Source: Actinomadura sp. KC345 (GTDB taxonomy: Bacteria; Actinomycetota; Actinomycetes; Streptosporangiales; Streptosporangiaceae). From it: a DNA stretch of 47,406 nt. The notes under the pieces are model-generated. The model was not told the DNA's origin. It saw only the letters and a list, made by a program, of their open reading frames with translations, and did no database searches. Both the position numbers and the translations under genes were made by a program. The stretch's first letter is position 1, and each line of letters opens with the position of its first letter. Shown here one piece after another: positions 1-47,406 of this stretch. The stretch is from NCBI RefSeq assembly GCF_004348515.1, contig NZ_SMKH01000022.1, forward strand, positions 1 through 47,406, in the 5' to 3' direction.

Positions 1-2
1 GA

Positions 3-1730
3 ATGAACACCGCGTACGGGCTCGCCGGAGTCGTGCTGGTCGTCGTCGCCACGATCCTCATCGGCGTGCTCGGACGCATCTCCCGCACCACCTCCGACTT
101 CTACGTGGCGTCCCGCACGGTCACGCCGCTGCGCAACGCGTCGGCGATCGGCGGCGAGTACCTGTCGGCCGCGTCCTTCCTCGGCATCGCCGGGCTGATC
201 CTCGCCCACGGGGCCGACATGCTGTGGCTCCCCGTCGGCTGGACGGGCGGCTACCTGGTCCTGCTCGTCCTGGTGTCGGCGCCGCTGCGCCGCTCGGGCG
301 CCTACACGCTGCCCGACTTCGCGGAGGCGCGGCTGGAGTCCATGGCGGTGCGCCGCGTCGCCAGCATCCTGGTCGTGCTGATCAGCTGGCTCTACCTGCT
401 GCCGCAGTTCCAGAGCGCCGGGCTGGTGCTGCGGACGGTCACGGGCGCGCCGGTGTGGACGGGCGGCGTCCTCGTCGCCGTGGTCGTCGCCGTCAACGTG
501 CTCGTCGGCGGCATGCGCAGCGTCACGCTCGTCCAGGCGTTCCAGTACTGGATGAAGCTCACCGCGCTCGCCGTCCCGCTGGTCTTCCTGCTGCTGGCCT
601 GGCAGTACGACGGCGCGCCCGGCCTGAAGGCGGACACGCCGCCGCAGTTCTCCGACCGCACGACCGTCTCCGTCGGCCTCGCCGTCACCGTCGACGTCGC
701 CGACCCCGTCCAGGTCGTCGTGGACGGACGGGTGGACGGGCGGTCCCACGAGAACGCCTCGCTCACCCTGCACCCCGGCCGGCACCACATCGCGCAGAAC
801 ACGTCCGTCACCTTCCCCGCCGGCGCCGACGTGCCCCACGTCAGCGACAGGCCCGCCGCCACCGACCGCCAATGGGCCATGCCGCTGGACGGCCACCCCC
901 ACTCGCTCTACGCCACGTACTCGCTGATCTTCGCGACGTTCCTTGGGACGATGGGGCTCCCGCACGTCCTCGTGCGCTTCTACACCAACCCCGACGGGAG
1001 GGCCGCGCGCCGGACCACCGTGATGGTCCTGTCCCTGCTCGGCGCCTTCTACCTGCTGCCCGCCGTGTACGGGGCGCTCGGACGCCTGTACACCCCGGAA
1101 CTGCTGATGACCGGACGGGCCGACGCCGTCGTCCTCACCCTGCCCGGACGGCTCATCGGCGGCATCGGGGGCGACCTCCTCGGCGCGCTGGTGACCGGGG
1201 GCGCGGTCGCCGCGTTCCTGTCGACCTCGTCGGGGATCACCGTGTCCGTCGCCGGGGTGATCGCCCAGGACATCCTGCGCGGCGGCGTGCGGTCGTTCCG
1301 CGCCGGGACGCTGCTCGCCCTCATCGTCCCGCTGGCGCTGGCCGTCGCGGCGCGCTCGCTCCCCGTCGCCGACGTCGTGGGGCTGGCGTTCGCCGTCGCC
1401 GCGTCCACGTTCTGCCCGCTGCTCGTCCTCGGGGTCTGGTGGCGGCGGCTGACCGTCCCGGGCGCGCTCGCCGGCCTCATCGCCGGCGGCGCCTCGGCGG
1501 GCACCGCGGTGATCGTGACGATCGCGGCCGGCCCGCCGGAGGGGCTCATCGGCGCGCTGCTGGCCGAGCCCGCCGCGTGGACGGTCCCGATCGCGTTCAC
1601 CACCATGATCGTCGTGTCGCTGTGCACGCCGGGACGGGTACCGCCCGGTGTCGCGCGGATGATGGTGCGCCTGCACACTCCGGAGTCGCTCGCCGTCGAC
1701 CGCGGGACGTGGCGTCCCAAACGGGTCTGA
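3..1730 (+). CDS. Sodium:solute symporter, ActP-like (SSS family)
   Basis: Probable cation-coupled uptake of a small monocarboxylate such as acetate across the cytoplasmic membrane. The 575-residue product is almost entirely hydrophobic helices. SSS signatures resembling the ActP acetate permease are visible: GEYLSAASFLGIAGL near residues 51-65 and LGTMGLPHVLVRFYTNP near residue 315. A hydrophilic stretch at about residues 215-290, rich in D, V and H, sits between helices and probably forms an extracytoplasmic loop larger than in the second symporter at 2247. The ATG is embedded in ATGA two bases from the left edge, just as the second symporter overlaps its DUF485 partner, so a DUF485 gene probably lies immediately to the left outside the window. 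Substrate is inferred from family only. Confidence 0.85.
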   Translation: MNTAYGLAGVVLVVVATILIGVLGRISRTTSDFYVASRTVTPLRNASAIGGEYLSAASFLGIAGLILAHGADMLWLPVGWTGGYLVLLVLVSAPLRRSGAYTLPDFAEARLESMAVRRVASILVVLISWLYLLPQFQSAGLVLRTVTGAPVWTGGVLVAVVVAVNVLVGGMRSVTLVQAFQYWMKLTALAVPLVFLLLAWQYDGAPGLKADTPPQFSDRTTVSVGLAVTVDVADPVQVVVDGRVDGRSHENASLTLHPGRHHIAQNTSVTFPAGADVPHVSDRPAATDRQWAMPLDGHPHSLYATYSLIFATFLGTMGLPHVLVRFYTNPDGRAARRTTVMVLSLLGAFYLLPAVYGALGRLYTPELLMTGRADAVVLTLPGRLIGGIGGDLLGALVTGGAVAAFLSTSSGITVSVAGVIAQDILRGGVRSFRAGTLLALIVPLALAVAARSLPVADVVGLAFAVAASTFCPLLVLGVWWRRLTVPGALAGLIAGGASAGTAVIVTIAAGPPEGLIGALLAEPAAWTVPIAFTTMIVVSLCTPGRVPPGVARMMVRLHTPESLAVDRGTWRPKRV

Positions 1731-1792
1731 CCGTTCATCGTGCGAAATGAACCGTTCGTCGACGGGGAGCGCAGACCGGCGACGATGAACGG
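1731..1792. promoter_or_regulatory. Inverted repeat upstream of the DUF485/symporter pair
   Basis: An 11-base arm CCGTTCATCGT at 1731-1741 is perfectly complementary to ACGATGAACGG at 1782-1792. A third, nearly identical unit CCGTTCGTCG lies in direct orientation at 1752-1761. The arms are 40 bases apart, directly after the first symporter and about 95 bases before the DUF485 start. This looks like a multi-site operator, or a weak long-loop hairpin. There is no T-run, so a terminator is less likely. Confidence 0.4.
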
Positions 1793-1887
1793 CAGCTGAC
1801 CGCAGCCCTCCGCCCGCCCCCTCGATCGTTCTCGGGCACCTCCATAGCGTGGCGCGTGACCGGCGTCACAACAGAGGAGGGGCGGTC

Positions 1888-2250
1888 GTGTCCGTCGATA
1901 AGAACGCCTCCGGCACCGTCTATGAACGGTTCCAGGGCACCGAGGAGTTCCAAGAACTCCGGCGCAGATTCCGCAAGTTCGCATTCCCCATGACCATCGC
2001 GTTCCTCGCCTGGTACCTGCTCTACGTCGTGCTCTCGGGGTGGGCGCGCGGCTTCATGGGCACGGAGCTCTTCGGCGCCGTCAACTACGGGCTCATCTTC
2101 GGGCTCCTGCAGTTCGTCAGCACGTTCGGCATCGCGTACCTGTACTCGCGGCACGCCGGGCGCAACCTCGATCCCGTCGCCGACAAGATCCGTGGCGACA
2201 TCGAGGCGGAGGAAGCGCAGAACTCCGGAACCGCGGAGGACGGCCGATGA
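1888..2250 (+). CDS. DUF485 family membrane protein
   Basis: Small inner-membrane protein of the DUF485 family (YjcH-like), typically encoded just before an ActP-type symporter and thought to assist it. The 120-residue product has a charged N-terminal stretch ending ELRRRFRKFAFP and two hydrophobic segments, FPMTIAFLAWYLLYVVLSG and the region around NYGLIFGLLQFVSTFGIAYL, followed by a short acidic tail. I chose GTG at 1888 because AGAGGAGGGG lies just upstream at 1873-1882. An in-frame ATG at 1849 would add 13 arginine-rich residues without a good ribosome site. The stop overlaps the next start (ATGA), which indicates translational coupling. Confidence 0.85.
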   Translation: MSVDKNASGTVYERFQGTEEFQELRRRFRKFAFPMTIAFLAWYLLYVVLSGWARGFMGTELFGAVNYGLIFGLLQFVSTFGIAYLYSRHAGRNLDPVADKIRGDIEAEEAQNSGTAEDGR

Positions 2251-3857
2251 GTAACGAAACCCTGTCGATTCTCCTGTTCCTCACCTTTGTTGCCGCCACC
2301 CTCGCGATCACCGTGTGGGCGAGCCGCAACACCAAGGACGCCACGGACTTCTACGCCGGCGGCCGCTCCTTCTCCGGCGCGCAGAACGGCCTTGCGATCG
2401 GCGGCGACTACATGTCCGCCGCGTCCTTCCTCGGGATCGCCGGCCTGATCGCGCTGTACGGCTACGACGGCTTCCTGTACTCCATCGGGTTCCTGGTCGC
2501 CTGGCTCGTCGCGTTGCTGCTCGTCGCCGAGCTGCTGCGGAACTCGGGCCGGTTCACGATGGCGGACGTCCTGGCGTTCCGGATGAGCCCGCGTCCCGTC
2601 CGCACCGCCGCCGGGGTCTCCACCATCACCGTGTCGATCTTCTACCTGCTGGCGCAGATGGTCGGCGCGGGCGCCCTGGTCGCCCTGCTGTTCGGCTTCA
2701 CCAGCGAGTTCGCCAAGGGAGCCACGATCGCGCTGGTCGGCGTGCTGATGATCGTGTACGTGGTGTTCGGCGGGATGAAGGGCACCACCTGGGTGCAGAT
2801 CGTCAAGGCCGTCCTGCTGATGACCGGTGCCGCCCTGGTCACGCTGCTGGTGCTGGTCGAGTTCGGCTTCAACCTGTCCAGCCTGCTCAACGACGCCGCC
2901 GAGCAGAGCGGCAAGGGCGAGGCGTTCCTGGACCCGGGGCTGCGCTACGGCACCGAGGAGCAGGGCCTGTCCGGCAAGCTCGACCTGATCAGCCTCGGCC
3001 TCGCCCTCGTCCTCGGCACCGCCGGACTGCCGCACATCCTGATCCGCTTCTACACCGTCCCCACGGCCCGCGACGCCCGCAGGTCCGTGATGTGGGGCAT
3101 CGGCCTCATCGGCACCTTCTACCTGTTCACCCTCGTCCTCGGCTTCGGCGCCGCGGCCCTCGTCGGCAGCGAGGAGATCGCCGCGGCCAACCCGGCCGGC
3201 AACACCGCCGCACCGCAGCTCGCCGAACGCATCGGTGAGATCATCTTCGGGGACGCCGGCGGCACGATCCTCCTCGCGGTCATCGCGGCGGTCGCGTTCG
3301 CGACGATCCTGGCGGTCGTGGCCGGCCTGACGCTGGCCTCGTCCTCGTCCTTCGCGCACGACCTGTACGCCCACGTGTTCCGCAAGGGCAAGGCCACCGA
3401 GCGGGACGAGGTCCGTGTCGCCCGCATCTCCGCCTTCGTCATCGGCGCCGTCGCGATCGTGCTCGGCATCTTCGCCCAGCGCCTCAACGTCGCGTTCCTC
3501 GTCGCCCTGGCGTTCGCGGTCGCCGCGTCCGGCAACCTCCCCGCGATCCTGTACAGCCTGTTCTGGAAGCGGTTCAACACCTCGGGCGCCGTCTCGGCCA
3601 TCTACGGCGGCCTCGGCGCGGCGCTCTTCCTGGTGACCTTCTCCCCGGTCGTCTCCGGCGACGAGCAGGCCCTGTTCACCGACTCCGACTGGAGCTGGTT
3701 CCCGCTCAGCAACCCGGGGCTCATCTCCATCCCGTTCGGTTTCCTGTGCGGCTACATCGGCACGATTCTCAGCAAGGAGTACAACGCGCAGAAGTACGCC
3801 GAGATCGAGGTCCGCTCCCTCACGGGCGCGGGCGCCGAAAAGGCGACCAAACACTGA
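2247..3857 (+). CDS. actP: Cation/acetate symporter, ActP-like (SSS family)
   Basis: Predicted sodium-coupled monocarboxylate importer in the cytoplasmic membrane, 536 residues, with about 13 hydrophobic helices. Visible signatures are GGDYMSAASFLGIAGLIALY near residues 50-70 and GTAGLPHILIRFYTVPTARDARRS near residue 260, both close to ActP. It starts at the ATG of an ATGA overlap with the DUF485 gene, so the two form an operon. It is more canonical than the symporter at position 3, without the long loop, so the two are paralogues that may differ in substrate or affinity. Acetate as substrate is inference; pyruvate or propionate are alternatives. Confidence 0.88.
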   Translation: MSNETLSILLFLTFVAATLAITVWASRNTKDATDFYAGGRSFSGAQNGLAIGGDYMSAASFLGIAGLIALYGYDGFLYSIGFLVAWLVALLLVAELLRNSGRFTMADVLAFRMSPRPVRTAAGVSTITVSIFYLLAQMVGAGALVALLFGFTSEFAKGATIALVGVLMIVYVVFGGMKGTTWVQIVKAVLLMTGAALVTLLVLVEFGFNLSSLLNDAAEQSGKGEAFLDPGLRYGTEEQGLSGKLDLISLGLALVLGTAGLPHILIRFYTVPTARDARRSVMWGIGLIGTFYLFTLVLGFGAAALVGSEEIAAANPAGNTAAPQLAERIGEIIFGDAGGTILLAVIAAVAFATILAVVAGLTLASSSSFAHDLYAHVFRKGKATERDEVRVARISAFVIGAVAIVLGIFAQRLNVAFLVALAFAVAASGNLPAILYSLFWKRFNTSGAVSAIYGGLGAALFLVTFSPVVSGDEQALFTDSDWSWFPLSNPGLISIPFGFLCGYIGTILSKEYNAQKYAEIEVRSLTGAGAEKATKH

Positions 3858-3863
3858 ATCCTT

Positions 3864-3984
3864 CTCCTCCGCGCGTCCCACCCCTTGCCCGGAGGAGGAA
3901 CAGGGTCCACCCGGACCCGCCGCGCGGGCGACCGTCGCCCGGTTCCGCGCGGTCCGCGGCCCCGCCCCCCGCCCCGGGGCGGGG
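3864..3984. terminator. GC hairpins between convergent operons
   Basis: The 132-base gap between the convergent symporter and molybdenum hydroxylase genes holds three inverted repeats: CTCCTCCG/CGGAGGAG (3864-3871 and 3890-3897), GGGTCC-accc-GGACCC (3903-3918), and a gapless palindrome CCCCGCCCCGGGGCGGGG (3967-3984). None has a T-run, so they are non-canonical but plausibly stop transcription from both sides. Confidence 0.4.
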
Positions 3985-3989
3985 CTCGG

Positions 3990-4466
3990 TCACATGTTGC
4001 GGGCGCCGGATCTGATCGCGTCGCGGATCCTGGCATAGGTGCCGCAGCGGCAGATGTTGCGGAGCTCGTCGAGATCGGCGTCGGTGATGTCGCGGCCTTC
4101 GGACCGGACCTGGCGGACCTTGGCCACGGCGGACATGATCTGTCTTGGCTGGCAGTAGCCGCACTGGGCGACGTCCCGCTCCAGCCAGGCCTCCTGCATG
4201 GGGTGGAGGTCGCGGCCCACGGTGGCGGGAAGGCCCTCGATGGTGACGACCTCGTCGTCCGGGCCGACCTGGGAGACCGGCACAGAACAGATGTTGACCG
4301 CCTTGCCGTTGACGTGGGAGGTGCAGGCCTGGCAGACGCCGATGCCGCAGCCGTACTTGGGGCCGGTGACGCCGAGCAGGTCGCGCAGCACCCATAGCAG
4401 GCGGACGTCGTCCTCGGCCTGCACGGTGATCTGCTCGCCGTTGAGCCTGAAGGTGTGAGTCGGCAC
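3990..4466 (-). CDS. [2Fe-2S] subunit of molybdenum hydroxylase (IorA/OxiA-like)
   Basis: Electron-transfer subunit of a xanthine-oxidase-family enzyme, 158 residues, carrying two [2Fe-2S] clusters. All eight cysteines are visible: the plant-ferredoxin type set C40, C45, C48 and C60 (CGIGVCQAC then C), and the four-helix domain set C102, C105, C139 and C141 (CGYC and CRC). This short form pairs with IorB-type large subunits that lack a separate FAD subunit. The gene begins 11 bases after the large subunit at 4478-6781 and is surely co-transcribed. Closest known types are isoquinoline 1-oxidoreductase alpha and OxiA, which is linked to oxidation of rubber-derived aldehydes in Streptomyces sp. 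K30. The substrate here is inference, suggested by the Lcp gene at 20727-21986. Confidence 0.9.
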   Translation of the reverse strand: MPTHTFRLNGEQITVQAEDDVRLLWVLRDLLGVTGPKYGCGIGVCQACTSHVNGKAVNICSVPVSQVGPDDEVVTIEGLPATVGRDLHPMQEAWLERDVAQCGYCQPRQIMSAVAKVRQVRSEGRDITDADLDELRNICRCGTYARIRDAIRSGARNM

Positions 4467-4477
4467 GTCGGGCTCCT

Positions 4478-6781
4478 CTAGAAGGCGCGGTCAAGGCCGT
4501 CGGTCGGGGACTGCGGGGTGGACGGCTCCAGCGGGAAGGGATCGAAGGAGAGCGTGGCGTGGTTGATGGGGAACCGGGTCGGCATCGTCCCGGTGGCGCG
4601 GGCGTACGCGCAGGCCACGGCGGCCAGGGCCGGGGCCACCGCGAGTTCGCCCGCGCCGCCGGGCTCGTCGCCGCTGGGCGGCATGACGATCACGCGGGTC
4701 TCCAGCGGGGTGTTCCACTGGCGGGTGTAGAAGTCGTTGTCCCAGCTGCCTTCGAGCGGGATGCCGTCCTTGATGTGCAGGCTGGAGGTGAGCGCCATCG
4801 CGATGCCGTCGCTCAGGCCGCCGATCATCTGGGCGTCCAGCCCGCGCGGGTTGATCGGCAGTCCCACGTCCACCACGACCAGGGCGCGCGTCACGCGGGG
4901 CCCGGTGACGCCGTTCCTGATCGGGCGGTCGACGGTCTCGGGACGGCAGTCGAGCTCGACGAGGACCGCGCAGGCGGACCGGTACTCGGCGGCCAGGGCG
5001 ATGCCCTGGGCGACTCCGTCGGGCAGGGACCGCCCCCAGTCGCCCTCGGAGGCCGCCTTGTCCAGGACGGCGCGCGTCTTGGAGTGCTCCAGGAACCGAC
5101 GGCGGAAGGCCACCGGGTCCTCGTCCAGTTCGGCGGCGAGCCGATCCACGACCAGTTCCCGTGCGCACACCACGTTCGGTGAGTAGACGTTGCGCATGCT
5201 CCCGGTCTTGAACTTCAGCGGCACCTCGGTCAGCGTCTGCCTGGTCTGGCCGAACTTGTAGGGCGTCGACTGGCTCAGATGGAAGAAGACCTGGGCGATG
5301 GCGTCGTTGACGACGATCGGGATGTCGGCCGCGTTGGCGGTGACCATGTCGCCGAAGCCGTGGCTGAAGCTGGTCTGGGTGCTGACGTGCCGCTGCTCGT
5401 AGCCGACCACGTCCCCGCCGCGGTAGGCGGCGCGGACACGGGAGACGCTCATCGGATGCGTGCGTCCCTGGCGGACGCTGTCTGTCCGGGACCAGGACAG
5501 CTTGACCGGTTTGCCCATCTTCTTGGAGATATCCGCCGCCTCCACCGCCGCGTCGGTGTGCAGCCGCCGCCCGAACGAACCGCCACCCTCCACCACGTGC
5601 ACCTTGACGGCCGACACCGGCAGGCCCAGGCGCTTGGCGATCTCGCTCTGCGCGTCGCCCGGGACCTTCAGGCTGGCCCAGATCTCGGCACCGCCGGCGC
5701 GCACGTCCGCGACCGCGACGTCAGGTTCCAGCGGGGAGTTGCTGGCGAACATGAAGGCGAACTCGGCGTCGACGGTCTTGCTGAACAGCGGCGGGCCCGA
5801 CACCCTCGGCACCGCCTTGCGCAGCTTGGCCAGCACCGTGTCGTCGGACTCCCCGGCCACCGGACCGGGACGCCAGGTCACCTCCAGGGCCCTGACCGCG
5901 TCGATGCACTGGCCGAACGTCCGCCCGCGCACCGCCACCCCGTGCTTGAGCGCCGCGACGTCGGTGATCCCGGGCATGGCCCGCACGGCCGCGGCATTGC
6001 CCACCGACTCGACCGTCCCGTCGATGGTCGGCGGTCGCCGCACCATCGTCGGCAGGGCGTCCGGGACGTCCAGGTCCATGGCGAACTTCTTGCGTCCCGT
6101 CACGGCGGCCAGGGCGTCCACCCGGTTCGTCGGCTTGCCCACGACGGTGAACCGGGACATCGTCTTCGGCGACGCCGAGACCCGGGTGGTGCGCGACACC
6201 GCGGCGGCCTTCGCCAGCGACCCGTAGGACGCCCGCCTGCCTCCGCCCAGCACCGCACCGTCCTCGGTGGTGAGCTTGGACGCGTCCACGCGCCAGGCTC
6301 GCGCGGCGGTCGCCACCAGCCGCCTCCGCGCGATCGCCGCGGCCGTCCGCACCGGCGTGTAGAGCGAGCGGACCGATGTGGAGCCGCCGGTGAACTGGTT
6401 GAACAGCAACTCGGGCCGGGCGTCGGAGAGGCTGACGGTGACCTTGTCCAGCGGGAGGTCCAACTCCTCGGCGATCAGCATCGCCACGGTCGTGGTGATG
6501 CCCTGCCCCACCTCGGCACGGGGCAGGGCGAACGACGCCGTGCCGTCCTCGTGCACCTGGACGGCCACCAGCCCCGACGTCGGCGCCGACGCGAGCCGCA
6601 CCAGGTCACCGACGTCGAAGACCTCCTCCGGCTGGGGAAGGGACGGCCCCCGCGCCTCGGCCGGATCACCGGTCCACTGCACGGCGACGGCCAGTGTCGG
6701 CGCCGTGATCAGATAGCCGAGGAACCTCCGGCGCCGCGGCCCCTCGCCGGGTTCGTTCGATCGTGGAGGATCGTGCTCCAT
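4478..6781 (-). CDS. Molybdopterin-binding large subunit of molybdenum hydroxylase (IorB/OxiB-like), Tat-exported
   Basis: Catalytic subunit, 767 residues, expected to hydroxylate an aldehyde or N-heterocycle using water and a molybdopterin cofactor. The N-terminus has a twin-arginine signal, RRRRFLGY at residues 16-23 followed by a hydrophobic run, so the folded complex is exported. The cofactor-binding loop VEGGGSFGRR and the C-terminal GGAGELAVAP with the presumed catalytic glutamate are present. Length is similar to IorB. The start is fixed by GGAGG four bases upstream and by an in-frame TAA slightly further up. The small subunit lacks its own signal and probably leaves by hitch-hiking on this one. 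Aldehyde oxidation in rubber breakdown is one candidate role, isoquinoline-type substrates another. Confidence 0.9.
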   Translation of the reverse strand: MEHDPPRSNEPGEGPRRRRFLGYLITAPTLAVAVQWTGDPAEARGPSLPQPEEVFDVGDLVRLASAPTSGLVAVQVHEDGTASFALPRAEVGQGITTTVAMLIAEELDLPLDKVTVSLSDARPELLFNQFTGGSTSVRSLYTPVRTAAAIARRRLVATAARAWRVDASKLTTEDGAVLGGGRRASYGSLAKAAAVSRTTRVSASPKTMSRFTVVGKPTNRVDALAAVTGRKKFAMDLDVPDALPTMVRRPPTIDGTVESVGNAAAVRAMPGITDVAALKHGVAVRGRTFGQCIDAVRALEVTWRPGPVAGESDDTVLAKLRKAVPRVSGPPLFSKTVDAEFAFMFASNSPLEPDVAVADVRAGGAEIWASLKVPGDAQSEIAKRLGLPVSAVKVHVVEGGGSFGRRLHTDAAVEAADISKKMGKPVKLSWSRTDSVRQGRTHPMSVSRVRAAYRGGDVVGYEQRHVSTQTSFSHGFGDMVTANAADIPIVVNDAIAQVFFHLSQSTPYKFGQTRQTLTEVPLKFKTGSMRNVYSPNVVCARELVVDRLAAELDEDPVAFRRRFLEHSKTRAVLDKAASEGDWGRSLPDGVAQGIALAAEYRSACAVLVELDCRPETVDRPIRNGVTGPRVTRALVVVDVGLPINPRGLDAQMIGGLSDGIAMALTSSLHIKDGIPLEGSWDNDFYTRQWNTPLETRVIVMPPSGDEPGGAGELAVAPALAAVACAYARATGTMPTRFPINHATLSFDPFPLEPSTPQSPTDGLDRAF

Positions 6782-6871
6782 GGGGCCTCCGGGCGGTCGG
6801 GGCGGGATGTAACTGCCCGCTTACTAGGGAACGCGGCAAGCATGGCATACCGCCGCCCTCCTTTGAAGACT

Positions 6872-6892
6872 TTATTGGCGTATCGCCAATAA
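6872..6892. promoter_or_regulatory. 21-base palindrome upstream of the molybdenum hydroxylase operon
   Basis: Arms TTATTGGCG (6872-6880) and CGCCAATAA (6884-6892) are perfectly complementary with a TAT centre, about 90 bases upstream of the large-subunit start. The size and symmetry resemble a dimeric repressor operator. It stands out as AT-rich in GC-rich DNA. No regulator gene is adjacent. Confidence 0.5.
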
Positions 6893-7040
6893 GACGACGC
6901 AGACCGCCGCGGGTCACGCGGCGTTGATCCAGGAGCGGACGCGGCCGGCGGGCTCGGCGGCTCTCGCGCTCTCAAGATCTTCTATTGCTTGGCACCGCGT
7001 CGGTAACGTAGTGCGGGGCGCGGTCGGTCGGAGGGGGAGC

Positions 7041-7466
7041 ATGGGGTACGGGAGTCACGCGAAGCGTGGTGTGCTGGCTGTCATAGGCGGCACTGTTCTG
7101 CTGACCGGTATCGCGCTGCTCGTCCTGCCGGGGCCGGGGATGCTCCTGGTACTGGCCGGGCTGCTCATTCTCGCGCGCGCGATCCCGTCCGTGGAACGGT
7201 TCGTCGAGCCGGTCCGGGTACGGGCGATCCAGGCGGCCGAGGAGAGTGTGACCTCGTGGTGGCGCCTCACCGGCTCGGTGCTGACGGGGCTGGCCCTGAT
7301 CGGCGCGGGCGTGGTGTGGGGTCTGGATCCGCGGCTGCCGAGCGTCGGGTGGCGGCTGCCGCTCGGCGGATGGAGCACCGGATCGGGCCTGATCCTGTCC
7401 GGGATCATCATCTTCGCCCTCATGTACTGGAGCTTCCGGCGCGTCAGGGCGCGGCGGCCCGGCTGA
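7041..7466 (+). CDS. PGPGW-type small transmembrane protein (TIGR02611-like)
   Basis: Integral membrane protein of unknown function, 141 residues. The family hallmark LPGPGMLLVLAGLLILA lies near residues 29-45. Two further hydrophobic segments follow a short amphipathic region (around LTGSVLTGLALIGAGVVWGL and SGLILSGIIIFALMYW), and the protein ends in a basic tail (RRVRARRPG). I chose ATG at 7041 because GGAGGGGG precedes it; an in-frame ATG at 6924 would add a poorly hydrophobic leader without a ribosome site. It is divergent from the molybdenum hydroxylase operon and followed after 61 bases by another membrane protein gene. Confidence 0.75.
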   Translation: MGYGSHAKRGVLAVIGGTVLLTGIALLVLPGPGMLLVLAGLLILARAIPSVERFVEPVRVRAIQAAEESVTSWWRLTGSVLTGLALIGAGVVWGLDPRLPSVGWRLPLGGWSTGSGLILSGIIIFALMYWSFRRVRARRPG

Positions 7467-7527
7467 CCTCCGCCGCGCCGAGTTTCACGCCGCGGAATTG
7501 ATCCGGGCGGCGGGGTATGACCGTGCA

Positions 7528-7962
7528 ATGGGTATGGGCATTGTTCTTCGACTCCTCGTCGCCGCGGGACTCGCGGCGGACGCCGTCATCCACTGGCGTT
7601 TCGCGCCTGACATGGCACCGGGACCCAACACCCCCACCGACACCATCCCGGGGGACACGCTGTTCTACGGCCAGGCCGCCGCGGCCGCCGCGGCGGCCGT
7701 GCTCGTCCTGGTGTGGGCGCGCAGGTGGACGTACGCGATCGCGTTCCTGGTCGCCGCGAGCGCGGCCGGCGCCGTCATCCTCTACTACTTCGTCGATGTC
7801 GGGCAGCTGGGCCCGCTGCAGAACATGTACGACCCGTCCTGGTACATGGACAAGACGATCAGTCTCGCGGGCGAGGGCGTCGCGGCGCTCGCGGCGCTCA
7901 TCGGCTTCTTCACGGTCAAGCGGACGCGGGACCGGGAAGCGGAACCCGTTCCCTACCCGTGA
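7528..7962 (+). CDS. Hypothetical four-helix membrane protein
   Basis: Unrecognised 144-residue protein with four predicted membrane helices: VLRLLVAAGLAADAVIHW at the N-terminus, a very alanine-rich second helix (QAAAAAAAAVLVLVW), a third (IAFLVAASAAGAVILYYFV), and a fourth near the C-terminus before a charged tail KRTRDREAE. The pattern resembles small actinobacterial membrane proteins of unknown role. The start is uncertain: ATG at 7528 and ATG at 7534 are both possible, and neither has a strong ribosome site. Confidence 0.65.
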   Translation: MGMGIVLRLLVAAGLAADAVIHWRFAPDMAPGPNTPTDTIPGDTLFYGQAAAAAAAAVLVLVWARRWTYAIAFLVAASAAGAVILYYFVDVGQLGPLQNMYDPSWYMDKTISLAGEGVAALAALIGFFTVKRTRDREAEPVPYP

Positions 7963-8074
7963 CGCCCGGTGGAGTGGACGCCGGAAGGCCGCATCCGGCC
8001 GCATGCCGCCGGATGCGAGGGCGCCCGCAGGGGACAGTGGATATCGTTGCGTCTCCTGGCCCGCGGAGAGTCCC

Positions 8075-8875
8075 ATGCCACCGAATTTCGACACCGGCGT
8101 CCCCAATATCGCCCGGATCTACGACGCGATGCTCGGCGGCAAGGACAACTTCGCCGCCGACCGGGACGCCGCCGACCGGCTGACCGAGGTGGAGCCGCTG
8201 GCGCCCCTGTACGCGCGCCAGCACCGGGAGTTCATCGGACGGGCCGTGCGGCTCGTGGCCGGGTACGGGATCCGCCAGTTCCTCGATGTCGGGACCGGTC
8301 TGCCCACCATGGACAACGTTCACCAGATCGCCCACCGGCAGGTGCCCGGCTCGCACGTGGTGTACGTCGACAACGACCCGAACGTGTGCGCCCATGCCCG
8401 TGCGCTGCTGGCCGACGATCCCGGTACCGTCGCGGTCGTCGAGGAGGACCTGCGGCGTCCGGAGGCGATTCTCGCCCATCCCGAGACCCGCCGCCTGATC
8501 GCCTTCGACGAGCCGCTGTGCGTGCTTGTCACGGCCGTCCTGCATTTCATTGCCGACACCGATGATCCGCACCGGTCGATCAGGGTCCTCACCGAGGCGA
8601 TGTGCCCGGGAAGCCATCTGGTCATCTCCCATATCACCGATGAGGAGGTGCGCCGGACGAGGCCGGACGACAACCGGACGGGAATGGACGTGTTCGCGAA
8701 GAGCAACGCCCCCATGCATCCGAGGAACGTCCCCGATATCGAACGGTTCCTGGACGGCCTGGAAAAGCTCGATCCGGGTCTCGCGTGCATTTCAGAATGG
8801 GCCGCGCCGGCCCCCTCGGTCATCCGGGACGACCTTCGCGACACCTGGCTCGGAGCGGTGGCGCGCAAGCCCTGA
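8075..8875 (+). CDS. SAM-dependent methyltransferase (PF04672/DUF574 family)
   Basis: Predicted S-adenosylmethionine-dependent methyltransferase, 266 residues, of a family greatly expanded in actinomycetes with mostly unknown substrates. The diagnostic N-terminus PNIARIYDAMLGGKDNFAADR is split here by me as PNIARIYDAML and GGKDNFAADR (residues about 9-29). The SAM-binding FLDVGTGLPTMDNVHQIA lies near residue 70, and the acidic strand-end VVYVDNDPNV follows. GGAGAG lies just upstream of the ATG. The gene abuts the P450 gene tail to tail with no spare base, 8875 against 8876. Confidence 0.85.
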   Translation: MPPNFDTGVPNIARIYDAMLGGKDNFAADRDAADRLTEVEPLAPLYARQHREFIGRAVRLVAGYGIRQFLDVGTGLPTMDNVHQIAHRQVPGSHVVYVDNDPNVCAHARALLADDPGTVAVVEEDLRRPEAILAHPETRRLIAFDEPLCVLVTAVLHFIADTDDPHRSIRVLTEAMCPGSHLVISHITDEEVRRTRPDDNRTGMDVFAKSNAPMHPRNVPDIERFLDGLEKLDPGLACISEWAAPAPSVIRDDLRDTWLGAVARKP

Positions 8876-10057
8876 TCAGGGGGCGGTGACCGTCATCGGG
8901 AGGGACGCGAACCCCCGGATGTGGATGGACTGGCGGCGCCGTCCGGCGGAAGGGTTCAGATCGTAGTCGGCCACCCGGTCCACGATCTCTTCCAGGACGA
9001 TCCGCGCCTCAAGCCGGGCCAGCGCCGCACCCAGGCAGAAATGCGGGCCGCTGCCGAAACTCGCCATTTCGGCGGTGTCCCGGTCCAGGTCGTACTCCTC
9101 TGCCCTTTCGAAGACCCTCGGGTCCCGGTTCGCCGCGCCGGGGAGCAGCATGATCCGGCTGCCGGCGGTCAGCCGCGTCCCGTGCAGTTCGACGTCCTCG
9201 GTGAGGGTCCGCAGCTGGGTCGGCGCGGGGGTGTCGTAGCGCAGAGTCTCCTCGACCCACCCGGCGACCCGGCCGTCGAACGCCTTGGCCCGCTGGTCGG
9301 GGTGCCGCCACGCCCAGTACACGGCGTTGCCGAGGAGGTTGGCGGTCGTCTCGTTCCCCGCCCCGACCAGCAGGTGGAGGAACGCGATGATCTCCTCGTC
9401 GGTCAGCGAGGACTCGTCCACGGCGGCGTCCAGCAGCGCGGAGGCCAGGTCGTCCCGCCGGTGCCGATGCCGGTCCGCCACGATCTCGGCGAAATGCCCC
9501 ACCAGTTCCAGGAGCGCGGTGGCGCCCTCCTGGCTGATCTCCTGCGTCCCCGGTTCGCGGTGCAGCGCCGCGTCCGCCAGCCGGCGCAGCTCGGGCCGGT
9601 CCGCCTCGGGGACGCCGACCAGCTCGGAGATGACGTCGGTGGGCAGCGGCGCCGCGATGTCGGTGACCAGGTCGAACTCGCCGCGTTCCAGCGCCGCCTC
9701 GAGATGGCGCCGGGCGATCGCCCGGATGCCGGTCTCCAGCTCCGCGATCCGCCGGGGCGTGAACGCGCGCGACACCAGCCGGCGCATCCGGGTGTGCTCG
9801 GGCGGGTCCATCGCGATGAACGACATCGCCTTGCGCGCCTGCGGTCCCCAGGCCCGCTGCTCCAGCAGCGGCCCGTTGGCACTGGAGAACCGCGTGGCAT
9901 CGCGGAACGCGGAGACCACGTCGGCGTGGCGGGACAGCGCCCAGAAGTCCAGCTCCTCGCTCCGGTAGAGCGGCGCCTCCTCGCGCAGCCGCGCGTACAC
10001 GGGGTAGGGGTCCGCGTCGGCCTGGACGAAATCGTAGGGATTGAACTCCACGCCCAC
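8876..10057 (-). CDS. Cytochrome P450
   Basis: Soluble bacterial class I P450 monooxygenase, 393 residues, which would need separate ferredoxin and reductase partners; none is next to it. Visible motifs are HTRMRRLVSRAF (C-helix, about 88-99), the I-helix GAGNETT at 232-238 containing the oxygen-activating acid/threonine pair, E270-x-x-R273 in EETLR, and the haem loop FGSGPHFCLG with cysteine ligand C341. GTG at 10057 is preferred, with GGGAGG six bases upstream; GTG at 10051 is possible but less well spaced. It is divergent from the hydrolase gene at 10215. Substrate unknown. Confidence 0.92.
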   Translation of the reverse strand: MGVEFNPYDFVQADADPYPVYARLREEAPLYRSEELDFWALSRHADVVSAFRDATRFSSANGPLLEQRAWGPQARKAMSFIAMDPPEHTRMRRLVSRAFTPRRIAELETGIRAIARRHLEAALERGEFDLVTDIAAPLPTDVISELVGVPEADRPELRRLADAALHREPGTQEISQEGATALLELVGHFAEIVADRHRHRRDDLASALLDAAVDESSLTDEEIIAFLHLLVGAGNETTANLLGNAVYWAWRHPDQRAKAFDGRVAGWVEETLRYDTPAPTQLRTLTEDVELHGTRLTAGSRIMLLPGAANRDPRVFERAEEYDLDRDTAEMASFGSGPHFCLGAALARLEARIVLEEIVDRVADYDLNPSAGRRRQSIHIRGFASLPMTVTAP

Positions 10058-10214
10058 GTGCGGCCTCCCTGTCGCCTGGTGACCACCATCTCCCGACTCG
10101 TTCCCGAACACCACACCATGATCGTCAGGCGACCGATAGCGGCCAGCGGCCGCGCACCGCCGGCGCGGCCCGGTGAGCCGCATGCGGCCCGGCCCACGGG
10201 GTAGCCCCCGCGGT

Positions 10215-10880
10215 ATGAACATCGCCGACGTCACCATCGATCTTGAAGATGCGGCGCTGCCGGGTGATCTGGCCCTTCCGGACGAGCCCGGCGGTGTGGT
10301 GCTGTTCGCGCACGGCAGCGGAAGCTCGCGGCACAGCCCGCGGAACCGGGCCGTCGCGGCCGGCCTCAACGACGCGGGGATCGGCACCCTGCTGATCGAC
10401 CTCCTCACCGCGCAGGAGGACGAGGTCGACGTCGCCACCGGCGAGCTGCGCTTCGACATCGCCCTGCTCACCCGGCGCCTGGTCGGCGCGATCGACTGGC
10501 TCGCCGCCGCGCCGCCGACGGCCGGGTCGCCGATCGGCCTGTTCGGCGCGAGCACCGGGGCCGCCGCCGCCCTGGCCGCGGCGGCGCGACGTCCTGGACG
10601 CGTCGGCGCGGTGGTGTCCCGCGGAGGCCGCCCCGATCTGGCCGGGGACGCCCTCGAACGCGTCAGCGCCCCGGTGCTGCTCATCGTCGGCGCACGGGAC
10701 CCGCAGGTCCTGCGCCTGAACGACGACGCGGCCGGACGGATGCACGCCGCCGAGCACAAGCTGGAGGTCGTCCCGCGCGCCTCGCACCTGTTCGAGGAAC
10801 CCGGCACGCTCGAACAGGTGACGAACATGGCCGCCCGCTGGTTCGACCGCTACCTCACCCAACCCGCCACGGTGCCCTGA
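10215..10880 (+). CDS. Alpha/beta hydrolase (dienelactone-hydrolase-like)
   Basis: Predicted cytoplasmic hydrolase, 221 residues. The nucleophile elbow is GASTG with S113, and D162 (GARDPQV) and H191 (ASHLFEEPG) complete a plausible triad in the right order. The oxyanion-hole region HGSGSSRHSPRN at 33-44 is typical of a family annotated as dienelactone-hydrolase-like, sometimes found fused to phosphoribosyltransferases in actinomycetes. The usual dienelactone hydrolase cysteine nucleophile is replaced by serine, so ester or lactone hydrolysis is more likely than true dienelactone chemistry. It is convergent with the acyl-CoA ligase, 34 bases away. Confidence 0.8.
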   Translation: MNIADVTIDLEDAALPGDLALPDEPGGVVLFAHGSGSSRHSPRNRAVAAGLNDAGIGTLLIDLLTAQEDEVDVATGELRFDIALLTRRLVGAIDWLAAAPPTAGSPIGLFGASTGAAAALAAAARRPGRVGAVVSRGGRPDLAGDALERVSAPVLLIVGARDPQVLRLNDDAAGRMHAAEHKLEVVPRASHLFEEPGTLEQVTNMAARWFDRYLTQPATVP

Positions 10881-10914
10881 CCACACGCCCCGGGGTTCCG
10901 AGCGCAGTGGGCCG

Positions 10915-12384
10915 TTACTGCATGGGCAGCGAGCGTTTGAGGATCTTGCCGGTGGGACTGGTCGGCATCTCGTCCACGAACCAGATCCGCCGCGGGTACT
11001 TGTAGGCGGCGACGCGCTCCCGGACCCACAGGCGCAGCTCGTCCGCGCCCGCGGGGGCGCGCAGCGCCACGGCCGCTGCGATCTCCTCGCCGAGCTCCGG
11101 ATGGGGGAAGCCGATGACGGCGGCCTGGCGCACCGCGGGGTGCTCGTACAGGACCTCCTCGACCTCCCGGGGATACACCGTGTAGCCCGCCCGGATGATC
11201 ACGTCGCGACGGCGGTCGACGAGGAAGAAGAACCCGTCGTCGTCGACCCGGCCCAGGTCGCCGGTGTGGAACCAGCCGTCGCGGATCGCCTCCGCGGTGG
11301 CCTCCGGGTTGTTCCAGTAGCCCTTCATGACGTTGGGCCCGCGCACGAGGATCTCCCCGATCTCGCCGCACGGCAGCTCCCGGCCGTCGTCGCCGACCAC
11401 CCGCATCTCCACCTCGCGGACGGGCCGCCCGATCGACCCCTGGCGGCGTCCCTCGCCGCCCCGGTTGGACGCCGACAGCGGGGACGTCTCGCTCAGCCCG
11501 TAGCCCTCGATGATCGGGCAGTCGTACCGGGTCTCGTACTCGCGCAGCACGTCCAGCGGCATCGCCGAGCCGCCGGACACGCAGATCCGCAGCAGCGACA
11601 GGTCCGACACGCCCGGCTGGTCGAGCAGCGCGATGTACATCGCCGGGACGCCCTGGAACACCGTCACGCCGTCCCGCCGGATGATCTCCAGGGCGCGGCC
11701 CGCGTCGAACCGGGGGAGCAGCGTGAGCCGCCCGCCCGCGTGGATCGTGGCGTTGAGCGCGCACGTCTGGCCGAACGCGTGGTACAGCGGAAGCGCGCCG
11801 AGGACGACGTCGTCCACCCCGAGCGCGAGCATCCGCGCCACCGTCGCGGCGTTCCCGCGGAGGTTGGCGTGGGTCAGCTCGATCCCCTTGGCCCGTCCCG
11901 TCGTCCCGGCGCTGTAGAGGATCACCGCGGTGTCGCCGGCGTCCCTCGCGCAGACCTCGTGGTCGGCCGGCATCGTGCGCAGCAGCCGCCGGAACTCGCC
12001 CGGCACCACGAACATGTAGTCGGTGCGCGCGTCGGCCGTCCCCGCCTCGACGGTCTCGGCGTAGGCGTGCCAGGCGATCACCAGCCGGGCCCCGCTGTCG
12101 TCGAGGTACGCGGAGATCTCCCGCCGTTTCAGCAGCGGATCGAGCGGGACGACCACCGCCCCGATCCGCAGGGCGCCGTAGTAGACGACGGCGAATTCGG
12201 GGACGTTCGGGAGCATCACCGCGACACGGTCGCCCGGCCGGATCCCGCGCCGCCGCAGCAGCACACCCATCCGCGCGCTCATCAGCTCCAGCGCGTGATA
12301 GCTGAGCTCCTCCCGGTCAAGCGTGAGAACCGTCCGCCCGCCGAGCCGTTCGGCGGCGGCCCGGAGCCGCTCAGCGAGGTTCAT
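10915..12384 (-). CDS. AMP-forming acyl-CoA synthetase (FadD-like)
   Basis: ATP-dependent carboxylate:CoA ligase of the ANL superfamily, 489 residues. Motifs in order: the nucleotide loop YSAGTTGRAKG near 157-167, EGYGLSETSP, WFHTGDLGRVDDDGFFF with DRRRDVIIRAGY, and the C-terminal PTSPTGKILKRSL with catalytic K480. The start at 12384 overlaps the end of the PucR gene by 14 bases, so the regulator and ligase form one transcription unit. With a Liv-type importer divergent from that unit, the likely job is activating an imported carboxylic acid, possibly branched or aromatic. The exact chain is unknown. Confidence 0.9.
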   Translation of the reverse strand: MNLAERLRAAAERLGGRTVLTLDREELSYHALELMSARMGVLLRRRGIRPGDRVAVMLPNVPEFAVVYYGALRIGAVVVPLDPLLKRREISAYLDDSGARLVIAWHAYAETVEAGTADARTDYMFVVPGEFRRLLRTMPADHEVCARDAGDTAVILYSAGTTGRAKGIELTHANLRGNAATVARMLALGVDDVVLGALPLYHAFGQTCALNATIHAGGRLTLLPRFDAGRALEIIRRDGVTVFQGVPAMYIALLDQPGVSDLSLLRICVSGGSAMPLDVLREYETRYDCPIIEGYGLSETSPLSASNRGGEGRRQGSIGRPVREVEMRVVGDDGRELPCGEIGEILVRGPNVMKGYWNNPEATAEAIRDGWFHTGDLGRVDDDGFFFLVDRRRDVIIRAGYTVYPREVEEVLYEHPAVRQAAVIGFPHPELGEEIAAAVALRAPAGADELRLWVRERVAAYKYPRRIWFVDEMPTSPTGKILKRSLPMQ

Positions 12385-13789
12385 GGGCCGACGGTACGTC
12401 GGCGTCCCCGTCCGTCTCATTGGTCGCGGAGACCAGTCTTTCCCGCCCGGGATTGGTGGCCGGTGGCCGGGCGGCTGCTGGTCGGGTCCTCGGTGGCCGG
12501 GTGCTCGGTGACTTGGTGACCGGTGGCAGCACGTCCTGAAGGGCGATGGCGACCAGCAGATCGACCAGGTCGGTGAAGTGCCGGAGGTTGCGCCCGGTCC
12601 GCTCCTGGATGCGGCGGAGCCGGTACTGGGCGGTGTTGTGGTGGATCTGCAGCTGCTCGGCGGCGGCGCGCAGGTTGAGGTCGGCGGCGGCGAACGCCCG
12701 GATCGTCGCGGTCAGCACCCCGCCGCGCATCCGGTCCTCCGACAGCAGTTCCGCGACCCGGGGGTCGACGAGATGCCGGGCGGTGTCGTCGGCGCGCAGC
12801 GCCATGTACTCGAACGGGGAGATCCGCGGCAGCGCCGCCACGCCGCCGTCCTCGGGCAGGAACTCCAGTATCCCCCGCGCCTCCTGGTAGGCGCGCGGGA
12901 TCTGCCCCGTCCCCTCGACCACCGTGCTGATGCCCATCGCCAGCACGATGCCCTCGGCGAGGAGGTCCTTCTGGACGGACTGGAGCCGGTCGCACAGCTT
13001 CTCCGGGTCGCCGCCGGGCCCGAGCGCGGGCACGGCGACGATCTCCGCCTGCCGGACGACCGAGAGCGTGCGGTGCTTGGTGATCCCGGTCCGGGCGATC
13101 GCGGCGCACGCGGCGTGCCGGGCGTCCGCCTTGATGTCGGCCCCGACCAGCACGGCCGCCACCACCACCAGCGGGGCGCGGGTGTCGGGGTTCAGGCCGT
13201 GCGCGTGCGCGGTCGCGAGCTGCGGCCCGCGGGTGGGCGCCTCCCCGTCCAGCAGCAGCTCCACGAGGTCGCGGCTCTCCCGGACGGTCTCCGCGGCGGC
13301 GTACTGGTGGAACTCGGCGTAGGCGTTGGCGGCGTGCGTGCTGGCGAAGTCGCAGTACCGCATCAGCGGGGACGCCAGCGTCAGCGCCGCCTCGTGCCCG
13401 GCGTACGACCGGCCGGCGTGCTCGACGACCGCCTCCCAGAAGACCTGCTGGCCGACGCGGAACGCGTTGATGTAGTCGGCCAGGTCGAATCCGGCCTGGG
13501 CGCGGCGCATCGACGCGCGGCGGGTGAAGGCGATGTCCTCGAACGTGACCGTGCGTTCCTCAAGGAGGACGGCGAGCTTGGTGCGGTAGTGCCTGACCAC
13601 CTGCTCGCGGACGTCGGCGCGGAACTCGGCGCCCCTCGCCTCGTAGGCGGGGATCTCCCGCCGCATGGTCTCGACGGCCTTGTCCGCCAGATCGCCGACG
13701 ACATCGAGCAGTTCGGCGAGTATTCGTGAGCGTTCGGTACGGAGAGTCTCCGTACCGCTGAGCGTTCCCGTGCCGAATGCAGCGGACAT
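12371..13789 (-). CDS. PucR-type transcriptional regulator
   Basis: DNA-binding regulator, about 472 residues. An N-terminal alpha-helical region resembling the RsbRD/PucR sensor domain (around residues 10-150) is followed by a GGDEF-like middle part and a C-terminal PucR helix-turn-helix, LRAAAEQLQIHHNTAQYRL with RRIQERTG. After the helix-turn-helix is an unusual tail of about 50 residues rich in P, R, T and A, probably disordered. The start is uncertain: ATG at 13789 and ATG at 13837 are both in frame and neither has a good ribosome site. It probably controls both the downstream CoA ligase and the divergent importer. Confidence 0.85.
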   Translation of the reverse strand: MSAAFGTGTLSGTETLRTERSRILAELLDVVGDLADKAVETMRREIPAYEARGAEFRADVREQVVRHYRTKLAVLLEERTVTFEDIAFTRRASMRRAQAGFDLADYINAFRVGQQVFWEAVVEHAGRSYAGHEAALTLASPLMRYCDFASTHAANAYAEFHQYAAAETVRESRDLVELLLDGEAPTRGPQLATAHAHGLNPDTRAPLVVVAAVLVGADIKADARHAACAAIARTGITKHRTLSVVRQAEIVAVPALGPGGDPEKLCDRLQSVQKDLLAEGIVLAMGISTVVEGTGQIPRAYQEARGILEFLPEDGGVAALPRISPFEYMALRADDTARHLVDPRVAELLSEDRMRGGVLTATIRAFAAADLNLRAAAEQLQIHHNTAQYRLRRIQERTGRNLRHFTDLVDLLVAIALQDVLPPVTKSPSTRPPRTRPAAARPPATNPGRERLVSATNETDGDADVPSAHEPR

Positions 13790-13943
13790 GTGCGGATGAT
13801 TGCTGGCTATCTCCCCAGCGTCAACGGTCCGTGACATGTCCGAGATGCACGCTGTGCGGCACGGACAATACCCAGGTCGCATCTTGGGTTCCCGTGCCCA
13901 ATGTGCGTCCTGAGCGGCGGATTTTACGGTGAGGGCCCTGCAC

Positions 13944-13958
13944 CAGAACACCGTTCTG
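13944..13958. promoter_or_regulatory. Inverted repeat ahead of livG, possible PucR operator
   Basis: CAGAAC-acc-GTTCTG forms a perfect 6-base inverted repeat 29 bases before the livG start, in the intergenic region shared with pucR. Position suggests a regulator site; identity of the binder is inference. A clear ribosome site, AGGAGG, follows at the end of the region just before the ATG at 13987. Confidence 0.35.
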
Positions 13959-13986
13959 TGGTGACCGCCCGCGCTCAGGAGGCCGG

Positions 13987-14760
13987 ATGCTGGACGTTCA
14001 CGATCTTACCGTCCGCTTCGGCGGCATCACCGCACTGGGGGGTGTCGGCTTCGCCGTGCGGAGCGGTGAGATGGTCGGCCTGATCGGACCCAACGGTGCC
14101 GGCAAGACCACCTTGTTCAACTGCCTGACCCGCCGGTACGACGCGGACGGCGGCACGGTCACCTACGAGGACGGCGCCCAGAACAAGCGGGACCTCCTGA
14201 CCGTCCCTCCGCACGCCATCGCCGCGCTCGGCATCGCCCGCACGTTCCAGAACCTCGGGCTGTTCCAGCGGATGTCCGTGCGGGACAACGTGATGGTCGG
14301 CGCGCACCCCCACGGCAGGGCCGGGTTCGTCGGCGCGAGCCTGCGGCTGCCGTCCGTCCGCGGTGAGGAGCGGAGGCTGCGCGGCGAGGCCGGCGAGCTG
14401 CTCAAGCGGCTGGACCTGGCCGGCATCGCCGACCATCCCGCCGCCGGGCTGCCGTTCGGCATCCTCAAGCGGGTCGAGCTGGCCCGCGCGCTGGCCGCCA
14501 AACCGCGGCTGCTCCTGCTGGACGAGCCCGTCAACGGCCTCAGCCACGGCGAGATCGACGAGTTCGCCGGCTGGCTCCAGTCGATCCGCGACGACTTCGA
14601 CGTGACCGTGATCGTCGTCGAGCACCACATGGGGTTCGTGATGGGCACCTGCGACCGGGTCGTCTGCCTGGACTTCGGCAAGAAGATCGCCGAGGGCTCG
14701 CCCGAGGAGGTCCAGCGCGATCCCGCCGTCATCGAGGCCTACCTGGGGACCGCGGCATGA
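13987..14760 (+). CDS. livG: ABC transporter ATP-binding protein, LivG-type
   Basis: One of two ATPases of a branched-chain-amino-acid-type (HAAT) importer, 257 residues. The Walker A GPNGAGKTT is at residues 34-42, Walker B LLLLDEP is present, and the switch histidine is in VIVVEHHMGFVM. The ABC signature is unusual: LPFGILKRVELARAL instead of the LSYG(Q)QRR-type sequence. The D-loop region reads NGLSHGE, also atypical. The gene starts a five-gene operon in the order ATPase, ATPase, permease, permease, binding protein, with overlapping or near-touching genes. Induction through PucR is likely from the divergent layout. Confidence 0.9.
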   Translation: MLDVHDLTVRFGGITALGGVGFAVRSGEMVGLIGPNGAGKTTLFNCLTRRYDADGGTVTYEDGAQNKRDLLTVPPHAIAALGIARTFQNLGLFQRMSVRDNVMVGAHPHGRAGFVGASLRLPSVRGEERRLRGEAGELLKRLDLAGIADHPAAGLPFGILKRVELARALAAKPRLLLLDEPVNGLSHGEIDEFAGWLQSIRDDFDVTVIVVEHHMGFVMGTCDRVVCLDFGKKIAEGSPEEVQRDPAVIEAYLGTAA

Positions 14761-15566
14761 GGGAGCCGAAGAGCGCCCCGGAGGCGAGCGGGGAGCACAG
14801 CATGAGCGAGGCGAAGGAATCGACGGAGACCGCGGCCGAAGGCGCCGGCCAGGGCTACCTGGAGGTGGACGACCTCCATGCGGGCTACGGCGACGTGCGC
14901 GTCCTGCACGGGGTGAGCCTGCGGGTCGGCAGGGGCGACATCTGCGCGATCCTCGGGCCGAACGGGGCGGGCAAGACGACCCTCCTGCGGGCGCTGTGCG
15001 GGATGATCCGCGGGCGCGGCGCCGTCCGCCTCGACGGAAGCCCGCTGCCCGCGCGCTCACCGGACGCCGTGGCGCGGCGCGGGGTGGCGCACGTCCCCGA
15101 GGGACGCGGGACGTTCATGCCGCTGACGGTCGAGGAGAACCTGCGGCTCGGCGCGTACGCACGGCGGAACCGGGCCGAGGTCCAGGCCGACATGGAACGT
15201 GTCTACGGCTACTTCCCGGTGCTGAAGGAGCGGTTCAAGCAGGAGGCGGGCAGCCTCAGCGGCGGCGAGCAGCAGATGCTCGCGATCGGGCGGGCGCTGA
15301 TGTCGCGGCCCCGGCTCCTGCTGCTGGACGAGCCGTCCCTCGGCCTGGCCCCGCTGGTGGTCAGGGAGCTGTTCGGCATCGTCCAATCGATCAACCAGGA
15401 GGAGCGGACCACCGTGGTCGTCGTGGAACAGAACGCACATCTGGCCCTGGGCATCGCCGGGCAGGCGCACGTGCTGGAGAGCGGCCGGATCGTGCTGTCG
15501 GGGTCGGCGGCGGAGATCAAGGCCGACGAGCAGGTCGCCCAGTCCTACCTCGGATACCGGATCTAG
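14757..15566 (+). CDS. livF: ABC transporter ATP-binding protein, LivF-type
   Basis: Second ATPase of the importer, 269 residues, with canonical motifs: Walker A GPNGAGKTTLLRALCG near residue 67, signature LSGGEQQMLAIGRAL, Walker B LLLLDEPSLGLAP and switch histidine in VVVVEQNAHLAL. It overlaps livG by the four-base ATGA. An internal ATG at 14802 with GGGGAG upstream is an equally good start and would remove a low-complexity charged leader of 15 residues. In Liv systems LivG and LivF form a heterodimer beneath the two permeases. Confidence 0.92.
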   Translation: MREPKSAPEASGEHSMSEAKESTETAAEGAGQGYLEVDDLHAGYGDVRVLHGVSLRVGRGDICAILGPNGAGKTTLLRALCGMIRGRGAVRLDGSPLPARSPDAVARRGVAHVPEGRGTFMPLTVEENLRLGAYARRNRAEVQADMERVYGYFPVLKERFKQEAGSLSGGEQQMLAIGRALMSRPRLLLLDEPSLGLAPLVVRELFGIVQSINQEERTTVVVVEQNAHLALGIAGQAHVLESGRIVLSGSAAEIKADEQVAQSYLGYRI

Positions 15567-15568
15567 AC

Positions 15569-16450
15569 ATGGCCGACTTCCTGCAGCAGTTCGTGGCGGG
15601 GCTGGGCGCCGGCGCGATCTACGCGAGCCTGGCCCTCGCGCTCGTGCTGATCTACCAGTTCACCGGCATCGTCAACTTCGCCCAGGGCGAGCTGGCCATG
15701 TTCGCGACCTACATCGCCTGGACGTTCGTCAACGCCGGCATGTCGTTCTGGCTCGCGCTGGTCCTCACGCTGGCGATCTCGTTCGCCGGAGGCATGCTGA
15801 TCGAACGGGTGATCATCCGGCCGGTGGAGGGCGCCCCCGTGCTGACCCTCGTGATCGTCACCGTGGGGCTGTTCATCTTCGTCAACGCCGCGGCGGGCTG
15901 GATCTGGACGTTCCTGATCAAGGACTTCCCCAACCCGTTCCCGTCCGGTGCGTTCCGCGCCGGCGGGGTCAGCCTCGGCTACTCCACGCTCGGCGTGCTC
16001 GCCGTGGTGGGCGGCGTGATGGGCCTGCTCTACCTGCTGTTCCGCTACACCAAGGTCGGCCTCGGCATGCGCGCGGTGGCCACCAACCCCGACTCGGCGC
16101 GGCTGGTCGGCATCCGGGTCGGCTGGATGCTGGCGTTCGGCTGGGGCCTGGCCGCCATGGTCGGCGCGGTGTCGGGCGTCCTCGTCGCGCCGCTGCTGTT
16201 CCTGGAGCCCAACATGATGGGCGGCGTCCTGATCTACGCGTTCGCCGCGGCCACCCTCGGCGGCTTCGACAGCCCGCTCGGCGCCGTGGTCGGCGGCCTG
16301 ATCGTCGGCGTCGCCGAGACGCTCGCCGGGTCGTACGTGGACGCCATCGGCTCCGACCTGAAGATCGGCGTACCGCTGGCGATCATCCTCGGCGTCCTGC
16401 TGTTGCGCCCCCAAGGCCTGTTCGGACGAGCGGCGGTGGAGAGAGCATGA
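15569..16450 (+). CDS. livH: ABC transporter permease, LivH-type
   Basis: Membrane permease of the HAAT importer, 293 residues, with about eight hydrophobic helices. The N-terminal AIYASLALALVLIYQFTGIV and NFAQGELAMFATYIAW near residues 14-45 are typical of LivH, as are MRAVATNPDSARLVGI and GGFDSPLGAVVGGLIVG toward the C-terminus. It begins two bases after the livF stop and ends overlapping livM by ATGA, so expression is tightly coupled. Confidence 0.92.
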   Translation: MADFLQQFVAGLGAGAIYASLALALVLIYQFTGIVNFAQGELAMFATYIAWTFVNAGMSFWLALVLTLAISFAGGMLIERVIIRPVEGAPVLTLVIVTVGLFIFVNAAAGWIWTFLIKDFPNPFPSGAFRAGGVSLGYSTLGVLAVVGGVMGLLYLLFRYTKVGLGMRAVATNPDSARLVGIRVGWMLAFGWGLAAMVGAVSGVLVAPLLFLEPNMMGGVLIYAFAAATLGGFDSPLGAVVGGLIVGVAETLAGSYVDAIGSDLKIGVPLAIILGVLLLRPQGLFGRAAVERA

Positions 16451-17520
16451 GCGAGTCCGTGGAAGCCACGCAGACCACGCGGGCGGAGGCGGCAGAGCCC
16501 GCCGGGCGGCGGACCGGGCCGGAGACGCCACGGGAACGGATCGTCGCGTCAGGCGTGAGCCAATGGCGGCGGATCCTGTTCGGCGTCTTCCTGCTGCTGG
16601 CGGTGGCGGCGCCGTTCCAGCTGGTCCCGTTCCGGGTCTTCCAGCTCACGATGGTGATGGTCTACGCGGTCGCGCTGATCGGGCTGAACCTGCTGGTCGG
16701 CCACGCCGGGCAGATCTCCCTGGGCCACGGGGCGTTCTTCGCGGTCGGCGCGTACGGCGCGGCCATCATGATGTTCCACTGGGAACTGCCCTACCTGCTG
16801 ACGTTCCCGCTCGCGGCCGCGCTGGCGTTCGTGATCGGGCTGGCGTTCGGGATTCCGGCGACCCGGCTCCACGGGCTGTATCTGGCCTTGGTCACGCTCG
16901 CCATAGCGATCTTCCTCGTCCCGCTGCTGAAGCGGTTCGAGTCGGTGACCGGCGGGTCGATGGGCCTCACGCTGGAGAAGCCGGAACCGCCCGGATGGAC
17001 GGGACTCGCGCCGGACCAGTGGCTGTACTTCCTGGCCCTGGCCGGGACGCTCCTCGCGTCCGCGGCGGCGTACTTCCTGCTGCGCTCGCGGGTCGGCCGG
17101 GCGCTGCACGCCGTCCGCGACAACGAGGCGGCGGCCGAGGTCATGGGCGTCAAGCCCGCCTCCTACAAGCGGCTCGCGTTCGCCTGGAGCGCGATGTTCG
17201 CGGGCGCGGCGGGCTGCCTCTACACGTGGACGATCGGGTTCGTCTCGCCCGACTCCTTCACCGTGAACCTCTCGATCACGCTGCTGGCCGGGATGGTGAT
17301 CGGCGGCCTCGGCTCGGCCTGGGGGCCGCTGCTCGGCGGCCTGTTCGTGATGTTCGTGCCGAGCCTGTCCCAGGACCTCAACAAGGCGGCGCCGGGGGTC
17401 ATCTTCGGGCTGCTGATCATCACGGTGATGTACGTCGCCCCGACCGGGCTGGCCGGACTGGGCGGACGTACCGAGCAATGGCTCAAGAAGAAGCTCGGCA
17501 GGATCCTCCGGAAAGGGTAA
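16447..17520 (+). CDS. livM: ABC transporter permease, LivM-type
   Basis: Second permease of the importer, 357 residues, with a hydrophilic N-terminal tail of about 35 residues before the first helix. LivM hallmarks are GLNLLVGHAGQISLGHGAFF near residue 75, the coupling region RVGRALHAVRDNEAAAEVMG, and VIGGLGSAWGPLLGGLFV. GGAGAGAGC precedes the ATG. The C-terminus is basic (KKKLGRILRKG), as usual for a cytoplasmic end. Confidence 0.92.
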   Translation: MSESVEATQTTRAEAAEPAGRRTGPETPRERIVASGVSQWRRILFGVFLLLAVAAPFQLVPFRVFQLTMVMVYAVALIGLNLLVGHAGQISLGHGAFFAVGAYGAAIMMFHWELPYLLTFPLAAALAFVIGLAFGIPATRLHGLYLALVTLAIAIFLVPLLKRFESVTGGSMGLTLEKPEPPGWTGLAPDQWLYFLALAGTLLASAAAYFLLRSRVGRALHAVRDNEAAAEVMGVKPASYKRLAFAWSAMFAGAAGCLYTWTIGFVSPDSFTVNLSITLLAGMVIGGLGSAWGPLLGGLFVMFVPSLSQDLNKAAPGVIFGLLIITVMYVAPTGLAGLGGRTEQWLKKKLGRILRKG

Positions 17521-17524
17521 GGGC

Positions 17525-18859
17525 ATGCGTCGATCAACGGGAAGCGGCCGGTCACTGCGAGGCGGCGGGTCAGTGCGAAACCGGGGGATGCTGCGGCGGG
17601 GAACGGCGGTGTCGGCGGCCGTGCTGCTGGCGGCGACGACCGCGGCGGCCTGCGGCGGGCGCGGCGACGACGGCGGCGGCACCGCCTCCGGTGAGTGCGA
17701 GGGGCAGCAGACGACCGGTATCACCGACTCCACGATGAAGCTCGGCGGCATCTACCCGCTGTCCGGCCCGGCCTCCGCCTACGGCGACATCCCGAAGGGC
17801 ATCAAGGCCTACTTCGACTACGTCAACGCCGAGAAGAACGGGCTCGACGGCCGCAAGGTGGAGTTCGTCGTCCGCGACGACGGCTACCAGCCGCCCAAGG
17901 CGGTCGAGGAGGCCCGCCGGCTCGTGGAGCAGGAGCAGGTGTTCGCGCTGTTCCAGACCCTCGGCACGCCGTCGACGACGGCGACCTGGGACTACGCGAA
18001 CCAGCGGAAGGTGCCGCAGGTCTTCGTGGCCACCGGCGCCTCCAAGTTCGGCAGCGACGACAAGCATCCGTGGACCATCGGCTGGCAGCCGAACTACGTC
18101 TCCGAGGGGCGGGTCTACGCCCAGCACCTGAAGACGGAGAAGCCGGAGGCCAAGGTCGCGGTCCTGTTCCAGAACGACGACTTCGGCGAGGACCTGCTGG
18201 GCGGCTTCAAGAAGGCGATCGAGGGCAGCAAGATCAAGATCGTCCAGGAGAAGAGCTACGAGGTCACCGACCCGAGCGTCGAGCCGCAGATGCGCGACCT
18301 GGCGGGTTCGGGCGCCGACGTGTTCCTCAACATCACCACGCCGAAGTTCGGCTCCCAGGCCCTGGCCGCCGACGCCAAGATCACGGACTGGAACCCGCTG
18401 CACATCCTGAACAACGTCGCCGCGTCCGTCACGGTGCTGAAGCCGGTCGGATTCGAGAACGTCCAGGGCGTCGTGTCCTCCACGTACTACAAGGACCCGA
18501 ACGACCCGCAGTGGGCGGACGACGCGGAGATGAAGCTCTACAAGGAGAAGATGAAGAAGTACGCGCCGGGCGCCGATCCGGCCGTTCCGTACCACGCCTT
18601 CGGCTGGGCGGTGGCCAGCAGCTTCCACAAGACGATGGACGCCGCCGAGTGCAAGACCCGCGAGGGCCTGCGCGACTCGGTGCGCAGCCTGAACAACGTC
18701 GAGGTGCCGATGCTGCTGCCCGGCGTGACCATGCAGACCGGCGAGGGCGACGGCTTCCCGATCGAGTCCATGCAGATGATGGAGTTCAAGGACGAGCGCT
18801 GGTCCCTGACCGGCGAGGTCATCGACACCCGCAAGCAGTTCGGCCCGGTCGGCGAGTGA
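17525..18859 (+). CDS. livK: ABC transporter substrate-binding lipoprotein, LivK-type
   Basis: Extracytoplasmic binding protein of the importer, 444 residues. A basic N-terminus and hydrophobic run end in a lipobox with C43 (TTAAACGG), so the mature protein is a membrane-anchored lipoprotein. The start could also be GTG at 17573 or ATG at 17588, which would shorten the long leader. The periplasmic-binding fold type I is indicated by KLGGIYPLSGPASAYGD, VVRDDGYQPPKAVEEARRLV and VAVLFQNDDFGEDLLGGF. Such proteins bind branched-chain amino acids, amides, or aromatic and other carboxylic acids; the ligand here is unknown, and the nearby CoA ligase favours a carboxylic acid. Confidence 0.9.
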   Translation: MRRSTGSGRSLRGGGSVRNRGMLRRGTAVSAAVLLAATTAAACGGRGDDGGGTASGECEGQQTTGITDSTMKLGGIYPLSGPASAYGDIPKGIKAYFDYVNAEKNGLDGRKVEFVVRDDGYQPPKAVEEARRLVEQEQVFALFQTLGTPSTTATWDYANQRKVPQVFVATGASKFGSDDKHPWTIGWQPNYVSEGRVYAQHLKTEKPEAKVAVLFQNDDFGEDLLGGFKKAIEGSKIKIVQEKSYEVTDPSVEPQMRDLAGSGADVFLNITTPKFGSQALAADAKITDWNPLHILNNVAASVTVLKPVGFENVQGVVSSTYYKDPNDPQWADDAEMKLYKEKMKKYAPGADPAVPYHAFGWAVASSFHKTMDAAECKTREGLRDSVRSLNNVEVPMLLPGVTMQTGEGDGFPIESMQMMEFKDERWSLTGEVIDTRKQFGPVGE

Positions 18860-18876
18860 CCACCCACGCCACCCCA

Positions 18877-18918
18877 CCGCCGGCCCGGCTGCCCGAGCAG
18901 CCGGGCCGGCGGCCTTTT
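18877..18918 (+). terminator. Rho-independent terminator after livK
   Basis: A perfect 16-base-pair stem (18877-18892 with 18897-18912), tetraloop CCGA, followed by CC and TTTT at 18915-18918. It ends the liv operon and sits seven bases from the stop of the convergent beta-helix gene, so it may block read-through from both sides. Confidence 0.9.
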
Positions 18919-18925
18919 CACCGGC

Positions 18926-20521
18926 TCACGGGGCAGGCTGCGCGGGGGTGTCGAACCAGGTGCAGCCTTCGGGGCGGGGTTTGTCTCGGCCGTATTCGGA
19001 GCAGGGGAGGGCGGCCAGGACCTTCATGAGGTTGCCGAAGGGGGAGAAGATCGTCCAGCCGGACGGATGCTCGCAGTCCGGGAGGGTGGCCGGGTCGGAT
19101 CTGACCGTGCCCCAGGACGAGGTGTTGTCCTGCCAGCAGTTGCCGTCGCCCTGCTCGTCCCACCACACGTCCAGGCCGTTGGGGAGGGTCCGGCCGTCCG
19201 GCGCGACGCCGAAGGTGTTGTTCGTGTAGCGGTTGCGGTGCGAGGTGTCGCGGAACTTCAGCAGGTCGTTCTCGCCGCGGAGCGGGGCCGGTACCCAGAT
19301 CTGCCGGAAGCCGCTGCGCCAGTTGTCGTACAGGCGGTTGTGCACGTAGTCGTTGTCGTTGCCGCCGCCCAGGAGGAGCCCGGTGCCGACAGGGACGGGC
19401 GGGGCGGGGCAGACGACGCCGCGTTCGTGGCCCCGGTCCCTGGGGAGCTTGGCGCAGGTGCCGTCCCAGACGTTGCCGTAGTAGTTGACGTTGTTGCTGT
19501 GGATCAGGTTGTTCTCGAACGTCGCGTGGTTCTGCGGCAGGCCCGGGTGGCCGGGGAAGGCGCTGTCCATCGAGACGCCCGCCGAGTTGTGGTGGAACGT
19601 GTTGTCGTGCGCGTAGACGGAGTCCCCGGCGGTGCCCGAGTAGCCCAGTGCGTTGTGGTGGGAGTCGCAGCGCTGGATCTCGATGGAGTGTCGGCGGCCG
19701 TTGAGCGGTGAGGCCGAGCCCGGGTAGATCCCGGCGTCGCCGTTGTGGTGGCCTTCGCAGTCGGTGTAGAGGCCGTGGTCGCTGGCGAAGGTGAGGAAGC
19801 CGTACTCCTCGTTCCACCGGGCCAGCGCTCGGTCGATCACGAAGCCGTCCTGCTCCAGGATGTAGACGCCGTTGAACTCGAACAGCTGCGTGGTGATGTT
19901 GCGCAGGTAGAAGCCGTCCGCGCGGTCCGAGCGGATCCCGTTGAGCTTGGCCCACGTCCCGTCGGGCCTGAACCCGCCCTCGATGACGACGTCGGTGATC
20001 TCACGGCCGGTTCCCTCCAGCTGGAGATCGCAGCGGGGGCTGTCGCACGAGTAGTCGTCGTCGTCCGGGGTCTCGTCTCCGAAGACCGCGACGAGCTGCT
20101 GGAGGTTCGGGCAGGCGTACTGCTGGGCGTAGGTCAGGAGGTCCTGCCCCTCCAGCGGGGCGCACTCCGGGCTCGGGGCGGCCCGGCTCGGCTCCTCGCG
20201 GTACGTGCCGGGCAGCACGTAGATCGTCGTGCCGCGCTCGGTGACGTCGTTCACCGCCGCCTGGATGTGCCGGTACGAACATTCGGCGAGGAGCCGCTCG
20301 TTGAGCGTCTTCAGCCGGCCGGTGTAGCCCTCGATCAGCCGGGCCGACTCCGGTTTGCACACCACCAGCCGGGGTGAGGCCGGCGCCTCGCGGTAGGCGG
20401 GGACCTTCCCCGTCCCCGCCGGAAACCTGACCTCGCGTTCGGCGTGGGCGAGTGCCGGGGCGGTCATCAGCCCCAGGACCACGGCGAACACGACTGCGAC
20501 GACTGCGGTGCGCTTGCCCAT
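18926..20521 (-). CDS. Secreted right-handed parallel beta-helix protein
   Basis: Predicted secreted protein, 531 residues, with a signal peptide (MGKRTAVVAVVFAVVLGLMT, then APALA before HA). The body shows asparagine-rich coils typical of parallel beta-helix repeats: NGIRSDRADGFYLRNITTQL, NGVYILEQDGFVIDRALA, DCEGHHNGDAGIYPGS, NNLIHSNNVNYYGNVW and NRYTNNTFGVAP. Such proteins are often polysaccharide lyases or adhesins, but I see no recognisable catalytic set and cannot assign an activity. An in-frame ATG at 20542 is an alternative start. It lies downstream of the rubber oxygenase gene on the same strand, 205 bases away, with a hairpin between. Confidence 0.75.
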   Translation of the reverse strand: MGKRTAVVAVVFAVVLGLMTAPALAHAEREVRFPAGTGKVPAYREAPASPRLVVCKPESARLIEGYTGRLKTLNERLLAECSYRHIQAAVNDVTERGTTIYVLPGTYREEPSRAAPSPECAPLEGQDLLTYAQQYACPNLQQLVAVFGDETPDDDDYSCDSPRCDLQLEGTGREITDVVIEGGFRPDGTWAKLNGIRSDRADGFYLRNITTQLFEFNGVYILEQDGFVIDRALARWNEEYGFLTFASDHGLYTDCEGHHNGDAGIYPGSASPLNGRRHSIEIQRCDSHHNALGYSGTAGDSVYAHDNTFHHNSAGVSMDSAFPGHPGLPQNHATFENNLIHSNNVNYYGNVWDGTCAKLPRDRGHERGVVCPAPPVPVGTGLLLGGGNDNDYVHNRLYDNWRSGFRQIWVPAPLRGENDLLKFRDTSHRNRYTNNTFGVAPDGRTLPNGLDVWWDEQGDGNCWQDNTSSWGTVRSDPATLPDCEHPSGWTIFSPFGNLMKVLAALPCSEYGRDKPRPEGCTWFDTPAQPAP

Positions 20522-20645
20522 GCCCGGGAATATGAACGGCATTCGCAATCTTGCCCAGACCCGCCCACCGGCCACATCGGGCCATCCGGTCCCGCGCGCC
20601 CCGGTAGGTCACCGGTCTCCGCGAGAAGTCGCACGGGAAACGGGG

Positions 20646-20677
20646 CGGGCTCGGAATCCGGTGGAATTCCGAGCCCG
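20646..20677 (-). terminator. Hairpin after the lcp gene
   Basis: CGGGCTCGGAAT (20646-20657) pairs perfectly with ATTCCGAGCCCG (20666-20677), leaving an 8-base loop. It is 50 bases beyond the lcp stop on the minus strand. Only a TTT follows after a CCCCG stretch, so termination is probable but not canonical. Confidence 0.55.
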
Positions 20678-20726
20678 GTTCGTTGCGGTGCCGCGTTCAC
20701 GGGGAGCCGGTCGGGGGAGCCGCTCG

Positions 20727-21986
20727 TCAGTCGTCGGGGTAGTCCGGGTTGTTGCCCGTCGGGATCTCGATGCTGATGGGGAGGTTTCCTCCGGACAGGA
20801 CGAGCAGGGCCGCCACGCGGAGGATCTCGTCGAAGAGCCAGTAGAACTGCTGCAGGAGCCCAGGCCCGTCCTCCAGTTCGAGCAGGCCCTCGCGGACCCG
20901 GATGAAGGGCTCCCAGGCGACCTCGAAGACCGTGTCCCAGAAGGGGTACCTGCGGATGTGCAGCCATTCGGCGATCTCGTCACCGAGCACGTACCGGGTG
21001 AGCGCGCCGAGGATGGGCTTGGTGACGTACTTGAGGGGGCCGCCCGGGACGATCGTGGCCAGGTTGAGCAGCATGTCGGCCAGCTTGATGCCCTCGGGCG
21101 TCGGGGCCAGGATCGGGTCCAGGACCTGCCTGGCCTGGGCGTTGGCCTCGTCCCACGAGTTGGGGATGTACTCGTCCAGCACGCCGAGCAGGTGCGCGGT
21201 GACCTGCCAGGAGTGCAGGAAGGCCGCGGAGTCGTCGGCGGGGATCGGGATCTTCCACTTGACGAGGTTCTGCATGACCGTCGTGGGCAGGCTGTGCCAG
21301 GTGACCATGATGTCGGCCTGGCTGATCGGCTTCTCCTCGTCGGCGACCTTCTGCCAGTGCGGGGACTGCGGCAGCAGGTGGCGCACGCCCGCGTGCGCCA
21401 GCCGGGTCTTGACGCAGGTGACGATCATCTCGCCGTTGGGCTTGAAGGCGTTCGCCGTCCCGATGTCGTACCCGAGCTTGGCGGTCTTGGTGATGCGGTC
21501 CCTCATGTCCGCGCCGCCCTTGGAGTAGTACACGGCGCGCGCCTCGCGGGGGATGACCGTGCTCATCATCCCGCTGGCGAACCCGTAGGTCACCCCGAGG
21601 TAGAGGCCCCGCCTCTCGTTGAAGTCGACCGCCGCGTCGAGCTTGCCCTGGTCGGTCCAGGAGGGCATCTGCCGGGCCTGCTCGATCCAGTTGCGCAGTT
21701 CGGCCGGCAGCCCGCTCGGCAGCGTCTGGCCGTTCGTCCTCCAGGCCCTCAGCTTCTCGTTGACGGCGGGGACGCCGCCCCCGTCGAGCAGCGAGGCGAC
21801 CAGCTGGTCGACCTCCGGGTCCCACACGCCCTTGGGGTCGGCGCCGGCGCCCGCGCCCGCCACCGAGCCCTTGGGGGACCACGTCCACAGCGCGGACGCC
21901 TGGGCGGGAGCCGCCGCGCTCAGCGCACCGAGTGCGCCCAGCGCCCCGCCGGTCATCAGCACGTTGCGCCTGCTGGGTGTTTCCAT
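20727..21986 (-). CDS. lcp: Latex clearing protein (rubber oxygenase Lcp)
   Basis: Secreted b-type-haem dioxygenase that cleaves the double bonds of poly(cis-1,4-isoprene) into oligomers with aldehyde and ketone ends. The 419-residue product has a Tat signal (SRRNVLM at residues 5-11, then a hydrophobic run ending APAQA). Counted from ATG at 21986, it has E148, R164, K167, T168, R195, H198 and R202. From memory these are the same numbers as the functional residues of Lcp from Streptomyces sp. K30 (K167 and H198 as haem ligands, E148 as base). The motifs read RITKT and RLAHAGVRHLLPQSP. GAGGAGG lies nine bases upstream of the ATG. A divergent TetR gene matches the layout of known lcp loci. A general MpaB/DUF2236 oxygenase is less likely given the residue match. 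Confidence 0.9.
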   Translation of the reverse strand: METPSRRNVLMTGGALGALGALSAAAPAQASALWTWSPKGSVAGAGAGADPKGVWDPEVDQLVASLLDGGGVPAVNEKLRAWRTNGQTLPSGLPAELRNWIEQARQMPSWTDQGKLDAAVDFNERRGLYLGVTYGFASGMMSTVIPREARAVYYSKGGADMRDRITKTAKLGYDIGTANAFKPNGEMIVTCVKTRLAHAGVRHLLPQSPHWQKVADEEKPISQADIMVTWHSLPTTVMQNLVKWKIPIPADDSAAFLHSWQVTAHLLGVLDEYIPNSWDEANAQARQVLDPILAPTPEGIKLADMLLNLATIVPGGPLKYVTKPILGALTRYVLGDEIAEWLHIRRYPFWDTVFEVAWEPFIRVREGLLELEDGPGLLQQFYWLFDEILRVAALLVLSGGNLPISIEIPTGNNPDYPDD

Positions 21987-22020
21987 GACTTGCGCCTCCT
22001 CGGGGTGGAAGAGCACCGGC

Positions 22021-22080
22021 TGATACACTGAAACGTGGATCGCATCTGTGTATCATCGGTTGCTGGACACATTGTCAGCA
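22021..22080. promoter_or_regulatory. Candidate lcp promoter and TetR operator
   Basis: TGATACAC (22021-22028) and GTGTATCA (22048-22055) form a perfect 8-base inverted repeat, and TGCTG/CAGCA (22061-22065, 22076-22080) a second, smaller one. On the minus strand CTGACA (22078-22073) and TGATAC (22055-22050) are spaced 17 bases apart as possible -35 and -10 elements for lcp. The repeat covers the -10, as expected for a TetR-type repressor site. Inference from layout. Confidence 0.45.
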
Positions 22081-22157
22081 CACTGTCCCGACCCTGGCAA
22101 GACCTAGCGTGCCGATAGCCGGGGAGTGCGGCAGAATCGGTCATCTCGGGAGGGATC

Positions 22158-22874
22158 GTGGAACCTGTACTCTCCGTGCTCATGGCCGACTCCGGCCCGG
22201 ATTCGCTGCTGGAACGCGCGTACGTCGACGCCGTCGAACAGGTCGACGAGATGGACGAGACCCGTGCTCGGATACTCGACGCGGCCTACGAGCAGTTCTC
22301 CCGGATGGGCCTCCAGCGGTCCACGATGGAGGACGTGGCCCGGCGCGCCGGCATCTCGCGGATCACCGTCTACCGGCGGTTCGCCACGAAGGATGCGGTG
22401 ATCGAGCACGTGGTGCGGCGGGAGTTCCGCCGGTACTTCGACCGGTTCCTCGTCGAGATCAAGCAGGCCGAGACCGCCGCCGACCGGGTGGTGCTGGGGT
22501 TCGTCAGCTCGCTGCGCGCCATCCGGCGCAACCCCCTGATCGGCGGCCTGATGGAGACGGAACCGGACCTGGTCGTGCCGTCCATGATCGGGGACGGCGG
22601 GCGCACGCTCGCGACCGTGGGCCGGTTCGTCGCGGGGCAGCTCCGCCAGGAGCAACGCGCGGGCAACGTGTCGGACGACCTGGACACCGACTTCGTGGCC
22701 GAGATGATGGTCCGGATCTCCGCCTCCTTCCTCGCGATCCCCAGCCACCTCATCGACCTCGACGACGACGAGCAGCTCGCCGCGGTCGCCCAGCGGTTCC
22801 TCGTCCCCATGCTGGAACCGGGCACGCCCCGGATCGACCCCGTCACCCGTCCTCCGGGTCACGAGGCCGGATGA
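22158..22874 (+). CDS. TetR/AcrR-family regulator, probable lcp regulator
   Basis: Transcriptional regulator, 238 residues, with an N-terminal TetR helix-turn-helix (TRARILDAAYEQFSRMGLQR, then STMEDVARRAGISRITVYRR near residues 56-75) and a helical ligand-binding C-terminal domain. It starts at GTG 22158 with GGGAGGG just upstream. It is divergent from lcp; TetR regulators in this position are known to control lcp in Streptomyces coelicolor and Gordonia, so the same role is likely here. The leader of about 33 residues before the DNA-binding domain is longer than usual. Confidence 0.85.
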   Translation: MEPVLSVLMADSGPDSLLERAYVDAVEQVDEMDETRARILDAAYEQFSRMGLQRSTMEDVARRAGISRITVYRRFATKDAVIEHVVRREFRRYFDRFLVEIKQAETAADRVVLGFVSSLRAIRRNPLIGGLMETEPDLVVPSMIGDGGRTLATVGRFVAGQLRQEQRAGNVSDDLDTDFVAEMMVRISASFLAIPSHLIDLDDDEQLAAVAQRFLVPMLEPGTPRIDPVTRPPGHEAG

Positions 22875-22942
22875 CCCCTGAGCAGGCCTGAGGGAGAACG
22901 CCCGCCATACTTGGAGGAAAGTACCGACGGGCGGGCACATGT

Positions 22943-24142
22943 ATGGCTGACGAGGTCACCGGCATCGTCGGGGCGGGCATCATCGGGCTCGCGCTGGGCC
23001 GGGAGATCGCCGGGCGGCGACCGGGGACGCGGGTCGTCGTCCTGGAGAAGGAGGACCGCGTCGCCGTCCACCAGACGGGGCACAACTCCGGTGTCGTCCA
23101 CGCGGGCATCTACTACAAGCCCGGCAGTCTCAAGGCGGAACTGTGCACGCGGGGCAAGGCCATGCTGCGCGAGTACTGCGCGGAACGGCGGCTTCCCTAC
23201 GACGAGTGCGGCAAGCTCGTCGTCGCCGTCGACGCGGAGGACGTCGCCCGCCTGGACGACCTGGAGGCGCGGGCGGGCGTGAACGCCGTCCCCGGCATGC
23301 GGCGCCTGGACGCGGCGGGCATCGGCGAGATAGAGCCGCACGCGACGGGACTGGCGGCGCTGCACTCCCCGCACACCGCCATCACCGACTTCACGCGGAT
23401 CGCCCGGTCGTTCGCCGACGACATCGCCGCCGCGGGCGGCGAGATCCGGTTCTCCTTTCCGGTCACCGGGATCACGAGCGTGGGTGGCGGGCTGGAGGTC
23501 GCCTCCGGCGACGAGACCGTGCGGGTCGACAACCTGATCATCTGCGCGGGAATCCACGCCGACGTCGTCTCCGGCCTGGCGGGCGACGACCCCGGGCCGC
23601 GGATCATCCCGTTCCGCGGCGAGTACATGACCATCGTTCCGGAGAAGGCGCCCATGGTGCGCGGCCTCATCTACCCCGTCCCCGACCCGCGCTACCCCTT
23701 CCTCGGCGTGCACTTCACCCGGCGGGTGTCGGGCGAGGTCGAGGTGGGGCCCAACGCCGTCCTGGCCCTCGCCCGTGAGGGCTACCGCCGATCGGACGTG
23801 TCGCTGCGCGACCTGCGCGGCATCGCCGGCTGGGGCGGCACCTGGCGCATGGCACGGCGGCACTGGCGCACGGGCGTCCGGGAGATGCACGGCTCCCTGT
23901 CCAGGCGCGCCTACATGAAGGCGGCCCGGAGGTACGTCCCCGAGATCGGGGCGGGAGACGTCGTCCGCGCCGGGGCCGGGGTGCGGGCGCAGGCACTCGA
24001 CCCCGACGGGAGCCTGGTCGACGACTTCCGCGTCCACCGGCTCGGCCCGGTCACCGCCGTCCGCAACGCCCCCTCGCCCGCCGCGACCTCGTCCATGGCC
24101 ATCGCCGAGTACATCCTCGACGCCATCGAAGGCAAGGGCTGA
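22943..24142 (+). CDS. lhgO: L-2-hydroxyglutarate oxidase/dehydrogenase
   Basis: FAD-dependent oxidation of L-2-hydroxyglutarate to 2-oxoglutarate, 399 residues. The dinucleotide fold GIVGAGIIGLALGREI is at residues 7-22, and the family signature HQTGHNSGVVHAGIYYKPGS is near residues 51-70. The C-terminal FAD contact region follows the DAO pattern (AGAGVRAQALDPDGSLVDDF, then SPAATSSMAIAEYI). GGAGGA lies about 25 bases upstream, too far to be ideal, so the ribosome site is unclear. The gene stands alone and is convergent with the LacI regulator; no partner suggests more than a metabolite-repair or lysine/glutarate catabolic role. Confidence 0.9.
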   Translation: MADEVTGIVGAGIIGLALGREIAGRRPGTRVVVLEKEDRVAVHQTGHNSGVVHAGIYYKPGSLKAELCTRGKAMLREYCAERRLPYDECGKLVVAVDAEDVARLDDLEARAGVNAVPGMRRLDAAGIGEIEPHATGLAALHSPHTAITDFTRIARSFADDIAAAGGEIRFSFPVTGITSVGGGLEVASGDETVRVDNLIICAGIHADVVSGLAGDDPGPRIIPFRGEYMTIVPEKAPMVRGLIYPVPDPRYPFLGVHFTRRVSGEVEVGPNAVLALAREGYRRSDVSLRDLRGIAGWGGTWRMARRHWRTGVREMHGSLSRRAYMKAARRYVPEIGAGDVVRAGAGVRAQALDPDGSLVDDFRVHRLGPVTAVRNAPSPAATSSMAIAEYILDAIEGKG

Positions 24143-24179
24143 CCGCACCGCGCGGCCCCGACCCGGAGACGGACGCCTC

Positions 24180-25196
24180 CTAGCGCTCGGGGGCGGGGCC
24201 GGTGGAGTGGCGGATGGCCAGGTGGGAGGGGAGGATCACCCGGTCCCGGGGCGGGCGGACGCCGTGGCGGTCGCGCATGGCCAGGAGCATGTCGACGGCG
24301 GTACGGCCGGACTCCTCGAACTGGCCCGCGAGCGTGGTCAGCGGGGGAGAGCAGAAGTCCGCGCCGAAGATGTCGTCGTAGCCGACCACGCTGAGGTCGC
24401 CGGGTACGGACACGCCCCGTTCCGCGCAGCGGCGCAGGACGCCGATGGCGAGCAGGTCGTTGTGCGCGACCGCGGCGGTCGCGCCGGTCCCGAGCGCGGC
24501 GTCGGCCGCGGCGGCGCCGCCGGCCATGGTCGGGGGGAAGGGGCCGATCCGGCGGGCCGCGATGCCGTGCCGGCCGGCGGCCGGCGCCAGGGACTCCCAG
24601 CGGCGCGCACCCAGCCAGGAGCGGGGCGGTCCGCCGAGGAAGACGATCGAGCGGTGCCCCAGCGAGGCGAGGTGCTCGACGATCTGGCGGGTGCCCTCGG
24701 CGTGGTCGACGATGACGCTGGGCACGTCCGCGACCTCGCGGCTGATCAGGACGAGCCGGTGACCGGCCGAGAGCCCGGTGATCTCCTCGTCGGACATGCG
24801 GCTCGCCGCGATCACGAACCCGTCCACCGACGGCCCGAGCCGTTCGATGTTGCGCGCCTCGACCTCGGGTGACTCCTCGGTGTCGCCGACGATGAGCGTG
24901 CAGCCCGCGGCCCGCGCCTGGTGCTCCGCGCCCCGGATGACCCCGAAGAAGTGGGGGTTGGTGATGTCCGAGACGAACAGCGCGAGGGTGTCGGTCCGGC
25001 CGGAGGGCAGCGCGCGGGCCAGGGTGTTCGTGCGGTAGCCGAGCCTGGCGGCGACGTCGGCCACCCGTGCCGCGGTGGTGGCGTTGACGCGTCCGGGGTT
25101 GGACATCGCGCGCGACACGGTGGACGGCGACACCCCGGCCTCCTTCGCCACGTCGTAGATCGTCGGCCGCCCGCCGCCCGCCTTGCCGTCCGCCAC
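24180..25196 (-). CDS. LacI-family transcriptional regulator
   Basis: Repressor of the LacI/GalR type, about 338 residues. The DNA-binding head is TIYDVAKEAGVSPSTVSRAM with SNPGRVNATTAARVADVAARLGY (I split it here), followed by the hinge and a periplasmic-binding-like sensor domain starting TDTLALFVSDITNPHFFGVI. I prefer GTG at 25196, preceded by GGAAGG; ATG at 25241 would place the start only 12 bases from the operator and lacks a ribosome site. It is divergent from the dehydrogenase/TRAP/dehydratase operon and very probably controls it; the inducer would be a shikimate-pathway-like acid (inference). Confidence 0.88.
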   Translation of the reverse strand: MADGKAGGGRPTIYDVAKEAGVSPSTVSRAMSNPGRVNATTAARVADVAARLGYRTNTLARALPSGRTDTLALFVSDITNPHFFGVIRGAEHQARAAGCTLIVGDTEESPEVEARNIERLGPSVDGFVIAASRMSDEEITGLSAGHRLVLISREVADVPSVIVDHAEGTRQIVEHLASLGHRSIVFLGGPPRSWLGARRWESLAPAAGRHGIAARRIGPFPPTMAGGAAAADAALGTGATAAVAHNDLLAIGVLRRCAERGVSVPGDLSVVGYDDIFGADFCSPPLTTLAGQFEESGRTAVDMLLAMRDRHGVRPPRDRVILPSHLAIRHSTGPAPER

Positions 25197-25253
25197 CCGG
25201 CCACCTTCCGCTCGCCCTGCCGCACCGGCCCAGTCTTCCATGATGGAAAGTTT

Positions 25254-25293
25254 TGGCAACCGCTTGCCATCCCCCGAACAGTGATTTTAGGGT
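25254..25293. promoter_or_regulatory. LacI-type operator and candidate promoter
   Basis: TGGCAACCGCTTGCCA at 25254-25269 has 6-base perfect arms around a central CpG, the standard form of LacI-family operators. It lies between the LacI gene and the divergent operon. On the plus strand TTGCCA inside it and TAGGGT at 25288-25293 could be -35 and -10 boxes 18 bases apart, so a bound repressor would block the promoter. Confidence 0.6.
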
Positions 25294-25363
25294 CAACGAC
25301 ACATTCGAGACATGTGGCGGGGGTCACAGCGGAACGCCGCCGCCCGAGCGAAGAACGGATCTC

Positions 25364-26374
25364 ATGTGGGCAATCGTCCTGACGGGACCCCGGCGTACGG
25401 AGGTCGTCGACTCCTGGGCGGAGCCGGAGCCCGGTCGCCACGACGTGGTCGTCGCGATGAGCGCGGTCGGGCTGTGCGGGTCGGACCTCGGCGTCCACGA
25501 CGGCACCCGTCCCACGCCCGCCCTGCCCTGGGTGCCGGGCCATGAGGGCGGCGGACGGATCGTCGCCGTCGGCTCGGCCGTGCGCGACCGCCATGTCGGG
25601 CAGCACGTCGTGGTGGAGCCCAACTACTGCTGCTTCTCCTGCTCACCGTGCGTGCGCGGCATGACGTCCGGCTGCGAGAACAGGGTGAGCCCCGGCATCA
25701 CGGTGCCGGGGCTGCTGGCCGAGCGGGTCGCCGTCCCCGCGCGGTTCGCCTGGCCGCTGCCGGACCCGGTCGGCTCCGAGGTGCTGGCCTGCGTCGAACC
25801 GTTTGCGGTCGCGCGGTCGGCGGTCCGGCGGGCCGGGGTGGTCCCCGGTACCGACTGCCTGGTCGTCGGCGCCGGATCGCAGGGCCTCCTCACCTGCCTG
25901 TCCCTCCTTGAGGCCGGGGCCCGCGTGTTCGTCACCGACCCCCGCGCCGACCGGGTCGCGGTCGCCGAGCGGCTCGGGGCCGAGCCCGTCGCGTCGGGGC
26001 CGGACGCCGCGGACGGGCGCTCCTTCCCGTTCGTCTTCGACACCGCCGGGGTCCCCGCCGCCTGGGAGACGTCGGCGCACCGGGTCGCGACCGGCGGAAC
26101 CGTCATGGTGATCGGCATGAGCAACGAACCGGTGGGGCTGTCGACCATGGAGCTGACGCGGCGGCAGCTCCAGGTGCGCGGCTCCCTCATCTACGACCAC
26201 CCGGACGACTTCGCCGCGACGGTCGCGACGGCCGCGGGCGCGGCACCGCGGCTCGCCGGGCTGCTGCGGCCGGGCGTCCCGCCGTGGGAGGCCGAGCGCG
26301 CCTTCGCCGAGGCCCGGACGGCCCCCGGCAAGTCCTGGATCGACCTGTCCGGATGGGGGGAGGACGACCGATGA
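25364..26374 (+). CDS. Zinc-dependent alcohol/polyol dehydrogenase (MDR family)
   Basis: NAD(P)-dependent medium-chain dehydrogenase, 336 residues. Catalytic zinc ligands are C38 (GLCGSD) and H60-E61 (GHEGGG). The structural-zinc lobe is C90, C93, C96 and C104. The cofactor fold GAGSQGLLTC follows near residue 166. The family includes threonine, sorbitol and idonate dehydrogenases. Because the operon ends with a 3-dehydroshikimate dehydratase, oxidation of the ring hydroxyl of shikimate or quinate to the dehydro-acid is the most attractive role, replacing the usual QsuD/YdiB short-chain-like enzyme. This is inference; a sugar-acid alcohol is an alternative. The stop overlaps the next gene by ATGA. 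Confidence 0.85.
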   Translation: MWAIVLTGPRRTEVVDSWAEPEPGRHDVVVAMSAVGLCGSDLGVHDGTRPTPALPWVPGHEGGGRIVAVGSAVRDRHVGQHVVVEPNYCCFSCSPCVRGMTSGCENRVSPGITVPGLLAERVAVPARFAWPLPDPVGSEVLACVEPFAVARSAVRRAGVVPGTDCLVVGAGSQGLLTCLSLLEAGARVFVTDPRADRVAVAERLGAEPVASGPDAADGRSFPFVFDTAGVPAAWETSAHRVATGGTVMVIGMSNEPVGLSTMELTRRQLQVRGSLIYDHPDDFAATVATAAGAAPRLAGLLRPGVPPWEAERAFAEARTAPGKSWIDLSGWGEDDR

Positions 26375-26955
26375 CCTCTGCCACCGCGTCGCCCCCGGGA
26401 CGCCGGCCCGGCCGCGTCCTGAGGGCGCTGTCCCTCGCCGAGGCGGTCACGGGCGCCCTCCTCCTCGCGGTGATCGGCTCGCTGATGCTGCTGCAGGCCG
26501 CGCAGCGCTACCTGCCCGGCGGCGGCTGGGTCTGGACCGGTGAGCTCGCGCGGTTCTCCTTCGTCTGGCTCACCTTCGCCATGGCCGGCTACCTCGCGGC
26601 ACGCGACGGCCACATCACCCTCAAGCTCATCGACATCGTGGCCGGGCCCCGGCTGCTGCGCCTCATCGGCGCCGCCGCCAACATCACGGTCGCGATCGTC
26701 TGCCTCAACCTCCTCTACGAGGCGTGGGCCCTGGTCATGGACGACGACGGGCAGACCTCGCCCTCGCTCGGCATGCCGATGCGCCTCTTCTACGTGATCC
26801 CGATCGCCGGACTCGCGCTCACCACCGTCCGCTCGGTCGTCGCCGTCTTCCACCCGGAACCCGAGGCGGACGGGGACGAGACAGACGAGACGGATGGGAC
26901 GGGCGAGGACGGCCCCGCCGGCCCCGACGACCGAGAGGAGCGGCAGCCGAAATGA
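26371..26955 (+). CDS. dctQ: TRAP transporter small permease, DctQ-type
   Basis: Small membrane component of a tripartite ATP-independent (TRAP) transporter, 194 residues. Four hydrophobic segments and the family pattern WTGELARFSFVWLTFAMAGY with RDGHITLKLIDIV are visible near residues 50-90. The C-terminal 35 residues are strongly acidic (EPEADGDETDETDGTGEDG) and probably disordered in the cytoplasm, an unusual addition. ATGA overlaps join it to both the dehydrogenase before and the large permease after. Confidence 0.88.
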   Translation: MTSATASPPGRRPGRVLRALSLAEAVTGALLLAVIGSLMLLQAAQRYLPGGGWVWTGELARFSFVWLTFAMAGYLAARDGHITLKLIDIVAGPRLLRLIGAAANITVAIVCLNLLYEAWALVMDDDGQTSPSLGMPMRLFYVIPIAGLALTTVRSVVAVFHPEPEADGDETDETDGTGEDGPAGPDDREERQPK

Positions 26956-28226
26956 CCATGGCGCTGCTCGGCGCGGCCATCGCCGTGCTCCTGCTGCTGC
27001 GCGTCCCCGTGGCGTTCGCGCTGCTCGGCCCCTGCCTCACCTACGTCTCGTTCGAGGGCTACTCGGCGGGCCTGAGCATCCGGCAGGCCACCGAGGCGGT
27101 CAACAGCTTCCCGCTGCTGGCCGTCCCGCTGTTCATCCTCCTCGGCGTCGTCGCCAACCACGCCGGCATCGGCGACCGGCTGTTCGGGTTCGCGCTCGCC
27201 TGCCTCGGCCGGATCAGGGGCAGCCTCGGCTACGTCAACATCGGGGTGAGCCTCGGGTTCTCCTGGATGAGCGGTTCGGCGCTCGCCGACTCCGCCGGCC
27301 TCGGCAAGATCGAAATCCCCCACATGGTCCGGAACGGGTACTCGCGGCGGTTCGCCGTCGGCCTCAGCGCCTCGTCCAGCCTGCTCGGACCGGTCATGCC
27401 GCCCAGCATTCCGGCGGTGGTCTACGCGGGCATCGCCGGCGTCTCGACGGGAGCGCTGTTCGCGGCCTCGGTCGCCCCGGCGTTCCTCATGGCGGCGGGA
27501 CTGGCCGCCATGGTCGCCTTCCTGGTCCGCCGCCGGGACGACCTGCGCGGCGACCCCTTCTCCTGGGAGCGGTGGCGCCGGGCGGCGGTGCGCGTCCTGG
27601 GGCCGGTCGGCGCCCCGGTGATCATTCTCGGGGGCATCCTCGGCGGATGGTTCACCCCCACGGAGGCCGCGGCGGTGGGGTCGGCGTACGTGATCGTCCT
27701 CGGTGCCGTCTACCGCCGCATCGCCTGGCGGGACATGTTCACCATCGCCAAGGAGACCGTCGCCACCACGGCGTCGATCACCCTGATCATCGGGGCGTCC
27801 GGGCTGCTCGCCTGGATCCTCGCCCGCGAGCGGGTCCCCCAGAAGATCTCCGAGACGATGCTCGGCCTCACCGACAACGCCGTCGTCTTCCTGCTGCTGG
27901 TCAATCTGCTGATGATCCTGCTGGGCGCCATCCTGGAGGGCATCTCGGTCCTGGTGATCACCGTCCCGATCCTGCTGCCGATCGCCGCCGAGTTCGGCGT
28001 CGACCCCATGCACTTCGGCGTGATCATCATCATGAACCTGATGATCGGGCTGCTCACGCCGCCGATCGGCGCGGTCCTGTACGTCATGAGCCCCGTCGCG
28101 CGGATGCCGGTGCACGAGGTCTTCCGCGGCACCCTTCCGTTCCTGCTCCCGCTCCTGGTCGTCCTGATGCTGGTGACCTTCGTCCCCTCGATCGTCACCT
28201 TCCTGCCCAAGTTGCTCGGCCTGTAG
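26952..28226 (+). CDS. dctM: TRAP transporter large permease, DctM-type
   Basis: Main translocation subunit of the TRAP transporter, 424 residues with about 12 hydrophobic helices. Family signatures: NSFPLLAVPLFILLGVVAN near residues 47-65, FSWMSGSALADSAGLGKIEI, GPVMPPSIPAVVYAGIAGVS, and LMIGLLTPPIGAVLYVMSPV. It couples solute entry to an ion gradient. Starts within an ATGA overlap with DctQ. Confidence 0.93.
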   Translation: MTMALLGAAIAVLLLLRVPVAFALLGPCLTYVSFEGYSAGLSIRQATEAVNSFPLLAVPLFILLGVVANHAGIGDRLFGFALACLGRIRGSLGYVNIGVSLGFSWMSGSALADSAGLGKIEIPHMVRNGYSRRFAVGLSASSSLLGPVMPPSIPAVVYAGIAGVSTGALFAASVAPAFLMAAGLAAMVAFLVRRRDDLRGDPFSWERWRRAAVRVLGPVGAPVIILGGILGGWFTPTEAAAVGSAYVIVLGAVYRRIAWRDMFTIAKETVATTASITLIIGASGLLAWILARERVPQKISETMLGLTDNAVVFLLLVNLLMILLGAILEGISVLVITVPILLPIAAEFGVDPMHFGVIIIMNLMIGLLTPPIGAVLYVMSPVARMPVHEVFRGTLPFLLPLLVVLMLVTFVPSIVTFLPKLLGL

Positions 28227-28262
28227 CGACTCGACCCCCACCCCCTGTGAGGAGCAAGGCAC

Positions 28263-29270
28263 ATGCCGAAAACCCCCCACAAAGCACTGCTGGCCCTGAC
28301 CACGGCGGCCGTCCTGGCGACGGGCTGCGCCGCGATGAACAGCGGAGACGACGGAGGAGACGTCAAGCTGTCCTTCGCCAACAGCTACACCGACAACCAC
28401 CCGCACACCCGCTGCGGGATCAAGGCCGTCGCCGACACGGTCAACGGCCGGGACCTCGGCGTGACGGTCGAGACCTTCCCCAACAGCCAGCTCGGCAACG
28501 ACGACACGCGCTTCACCTCCGTCAGGTCCGGCGACCTCGACATGGACGTGCAGGGATCGTCCGCGCTGGCCGGGGCCTACGCGCCCATCGGCGTCCTGGA
28601 CATGGCCTACGTGTTCGACGGGCCGGACCACCTGTTCGCCTTCTTCGACGGGCAGCAGGGCACCGAGCTGAAGGACGAGTTCGGCAAGGCGACCGGCACC
28701 CGCGTCCTGGGCGTCTGGTACTTCGGGATGCGGCACTTCTCCGCCAACAAGGCGATCCGCAAGCCCGACGACCTCAAGGGCCTGCGGATGCGGTTCCCCG
28801 ACTCCAAGATCTACCTGGAGAACGCCAAGGCCGTCGGCGCCACGCCCACCGCGGTCGCGTTCGAGGAGCTGTACCTCAGCCTCCAGCGCAAGACGATCGA
28901 CGGGCAGGAGAACCCGATCCCGACGATCGCGGAGAAGAGCCTCGAAGAGGTCCAGAGCCACGTCAGCCTCACCGGTCACCAGACCGGTTCCCAGCTCATC
29001 GTCATCAACGAGGAGACCTGGAAGAAGCTCTCGTCCGAGCAGCAGCAGGCACTCCAGAAGGCCGTCAAGGACACCCGGGCCGCCAACCGGAAGTGCATCG
29101 AGCAGGACGAGGCGAAGATCGTCGCCGAGTGGAAGAGCAAGGGCGAGCCGACGATCGTCGACGACGTCGACACCAAGGCGTTCTCCGACAAGGCCAGGAA
29201 GTACTTCACCGAGAACCTCGAAGGCGAGCAGGCGGAACTGTTCACGTCGATCCGCTCCACCGCTTCCTGA
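28263..29270 (+). CDS. dctP: TRAP transporter substrate-binding lipoprotein, DctP-type
   Basis: Extracytoplasmic solute receptor, 335 residues. The signal peptide ends in a lipobox with C22 (LATGCAA), so it is membrane-anchored as expected for a Gram-positive host. The DctP fold is shown by LGNDDTRFTSVRSGDLDMDV, GVWYFGMRHFSANKAIRKPD and the carboxylate-clamp region LKGLRMRFPDSKIYLENAKA, whose arginine normally binds the substrate carboxylate, then EELYLSLQRKTIDGQENPIP. Hence an organic acid is the likely ligand. Preceded by GAGGAG in a 36-base gap. Confidence 0.9.
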   Translation: MPKTPHKALLALTTAAVLATGCAAMNSGDDGGDVKLSFANSYTDNHPHTRCGIKAVADTVNGRDLGVTVETFPNSQLGNDDTRFTSVRSGDLDMDVQGSSALAGAYAPIGVLDMAYVFDGPDHLFAFFDGQQGTELKDEFGKATGTRVLGVWYFGMRHFSANKAIRKPDDLKGLRMRFPDSKIYLENAKAVGATPTAVAFEELYLSLQRKTIDGQENPIPTIAEKSLEEVQSHVSLTGHQTGSQLIVINEETWKKLSSEQQQALQKAVKDTRAANRKCIEQDEAKIVAEWKSKGEPTIVDDVDTKAFSDKARKYFTENLEGEQAELFTSIRSTAS

Positions 29271-29279
29271 CCCGCCCGC

Positions 29280-29325
29280 GCCCGGCTCGCCGAGGCCCGC
29301 CCGTGCGGCGCCCGGCGAGCCGGGC
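29280..29325 (+). other. 13-bp hairpin between dctP and the dehydratase gene
   Basis: GCCCGGCTCGCCG (29280-29292) pairs perfectly with CGGCGAGCCGGGC (29313-29325) over a 20-base loop. No T-run follows. It may stabilise the upstream mRNA or reduce read-through so that the transporter and enzyme are made in different amounts. Confidence 0.5.
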
Positions 29326-29367
29326 ATGGACGTGAGACCGGCCGCCCCGGGAATGGGAGGGAACGCC

Positions 29368-31215
29368 ATGCGACGCTCGATCGCGACCGTGTGCCTGTCA
29401 GGCACGCTGGAGGACAAGCTGGTCGCGGCCGCCGCCGCCGGATTCGACGGCGTCGAGATCTTCGAGAACGACCTGCTCGCGTGCCCGCTCGGCCCCGAGG
29501 AGATCGCCGAACGCTGCGCGGGGCTCGGGCTGGCCGTCGACCTCTACCAGCCGTTCCGCGATTTCGAGGCCGTCCCGGAGGAGCTGCACCGGCGCAACCT
29601 GCGCCGGGCCGGGCACAAGTTCGCGCTTGCGCGGCGGCTGGGCGCCGGCGCCGTCCTGGTGTGCTCGTCGGTCGCGCCCGAGGCCGTCGACGACGACGCC
29701 TTGGCCGCCCGGCAACTGCGCGACCTCGCCGACCTCGCCGCCGACCACGGTCTCCGTGTCGCCTACGAGGCGCTGGCCTGGGGAAAGTTCGTCCGGACGT
29801 GGGAGCGTTCGGCGGACCTCGTCCTGCGGGCCGACCACCCCGCGCTGGGCCTGTGCCTCGACAGTTTCCATGTGCTGTCACTCGGCGGCGACATCGCGGG
29901 CATCACGGAGTTCCCCGCCGAGAAGCTCTTCTTCCTCCAACTCGCCGACGCCCCGCATCTGCGCATGGACGTCCTCCAGTGGAGCCGCCACCACCGGCTC
30001 TTCCCCGGACAGGGCGCCTTCGACCTCGTCGGCTTCACCTCGAAGGTGCTCGCGGCCGGGTACCCGGGCCCGCTGTCGCTGGAGGTCTTCAACGACGTCT
30101 TCCGGCAGGCGCCCCCCGACCGCGCGGCCGTCGACGCGATGCGCTCCCTGACCGTCCTGGAGGAGGGGCTCGTCCGCGCCGCCTCCGGGACGGCGGCCCA
30201 CCGGGCCCCGCCGCCCGCACCCGCCCCGGAGGGCTTCGCCTTCGTGGAACTGGCGGTCGACGCCGAGTCCGGCACCGAGGTGGCCCGGACGCTGGCCGCC
30301 ACCGGGTTCGCCCATGTCGGGCAGCACCGGTCGAAACCCGTGCAGCTCTGGCAGCGGGGGGACGCCCGCGTCCTGCTCAACGCCACCGGCGCGCCCCGGG
30401 CCGCCATCGGCGCGTTCGCCGTCGAGACCGGCGACCCCGAGCGCGCGGCGCGGCGCGCCACCGCGCTGCTGGCCCCCGTCCTGCCGAGGACCCGCGGCGC
30501 GGCCGAGGCCGACCTGACCTCGGTGGCCGCCCCGGACGGCACGGCCGTCTTCTTCTGCCGGACCGGCGCCGCGGACGGCTGGCTCGGCGACTTCATCCTC
30601 TCCGGCGCACCGGGCCCGGACCGGACGGGCGTCACCGCGATCGACCACCTCGCCCTGTCGCAGCCCTTCGACGCCTTCGACGAGGCGACGCTGTTCTACC
30701 GCTCCCTGTTCGGCCTCGCGCCCGAGCACGACGCCGAGCTCGCCGCGCCGTTCGGGCTCGTCCGCAGCCGGGCCGTCTCCGACCCCGGCCGCAGGCTGCG
30801 CCTCCTGCTCGACGGCACCGTGCTCCGCCGCGGCGCGTGGGCCCCGGCCGTCCCCGACCCCCAGCACGTGGCGTTCTCGACGGACGACATCTTCCGCACC
30901 GCACGGGCCCTCCGGGATCGCGGCGCGCCGGTCCTGGAGGTCCCCGCCAACTACTACGACGACCTGGACGCCCGGCTCGCCCCCGACCCCGGCCTGCTCG
31001 CCGCCCTACGCGAGCACAACGTCTTCTACGACCGGGACGGCGACGCCGAGTACTTCCACCTCTGCACCGAGATCCTGGGGTCGCGGGTCTTCTTCGAGAT
31101 CGTCCAGCGGTCGTCCGGCTACACCGGCTACGGCACCGCCAACGCCCCCGTCCGCATGGCCGCCCACCGCGCCGCCCACTCCAAGAACCGCCTCGACCGG
31201 TCCGAACGAAGATGA
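29368..31215 (+). CDS. qsuB: 3-Dehydroshikimate dehydratase, QsuB/QuiC1 type
   Basis: Converts 3-dehydroshikimate to protocatechuate, the entry to aromatic ring cleavage. The 615-residue protein has the two-domain form: an N-terminal TIM barrel (about 1-275) and a C-terminal VOC/HPPD-like domain (about 420-590). The start MRRSIATVCLSGTLEDKL is diagnostic. E134, D165, Q191 and E239 coincide with the metal ligands I recall for QuiC1. H427, H500 and E577 form the usual VOC iron triad position in the second domain. GGGAGG precedes ATG 29368. It ends the LacI/TRAP operon, so imported shikimate-like acids would feed protocatechuate. No ring-cleavage genes are in the window. Confidence 0.93.
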   Translation: MRRSIATVCLSGTLEDKLVAAAAAGFDGVEIFENDLLACPLGPEEIAERCAGLGLAVDLYQPFRDFEAVPEELHRRNLRRAGHKFALARRLGAGAVLVCSSVAPEAVDDDALAARQLRDLADLAADHGLRVAYEALAWGKFVRTWERSADLVLRADHPALGLCLDSFHVLSLGGDIAGITEFPAEKLFFLQLADAPHLRMDVLQWSRHHRLFPGQGAFDLVGFTSKVLAAGYPGPLSLEVFNDVFRQAPPDRAAVDAMRSLTVLEEGLVRAASGTAAHRAPPPAPAPEGFAFVELAVDAESGTEVARTLAATGFAHVGQHRSKPVQLWQRGDARVLLNATGAPRAAIGAFAVETGDPERAARRATALLAPVLPRTRGAAEADLTSVAAPDGTAVFFCRTGAADGWLGDFILSGAPGPDRTGVTAIDHLALSQPFDAFDEATLFYRSLFGLAPEHDAELAAPFGLVRSRAVSDPGRRLRLLLDGTVLRRGAWAPAVPDPQHVAFSTDDIFRTARALRDRGAPVLEVPANYYDDLDARLAPDPGLLAALREHNVFYDRDGDAEYFHLCTEILGSRVFFEIVQRSSGYTGYGTANAPVRMAAHRAAHSKNRLDRSERR

Positions 31216-31239
31216 GAGCCTTTTCATCCCGCTTTCATC

Positions 31240-32073
31240 TCAGGCCGGGGCGCTCTTCCGGGAGCGCTCCAGGAACCAGTGCCCGCGGACGTTCTCCGCG
31301 GCGGTGTGGAACGGGTGCTTCTGGTCGGTCATCTGCCGATACAGGAACTCGGTGGCCGTGCAGTCGAAGCGGCTGCCCTCGTCGAGGCTGTCCACGGCGT
31401 AGACGGGCCACCGGTCGGGGTCGGAGCCCTCGGTGATCCAGAAGTAGTTCTGCTCGTGCTCGTTGTTCGACCAGGGGATCAGCCCGCCCGGGGCCGGGAA
31501 CGGCGGATGATCGCCGCCGAACGCCAGGTCGTCGCCGGCGTGGTACTCGGTGTGCCAGATGAGTTCCTCGGGGTGGAAGACATTGAAGAACCCGTTGAAA
31601 TCGCCGTCGCAGCCGAACGTCTCGACGAGCCGCCTGTAGTCGTCCGGCAGGGGTGTGCCGAGCCGCGTCTCGACCGCGCCCCAGTCGGGCGCGGGGACGG
31701 GCGACGACGGCCCGCCCGTGACCGCGACCAGCCGCTCCACCCACGTCAGCTCCGCGGGCGGCTCGACCGGCTCCGGGATGGTCCGCCTCGCGACGGCGAC
31801 GACCAGGCGGTCCTCCGCGTCCTGCCCGACCGCCACCGCCCGCATGCCGTGTGCCCAGGCGTGGTCCCAGTCGTGCCCGTCCGGGAGGTCCATCGGCGGC
31901 TCGCCCCTCCAGTACACACCGGGGTACCACCTGCCGAATTCGGCGCCGATGCCGTCGTCGGAGACAAGCACGCACGTGTGCCCGTCCCCGTGTCCCGGCT
32001 GCGCGCATGTCAGGTCACCGGCCTTCGCCTCCATGAGGCGGTGCACGGTCGCTGTCAGTTCCTCGCGGTCCAT
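31240..32073 (-). CDS. SMI1/KNR4 (SUKH) domain protein
   Basis: Cytoplasmic protein of 277 residues. A central SUKH-type segment WGAVETRLGTPLPDDYRRLV and ETFGCDGDFN lies near residues 131-162, and the aromatic-rich PGGLIPWSNNEHEQNYFWI follows, typical of the SMI1/KNR4 fold. The first 110 residues form a separate tryptophan- and aspartate-rich part without a match I recognise. SUKH proteins are often immunity proteins against secreted toxins, but no toxin gene is adjacent, so the role is open. Convergent with the dehydratase, 24 bases away. Confidence 0.7.
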   Translation of the reverse strand: MDREELTATVHRLMEAKAGDLTCAQPGHGDGHTCVLVSDDGIGAEFGRWYPGVYWRGEPPMDLPDGHDWDHAWAHGMRAVAVGQDAEDRLVVAVARRTIPEPVEPPAELTWVERLVAVTGGPSSPVPAPDWGAVETRLGTPLPDDYRRLVETFGCDGDFNGFFNVFHPEELIWHTEYHAGDDLAFGGDHPPFPAPGGLIPWSNNEHEQNYFWITEGSDPDRWPVYAVDSLDEGSRFDCTATEFLYRQMTDQKHPFHTAAENVRGHWFLERSRKSAPA

Positions 32074-32115
32074 GGGAAGTCACTCAAGCACCCGAGAGGG
32101 GCATCACGGGGCCGA

Positions 32116-32889
32116 TCATGGCAAAGGGGTCGGCCGCAGATGCGCGACGACGCGACCGGACTCGGGTTCCCGCCCGAAGACGACGATGCGGGCGAGGACG
32201 GCGACGGCCAGCAGGCACGCCCCCATCTCCATGCCCTCCTCAAGGCTCGTGCCGAGCGCGTAGACCGCGTCGGCCCCCTGCCTGTTCATCCATCCGTTGA
32301 CGGCCTCCACACCGAGCGCGCCCGAGATGTAGACGGCCAGTGCCGAGAGCAGGCCGACGCGCTGGTCGCGCGGCAGGCCGCGGGCCCACAGCACGGCCGC
32401 CACCACGCCGCACAGGGCCATCACCGCACCCGGCAGCACCCACGCGAACGTCGGCAGGGACATGCCGACGCCGTTCGCCCACTGCTTGCCGAGCCCGGCG
32501 AGGCGCTCGTGGACCTGCACGGTCTCGTCGATGCTCAGCCAGGCCGCGGCGGCGGCGAGCGAGAGCCACGACAGGCGTCCCGGCCTGGCGCCGGGGCCGG
32601 TGAGCAGCGCGGCGAGGACCGCCATGCCCGCCACCGAGAGCAACAGCGTGCTGTTCCACCAGGTGGCGAGGTTGCCCTCGGACCCGATGTTGAACAGCCG
32701 CCTGAGGGCGGGGATCGGCTCGACGTACTCGTGGTAGGCCCGGAGGGCGAAATCCACGGCGAGCAGCAACGCGGTCGCGCCGACGGCGACCAGCAGCGGA
32801 CGCCGCAGGGGGGACGGCGGCCGGGGCGCGGCGGCCGGTGCCGCCGCGTTGCCGGAGCCGGTCGGCAGGGTGGCGTTTCCAAAGATCAT
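32116..32889 (-). CDS. Hypothetical multi-helix membrane protein
   Basis: Unrecognised 257-residue membrane protein with about six helices after a proline/alanine-rich N-terminal stretch. Acidic and histidine residues recur inside or beside helices: AWLSIDETVQVHERLAGLG in the middle, EAVNGWMNRQ and GTSLEEGMEMGACLLA toward the end, and a NLATWWNSTLLL motif. Such buried E and H residues could bind a metal or cofactor, but I do not recognise the family. It is divergent from the DUF1707 gene with 62 bases between. Confidence 0.7.
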   Translation of the reverse strand: MIFGNATLPTGSGNAAAPAAAPRPPSPLRRPLLVAVGATALLLAVDFALRAYHEYVEPIPALRRLFNIGSEGNLATWWNSTLLLSVAGMAVLAALLTGPGARPGRLSWLSLAAAAAWLSIDETVQVHERLAGLGKQWANGVGMSLPTFAWVLPGAVMALCGVVAAVLWARGLPRDQRVGLLSALAVYISGALGVEAVNGWMNRQGADAVYALGTSLEEGMEMGACLLAVAVLARIVVFGREPESGRVVAHLRPTPLP

Positions 32890-32951
32890 GGCGCGAAGTT
32901 AGGGACGGCAGATGAGAAACTGGGTCGGCAGCTCGCCGCCAAGGAGGACGG

Positions 32952-33551
32952 ATGTCGGCAGACCCGCCCAGACCACCCGCGCAGCGCGCGTCTGACGCTG
33001 ACCGCGATCGGGTCATCGAACTGCTGCGCGCCGCCGTCGCCGACGGCCGCCTCGACCCGGTCGAGTTCGACGAGCGGCTGGACGCGGCCCTGGCCGCCCG
33101 CACCATCGAGGCGCTGACCCCCCTCGTCGCCGACCTGATCGCGGCGCCGGGCGGCGGCGCACTCGCACCCCCGTCCGCCGGGACACTGGCCGAGCCGGCC
33201 CCCGAACGGCTCACCATCAAAGAACGCCACGGCCCGGTGCGCCGCGAAGGCCGGTGGACGCTGCCCCACCGGCTGGCGCTGCGCACCGCGTGGTGCGAGG
33301 TGATGCTGGACCTGACCAACGCCGTGCGCAGCGCACCCGAGCTGGTCATCGACCTGCGGGTGAACGGCGGCAACGTGGAACTGGTCCTCGCGCCGGACAT
33401 GGTGGTGGACGCCAACGACCTGTCGGTACGGCACGGCTCCCTGGAGATCACCAGCGACGCGGGCGACGGCACACCGGCGACGCTGCACGTCCGCCTGGTG
33501 GGCCGGATGCGGCACGGACGGGTTGCCACCCGCTGGCAGGCACCGCGCTAA
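32952..33551 (+). CDS. DUF1707 (SHOCT-like) domain protein
   Basis: 199-residue protein. The N-terminal DUF1707 domain, RASDADRDRVIELLRAAVAD then GRLDPVEFDERLDAALAART (residues about 12-51), is common in actinomycete proteins of unknown role. The rest has no membrane helix and is predicted beta-rich (EVMLDLTNAVRSAPELVIDL, RVNGGNVELVLAPDMVVDAN), which resembles the cell-wall-active/LiaF-like C-terminal domain often paired with DUF1707. AAGGAGG precedes the ATG. Its TAA overlaps the TAG of the convergent flavoenzyme gene in CTAA. Confidence 0.8.
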   Translation: MSADPPRPPAQRASDADRDRVIELLRAAVADGRLDPVEFDERLDAALAARTIEALTPLVADLIAAPGGGALAPPSAGTLAEPAPERLTIKERHGPVRREGRWTLPHRLALRTAWCEVMLDLTNAVRSAPELVIDLRVNGGNVELVLAPDMVVDANDLSVRHGSLEITSDAGDGTPATLHVRLVGRMRHGRVATRWQAPR

Positions 33552-35107
33552 GGGATCAGGACACCGGGGTTCAGGATCCCGGCCGGGTCGAGGGCGGTCT
33601 TCGCTGCGGTCAGCGCGGCGGCGAACGGGTCGGGCCGCTGCCGGTCGTACCAGGGGCGGTGATCGCGGCCGACCGCGTGATGATGGGTGATCGTGCCGCC
33701 GTTCGCCGCGATCGCCTCGGACACGGCGGCCTTGATCTCGTCCCACTGCGCGACGGTGCTGCCCCAGCGGCCGGACGCGTAGACGCCGAAGTACGGCGCG
33801 GGCCCGTCCGGGTAGACGTGGGTGAACCGGCAGGTCACCACACCGTCCGCCGCGACCTCCTGCATCGCCCTCCGCGCCGCCTCGGTGACGGCGCCGTGCA
33901 GCTCCTCGAACCGGTCCCAGGTGCACGCGGTCTCGAAGGTCTCGGCGATCATCGCGTGCCTGGCCAGCGCGTCCCGCTGGTAGGGCATCCGCAGGAACGA
34001 CGACCGCCAGGTGTCGCCCGTGCCCGCCCCACCGGACTCGTCCCGGACCTCGCCGCCGTGGTCCCGGCACAGCTCCAACGCCCGGTCCAGCGACGCCTGC
34101 ACAGGATGATCGGCGGACTCGAACGCGAGCAGCAGCACACCGCCCTCGACGGCGACCCCGGTGTTGATCAGCGCCTCGGCGGCGTCCAACAGCCGGCAGT
34201 TCGCCGGATACAACCCGCTCTGCGCGACCGCCCGGGTCGCCGCCACCGCCGCGCCGTAGTCGGCGAACCGCACCGACGCCTTGGCCCGCCATCGCGGACG
34301 CTCCTGCACCCGCATCCACGCCTCGGTGATGATCCCCAGGGCGCCCTCACTACCGAGAAAGAGCCGGTCGGGGGACGGCCCGGCGCCGGAGTCCGGCAGC
34401 CGCCGTGACTCGCTCACCCCACTCGGCGTGACGACGCGCATCGACTCGACCATGTCGTCGATGTGGGTGTAGAGCGTCGCGTAGTGCCCACCGGACCGGG
34501 TGGCGAGCCAGCCGCCGAGCGTGGAGAACTCGAACGACTGCGGGAAGTGCCGCAGCGTCAGCCCGTGCGGCCGGAGCTGCTCCTCCAGATGAGGCCCGAA
34601 CACCCCGCCCTGGATGCGAGCGGCCCGGCTGACCGGGTCGATCTCCACCACCCGGTCCAGCCGCTCAAGATCGACGGTGACCACCGGGCGGTCGTCGAAC
34701 CGCGGCTCGACGCCCCCGACCACCGAACTGCCACCGCCATAGGGGATCACGGCGATCCCGTCCCGCCCGCACCAGTCGAGCAGGTCGACAAGGTCACGCT
34801 CGTCGCGAGGCCGGGCAACGAGATCCGGCACATGCCGCAGATTCCCATGCAGGTTGCGCACCACGTCCCGGAAGGCCTTCCCATGCGCGTGCGCAGCACG
34901 ATCCCCCGGCTCATCGGAACACAACCCGGCAAGCGCCTCCGGCGCCCGAACCCGGGAGGCGGCCAGGCCGAGCGCGTCGACGTCCGGCGCCTCATGCCCG
35001 ACCAGCTCCCCGGACGTCAGCGCCCGCACCCGCGAGAGCAGGGCATCCAGCTCCTTCCCCCGCACCGCGTCCTCGACATTGCCCCAACCCCACCACGACC
35101 GCCCCAT
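33548..35107 (-). CDS. FAD-binding oxidase, alkyldihydroxyacetonephosphate synthase-like
   Basis: Flavoprotein of the vanillyl-alcohol-oxidase/AGPS group, 519 residues. The start GRSWWGWG is typical of AGPS-type bacterial proteins. The FAD-binding PYGGGSSVVGGVE is near residue 118, FSTLGGWLATRSGGHYATLY near 195, and the histidine cluster THHHAVGRDH near 475, which in AGPS is part of the active site, is intact. Bacterial members are widespread but usually have no known ether-lipid role; other FAD-linked 2-hydroxy-acid oxidases are the alternative. The ATG at 35107 follows GAGGAG. An Lrp regulator gene lies just upstream on the same strand. Confidence 0.85.
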   Translation of the reverse strand: MGRSWWGWGNVEDAVRGKELDALLSRVRALTSGELVGHEAPDVDALGLAASRVRAPEALAGLCSDEPGDRAAHAHGKAFRDVVRNLHGNLRHVPDLVARPRDERDLVDLLDWCGRDGIAVIPYGGGSSVVGGVEPRFDDRPVVTVDLERLDRVVEIDPVSRAARIQGGVFGPHLEEQLRPHGLTLRHFPQSFEFSTLGGWLATRSGGHYATLYTHIDDMVESMRVVTPSGVSESRRLPDSGAGPSPDRLFLGSEGALGIITEAWMRVQERPRWRAKASVRFADYGAAVAATRAVAQSGLYPANCRLLDAAEALINTGVAVEGGVLLLAFESADHPVQASLDRALELCRDHGGEVRDESGGAGTGDTWRSSFLRMPYQRDALARHAMIAETFETACTWDRFEELHGAVTEAARRAMQEVAADGVVTCRFTHVYPDGPAPYFGVYASGRWGSTVAQWDEIKAAVSEAIAANGGTITHHHAVGRDHRPWYDRQRPDPFAAALTAAKTALDPAGILNPGVLIP

Positions 35108-35208
35108 CACCGCTCCTCACCGCGCTTCCAGGATGAGGGCAGCCTGCCATGCCGACCGGGTGAGCGCCGTCCCGGAGGTCCTCGACCCGGCCGCTGTGGA
35201 GGATGGCC

Positions 35209-35724
35209 TTATGGCCGCCTGTCCTGTGGGCGAGGGGGCTGGGGCGCGGGAAGTGGGAGGGCCAGCCCGGTCTTGACGGTGTCGAAGACGACCAGGGTCT
35301 CGTAACGCTTGATGTTGTCGTCCGCCTTGAACAGGCGATCGCCGAGACGGCCGCACTCCCGCGTGCTCCGCGCGGCCAAGACGACCACGTAGTCCCACGG
35401 GCCCGCGACCCGGTAGCACTGCTGGACCTGCGGGCTCGCGAGCAGCCGTTCGGCGAAGGCGTCGTGATGCTCGAACGACTCCTGGTTCAGGGTCACCAGG
35501 ACCACGGCCAGGACGGTGGGACCGAAGCGGTGCGGGTCGAGCACGGCGACCTGCCTGGCGATGAGGCCGTCCCTGCGATAGCGGGCGATCCGCCGCTGGA
35601 CGGCGCTCAGAGAGAGCCCGACCTGTTCGCCGAGGTCGTGCAGGGTACGTCCGGCGTCGTGTTGGAGCAGGTCCAGCAACAGGGCGTCGATTTCGTCCAG
35701 CTGCGGTGGCGGTGATTCGGGCAC
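35209..35724 (-). CDS. Lrp/AsnC-family transcriptional regulator
   Basis: 171-residue regulator with an N-terminal helix-turn-helix (LDEIDALLLDLLQHDAGRTL then GEQVGLSLSAVQRRIARYRR) and a C-terminal RAM domain (VLVTLNQESFEHHDAFAERL, VAGPWDYVVVLAARSTREC). The ~15-residue tail is proline-rich. The GTG start at 35724 has no ribosome site; TAATCT only four bases upstream would be a -10 box for a leaderless mRNA. It probably responds to an amino acid and may control the flavoenzyme gene that follows on the same strand after 101 bases, or the divergent reductase. Confidence 0.85.
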   Translation of the reverse strand: MPESPPPQLDEIDALLLDLLQHDAGRTLHDLGEQVGLSLSAVQRRIARYRRDGLIARQVAVLDPHRFGPTVLAVVLVTLNQESFEHHDAFAERLLASPQVQQCYRVAGPWDYVVVLAARSTRECGRLGDRLFKADDNIKRYETLVVFDTVKTGLALPLPAPQPPRPQDRRP

Positions 35725-35739
35725 GCAAGATTATTGCGT
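35723..35739. promoter_or_regulatory. Palindrome at the Lrp gene start
   Basis: ACGCAA-gatta-TTGCGT is a perfect 6-base inverted repeat with a 5-base AT-rich centre, overlapping the GTG start of the Lrp gene and its putative -10. A second palindrome AGAATTCT lies at 35749-35756. Lrp-type autoregulation through this site is plausible. Confidence 0.45.
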
Positions 35740-35876
35740 TGCGGCACAAGAATTCTCAATCGCTTCGATCGGGAGTTCGATTAGCCTCGGCCAGGCCTGG
35801 AAGCACCCGAGCAAAGGCGGCGCGCATGGATCTGGACGTTGCGACGGAGCCGCGACTTGGAGGAGGGGAGCAGGTC

Positions 35877-36458
35877 ATGGCGGTTTCAGTGCTTGACATG
35901 TCGATGTCGCTCGACGGGTATATCGCGGGCCCGGACGACAAGCCCGGCAACCCCGGGGGTGACGGCTTCGCCCGGCTGCACGAATGGGGCCTCACGCCGG
36001 AGGGCGAATTCCACCGGTCCGGTCAGGCCGGTGAGGTGCTCGGCGAAATGGCGGCGGCCGGCGCGGTCCTGGCGGGACGGCGCACCGCGGAGCAGGTCGA
36101 TCACTGGGGTGGTGATCACCACGGTCAGGGGATCCCGGTCTTCGTGGCCAGCCATCGGCCGCCCGCCCCGTCCGTGGCGGACCATCCGCTGGTGACCTAC
36201 GTGACCGAAGGGATCGAGAGCGCGATGGCACAGGCCAAGGCCGCCGGAGACCGGCACGTGCACGTGATCGGCGCCTACACGGCGCAGCGGGCGATCGAGG
36301 CCGGGCTGCTGGACGAGGTGCGGATCCATCTGGTCCCGGTGCTGTTCGGCCGTGGCCGGCGGCTGTTCGACGTGCTGCCGTCGCGCGTGGAGCTGGACAT
36401 CGTCCGGGTGATCGACACACCGGAGGCCACCCACATCCGCTACCGCATCCGCCGCTGA
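35877..36458 (+). CDS. Dihydrofolate-reductase-like (RibD C-terminal domain) protein
   Basis: 193-residue NADPH-binding reductase-fold protein. Family features are MSMSLDGYIAGPDDKPGNPG at the start, AVLAGRRTAEQVDHW and HVHVIGAYTAQRAIEAGLLD, then VRIHLVPVLFGRGRRLFDVL. These proteins resemble RibD/DHFR, but most have no known substrate. ATG 35877 is chosen because GGAGGAGGGGAG lies just upstream; a more distal ATG at 35826 would add 17 residues. Divergent from the Lrp gene. Confidence 0.85.
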   Translation: MAVSVLDMSMSLDGYIAGPDDKPGNPGGDGFARLHEWGLTPEGEFHRSGQAGEVLGEMAAAGAVLAGRRTAEQVDHWGGDHHGQGIPVFVASHRPPAPSVADHPLVTYVTEGIESAMAQAKAAGDRHVHVIGAYTAQRAIEAGLLDEVRIHLVPVLFGRGRRLFDVLPSRVELDIVRVIDTPEATHIRYRIRR

Positions 36459-36477
36459 ACCGGTCGGTGACGCTGGG

Positions 36478-37266
36478 ATGGTGGACGCAGTGAAGCGCAT
36501 CGGCATCATCGGAGTCGGCGAGATCGGCCGGGCCATCGTGACGGGCCTGTGCGACGGGGCCCGCACGTCGCCGGAGGTGTTCCTCTCCCCTCGGGGGGCG
36601 GGCACGGTCGCGAACCTGGCCAAGCGCTTCGAGGGCGTGCGGGTGTGCGCCCGCAATCAGGAGGTGATCGACCGTTCCGAGGTGGTGGTCATCGCCGTGC
36701 GCCGCGAGGACCGGCACGACGCACTCGCCGGCTTGAGGGTGGACCCCGGCAAGCCAGTCGTCAACGTGATGGCGGGCGTCGGCATCGATGACCTGCGCCG
36801 GACACTGGCCACCGACGCCCCGCTGGTACGGGCCATCCCCCTGCCTGCCGTACGCGAACGCCGCTCGATCACGGTCACCTACCCGTCGCACCCTGCGGTG
36901 AACTCCCTTTTCGAGCGCTTGGGCGGGGTGCTCCCGGTCGAGGACGAGGCGGCCTTCAACGTTCTCTCCGCGCTGACGGGAACGCTGACCACGCACTACG
37001 CGTATCTCGCCACGCTCACCTCGTGGGCCGTCGGCCACGGCATCGATTCCGGCGACGCTGGCGACTACGTCCGCAGCCTCTTCCTGGGAGTCGGCCGCGC
37101 CCTGACCGACGAGACCCGCTCCCTGCACCGGCTCGCCGCCGACCACGAGACCCCGAAGGGAAGCAACGAACGCATCCGCACCACATGGTTCACTCCGGCC
37201 AACGCCGAAGCCCTCACCAAGGCCCTCGATGAACTCCTCACCGACCTTGAGAACCCGTCCGTGTGA
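36478..37266 (+). CDS. Pyrroline-5-carboxylate-reductase-like NAD(P) oxidoreductase
   Basis: 262-residue oxidoreductase. The nucleotide fold KRIGIIGVGEIGRAIVTGL is at residues 6-24, and IDRSEVVVIAVRRED and PVVNVMAGVGIDDLRR follow as in ProC. The expected ProC stretch with RAMPNTPA is replaced by RAIPLPAVRERRSITVTYPS, so it is a divergent family member and may not make proline. C-terminal helices (dimer domain) are present. It lies 19 bases after the DHFR-like gene and is probably co-transcribed. GTG at 36490 is an alternative start. Confidence 0.8.
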   Translation: MVDAVKRIGIIGVGEIGRAIVTGLCDGARTSPEVFLSPRGAGTVANLAKRFEGVRVCARNQEVIDRSEVVVIAVRREDRHDALAGLRVDPGKPVVNVMAGVGIDDLRRTLATDAPLVRAIPLPAVRERRSITVTYPSHPAVNSLFERLGGVLPVEDEAAFNVLSALTGTLTTHYAYLATLTSWAVGHGIDSGDAGDYVRSLFLGVGRALTDETRSLHRLAADHETPKGSNERIRTTWFTPANAEALTKALDELLTDLENPSV

Positions 37267-37387
37267 GGGCGCTGGTGAGACGCCCTGGCATGCGTGCTGG
37301 GCCCGGTGTCGATTCCGTCCAAGACGGCGCCGCGTCCCCGTTCTAGTGTGAGCCTGGTAGCTCGCCCGAACATGAGGAGAAGGCACT

Positions 37388-37966
37388 ATGCGTGAGTTGG
37401 TCTACACCGGTTTCATGTCGCTCGACGGTGTTGTGGACTCCCCCGGCGGCGGGCCGGAGGAGGAGCACCGCAGCGGCGGCTGGGTGTTCAAGGACCTCGA
37501 GTTCGTCCCGGAAGCCTGGTCGCTGAAGGCCGAGGAGCTCGCCGACACGACGGCGCTGATGTTCGGACGCCGCAGCTACGAGGCGTTCGCCGCGGTCTGG
37601 CCCGGCTCGGAGGACCACGCCGACTACAAGGAACTGCCCAAGTACGTGGTGTCGACCACGTTGGCCGACGACGCCCTTGTCGACGGGTGGGGGCCGACGA
37701 CGATCCTGCGCTCGACCGAGGACGTCGCCGCGCTCAAGGAGGGCGAGGGCGGCGCGATCTTCATCCACGGGAGCGCGGAGCTGGCCCGGCGGCTGTCGGA
37801 CGCGGGCCTGATCGACCGGTACAACCTGCTCGTCTTCCCCGTACTGCTCGGTGCCGGGAAGAGCCTGTTCGGGCGGGCCGACCGCGACAAGCACATGCTG
37901 AAGCTCCGGGAGTCGGAGAGCTACCCGAACGGGATCCTGAAGCTGGTCTACGGCGTCGAGCGCTGA
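37388..37966 (+). CDS. Dihydrofolate-reductase-like (RibD C-terminal domain) protein
   Basis: 192-residue protein of the same broad family as the gene at 35877 but of a different subgroup. It starts MRELVYTGFMSLDGVVDSPG, then ALMFGRRSYEAFAAVWPG, GAIFIHGSAELARRLSDAGL and YNLLVFPVLLGAGKSLF. Typical length and order for the subgroup, which is often found beside AraC or SRPBCC genes. Its last 19 bases overlap the 3' end of the frameshifted AraC gene on the other strand. Preceded by GAGGAGAAGG. Confidence 0.88.
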   Translation: MRELVYTGFMSLDGVVDSPGGGPEEEHRSGGWVFKDLEFVPEAWSLKAEELADTTALMFGRRSYEAFAAVWPGSEDHADYKELPKYVVSTTLADDALVDGWGPTTILRSTEDVAALKEGEGGAIFIHGSAELARRLSDAGLIDRYNLLVFPVLLGAGKSLFGRADRDKHMLKLRESESYPNGILKLVYGVER

Positions 37967-38650
37967 TCGAGGTCGAGGCCGATCGCGCCGCCGGCGCCCT
38001 TGCGCAGTTGCCCGACGGTCCGTCCGACGTAGGAGCGCAGCCCGGGCCAGGTGCGGTTCGTCGAAGTAGTCGAGCTTGGCGACGACGGTGGCGGCCGGAT
38101 CACCGGCCGCCAGCAGCCCCGCCGCCGTGCGGGCCCGCTCGATCTGCCGGATGGCGCCCCGTGTCAGCCCGGTCGCGGCGCGGAACCGGCGTTCGACCGT
38201 GCGCCCCGAGACGTCCGGGCGGTGACCCCGCAGCACCTCGGCGACGAGCGGGTCACCGACCACGATGCCGGCCTGGACGAGACGCCCGACCAGGGCCTCG
38301 GCGTCGTCGGGGCCGGGCGTCTCCCACCGCGCGCCGTCCAGCCGGAACGTCCGGCGCGTGGTGTCGGGAAGCTCGACGCCCGCGTCGACCAGCGCCGATG
38401 TGGGCACGGCCCGCAACGAGGTCCCCACCGCGAACTCGATACCCGTGAAGTTCGCGCCCTCCGGCACCGGCGCCATGCCGGTGCGGGTCTCGGGACCAGT
38501 GATGCTCGTGTACGCCCGGCCGTCCTGCTCCCAGAACACCAGCCCCCAGCGCACCCCCGCCACGGACGTCATCTCCGTGACCTGCTCGCTCGTGCAGGTC
38601 CAGACGGTGTCGATCCACGGCGAGTCGGACTCGCGTGACCCGAAGCGCAT
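37948..38650 (-). pseudogene. AraC-family regulator, frameshifted near the 3' end
   Basis: The frame starting ATG 38650 (or GTG 38656) encodes an N-terminal sensor region and an AraC-type DNA-binding domain: VSGRTVERRFRAATGLTRGA, RQIERARTAAGLLAAGDPAA, VVAKLDYFDEPHLAR. At GCCCGGG (about 38043-38049) the frame changes. The expected continuation LRSYVGRTVGQLRKGAGGAI, then a TAG at 37948-37950, is in the next frame, while the original frame runs on with arginine-rich nonsense to about 37343. One extra base, or two missing, in a G/C run explains it. The second helix-turn-helix would be lost, so it is a recent pseudogene or a sequencing error. Confidence 0.75.
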
Positions 38651-38734
38651 TTCCACGGACGCAGAATACGCCGCGTCGCCTGATCAAGGACGCGGCGGCG
38701 CGTCGTGGGTGCGTGAACGTGCCGGGTGGACGGA

Positions 38735-39631
38735 CTACGCGGGGAAGGGGCCGGCTCGGCCCAGGAGGGCCTGGACCGGGTTGGTCAGGCGGTCGGATAG
38801 CCAGGCTGCGGTTTCGGTGACCGTGCTCAGGTCGATGCCGGTGTCCATGCCTGTGCGGTCGAGCATGTAGTGGAGGTCTTCGGTGGCGATGTTGCCTGTC
38901 GCGGCGGGGGCGAAGGGGCAGCCGCCGAAACCGCCGGTGCTGGCGTCCAGGGCGCTCACGCCGTGGTCCAGGGCGGCCATCGCGTTGGCGTAGCCGGTGT
39001 TGCGGGTGTTGTGGAAGTGGCAGCGCAGGGGGATGTCCGGAGCGATCCCCCTGGCGCCCTCCAGGAGGGTGCGGACCTGGGCGGGGACGCCCACGCCGAT
39101 CGTGTCGGCGATGCAGATCTCGTCCGGTGGCCCGTTCTCGATGATCCGGCGGATGATGTCGAGGACCTTGTCGGCGGGGACCTCGCCCTCGAACGGGCAG
39201 CCGAACGCGGCGGCGAGGGTGACCGTGCGGTAGAGCCCGGCCTCGTGGGCCTTCTCGGCGATGAGGCCCCAGTTGGCGATGCCCCTCTCGACCGTGCAGC
39301 CCTGGTTGCGCAGGCTGAACTCGTCGGTCGACACGACCACGACGTTGATCTCGTCGACGCTGGTCGCGACGGCGCGGCCGAGGCCCTGCGGGTTGAGGAC
39401 CAGGCCCGCGTAGCTGACGCCGTCGACACGGGGGAGGGCCTCCATCACCGCCTCGGCGTCGGCCATCTGGGGGACCCGCTTGGGGTTGACGAAGCTGACG
39501 GCCTCGATCCGGCGGAGCCCGGCGGCGATGCTGCGCTCGATGAGGCGCACCTTGTCGGCGGTCGGGAGGATCGCGGACTCGTTCTGCAGCCCGTCGCGGG
39601 GTCCCACCTCGATCACTTCGACGTCCGGCAT
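38735..39631 (-). CDS. Hydroxymethylglutaryl-CoA lyase-like enzyme
   Basis: Retro-aldol cleavage of 3-hydroxy-3-methylglutaryl-CoA to acetyl-CoA and acetoacetate, or of a related 3-hydroxyacyl-CoA, in a TIM barrel. 298 residues, the family's usual size. Catalytic features are intact: EVGPRDGLQNE at residues 7-17, CHFHNT metal-binding histidines near 205, and the loop GGFGGCPFAPAATGN with its cysteine near 240. GGGGAG precedes ATG 39631. Divergent from the GntR/CoA-transferase operon and sharing its control region, so the lyase probably acts on a CoA ester made by the transferase at 40439. Confidence 0.88.
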   Translation of the reverse strand: MPDVEVIEVGPRDGLQNESAILPTADKVRLIERSIAAGLRRIEAVSFVNPKRVPQMADAEAVMEALPRVDGVSYAGLVLNPQGLGRAVATSVDEINVVVVSTDEFSLRNQGCTVERGIANWGLIAEKAHEAGLYRTVTLAAAFGCPFEGEVPADKVLDIIRRIIENGPPDEICIADTIGVGVPAQVRTLLEGARGIAPDIPLRCHFHNTRNTGYANAMAALDHGVSALDASTGGFGGCPFAPAATGNIATEDLHYMLDRTGMDTGIDLSTVTETAAWLSDRLTNPVQALLGRAGPFPA

Positions 39632-39641
39632 CTGGCTCCCC

Positions 39642-39726
39642 TTGTATGCAATCCGTGGGCGATATGACGAATTTACTCAGGTCACCGCTTGTGTCAAGCG
39701 ACCTTCATTGCTTATGTTGCATGCAA
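39642..39726. promoter_or_regulatory. Paired GntR-type palindromes between lyase and gntR
   Basis: TTGTATGCAA (39642-39651) and the perfect palindrome TTGCATGCAA (39717-39726) differ by one base. The first is 11 bases above the lyase start, the second 20 bases above the GntR ATG. The sequence matches the style of FadR/FCD-type GntR operators. Each copy would block one divergent gene. Confidence 0.65.
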
Positions 39727-39746
39727 TCGACCCGGGGGAGGTTCGG

Positions 39747-40415
39747 ATGGTCCGTGCCGTGGACCGTGTGTACACGCGGTTGCGCGCCGACATCCTGGAC
39801 GGCGTCCACCCGCCCGGGGCGCGCATCGGCGAGGCCGAACTGGCCGAGGCCACCGGCTCCAGCCGGACGCCGGTCCGGGAGGCGCTGCGCAAGCTGGAGG
39901 TCGAGGGGCTCGTGGAGATCCTGCCCCACCGCGGCGCGCGGGTCCCGGGCTGGACGCCCGACGACCTGGAGGAGATCTACGACCTGCGGATGCTGCTGGA
40001 GGCCGCCGCCGCCCGGCGGGCCGCCGACCGGATCGAGCCCAAGGACATCGACCGGATGGCGGAGCTGTGCGACCTCATCGAGGAGGCCGCCGAGCCGGGC
40101 GACGCGCAGGACCTCGACCAGGTCGCCGAGCTGAACGCCGAGTTCCACGGGATCGTCCGCGCCGCGGCCGCCAGCGCCCGGCTGGTGTCCATGCTCAACA
40201 CCGTCACGCAGCTTCCGCTGGTGATGCGGACCTTCCACCGCTACTCGCCGGACGACCTCGGCCGCAGCTTCGCCCACCACCGCGAGCTGGTCACCGCCCT
40301 CCGCGCGGGGGACGGCACCTGGGCCGAGTCCGTGACGCGGGCCCATGTGCTCGCCGCGAAGGCGGTGCTGCTGCGCGCCGCCCGCACCGAACCGGCGCTC
40401 CCCGAACACGACTGA
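39747..40415 (+). CDS. GntR-family regulator (FCD/FadR subfamily)
   Basis: 222-residue regulator with a winged helix at residues about 5-70 (VYTRLRADILDGVHPPGARI, then AEATGSSRTPVREALRKLEV) and an all-helical FCD effector domain containing the acidic/histidine metal-ligand pattern (DLRMLLEAAAA, LNAEFHGIVRAA, HHRELVTAL). GGGGGAGG precedes ATG 39747. It lies between the divergent lyase and the CoA-transferase, and probably represses both until a carboxylic-acid pathway intermediate binds. Confidence 0.9.
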   Translation: MVRAVDRVYTRLRADILDGVHPPGARIGEAELAEATGSSRTPVREALRKLEVEGLVEILPHRGARVPGWTPDDLEEIYDLRMLLEAAAARRAADRIEPKDIDRMAELCDLIEEAAEPGDAQDLDQVAELNAEFHGIVRAAAASARLVSMLNTVTQLPLVMRTFHRYSPDDLGRSFAHHRELVTALRAGDGTWAESVTRAHVLAAKAVLLRAARTEPALPEHD

Positions 40416-40438
40416 CACACGAAACGAGGACCCGCCAG

Positions 40439-41662
40439 ATGTCCACGCAAGACGGCGCCGCACAGGACGCCCGAGGCCCGCTCTCCGACCTGCGCGTCGT
40501 GGAGATGGGCCAGCTGCTCGCCGGCCCGTTCTGCGGGCAGCTCCTCGGCGACTTCGGCGCCGAGGTGATCAAGCTCGAATCGCCGGGCGCCGGTGACCCG
40601 ATGCGCCAGTGGGGACGGGAGAAGCCGCACGGAAAGTCGCTGTGGTGGCCGGTCGTCGCCCGCAACAAGAAGTCGGTGACCTGCAACCTGCGCACCCCGG
40701 AGGGCCAGGACCTCGCCCGCCGGATCATCGCCGAGGCCGACATCGTCGTGGAGAACTTCCGCCCCGGGACGCTGGAGCGCTGGGGCCTGGACTTCGAGAG
40801 CCTCCGCGAGGCCAACCCCGGGCTGGTGCTGGTGCGGGTTTCCGGTTTCGGGCAGAGCGGGCCCTATGCTCCGCGCGCCGGGTACGGCTCGATCGGTGAG
40901 GCGATGGGCGGCATCCGGTACGTGACCGGCGATCCGGGCAACGCGCCGTCCCGCGCCGGGATCTCGCTCGGCGACTCGCTCGCCGCGGTGTTCGCCACGA
41001 TCGGCACGCTCGTGGCGGTGCACAACCGCACCCGGACGGGACGCGGCCAGGTGGTCGACTCGGCCATCTACGAGGCGGTGCTGGCGATGATGGAGTCGCT
41101 GCTGCCCGAGTGGTCCGTGGCGGGCTACCAGCGTGAACGCACCGGTTCGGTCCTGCCGAACGTGTCGCCCAGCAACGTCTACCCGACCGCGTCCGGCGAG
41201 ATGATCCTCATCGCCGCGAACCAGGACACCGTCTTCGCCCGGCTCGCCAAGACGATGGGCCGCCCGGAGCTGAGCGACGACGAGCGCTACGCCGGGCACG
41301 CCGCCCGCGGCGCGAACATGGACGAGCTGGACGAGATCATCTCCGCGTGGTCGGCCGGGATCGAGACCGCCGACCTGCTGGAGATCCTCCACGAGAACGG
41401 CGTCCCGGCGGGCCGCATCTACACGGCCAAGGACATGTTCGACGACCCGCACTTCGCCGCCCGCGACGCGATCGTGCGGCTCGCCCACCCCGACTTCGGC
41501 GAGCTGCCGATGCACAACGCGTTCCCCAAGCTCAGCGAGACGCCCGGCGCCGTCCGGCACCCCGGCCCGGGGCTCGGCGAGCACAACCAGGAGGTCTACG
41601 GCGGCCTCCTGGACCTGAAGCGGGACGAGATCGGCGCGCTGTCGGAGCGCGGAGTCATCTGA
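40439..41662 (+). CDS. Family III CoA-transferase (CaiB/BaiF)
   Basis: Transfers CoA between carboxylic acids, 407 residues. Family motifs: LRVVEMGQLLAGPFCGQLLG near 19-38, FGAEVIKLESPGAGDPMRQW, ARNKKSVTCNLRTPEGQDLA and VENFRPGTLERWGLDFESL. The presumed catalytic aspartate is in GRGQVVDSAIYEAVL near residue 204. The C-terminal HPDFGELPMHNAFPKLSETP and GLGEHNQEVY complete the pattern. It starts 23 bases after gntR and precedes the hydantoinase genes by 27 bases. With the lyase it could activate and then split a 3-hydroxy dicarboxylic acid; alpha-methylacyl-CoA racemase is a related but less likely identity. Confidence 0.9.
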   Translation: MSTQDGAAQDARGPLSDLRVVEMGQLLAGPFCGQLLGDFGAEVIKLESPGAGDPMRQWGREKPHGKSLWWPVVARNKKSVTCNLRTPEGQDLARRIIAEADIVVENFRPGTLERWGLDFESLREANPGLVLVRVSGFGQSGPYAPRAGYGSIGEAMGGIRYVTGDPGNAPSRAGISLGDSLAAVFATIGTLVAVHNRTRTGRGQVVDSAIYEAVLAMMESLLPEWSVAGYQRERTGSVLPNVSPSNVYPTASGEMILIAANQDTVFARLAKTMGRPELSDDERYAGHAARGANMDELDEIISAWSAGIETADLLEILHENGVPAGRIYTAKDMFDDPHFAARDAIVRLAHPDFGELPMHNAFPKLSETPGAVRHPGPGLGEHNQEVYGGLLDLKRDEIGALSERGVI

Positions 41663-41689
41663 CACCTTCACCACCATCGGGAGGCCCCT

Positions 41690-43750
41690 ATGGGATATCG
41701 CCTAGGCGTTGATGTGGGCGGCACGTTCACCGACGTGCTGCTCGTGGACGAGGAGACCGGCGTCAGCCATCGGGCGAAGACGGCCTCCACCCCCGCCGAC
41801 CAGTCCGAGGGCGTCCTCAACGGCATCCGCAAGGTGTGCCGGGACGCCGGGATCGACCTGACCGAGGTGGCGCACGTCCTGCACGGCACCACGGTCGCGA
41901 CGAACGCGATCCTCCAGGGCAGGGGCGCGCGGGTCGGCCTCGTGACGACCGAGGGGTTCCGGCAGGTCCTCCAGATCGCCCGGTCGTACGTGCCGGGCGG
42001 CCTGGCCGGCTGGATCATCTGGCCGAAACCGGAGCCGCTCGCCCGCCTGGAGCACACCGTCGAGGTGCCCGGCCGCATCGGCGCCGACGGCGGGGTCGTC
42101 GCCCCGCTGGACGAGGACCGCGTCCGCGCCGAGCTGCGCAGGCTGGCCGGCGCCGGGATCGAGGCGCTGACCGTCGCGCTGATCAACTCGTACGCGAGCG
42201 ACGCGCACGAGCGGCGGGTCGCCGAGCTGGCCGCCGAGGTGCTGCCCGGGATCCCGGTGTCGCTGTCCAGCCACGTCCTGCCGGAGATGCGCGAGTACGA
42301 GCGCACCGTCACCACCGTGGCCAACAGCTACGTGCAGCCCGAGGTGTCCCGGTACGTGAGCAACCTCGACCGGTCGCTGACCGGCAGCGGGATCACCGCG
42401 CCGCTGTCGGTGCTGCGCAGCGACGGCGGGCTCACCCAGGCCGCCAAGGCCGCCGAGGACCCGGTGGCGCTGCTGCTGTCGGGCCCCGCCGGCGGCGTGA
42501 CCGGGGCGGTGTGGTTCGCCGAGCAGGCCGGCCACCGCGACTTCCTCACCTTCGACATGGGCGGGACGTCCACCGACGTCGCGCTCGTCCTCGGCGGGAA
42601 GCCGCGGATCGGGCGGGAGACGAGCGTCGGGGACCTGACCGTCCGGGCGACGAGCGTGGACGTCCGCACGGTCGGCGCGGGCGGCGGCTCGATCGCGCAC
42701 GTGCCGGAGCTGACCAAGGCTCTGCGCGTCGGGCCGCAGTCGGCGGGCGCCGACCCGGGCCCGGCCGCCTACGGGGCGGGCGGCACCGAGCCGACCGTCA
42801 CCGACGCCAACGTCGTCCTCGGCCACCTGCCGCAGGACCTCGCGGGCGGGGAGATCTCGCTGGACGTCGAGGCCGCCCGCAAGGCCGTGCGCGGCGTCGC
42901 CGACGCGATGGGGCTGCCGAGCGTGGAGGCCGCGGCGGCGGGGATCGTCGACATCGTCAACGAGAACATGCTCGGCGCGCTGCGGCTGATCAGCGTCCAG
43001 CAGGGCTTCGACCCCCGCGACTTCGCGCTCGTGTCGTTCGGCGGCGCCGGTCCGCTGCACGCCAACGCGCTCGGCCGGCTGACCGGCTCCTGGCCGGTGA
43101 TCGTCCCGCCCTCGCCCGGCGTGCTCTGCGCCTACGGGGACGCGACGACCTGCGCCCGCGACGAGGCCGCCCGGACGATGGTGCGCCGGTTCTCCACCCT
43201 CGACGACGCCGAGCTGCGCACCGCGCTCCACGAACTCGCCGACTCCGCCGCCGCCCGGCTGGAGGCGGAGGGCGTGCCGCGCGACACGCAGACCCAGAGC
43301 TACCAGGTCGACCTCCGGTACCACGGGCAGGGCTTCGAGATCCCCGTCGAGATGGACCGCGAGGCCGTCGACGGCGACCTGCTGGCGGAGCTGGGCGCCG
43401 CGTTCGACGCCGAGCACAAGCGGCTGTTCTCCTTCCTGCTCGACAACGAGCGCGAGGTGATCAACCTGCGGGTCACCGTCAGCGGCCCCCGCCCCCAGGT
43501 CGCCTGGCGCACGCTGCCCGAGGGGACCGGCGACCCGTCCGCGGCGCTGGTCCGCGAGACCGAGGTGTGGATGGACGGCGCGACCACGCCCGCCCGCATC
43601 TTCGACCGTTCCAAACTGCTCGCCGGGGACGTGGTGACCGGACCGGCCATCGTGGTCGAGATGGACTCCACCACGCTCGTGCTGCCGGGGCACGCCGCGA
43701 GCGTGCACCCCAGCGGCAGCCTGGTGATCCGTCCGACCGAGGAGCGCTGA
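41690..43750 (+). CDS. hyuA: Hydantoinase/oxoprolinase A subunit (HyuA-like)
   Basis: ATP-dependent amide-ring-opening or carboxylase-type subunit, 686 residues. The N-terminal YRLGVDVGGTFTDVLLVDEE at residues 3-22 is the actin-like ATP site, followed by LHGTTVATNAILQGRGARVG, a second GGGT-type site FLTFDMGGTSTDVALVLGG near 285, and GAGGGSIAHVPELTKALRVG. Family members hydrolyse 5-oxoproline or N-methylhydantoin, or carboxylate acetone or acetophenone. The HyuA/HyuB pair here is followed by an N-carbamoylsarcosine-amidase-like gene, which favours opening of a hydantoin- or imide-like ring. GGGAGG lies before the ATG. Confidence 0.9.
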   Translation: MGYRLGVDVGGTFTDVLLVDEETGVSHRAKTASTPADQSEGVLNGIRKVCRDAGIDLTEVAHVLHGTTVATNAILQGRGARVGLVTTEGFRQVLQIARSYVPGGLAGWIIWPKPEPLARLEHTVEVPGRIGADGGVVAPLDEDRVRAELRRLAGAGIEALTVALINSYASDAHERRVAELAAEVLPGIPVSLSSHVLPEMREYERTVTTVANSYVQPEVSRYVSNLDRSLTGSGITAPLSVLRSDGGLTQAAKAAEDPVALLLSGPAGGVTGAVWFAEQAGHRDFLTFDMGGTSTDVALVLGGKPRIGRETSVGDLTVRATSVDVRTVGAGGGSIAHVPELTKALRVGPQSAGADPGPAAYGAGGTEPTVTDANVVLGHLPQDLAGGEISLDVEAARKAVRGVADAMGLPSVEAAAAGIVDIVNENMLGALRLISVQQGFDPRDFALVSFGGAGPLHANALGRLTGSWPVIVPPSPGVLCAYGDATTCARDEAARTMVRRFSTLDDAELRTALHELADSAAARLEAEGVPRDTQTQSYQVDLRYHGQGFEIPVEMDREAVDGDLLAELGAAFDAEHKRLFSFLLDNEREVINLRVTVSGPRPQVAWRTLPEGTGDPSAALVRETEVWMDGATTPARIFDRSKLLAGDVVTGPAIVVEMDSTTLVLPGHAASVHPSGSLVIRPTEER

Positions 43751-45648
43751 TGGCCGAGATCCTGCAGACCAACACCGAGCCGATCGGCCGGGTGGACATC
43801 GACCCCGTCACCCTGGACATCATCGAGAACGCGCTGCGCAACGCGCGGTACGAGATGGACGAGGTGCTCTTCCGCACCGCGCTGTCCCCGGGCATCCGCG
43901 AGCAGCACGACGAGTTCCCGCTGATCGCGAACCCGGACGGCAAGATGGTCGTCGGCCAGTTCGGCCTCTCCGTCCCCGACTTCCTGGAGAACTTCGACGG
44001 GACGATCGGCGAGGGCGACATCCTGATGACGTCCGACCCGTACGCGTGCGGCGCGGCGATCAGCCACGCCAACGACTGGCTGCTGGTCGTGCCGATCTTC
44101 CACGAGGGCCGGCTCGTCGGCTGGGCCTCGATGTTCGGCCACATGTCGGACGTCGGCGGCAAGACGCCCAGCTCGATGCCCGCCGACGCCCGCACGATCT
44201 ACGAGGAGGGCGTGATCGTCCCGCCCTTCAAGCTGTACGAGGGCGGCGTGCTCAACGAGGCGGCGCTGAGCATCATCCTCAACCAGGTCCGCATGCCCGA
44301 CTGGAACCGCGCCGACCTGAACGGGCTGACCGCCGCCTGCACCACCGCCGCCCGCCGGGTGACCGAGCTGTGCGACAGGTTCGGCGCCGAGACGTACCTG
44401 TCCGCGCTGGACGACCTGCTCGACCGCAACTACAAGGCCATGAAGGTCCTGCTGGCCACGCTGTTCGAGGACGGCCAGACGCTGGAGTTCGCCGACTACA
44501 TCTGCGACGACGGCTGCGGCTACGGCCCCTACGAGCTGAAGATCTCGCTGACCCGGCACGGAGAGAAGATCCACCTGGACTTCTCGCACGCCGCGCCGCA
44601 GGCCGTGGGACCGGTCAACTACTTCATCAACGAGAACCTCGTCCGGATGTTCTTCGGGATCTACGTGATCACCGTCGCCGACCCGCAGATCCTCTGGAAC
44701 GACGGCTTCTATCCGCTGATCGACGTGACGATCCCCGAGGACTCGTTCTGGAAGCCGCGCCACCCCGCGGCGCTGAACGCCCGCAACCACGGCATCGGCC
44801 GGGTGTTCGACCTGTTCGGCGGGCTGCTCGGGCAGACCAACCCGGAGATCCTGAACGCCGCCGGGTTCTCGTCCTCGCCGCACTTCATGTACTCGGGGCA
44901 CTACACCTCGGGCCCGCGCGAGGGCGAGTGGTTCCAGCTGTACTCGATCGGGTTCGGCGGCGTCCCGGGACGCCCGGTCGGGGACGGCCCGGACGGGCAC
45001 TCGCTGTGGCCGTCGTTCGTCAACATCCCCTGCGAGTACCTGGAGTCGTACTACCCGCTGCGCATCGAGCGGTGGGAGACGATCGCCGACTCCGGCGGCG
45101 CGGGCCTGCACCGCGGCGGCAACGGCGTGGACGTGGCGTACTGCTTCGAGGAGCCGGGCACGATCGCGATCCACGACGACCGCTGGCTCACCTATCCGTG
45201 GGGCGTGAACGGCGGGCGTCCGGGGGAGCGGGGCCGCAAGTGGATCGACCGGGCCGACGGGACCCGCGAGGTGCTGCCCAGCAAGATCCATGACGTGGTC
45301 GTCGCCCCCGGCGACGTGCTGCACTTCGTCACGTGGGGCGGCGGCGGATGGGGCGACCCGCTGGCCCGTCCCGCCGATCAGGTCGCGCTGGAGGTGCGGC
45401 GCGGGCTGGTGACCGCCGAGGGCGCCCGCGACTACGGCGTCGTCTGCACCGCCGAAGGCGAGCTCGACGAGGGGGCCACCGAGTCGCTGCGGGCGACGAT
45501 GACCGCCGAACGGCCCGAGATCCCCGTGTTCGACATGGGCCCGCCGCTGGAGGAGATCCTCGCCCGCTGCGAGGAGGAGACCGGCCTGCCCGCGCCGAGC
45601 CCGCCGGTCGACGTCCGCTCCGCCGCCGCTCTCGGGGGCCGCCGATGA
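43750..45648 (+). CDS. hyuB: Hydantoinase/oxoprolinase B subunit (HyuB-like)
   Basis: Partner of the A subunit, 632 residues. It begins at ATG 43750, overlapping the hyuA stop by one base (TGATG). Family features: DPVTLDIIENALRNARYEMD, LSPGIREQHDEFPLIANPDG, GDILMTSDPYACGAAISHAN and the late GGAGLHRGGNGVDVAYCFEE. The C-terminal GGGGWGDPLARPADQVALEV is characteristic. HyuA and HyuB together form the active enzyme, so one-to-one coupling is expected. Acetophenone-carboxylase-type members have further subunits, none of which are seen here. Confidence 0.9.
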   Translation: MAEILQTNTEPIGRVDIDPVTLDIIENALRNARYEMDEVLFRTALSPGIREQHDEFPLIANPDGKMVVGQFGLSVPDFLENFDGTIGEGDILMTSDPYACGAAISHANDWLLVVPIFHEGRLVGWASMFGHMSDVGGKTPSSMPADARTIYEEGVIVPPFKLYEGGVLNEAALSIILNQVRMPDWNRADLNGLTAACTTAARRVTELCDRFGAETYLSALDDLLDRNYKAMKVLLATLFEDGQTLEFADYICDDGCGYGPYELKISLTRHGEKIHLDFSHAAPQAVGPVNYFINENLVRMFFGIYVITVADPQILWNDGFYPLIDVTIPEDSFWKPRHPAALNARNHGIGRVFDLFGGLLGQTNPEILNAAGFSSSPHFMYSGHYTSGPREGEWFQLYSIGFGGVPGRPVGDGPDGHSLWPSFVNIPCEYLESYYPLRIERWETIADSGGAGLHRGGNGVDVAYCFEEPGTIAIHDDRWLTYPWGVNGGRPGERGRKWIDRADGTREVLPSKIHDVVVAPGDVLHFVTWGGGGWGDPLARPADQVALEVRRGLVTAEGARDYGVVCTAEGELDEGATESLRATMTAERPEIPVFDMGPPLEEILARCEEETGLPAPSPPVDVRSAAALGGRR

Positions 45649-46289
45649 GCGGGGCGAAGGATCTCGCGGAGGACTACCGCGGCTCCGGCTTCGGCGCGAG
45701 CCTCGGCTGCGGCGACTCGCCCGCCGTGCTGGTCGTCGACCTGGCCCGCGCCTACCTGGTGGACGGCTCGCCGCTGCGCGCCCCGGTCGAGGGCGCGGTC
45801 GCCGCGTCCGTCGACCTGATCGAGGCGGCGCGGGCGGCCGGCCTGCCGGTGCTGTTCACCCGGGTCGTCCTGCAGCCCGGGGGCGCCGACGGGGGCCTGT
45901 TCGCCCGCAAGGTGCCCGCGCTGCACGTGTTCGAGGAGGGCAGTCCCCTCGGCGACTTCGCCGAGGGGGCCGTGCCCGAGCCGGGGGAGACCGTGGTCAC
46001 CAAGCAGTACGCCAGTTCGTTCCACGGGACGTCGCTGGCGGCCACGCTGACCTCGTCCGGCATCGACACCCTGCTGATCTGCGGTCTCACGACCAGCGGG
46101 TGCATCAGGGCGACCGCGACCGACGCCCTCCAGAACGGGTTCCGCCCGCTGGTGGTGGACGAGGCGTGCGGTGACCGCGACCGCCGCCTGCACGAGGCCA
46201 ACCTGCTCGACCTGGGGGCCAAGTACGCCGACGTCCTCTCCCTCGACCAGGCCCTCACCACGATCAAGACGGCGACCTCGGAGTCCTGA
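45645..46289 (+). CDS. Isochorismatase-family cysteine hydrolase (N-carbamoylsarcosine-amidase-like)
   Basis: 214-residue amidohydrolase of the cysteine-hydrolase fold. The catalytic set is visible: aspartate in AVLVVDLARAYL, lysine in ETVVTKQYASSFHGT, and cysteine in LTTSGCIRATATDALQNGF. The long N-terminal SGFGASLGCGDSPA is typical of N-carbamoylsarcosine amidase. That enzyme finishes N-methylhydantoin degradation, releasing ammonia and CO2 from a carbamoyl group. It starts in an ATGA overlap with hyuB, so ring opening and carbamoyl removal are genetically linked. Confidence 0.88.
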   Translation: MSGAKDLAEDYRGSGFGASLGCGDSPAVLVVDLARAYLVDGSPLRAPVEGAVAASVDLIEAARAAGLPVLFTRVVLQPGGADGGLFARKVPALHVFEEGSPLGDFAEGAVPEPGETVVTKQYASSFHGTSLAATLTSSGIDTLLICGLTTSGCIRATATDALQNGFRPLVVDEACGDRDRRLHEANLLDLGAKYADVLSLDQALTTIKTATSES

Positions 46290-46299
46290 CGACGAGGAG

Positions 46300-46341
46300 G
46301 AGGCGGCCGTCCCGTAGCGGGGCGGCCGCCTCTTCGCGTTT
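46300..46341 (+). terminator. Terminator after the hydantoinase operon
   Basis: A 15-base-pair stem (46300-46314 with 46318-46332) with one G-T wobble and loop TAG, followed by TTCGCGTTT. It closes the GntR/CoA-transferase/hydantoinase operon 11 bases after the last stop. Confidence 0.8.
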
Positions 46342-46405
46342 CGATCGCCGGCTGGGGGAAATCCACGAGAGCGCACCCGCCTCCACGCGACCGACTGGGA
46401 AGGGT

Positions 46406-47406
46406 ATGTCCACACCACGAGCCGCACGCTGGGTCGTTCCGGTCGTCCTGGCCCTGGTCTGGCTGGGCATCGGCGGCACGCTCGGCCCGTACGCGGGGAA
46501 GCTCGGTGAGGTCGCCACCAACGAGCAGTCCTCGTTCCTGCCGAGCAGCGCCGAATCGACGCGGGTGCTTGAGCAGCAGAACGCGTTCCAGCAGGGGAAC
46601 ACGATCCCGGCCATCGTCGTGTGGGAGGCCCGCGACGGCCGCATCTCACCGGACCAGCGGGAGGCGGCGGGCCGCGCGCTGGCCTCGCTCCAGGGCGACC
46701 CGTTCATCTCGGGTCCCCCCTCCCCGGTCATTCCGTCGCAGGACGGGGCGGCGCTGAGCGGTGTCGTGCAGGTCGGTTCCGAGGCCGGCGAGGAAAGCCC
46801 CGAAATCGTGGACCGCATCCGCGAGACGGCGGAGCAGGTGCCGGGGGCCAGCGCTCATGTGGGCGGGCCCGCCGCCACCCAGGCGGACTTCTCCGACGCC
46901 TTCGCCGGCATCGACACCATGCTCGTCCTCGTCGCCCTCAGCGTCGTGCTGGTGATCCTGCTGCTGGTCTACCGCAGCGTGCTCCTCCCCCTGCTGATCA
47001 TCCTCGGCGCGGTGTTCGCCCTGGGGTTCGCCAGCGCGATCGCCTACCACCTGGCCAGGAACGACCTGGTGACGGTGGACGGCCAGGTGCAGGGCATCCT
47101 GTCGATCCTGGTGATCGGCGCCACCACCGACTACGCGCTGCTGCTGTCGGCCCGGTTCCGGGAGGAACTCGCCCTCGGGACCGACCGGCTGGCGGCCGTG
47201 CAGACCGCGTGGCGGCGGTCCGCCGGCGCCATCGTCGCCAGCGGCGGAACCGTGGCCCTCGGCCTGCTCGCCCTGCTCCTCAGCGACCTGTCCAACAACC
47301 GGGCCCTCGGACCGGTCGGAGCCCTCGGCATCGCCTGCGCGCTGCTGAGCGCGCTCACCTACCTGCCCGCGGTGCTGGCCCTGTTCGGCCGCGCGGCGTA
47401 CTGGCC
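46406..47406 (+). CDS. MMPL-family (RND) transporter, truncated by the window edge
   Basis: N-terminal 333 residues of a membrane transporter of the MmpL/RND group, which export lipids or drugs. The first helix (WVVPVVLALVWLGIGGTLGP) is followed by an extracytoplasmic domain (about 35-165), then a bundle of helices with FAGIDTMLVLVALSVVLVIL, GATTDYALLLSARFREELAL (the family's GxxxDY proton-relay site) and VASGGTVALGLLALLLSDL. Full-length members have about 700 residues, so the second half lies to the right of the window. ATG 46406 is preceded by GGGAAGGG. Confidence 0.88.
   Translation, partial: MSTPRAARWVVPVVLALVWLGIGGTLGPYAGKLGEVATNEQSSFLPSSAESTRVLEQQNAFQQGNTIPAIVVWEARDGRISPDQREAAGRALASLQGDPFISGPPSPVIPSQDGAALSGVVQVGSEAGEESPEIVDRIRETAEQVPGASAHVGGPAATQADFSDAFAGIDTMLVLVALSVVLVILLLVYRSVLLPLLIILGAVFALGFASAIAYHLARNDLVTVDGQVQGILSILVIGATTDYALLLSARFREELALGTDRLAAVQTAWRRSAGAIVASGGTVALGLLALLLSDLSNNRALGPVGALGIACALLSALTYLPAVLALFGRAAYW

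Follow-up and report, generated by a model that had tools for sequence, protein, structure and literature searches.

A palindromic putative operator common to oxiBA, lcp and mce promoters suggests a dispersed regulon in Actinomadura

The palindrome TATTGGC-N5-GCCAATA, which lies upstream of the genes of an OxiAB-type molybdenum hydroxylase in Actinomadura sp. KC345, recurs within the genus in front of genes for the rubber oxygenase Lcp and in front of mce operons. Because of this recurrence, OxiAB and Lcp may work together, and, as judged from sequence comparison, the balance tips slightly in favor of Lcp, OxiAB and Mce belonging to one dispersed regulon or pathway, with polyisoprene or a related isoprenoid as the probable substrate. 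The first-pass annotation of this DNA had already considered that OxiAB and Lcp might cooperate. This part gained support by another route, namely the palindrome common to the oxiBA, lcp and mce promoters of the genus, but not in the form of the linear locus that had been envisaged.

Results

Genes of the analyzed stretch

The window, i.e., the whole stretch of DNA analyzed, comprises the 47,406 nt of contig NZ_SMKH01000022.1 (C144 in our numbering) of Actinomadura sp. KC345, whose genome of 8.27 Mb is distributed over 600 contigs. In the following, genomes, contigs and loci used for comparison are given as G, C and L numbers. The window contains the following features:

3-1730 and 2040-3857, plus strand: SSS transporter genes
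3989-6892, minus strand: oxiBA cassette including the putative operator, located as an insertion in a conserved block, where it separates an SSS transporter gene from the PGPGW gene
3990-4466, minus strand: oxiA, [2Fe-2S] small subunit of a two-subunit Mo-hydroxylase (Pfam Fer2 and Fer2_2); its stop lies at the edge of the 2771-bp stretch common to G047
4478-6781, minus strand: oxiB, Mo-binding large subunit (Pfam MoCoBD_1 and MoCoBD_2) with a Tat-like N-terminus
6873-6891, no strand: palindrome TATTGGC-N5-GCCAATA, putative operator, core of the 21-bp inverted repeat 6872-6892; distance to the oxiB start 92 bp
6924-7466, plus strand: PGPGW protein
7517-8875, plus strand: SAM methyltransferase
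8876-10828, minus strand: P450 (Pfam)
10915-12420, minus strand: acyl-CoA ligase (Pfam)
12371-13951, minus strand: PucR regulator (Pfam)
13987-18859, plus strand: LivG/F/H/M/K importer genes (Pfam)
18926-20575, minus strand: beta-helix protein
20727-22028, minus strand: lcp, rubber oxygenase (latex clearing protein; PF09995, match to 5o1l, seven named residues)
22022-22058, no strand: putative TetR-type operator of lcp (TGATACAC...GTGTATCA), from promoter alignment, inverted repeat and pattern comparison
22158-22874, plus strand: TetR regulator, divergent from lcp (Pfam TetR_N, E=1.5e-13)
Beyond the TetR gene: genes for a DAO oxidase, LacI, ADH, a TRAP transporter and a TIM-barrel/HPPD-type enzyme

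Pfam searches confirmed all gene calls of the first-pass annotation, that is lcp, the OxiAB-type pair and the ligase, PucR and Liv genes in between. The genes for the PGPGW protein, the SAM methyltransferase, the P450, the beta-helix protein and TetR had not been listed there. A supposed conserved gene upstream of lcp (22104-22940, minus strand) turned out to be the antisense reading frame of the TetR gene.

Lcp and OxiAB

The lcp product matches the Pfam family MPAB_Lcp_cat (PF09995, E=7.7e-14) and, over residues 18-428, the Lcp of Streptomyces sp. K30 (PDB 5o1l; phmmer E=5.3e-140). All seven residues E148, R164, K167, T168, R195, H198 and R202 of the 5o1l chain are identical in the alignment (counted by eye), just as the first-pass annotation had asserted for the key residues. 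On these matches the protein is a member of the Lcp family, with a predicted function as rubber oxygenase. Its gene is present as a single copy, being the sole match in the genome at E<=0.001.

The neighboring hydroxylase consists of two subunits, a small 2Fe-2S one and a large Mo-binding one, and a gene for an FAD subunit is absent among the neighbors. The earlier description as a Tat-exported enzyme of the IorAB/OxiAB type agrees with the Pfam domains, which show the pair to be real, and with the N-terminus of OxiB (...RRRRFLGYL...), which looks Tat-like by eye. OxiB is the only full-length match in the genome; five further matches span 105-201 residues. It is 93% identical to its counterpart in Actinomadura sp. 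7K507, 87% to that of A. rifamycini and, over 751 aa, 59% to the OxiB of Dactylosporangium sp. AC04546 (locus L088), the gene of which follows lcp genes.

Scanning genome contigs with OxiB yielded 65 loci, 57 of which (L040-L096) are all from Actinomycetota. In 23 of these 57, lcp was found near oxiB within the fetched flank, and the Actinomadura loci are not among them; "not lcp-adjacent" here refers to this flank, which upstream of oxiB comprises <25 bp for L089 and L090 and <3 kb for L071 and L082. In a quick tree of 65 rows with SH-aLRT support only (L093, where oxiB is split over two frames, as well as L105 and L106, which duplicate L040 and L041, were left out), all 23 lcp-adjacent OxiBs fall into a single clade of 31 rows (SH-aLRT 100). 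The window OxiB is excluded from this clade and groups with three other Actinomadura OxiBs. The first-pass annotation had regarded as decisive whether the enzyme groups with OxiB or, far from it, with quinoline/isoquinoline enzymes. Half of this went against it, with the window OxiB outside the lcp-adjacent clade, in a tree which held no characterized isoquinoline enzyme.

A search for lcp (cut-off Lcp E<=1e-40) was made in 36 genomes, of which 35 contain OxiB relatives and which were selected for an oxiB that is mostly not lcp-adjacent; it took in L104 and 36 of the 57 loci L040-L096, all of the other 21 being lcp-adjacent. An Lcp match was absent from 22 of the 35 OxiB-bearing genomes so selected, and from 16 of the 26 genomes with an out-of-clade OxiB. 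Since 22 of 35 OxiB genomes lack lcp, OxiAB is distributed more widely than rubber degradation and is not tied to it. Amycolatopsis thermalba and Streptomyces aculeolatus each possess one lcp-adjacent oxiB copy and a separate one. Genes for PucR-like proteins lie <=3 kb from oxiBA in 10 of 27 out-of-clade loci compared to 1 of 31 in-clade loci. The PucR of the window was nevertheless rejected as regulator of OxiAB, as it belongs to an older block of genes and none was found at the other oxiBA loci of Actinomadura.

The 18-kb neighborhood

The gene order SSS-SSS-PGPGW-SAM methyltransferase-P450-ligase-PucR-Liv-beta-helix is found as a whole in G048 and for the most part in G004, G021 and G031, none of which has an oxiB (E<=1e-100). 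The PucR-ligase-Liv part is also present in G008, where searches at the thresholds applied gave no match to lcp or oxiB. Sequences flanking oxiBA in the window run on without it in G021, G031 and G048, with 95-438 bp in between, and in G004 about 2 kb of other DNA separate the matches to the two sides. Conversely, positions 3989-6759 (2771 bp) are 94% identical to G047, where the flanks are unrelated, and the oxiBA loci of G022 and G058 have some flank in common. The unrelated flanks in G047 and the continuous flanks in the relatives imply that the chromosomal position of oxiBA is not the same in the window as in G047, and differs again in the G022/G058 pair. Compared with these relatives, oxiBA is an insertion of ~2.8 kb in a conserved block and is located elsewhere in the three other oxiBA-bearing genomes.

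Among 60 genomes of the genus, 13 contain a ligase orthologue (>=76%), 40 contain lcp and four contain oxiB; in a larger set, oxiB is carried by 4 of 65 Actinomadura genomes. The ligase is 87 kb (G021) or 92 kb (G048) from lcp, order and orientation being those of the window, and 1.4-3.2 Mb away from it in G006, G046 and G058. Conservation around lcp in the closest relative, G047, is confined to the TetR-DAO-LacI-ADH-TRAP side and does not extend to the beta-helix/Liv side. No lcp was present in the 20-22 kb fetched around oxiBA in the other three oxiBA-bearing Actinomadura. Among the genomes compared, only that of the window shows lcp close to both the Liv genes and oxiBA, the latter being 14 kb from lcp and not adjacent to it.

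The new and fuller linear arrangement of a polyisoprene pathway considered by the first-pass annotation could therefore not be upheld, because the ligase/PucR/P450/Liv/beta-helix block is conserved in Actinomadura without oxiBA and lcp lies far off elsewhere. On the same comparisons, the region 8876-18859 (P450, ligase, PucR, LivG-F-H-M-K) is judged to be outside the Lcp-OxiAB system, and the closeness of lcp and oxiBA looks accidental; an assembly join as the reason why these two and the Liv genes lie together appears less likely.

Occurrence of the palindrome

Positions 6872-6892, between oxiB and the PGPGW gene, form a perfect 21-bp inverted repeat, which has no second match in the window when up to 3 mismatches are allowed and, at this tolerance, did not arise in any of 100 shuffles. 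Its core is found upstream of oxiB in all four oxiB-bearing Actinomadura genomes. In the genus set, TATTGGC-N5-GCCAATA occurs at 52 sites in 29 of 60 genomes, compared with none in all 60 for the pattern written backwards. Sites were assigned to genes when the projected start of the next gene lay -120 to 600 bp from the site. By this measure 10 sites belong to lcp, 15 to MlaE/YrbE genes and four to oxiB, which amounts to 26 distinct sites, since three of them are each assigned to two of these genes. The remaining assignments comprise truncated globins (nine sites), flavohemoglobin-like proteins (two), MpaB relatives (three), the unclassified membrane-type protein u294/u384 (three), a STAS/u360 pair (two) and DJ-1 (one), with one site shared by a globin and u384; the counts for u294, STAS, DJ-1, globins and MpaB are descriptive only, because the queries were taken from such sites. 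Seven of the 52 sites are without an assigned gene, among them one of the three in the genome of the window (G000:C222).

On rechecking, 11 of the 15 MlaE sites proved to be followed by a long Mce operon, with two genes of the MlaE type and no fewer than four of the Mce cluster, and one by an incomplete operon (G002); for two sites, in G049 and G051, the fetched sequence is too short for a judgment. One of the long operons with the palindrome in front is found in the genome of the window itself, on contig G000:C163. In G045, lcp and an Mce operon diverge from a single palindrome, as do oxiBA and an Mce operon in G047; the MlaE proteins of these two operons are 84% and 92% identical, respectively, to the one in the genome of the window. 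A divergent arrangement of lcp and Mce operon as in G045 had also been considered for G001, which however contains only a 141-residue MlaE remnant and no Mce genes.

Upstream of the lcp gene in the window the palindrome is absent, the best match in 260 bp having 7 mismatches. It follows that lcp and oxiBA share no palindrome in this genome and that the link between them runs via orthologues: the palindrome precedes lcp in ten other Actinomadura genomes, and no genome of the genus set has it in front of oxiB and lcp alike. Among L042-L104, the best match at loci from outside Actinomadura has 2 mismatches. At the family level (120 genomes, four of them Actinomadura), a set which was not used in defining the regulon, the palindrome was detected in 7 of 116 non-Actinomadura genomes. 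In five of these seven genomes the palindrome is accompanied by an MlaE gene, an MpaB relative (at 33-34% identity) or u294 (at about 40%) projected to start <=450 bp away; the other two have none of the queries. An MftR-like TetR beside the palindrome in G038 was dismissed as candidate regulator, as it occurs in only 1 of 60 genomes (E<=1e-35).

Two types of lcp promoters

Among 44 lcp genes, 17 from relatives were examined together with their flanks, and in 15 of these 17 loci a TetR gene lies beside lcp. The TetR-linked lcp promoters of the window and of most relatives contain a conserved inverted repeat with the motif GATACNC. Promoters of 37 of the 44 lcp genes were compared using a TetR operator pattern derived from the same promoters on which it was scored: the 10 promoters with the exact palindrome have at least 2 mismatches to this pattern, and the 27 without it (at least 4 mismatches to the palindrome) match the pattern with <=1 mismatch in either orientation, one of them at an unusual position. 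In the lcp promoters examined, palindrome and TetR switch types therefore do not overlap. In a quick tree of 37 Actinomadura Lcps and three outgroups, well-supported branches force at least three changes of the palindrome state.

By eye, the left palindrome arm TTGGC(A/G) of the palindrome-type lcp promoters lies 17 nt before TAGNGT in nine of ten cases and before TAAGGT in the tenth. This geometry resembles that of -35 and -10 elements, and the palindrome would hence overlap the apparent -35 element of lcp. The -35 geometry was not seen by eye in the oxiB promoters; the mce promoters contain a second, degenerate copy of the palindrome in 11 of 12 sequences inspected, again by eye.

In front of oxiB, the TetR pattern of lcp was found with 2 mismatches in the window, where the match overlaps the palindrome, and with 1, 3 and 4 mismatches in G047, G022 and G058, respectively. 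A single TetR operator for both genes was rejected, as the palindrome is absent before the lcp of the window and the TetR pattern before oxiB has mostly 2-4 mismatches. Still, the pattern with 1 mismatch before the oxiB of G047 suggests that the separation of the two switches may be incomplete.

Discussion

A far-reaching reading, with a probability of roughly 0.45, is that of a scattered regulon in which Lcp, OxiAB, Mce import and globin supply are connected by one undescribed regulator and the palindrome, with lcp having been rewired at least three times between palindrome and TetR switch and oxiBA being a mobile, ready-wired unit. The reading that we tentatively prefer is more limited, namely that of a dispersed pathway of Lcp, OxiAB and Mce, of which two parts happen to lie close together in the window. 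Enzymes of the Lcp family cleave polyisoprene to oligomers with aldehyde and ketone ends. In Actinomadura sp. KC345, the exported Lcp, controlled by its own TetR switch, would thus generate such oligomers. OxiAB, a relative of the K30 enzyme from a second lineage which resides together with a putative operator on the ~2.8-kb cassette, would oxidize their aldehydes to acids outside the membrane, and the oligomers would be taken up by the Mce importer, whose operon has the same putative operator as oxiB. Cleavage, oxidation and import may be coordinated by a single regulator that binds the palindrome, despite the scattered genes. We infer polyisoprene as the substrate; counting against rubber, none of eight Actinomadura tested formed clear zones in one published screen (PMC8538451).

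An explanation that appears unlikely, yet deserves attention, is that the palindrome marks a wider oxygen-, heme- or NO-related regulon, in which Lcp and OxiAB would be co-regulated without sharing one rubber pathway and OxiAB and Mce would serve another lipid or aldehyde. The truncated globins, flavohemoglobin-like proteins and MpaB relatives at 9, 2 and 3 of the 52 sites fit this idea, all the more as Lcp, MpaB relatives and globins are heme proteins, and so does the absence of lcp from 22 of the 35 OxiAB genomes searched, lcp-adjacent loci being left out. However, half of the sites (26 of 52) belong to mce, lcp or oxiB, and the same kind of Mce operon is directly divergent from lcp in G045 and from oxiBA in G047. 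Moreover, as is known of their families, neither OxiAB nor Mce is a heme protein.

It is clearly improbable that the coincidence is a mere product of chance, with OxiAB as an unrelated Mo-hydroxylase (e.g., one acting on aromatic or N-heterocyclic aldehydes) and with the palindrome upstream of lcp as an unrelated site. Such an enzyme would be in line with the position of the window OxiB outside the lcp-adjacent clade, with PucR-like genes being found <=3 kb away in 10 of 27 out-of-clade versus 1 of 31 in-clade loci, and with the lack of an lcp match in 16 of 26 genomes with out-of-clade OxiB. Against this stand the 10 palindromes observed upstream of lcp, compared with an estimated chance expectation of ~0.003 within <=720 bp (52 sites, 44 lcp genes), even though the genomes are related and not all independent, and the Lcp tree with its minimum of three changes. 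Finally, a single 18-kb polyisoprene locus with a ligase that activates and a Liv system that imports the acids, as proposed in the first-pass annotation, is hardly tenable: the genes do lie within 18 kb in the window, but the block is conserved without oxiBA, in part even in an lcp-free genome, lcp is distant elsewhere, and the 21-bp palindrome occurs in the window only before oxiB.

How oligo-isoprenoids enter the cell after cleavage by Lcp, and which role OxiAB plays there, are open points in rubber biodegradation. With regard to the dispersed pathway preferred here, a shared operator tying Lcp and OxiAB to one specific Mce operon would name a candidate importer and provide a handle on the regulator. 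Closeness of genes alone pointed at doubtful partners (Liv, PucR, ligase), and the operator search pointed at Mce, which had already been proposed for other rubber degraders.

Comparison with known systems

Lcp, OxiAB and the use of Mce for rubber are each known already. New with respect to the literature searched are the shared operator uniting Lcp, OxiAB and Mce, its repeated gain or loss at lcp, and the pre-wired oxiBA cassette: nothing was found there on mce, lcp, rubber and regulon together, and nothing recognizable as a TATTGGC-N5-GCCAATA operator in the literature on lcp/TetR and mce promoters. Actinomadura sp. is named among thermophilic isolates where a review treats rubber degraders (PMC8235351).

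As regulators of lcp, the same review describes LcpR(VH2), LcpRB(A3(2)) and CRP(VH2) (PMC8235351); a TetR gene beside lcp is a feature in common with the window. The operators given there for LcpRB and CRP (TATGTTAAT-N2-AAAATCACA and TGTGAN6TCACT) differ from TATTGGC-N5-GCCAATA.

Clusters of the order lcp-oxiB-oxiA are described from Streptomyces sp. K30, Actinoplanes OR16 and Dactylosporangium AC04546 (PMC9108482, PMC11169899), the oxiB of AC04546 lying in one cluster with lcp3 and lcp2 (PMC11169899). They resemble the window in the Lcp residues, in the order OxiB then OxiA and in the Tat-like export, and the subunit sizes of 767 and 158 aa are close to the 760 and 158 aa of AC04546. Unlike in these clusters, the oxiBA genes of the window are not lcp-adjacent, OxiB is only 59% identical to that of AC04546 and falls outside the clade, and the genes are preceded by a palindromic putative operator and form a movable cassette.

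According to PMC6311187, rubber degraders of the adhesive type take up polyisoprene products by means of Mce systems, and PMC9070631 places mce downstream of lcp in Nocardia. In both, Mce is tied to lcp, as in the divergent pair of G045. Here, by contrast, Mce and OxiAB occur together and have a common putative operator; in mycolic-acid strains, OxiAB is reported as undetected (PMC11169899).

Genes sharing the palindrome

The palindrome TATTGGC-N5-GCCAATA of lcp, mce and oxiBA was also found to be common to genes for truncated globins (PF01152). In three genomes (G048, G021 and G031), the palindrome-linked globin is located approximately 4 kb past the SSS gene that opens the window. Relatives of the MpaB type (PF09995) likewise lie downstream of the palindrome, both within the genus and beyond, and PF09995 is the Pfam family common to these relatives and Lcp. 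At mce, a degenerate second copy immediately 3′ of the first was observed in 11 of the 12 promoters printed.

Loci with the palindrome, by associated gene
Truncated globin: L193, L196, L201, L203, L207, L213, L216, L220, L221
MpaB-type relative: L189, L204, L214, L258, L259
mce, with degenerate second copy: L187, L190, L195, L197, L199, L200, L208, L217, L219, L222, L227

The genome of strain KC345 contains a third palindrome (contig C222, 25853-25871; L218), which is close to gene ends with no evident promoter beside it; the surrounding stretch is also kept in the closest relative, G047. In G047 (L105), the operator pattern drawn from TetR-linked lcp promoters of the genus was matched with one mismatch in the 300 bp ahead of oxiB (at 9974), and this match adjoins the palindrome.

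Gene contexts of lcp and oxiBA

Two further features of the window were noted:
8876-10828, P450 ORF
22943-31215, DAO oxidase, LacI, ADH, TRAP transporter (DctQ, DctM) and TIM-barrel/HPPD fusion

About 270 residues precede the P450 domain in the first, and either the true start lies further in or the N-terminal extension is of an unusual kind. The genes at 22943-31215, which come after the lcp-TetR pair, look like a separate catabolic cluster of the sugar or quinate type; the stretch from DAO to DctM adjoins lcp in G047 as well.

Of the 27 loci whose OxiB falls outside the lcp-adjacent clade, 10 encode a PucR-like regulator no more than 3 kb from oxiBA (L045, L046, L066, L068, L078, L079, L080, L082, L083 and L090; Amycolatopsis, Janibacter and Nocardioides), compared with 1 of 31 inside that clade. 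The 10 loci are a second, lcp-independent context of OxiAB.
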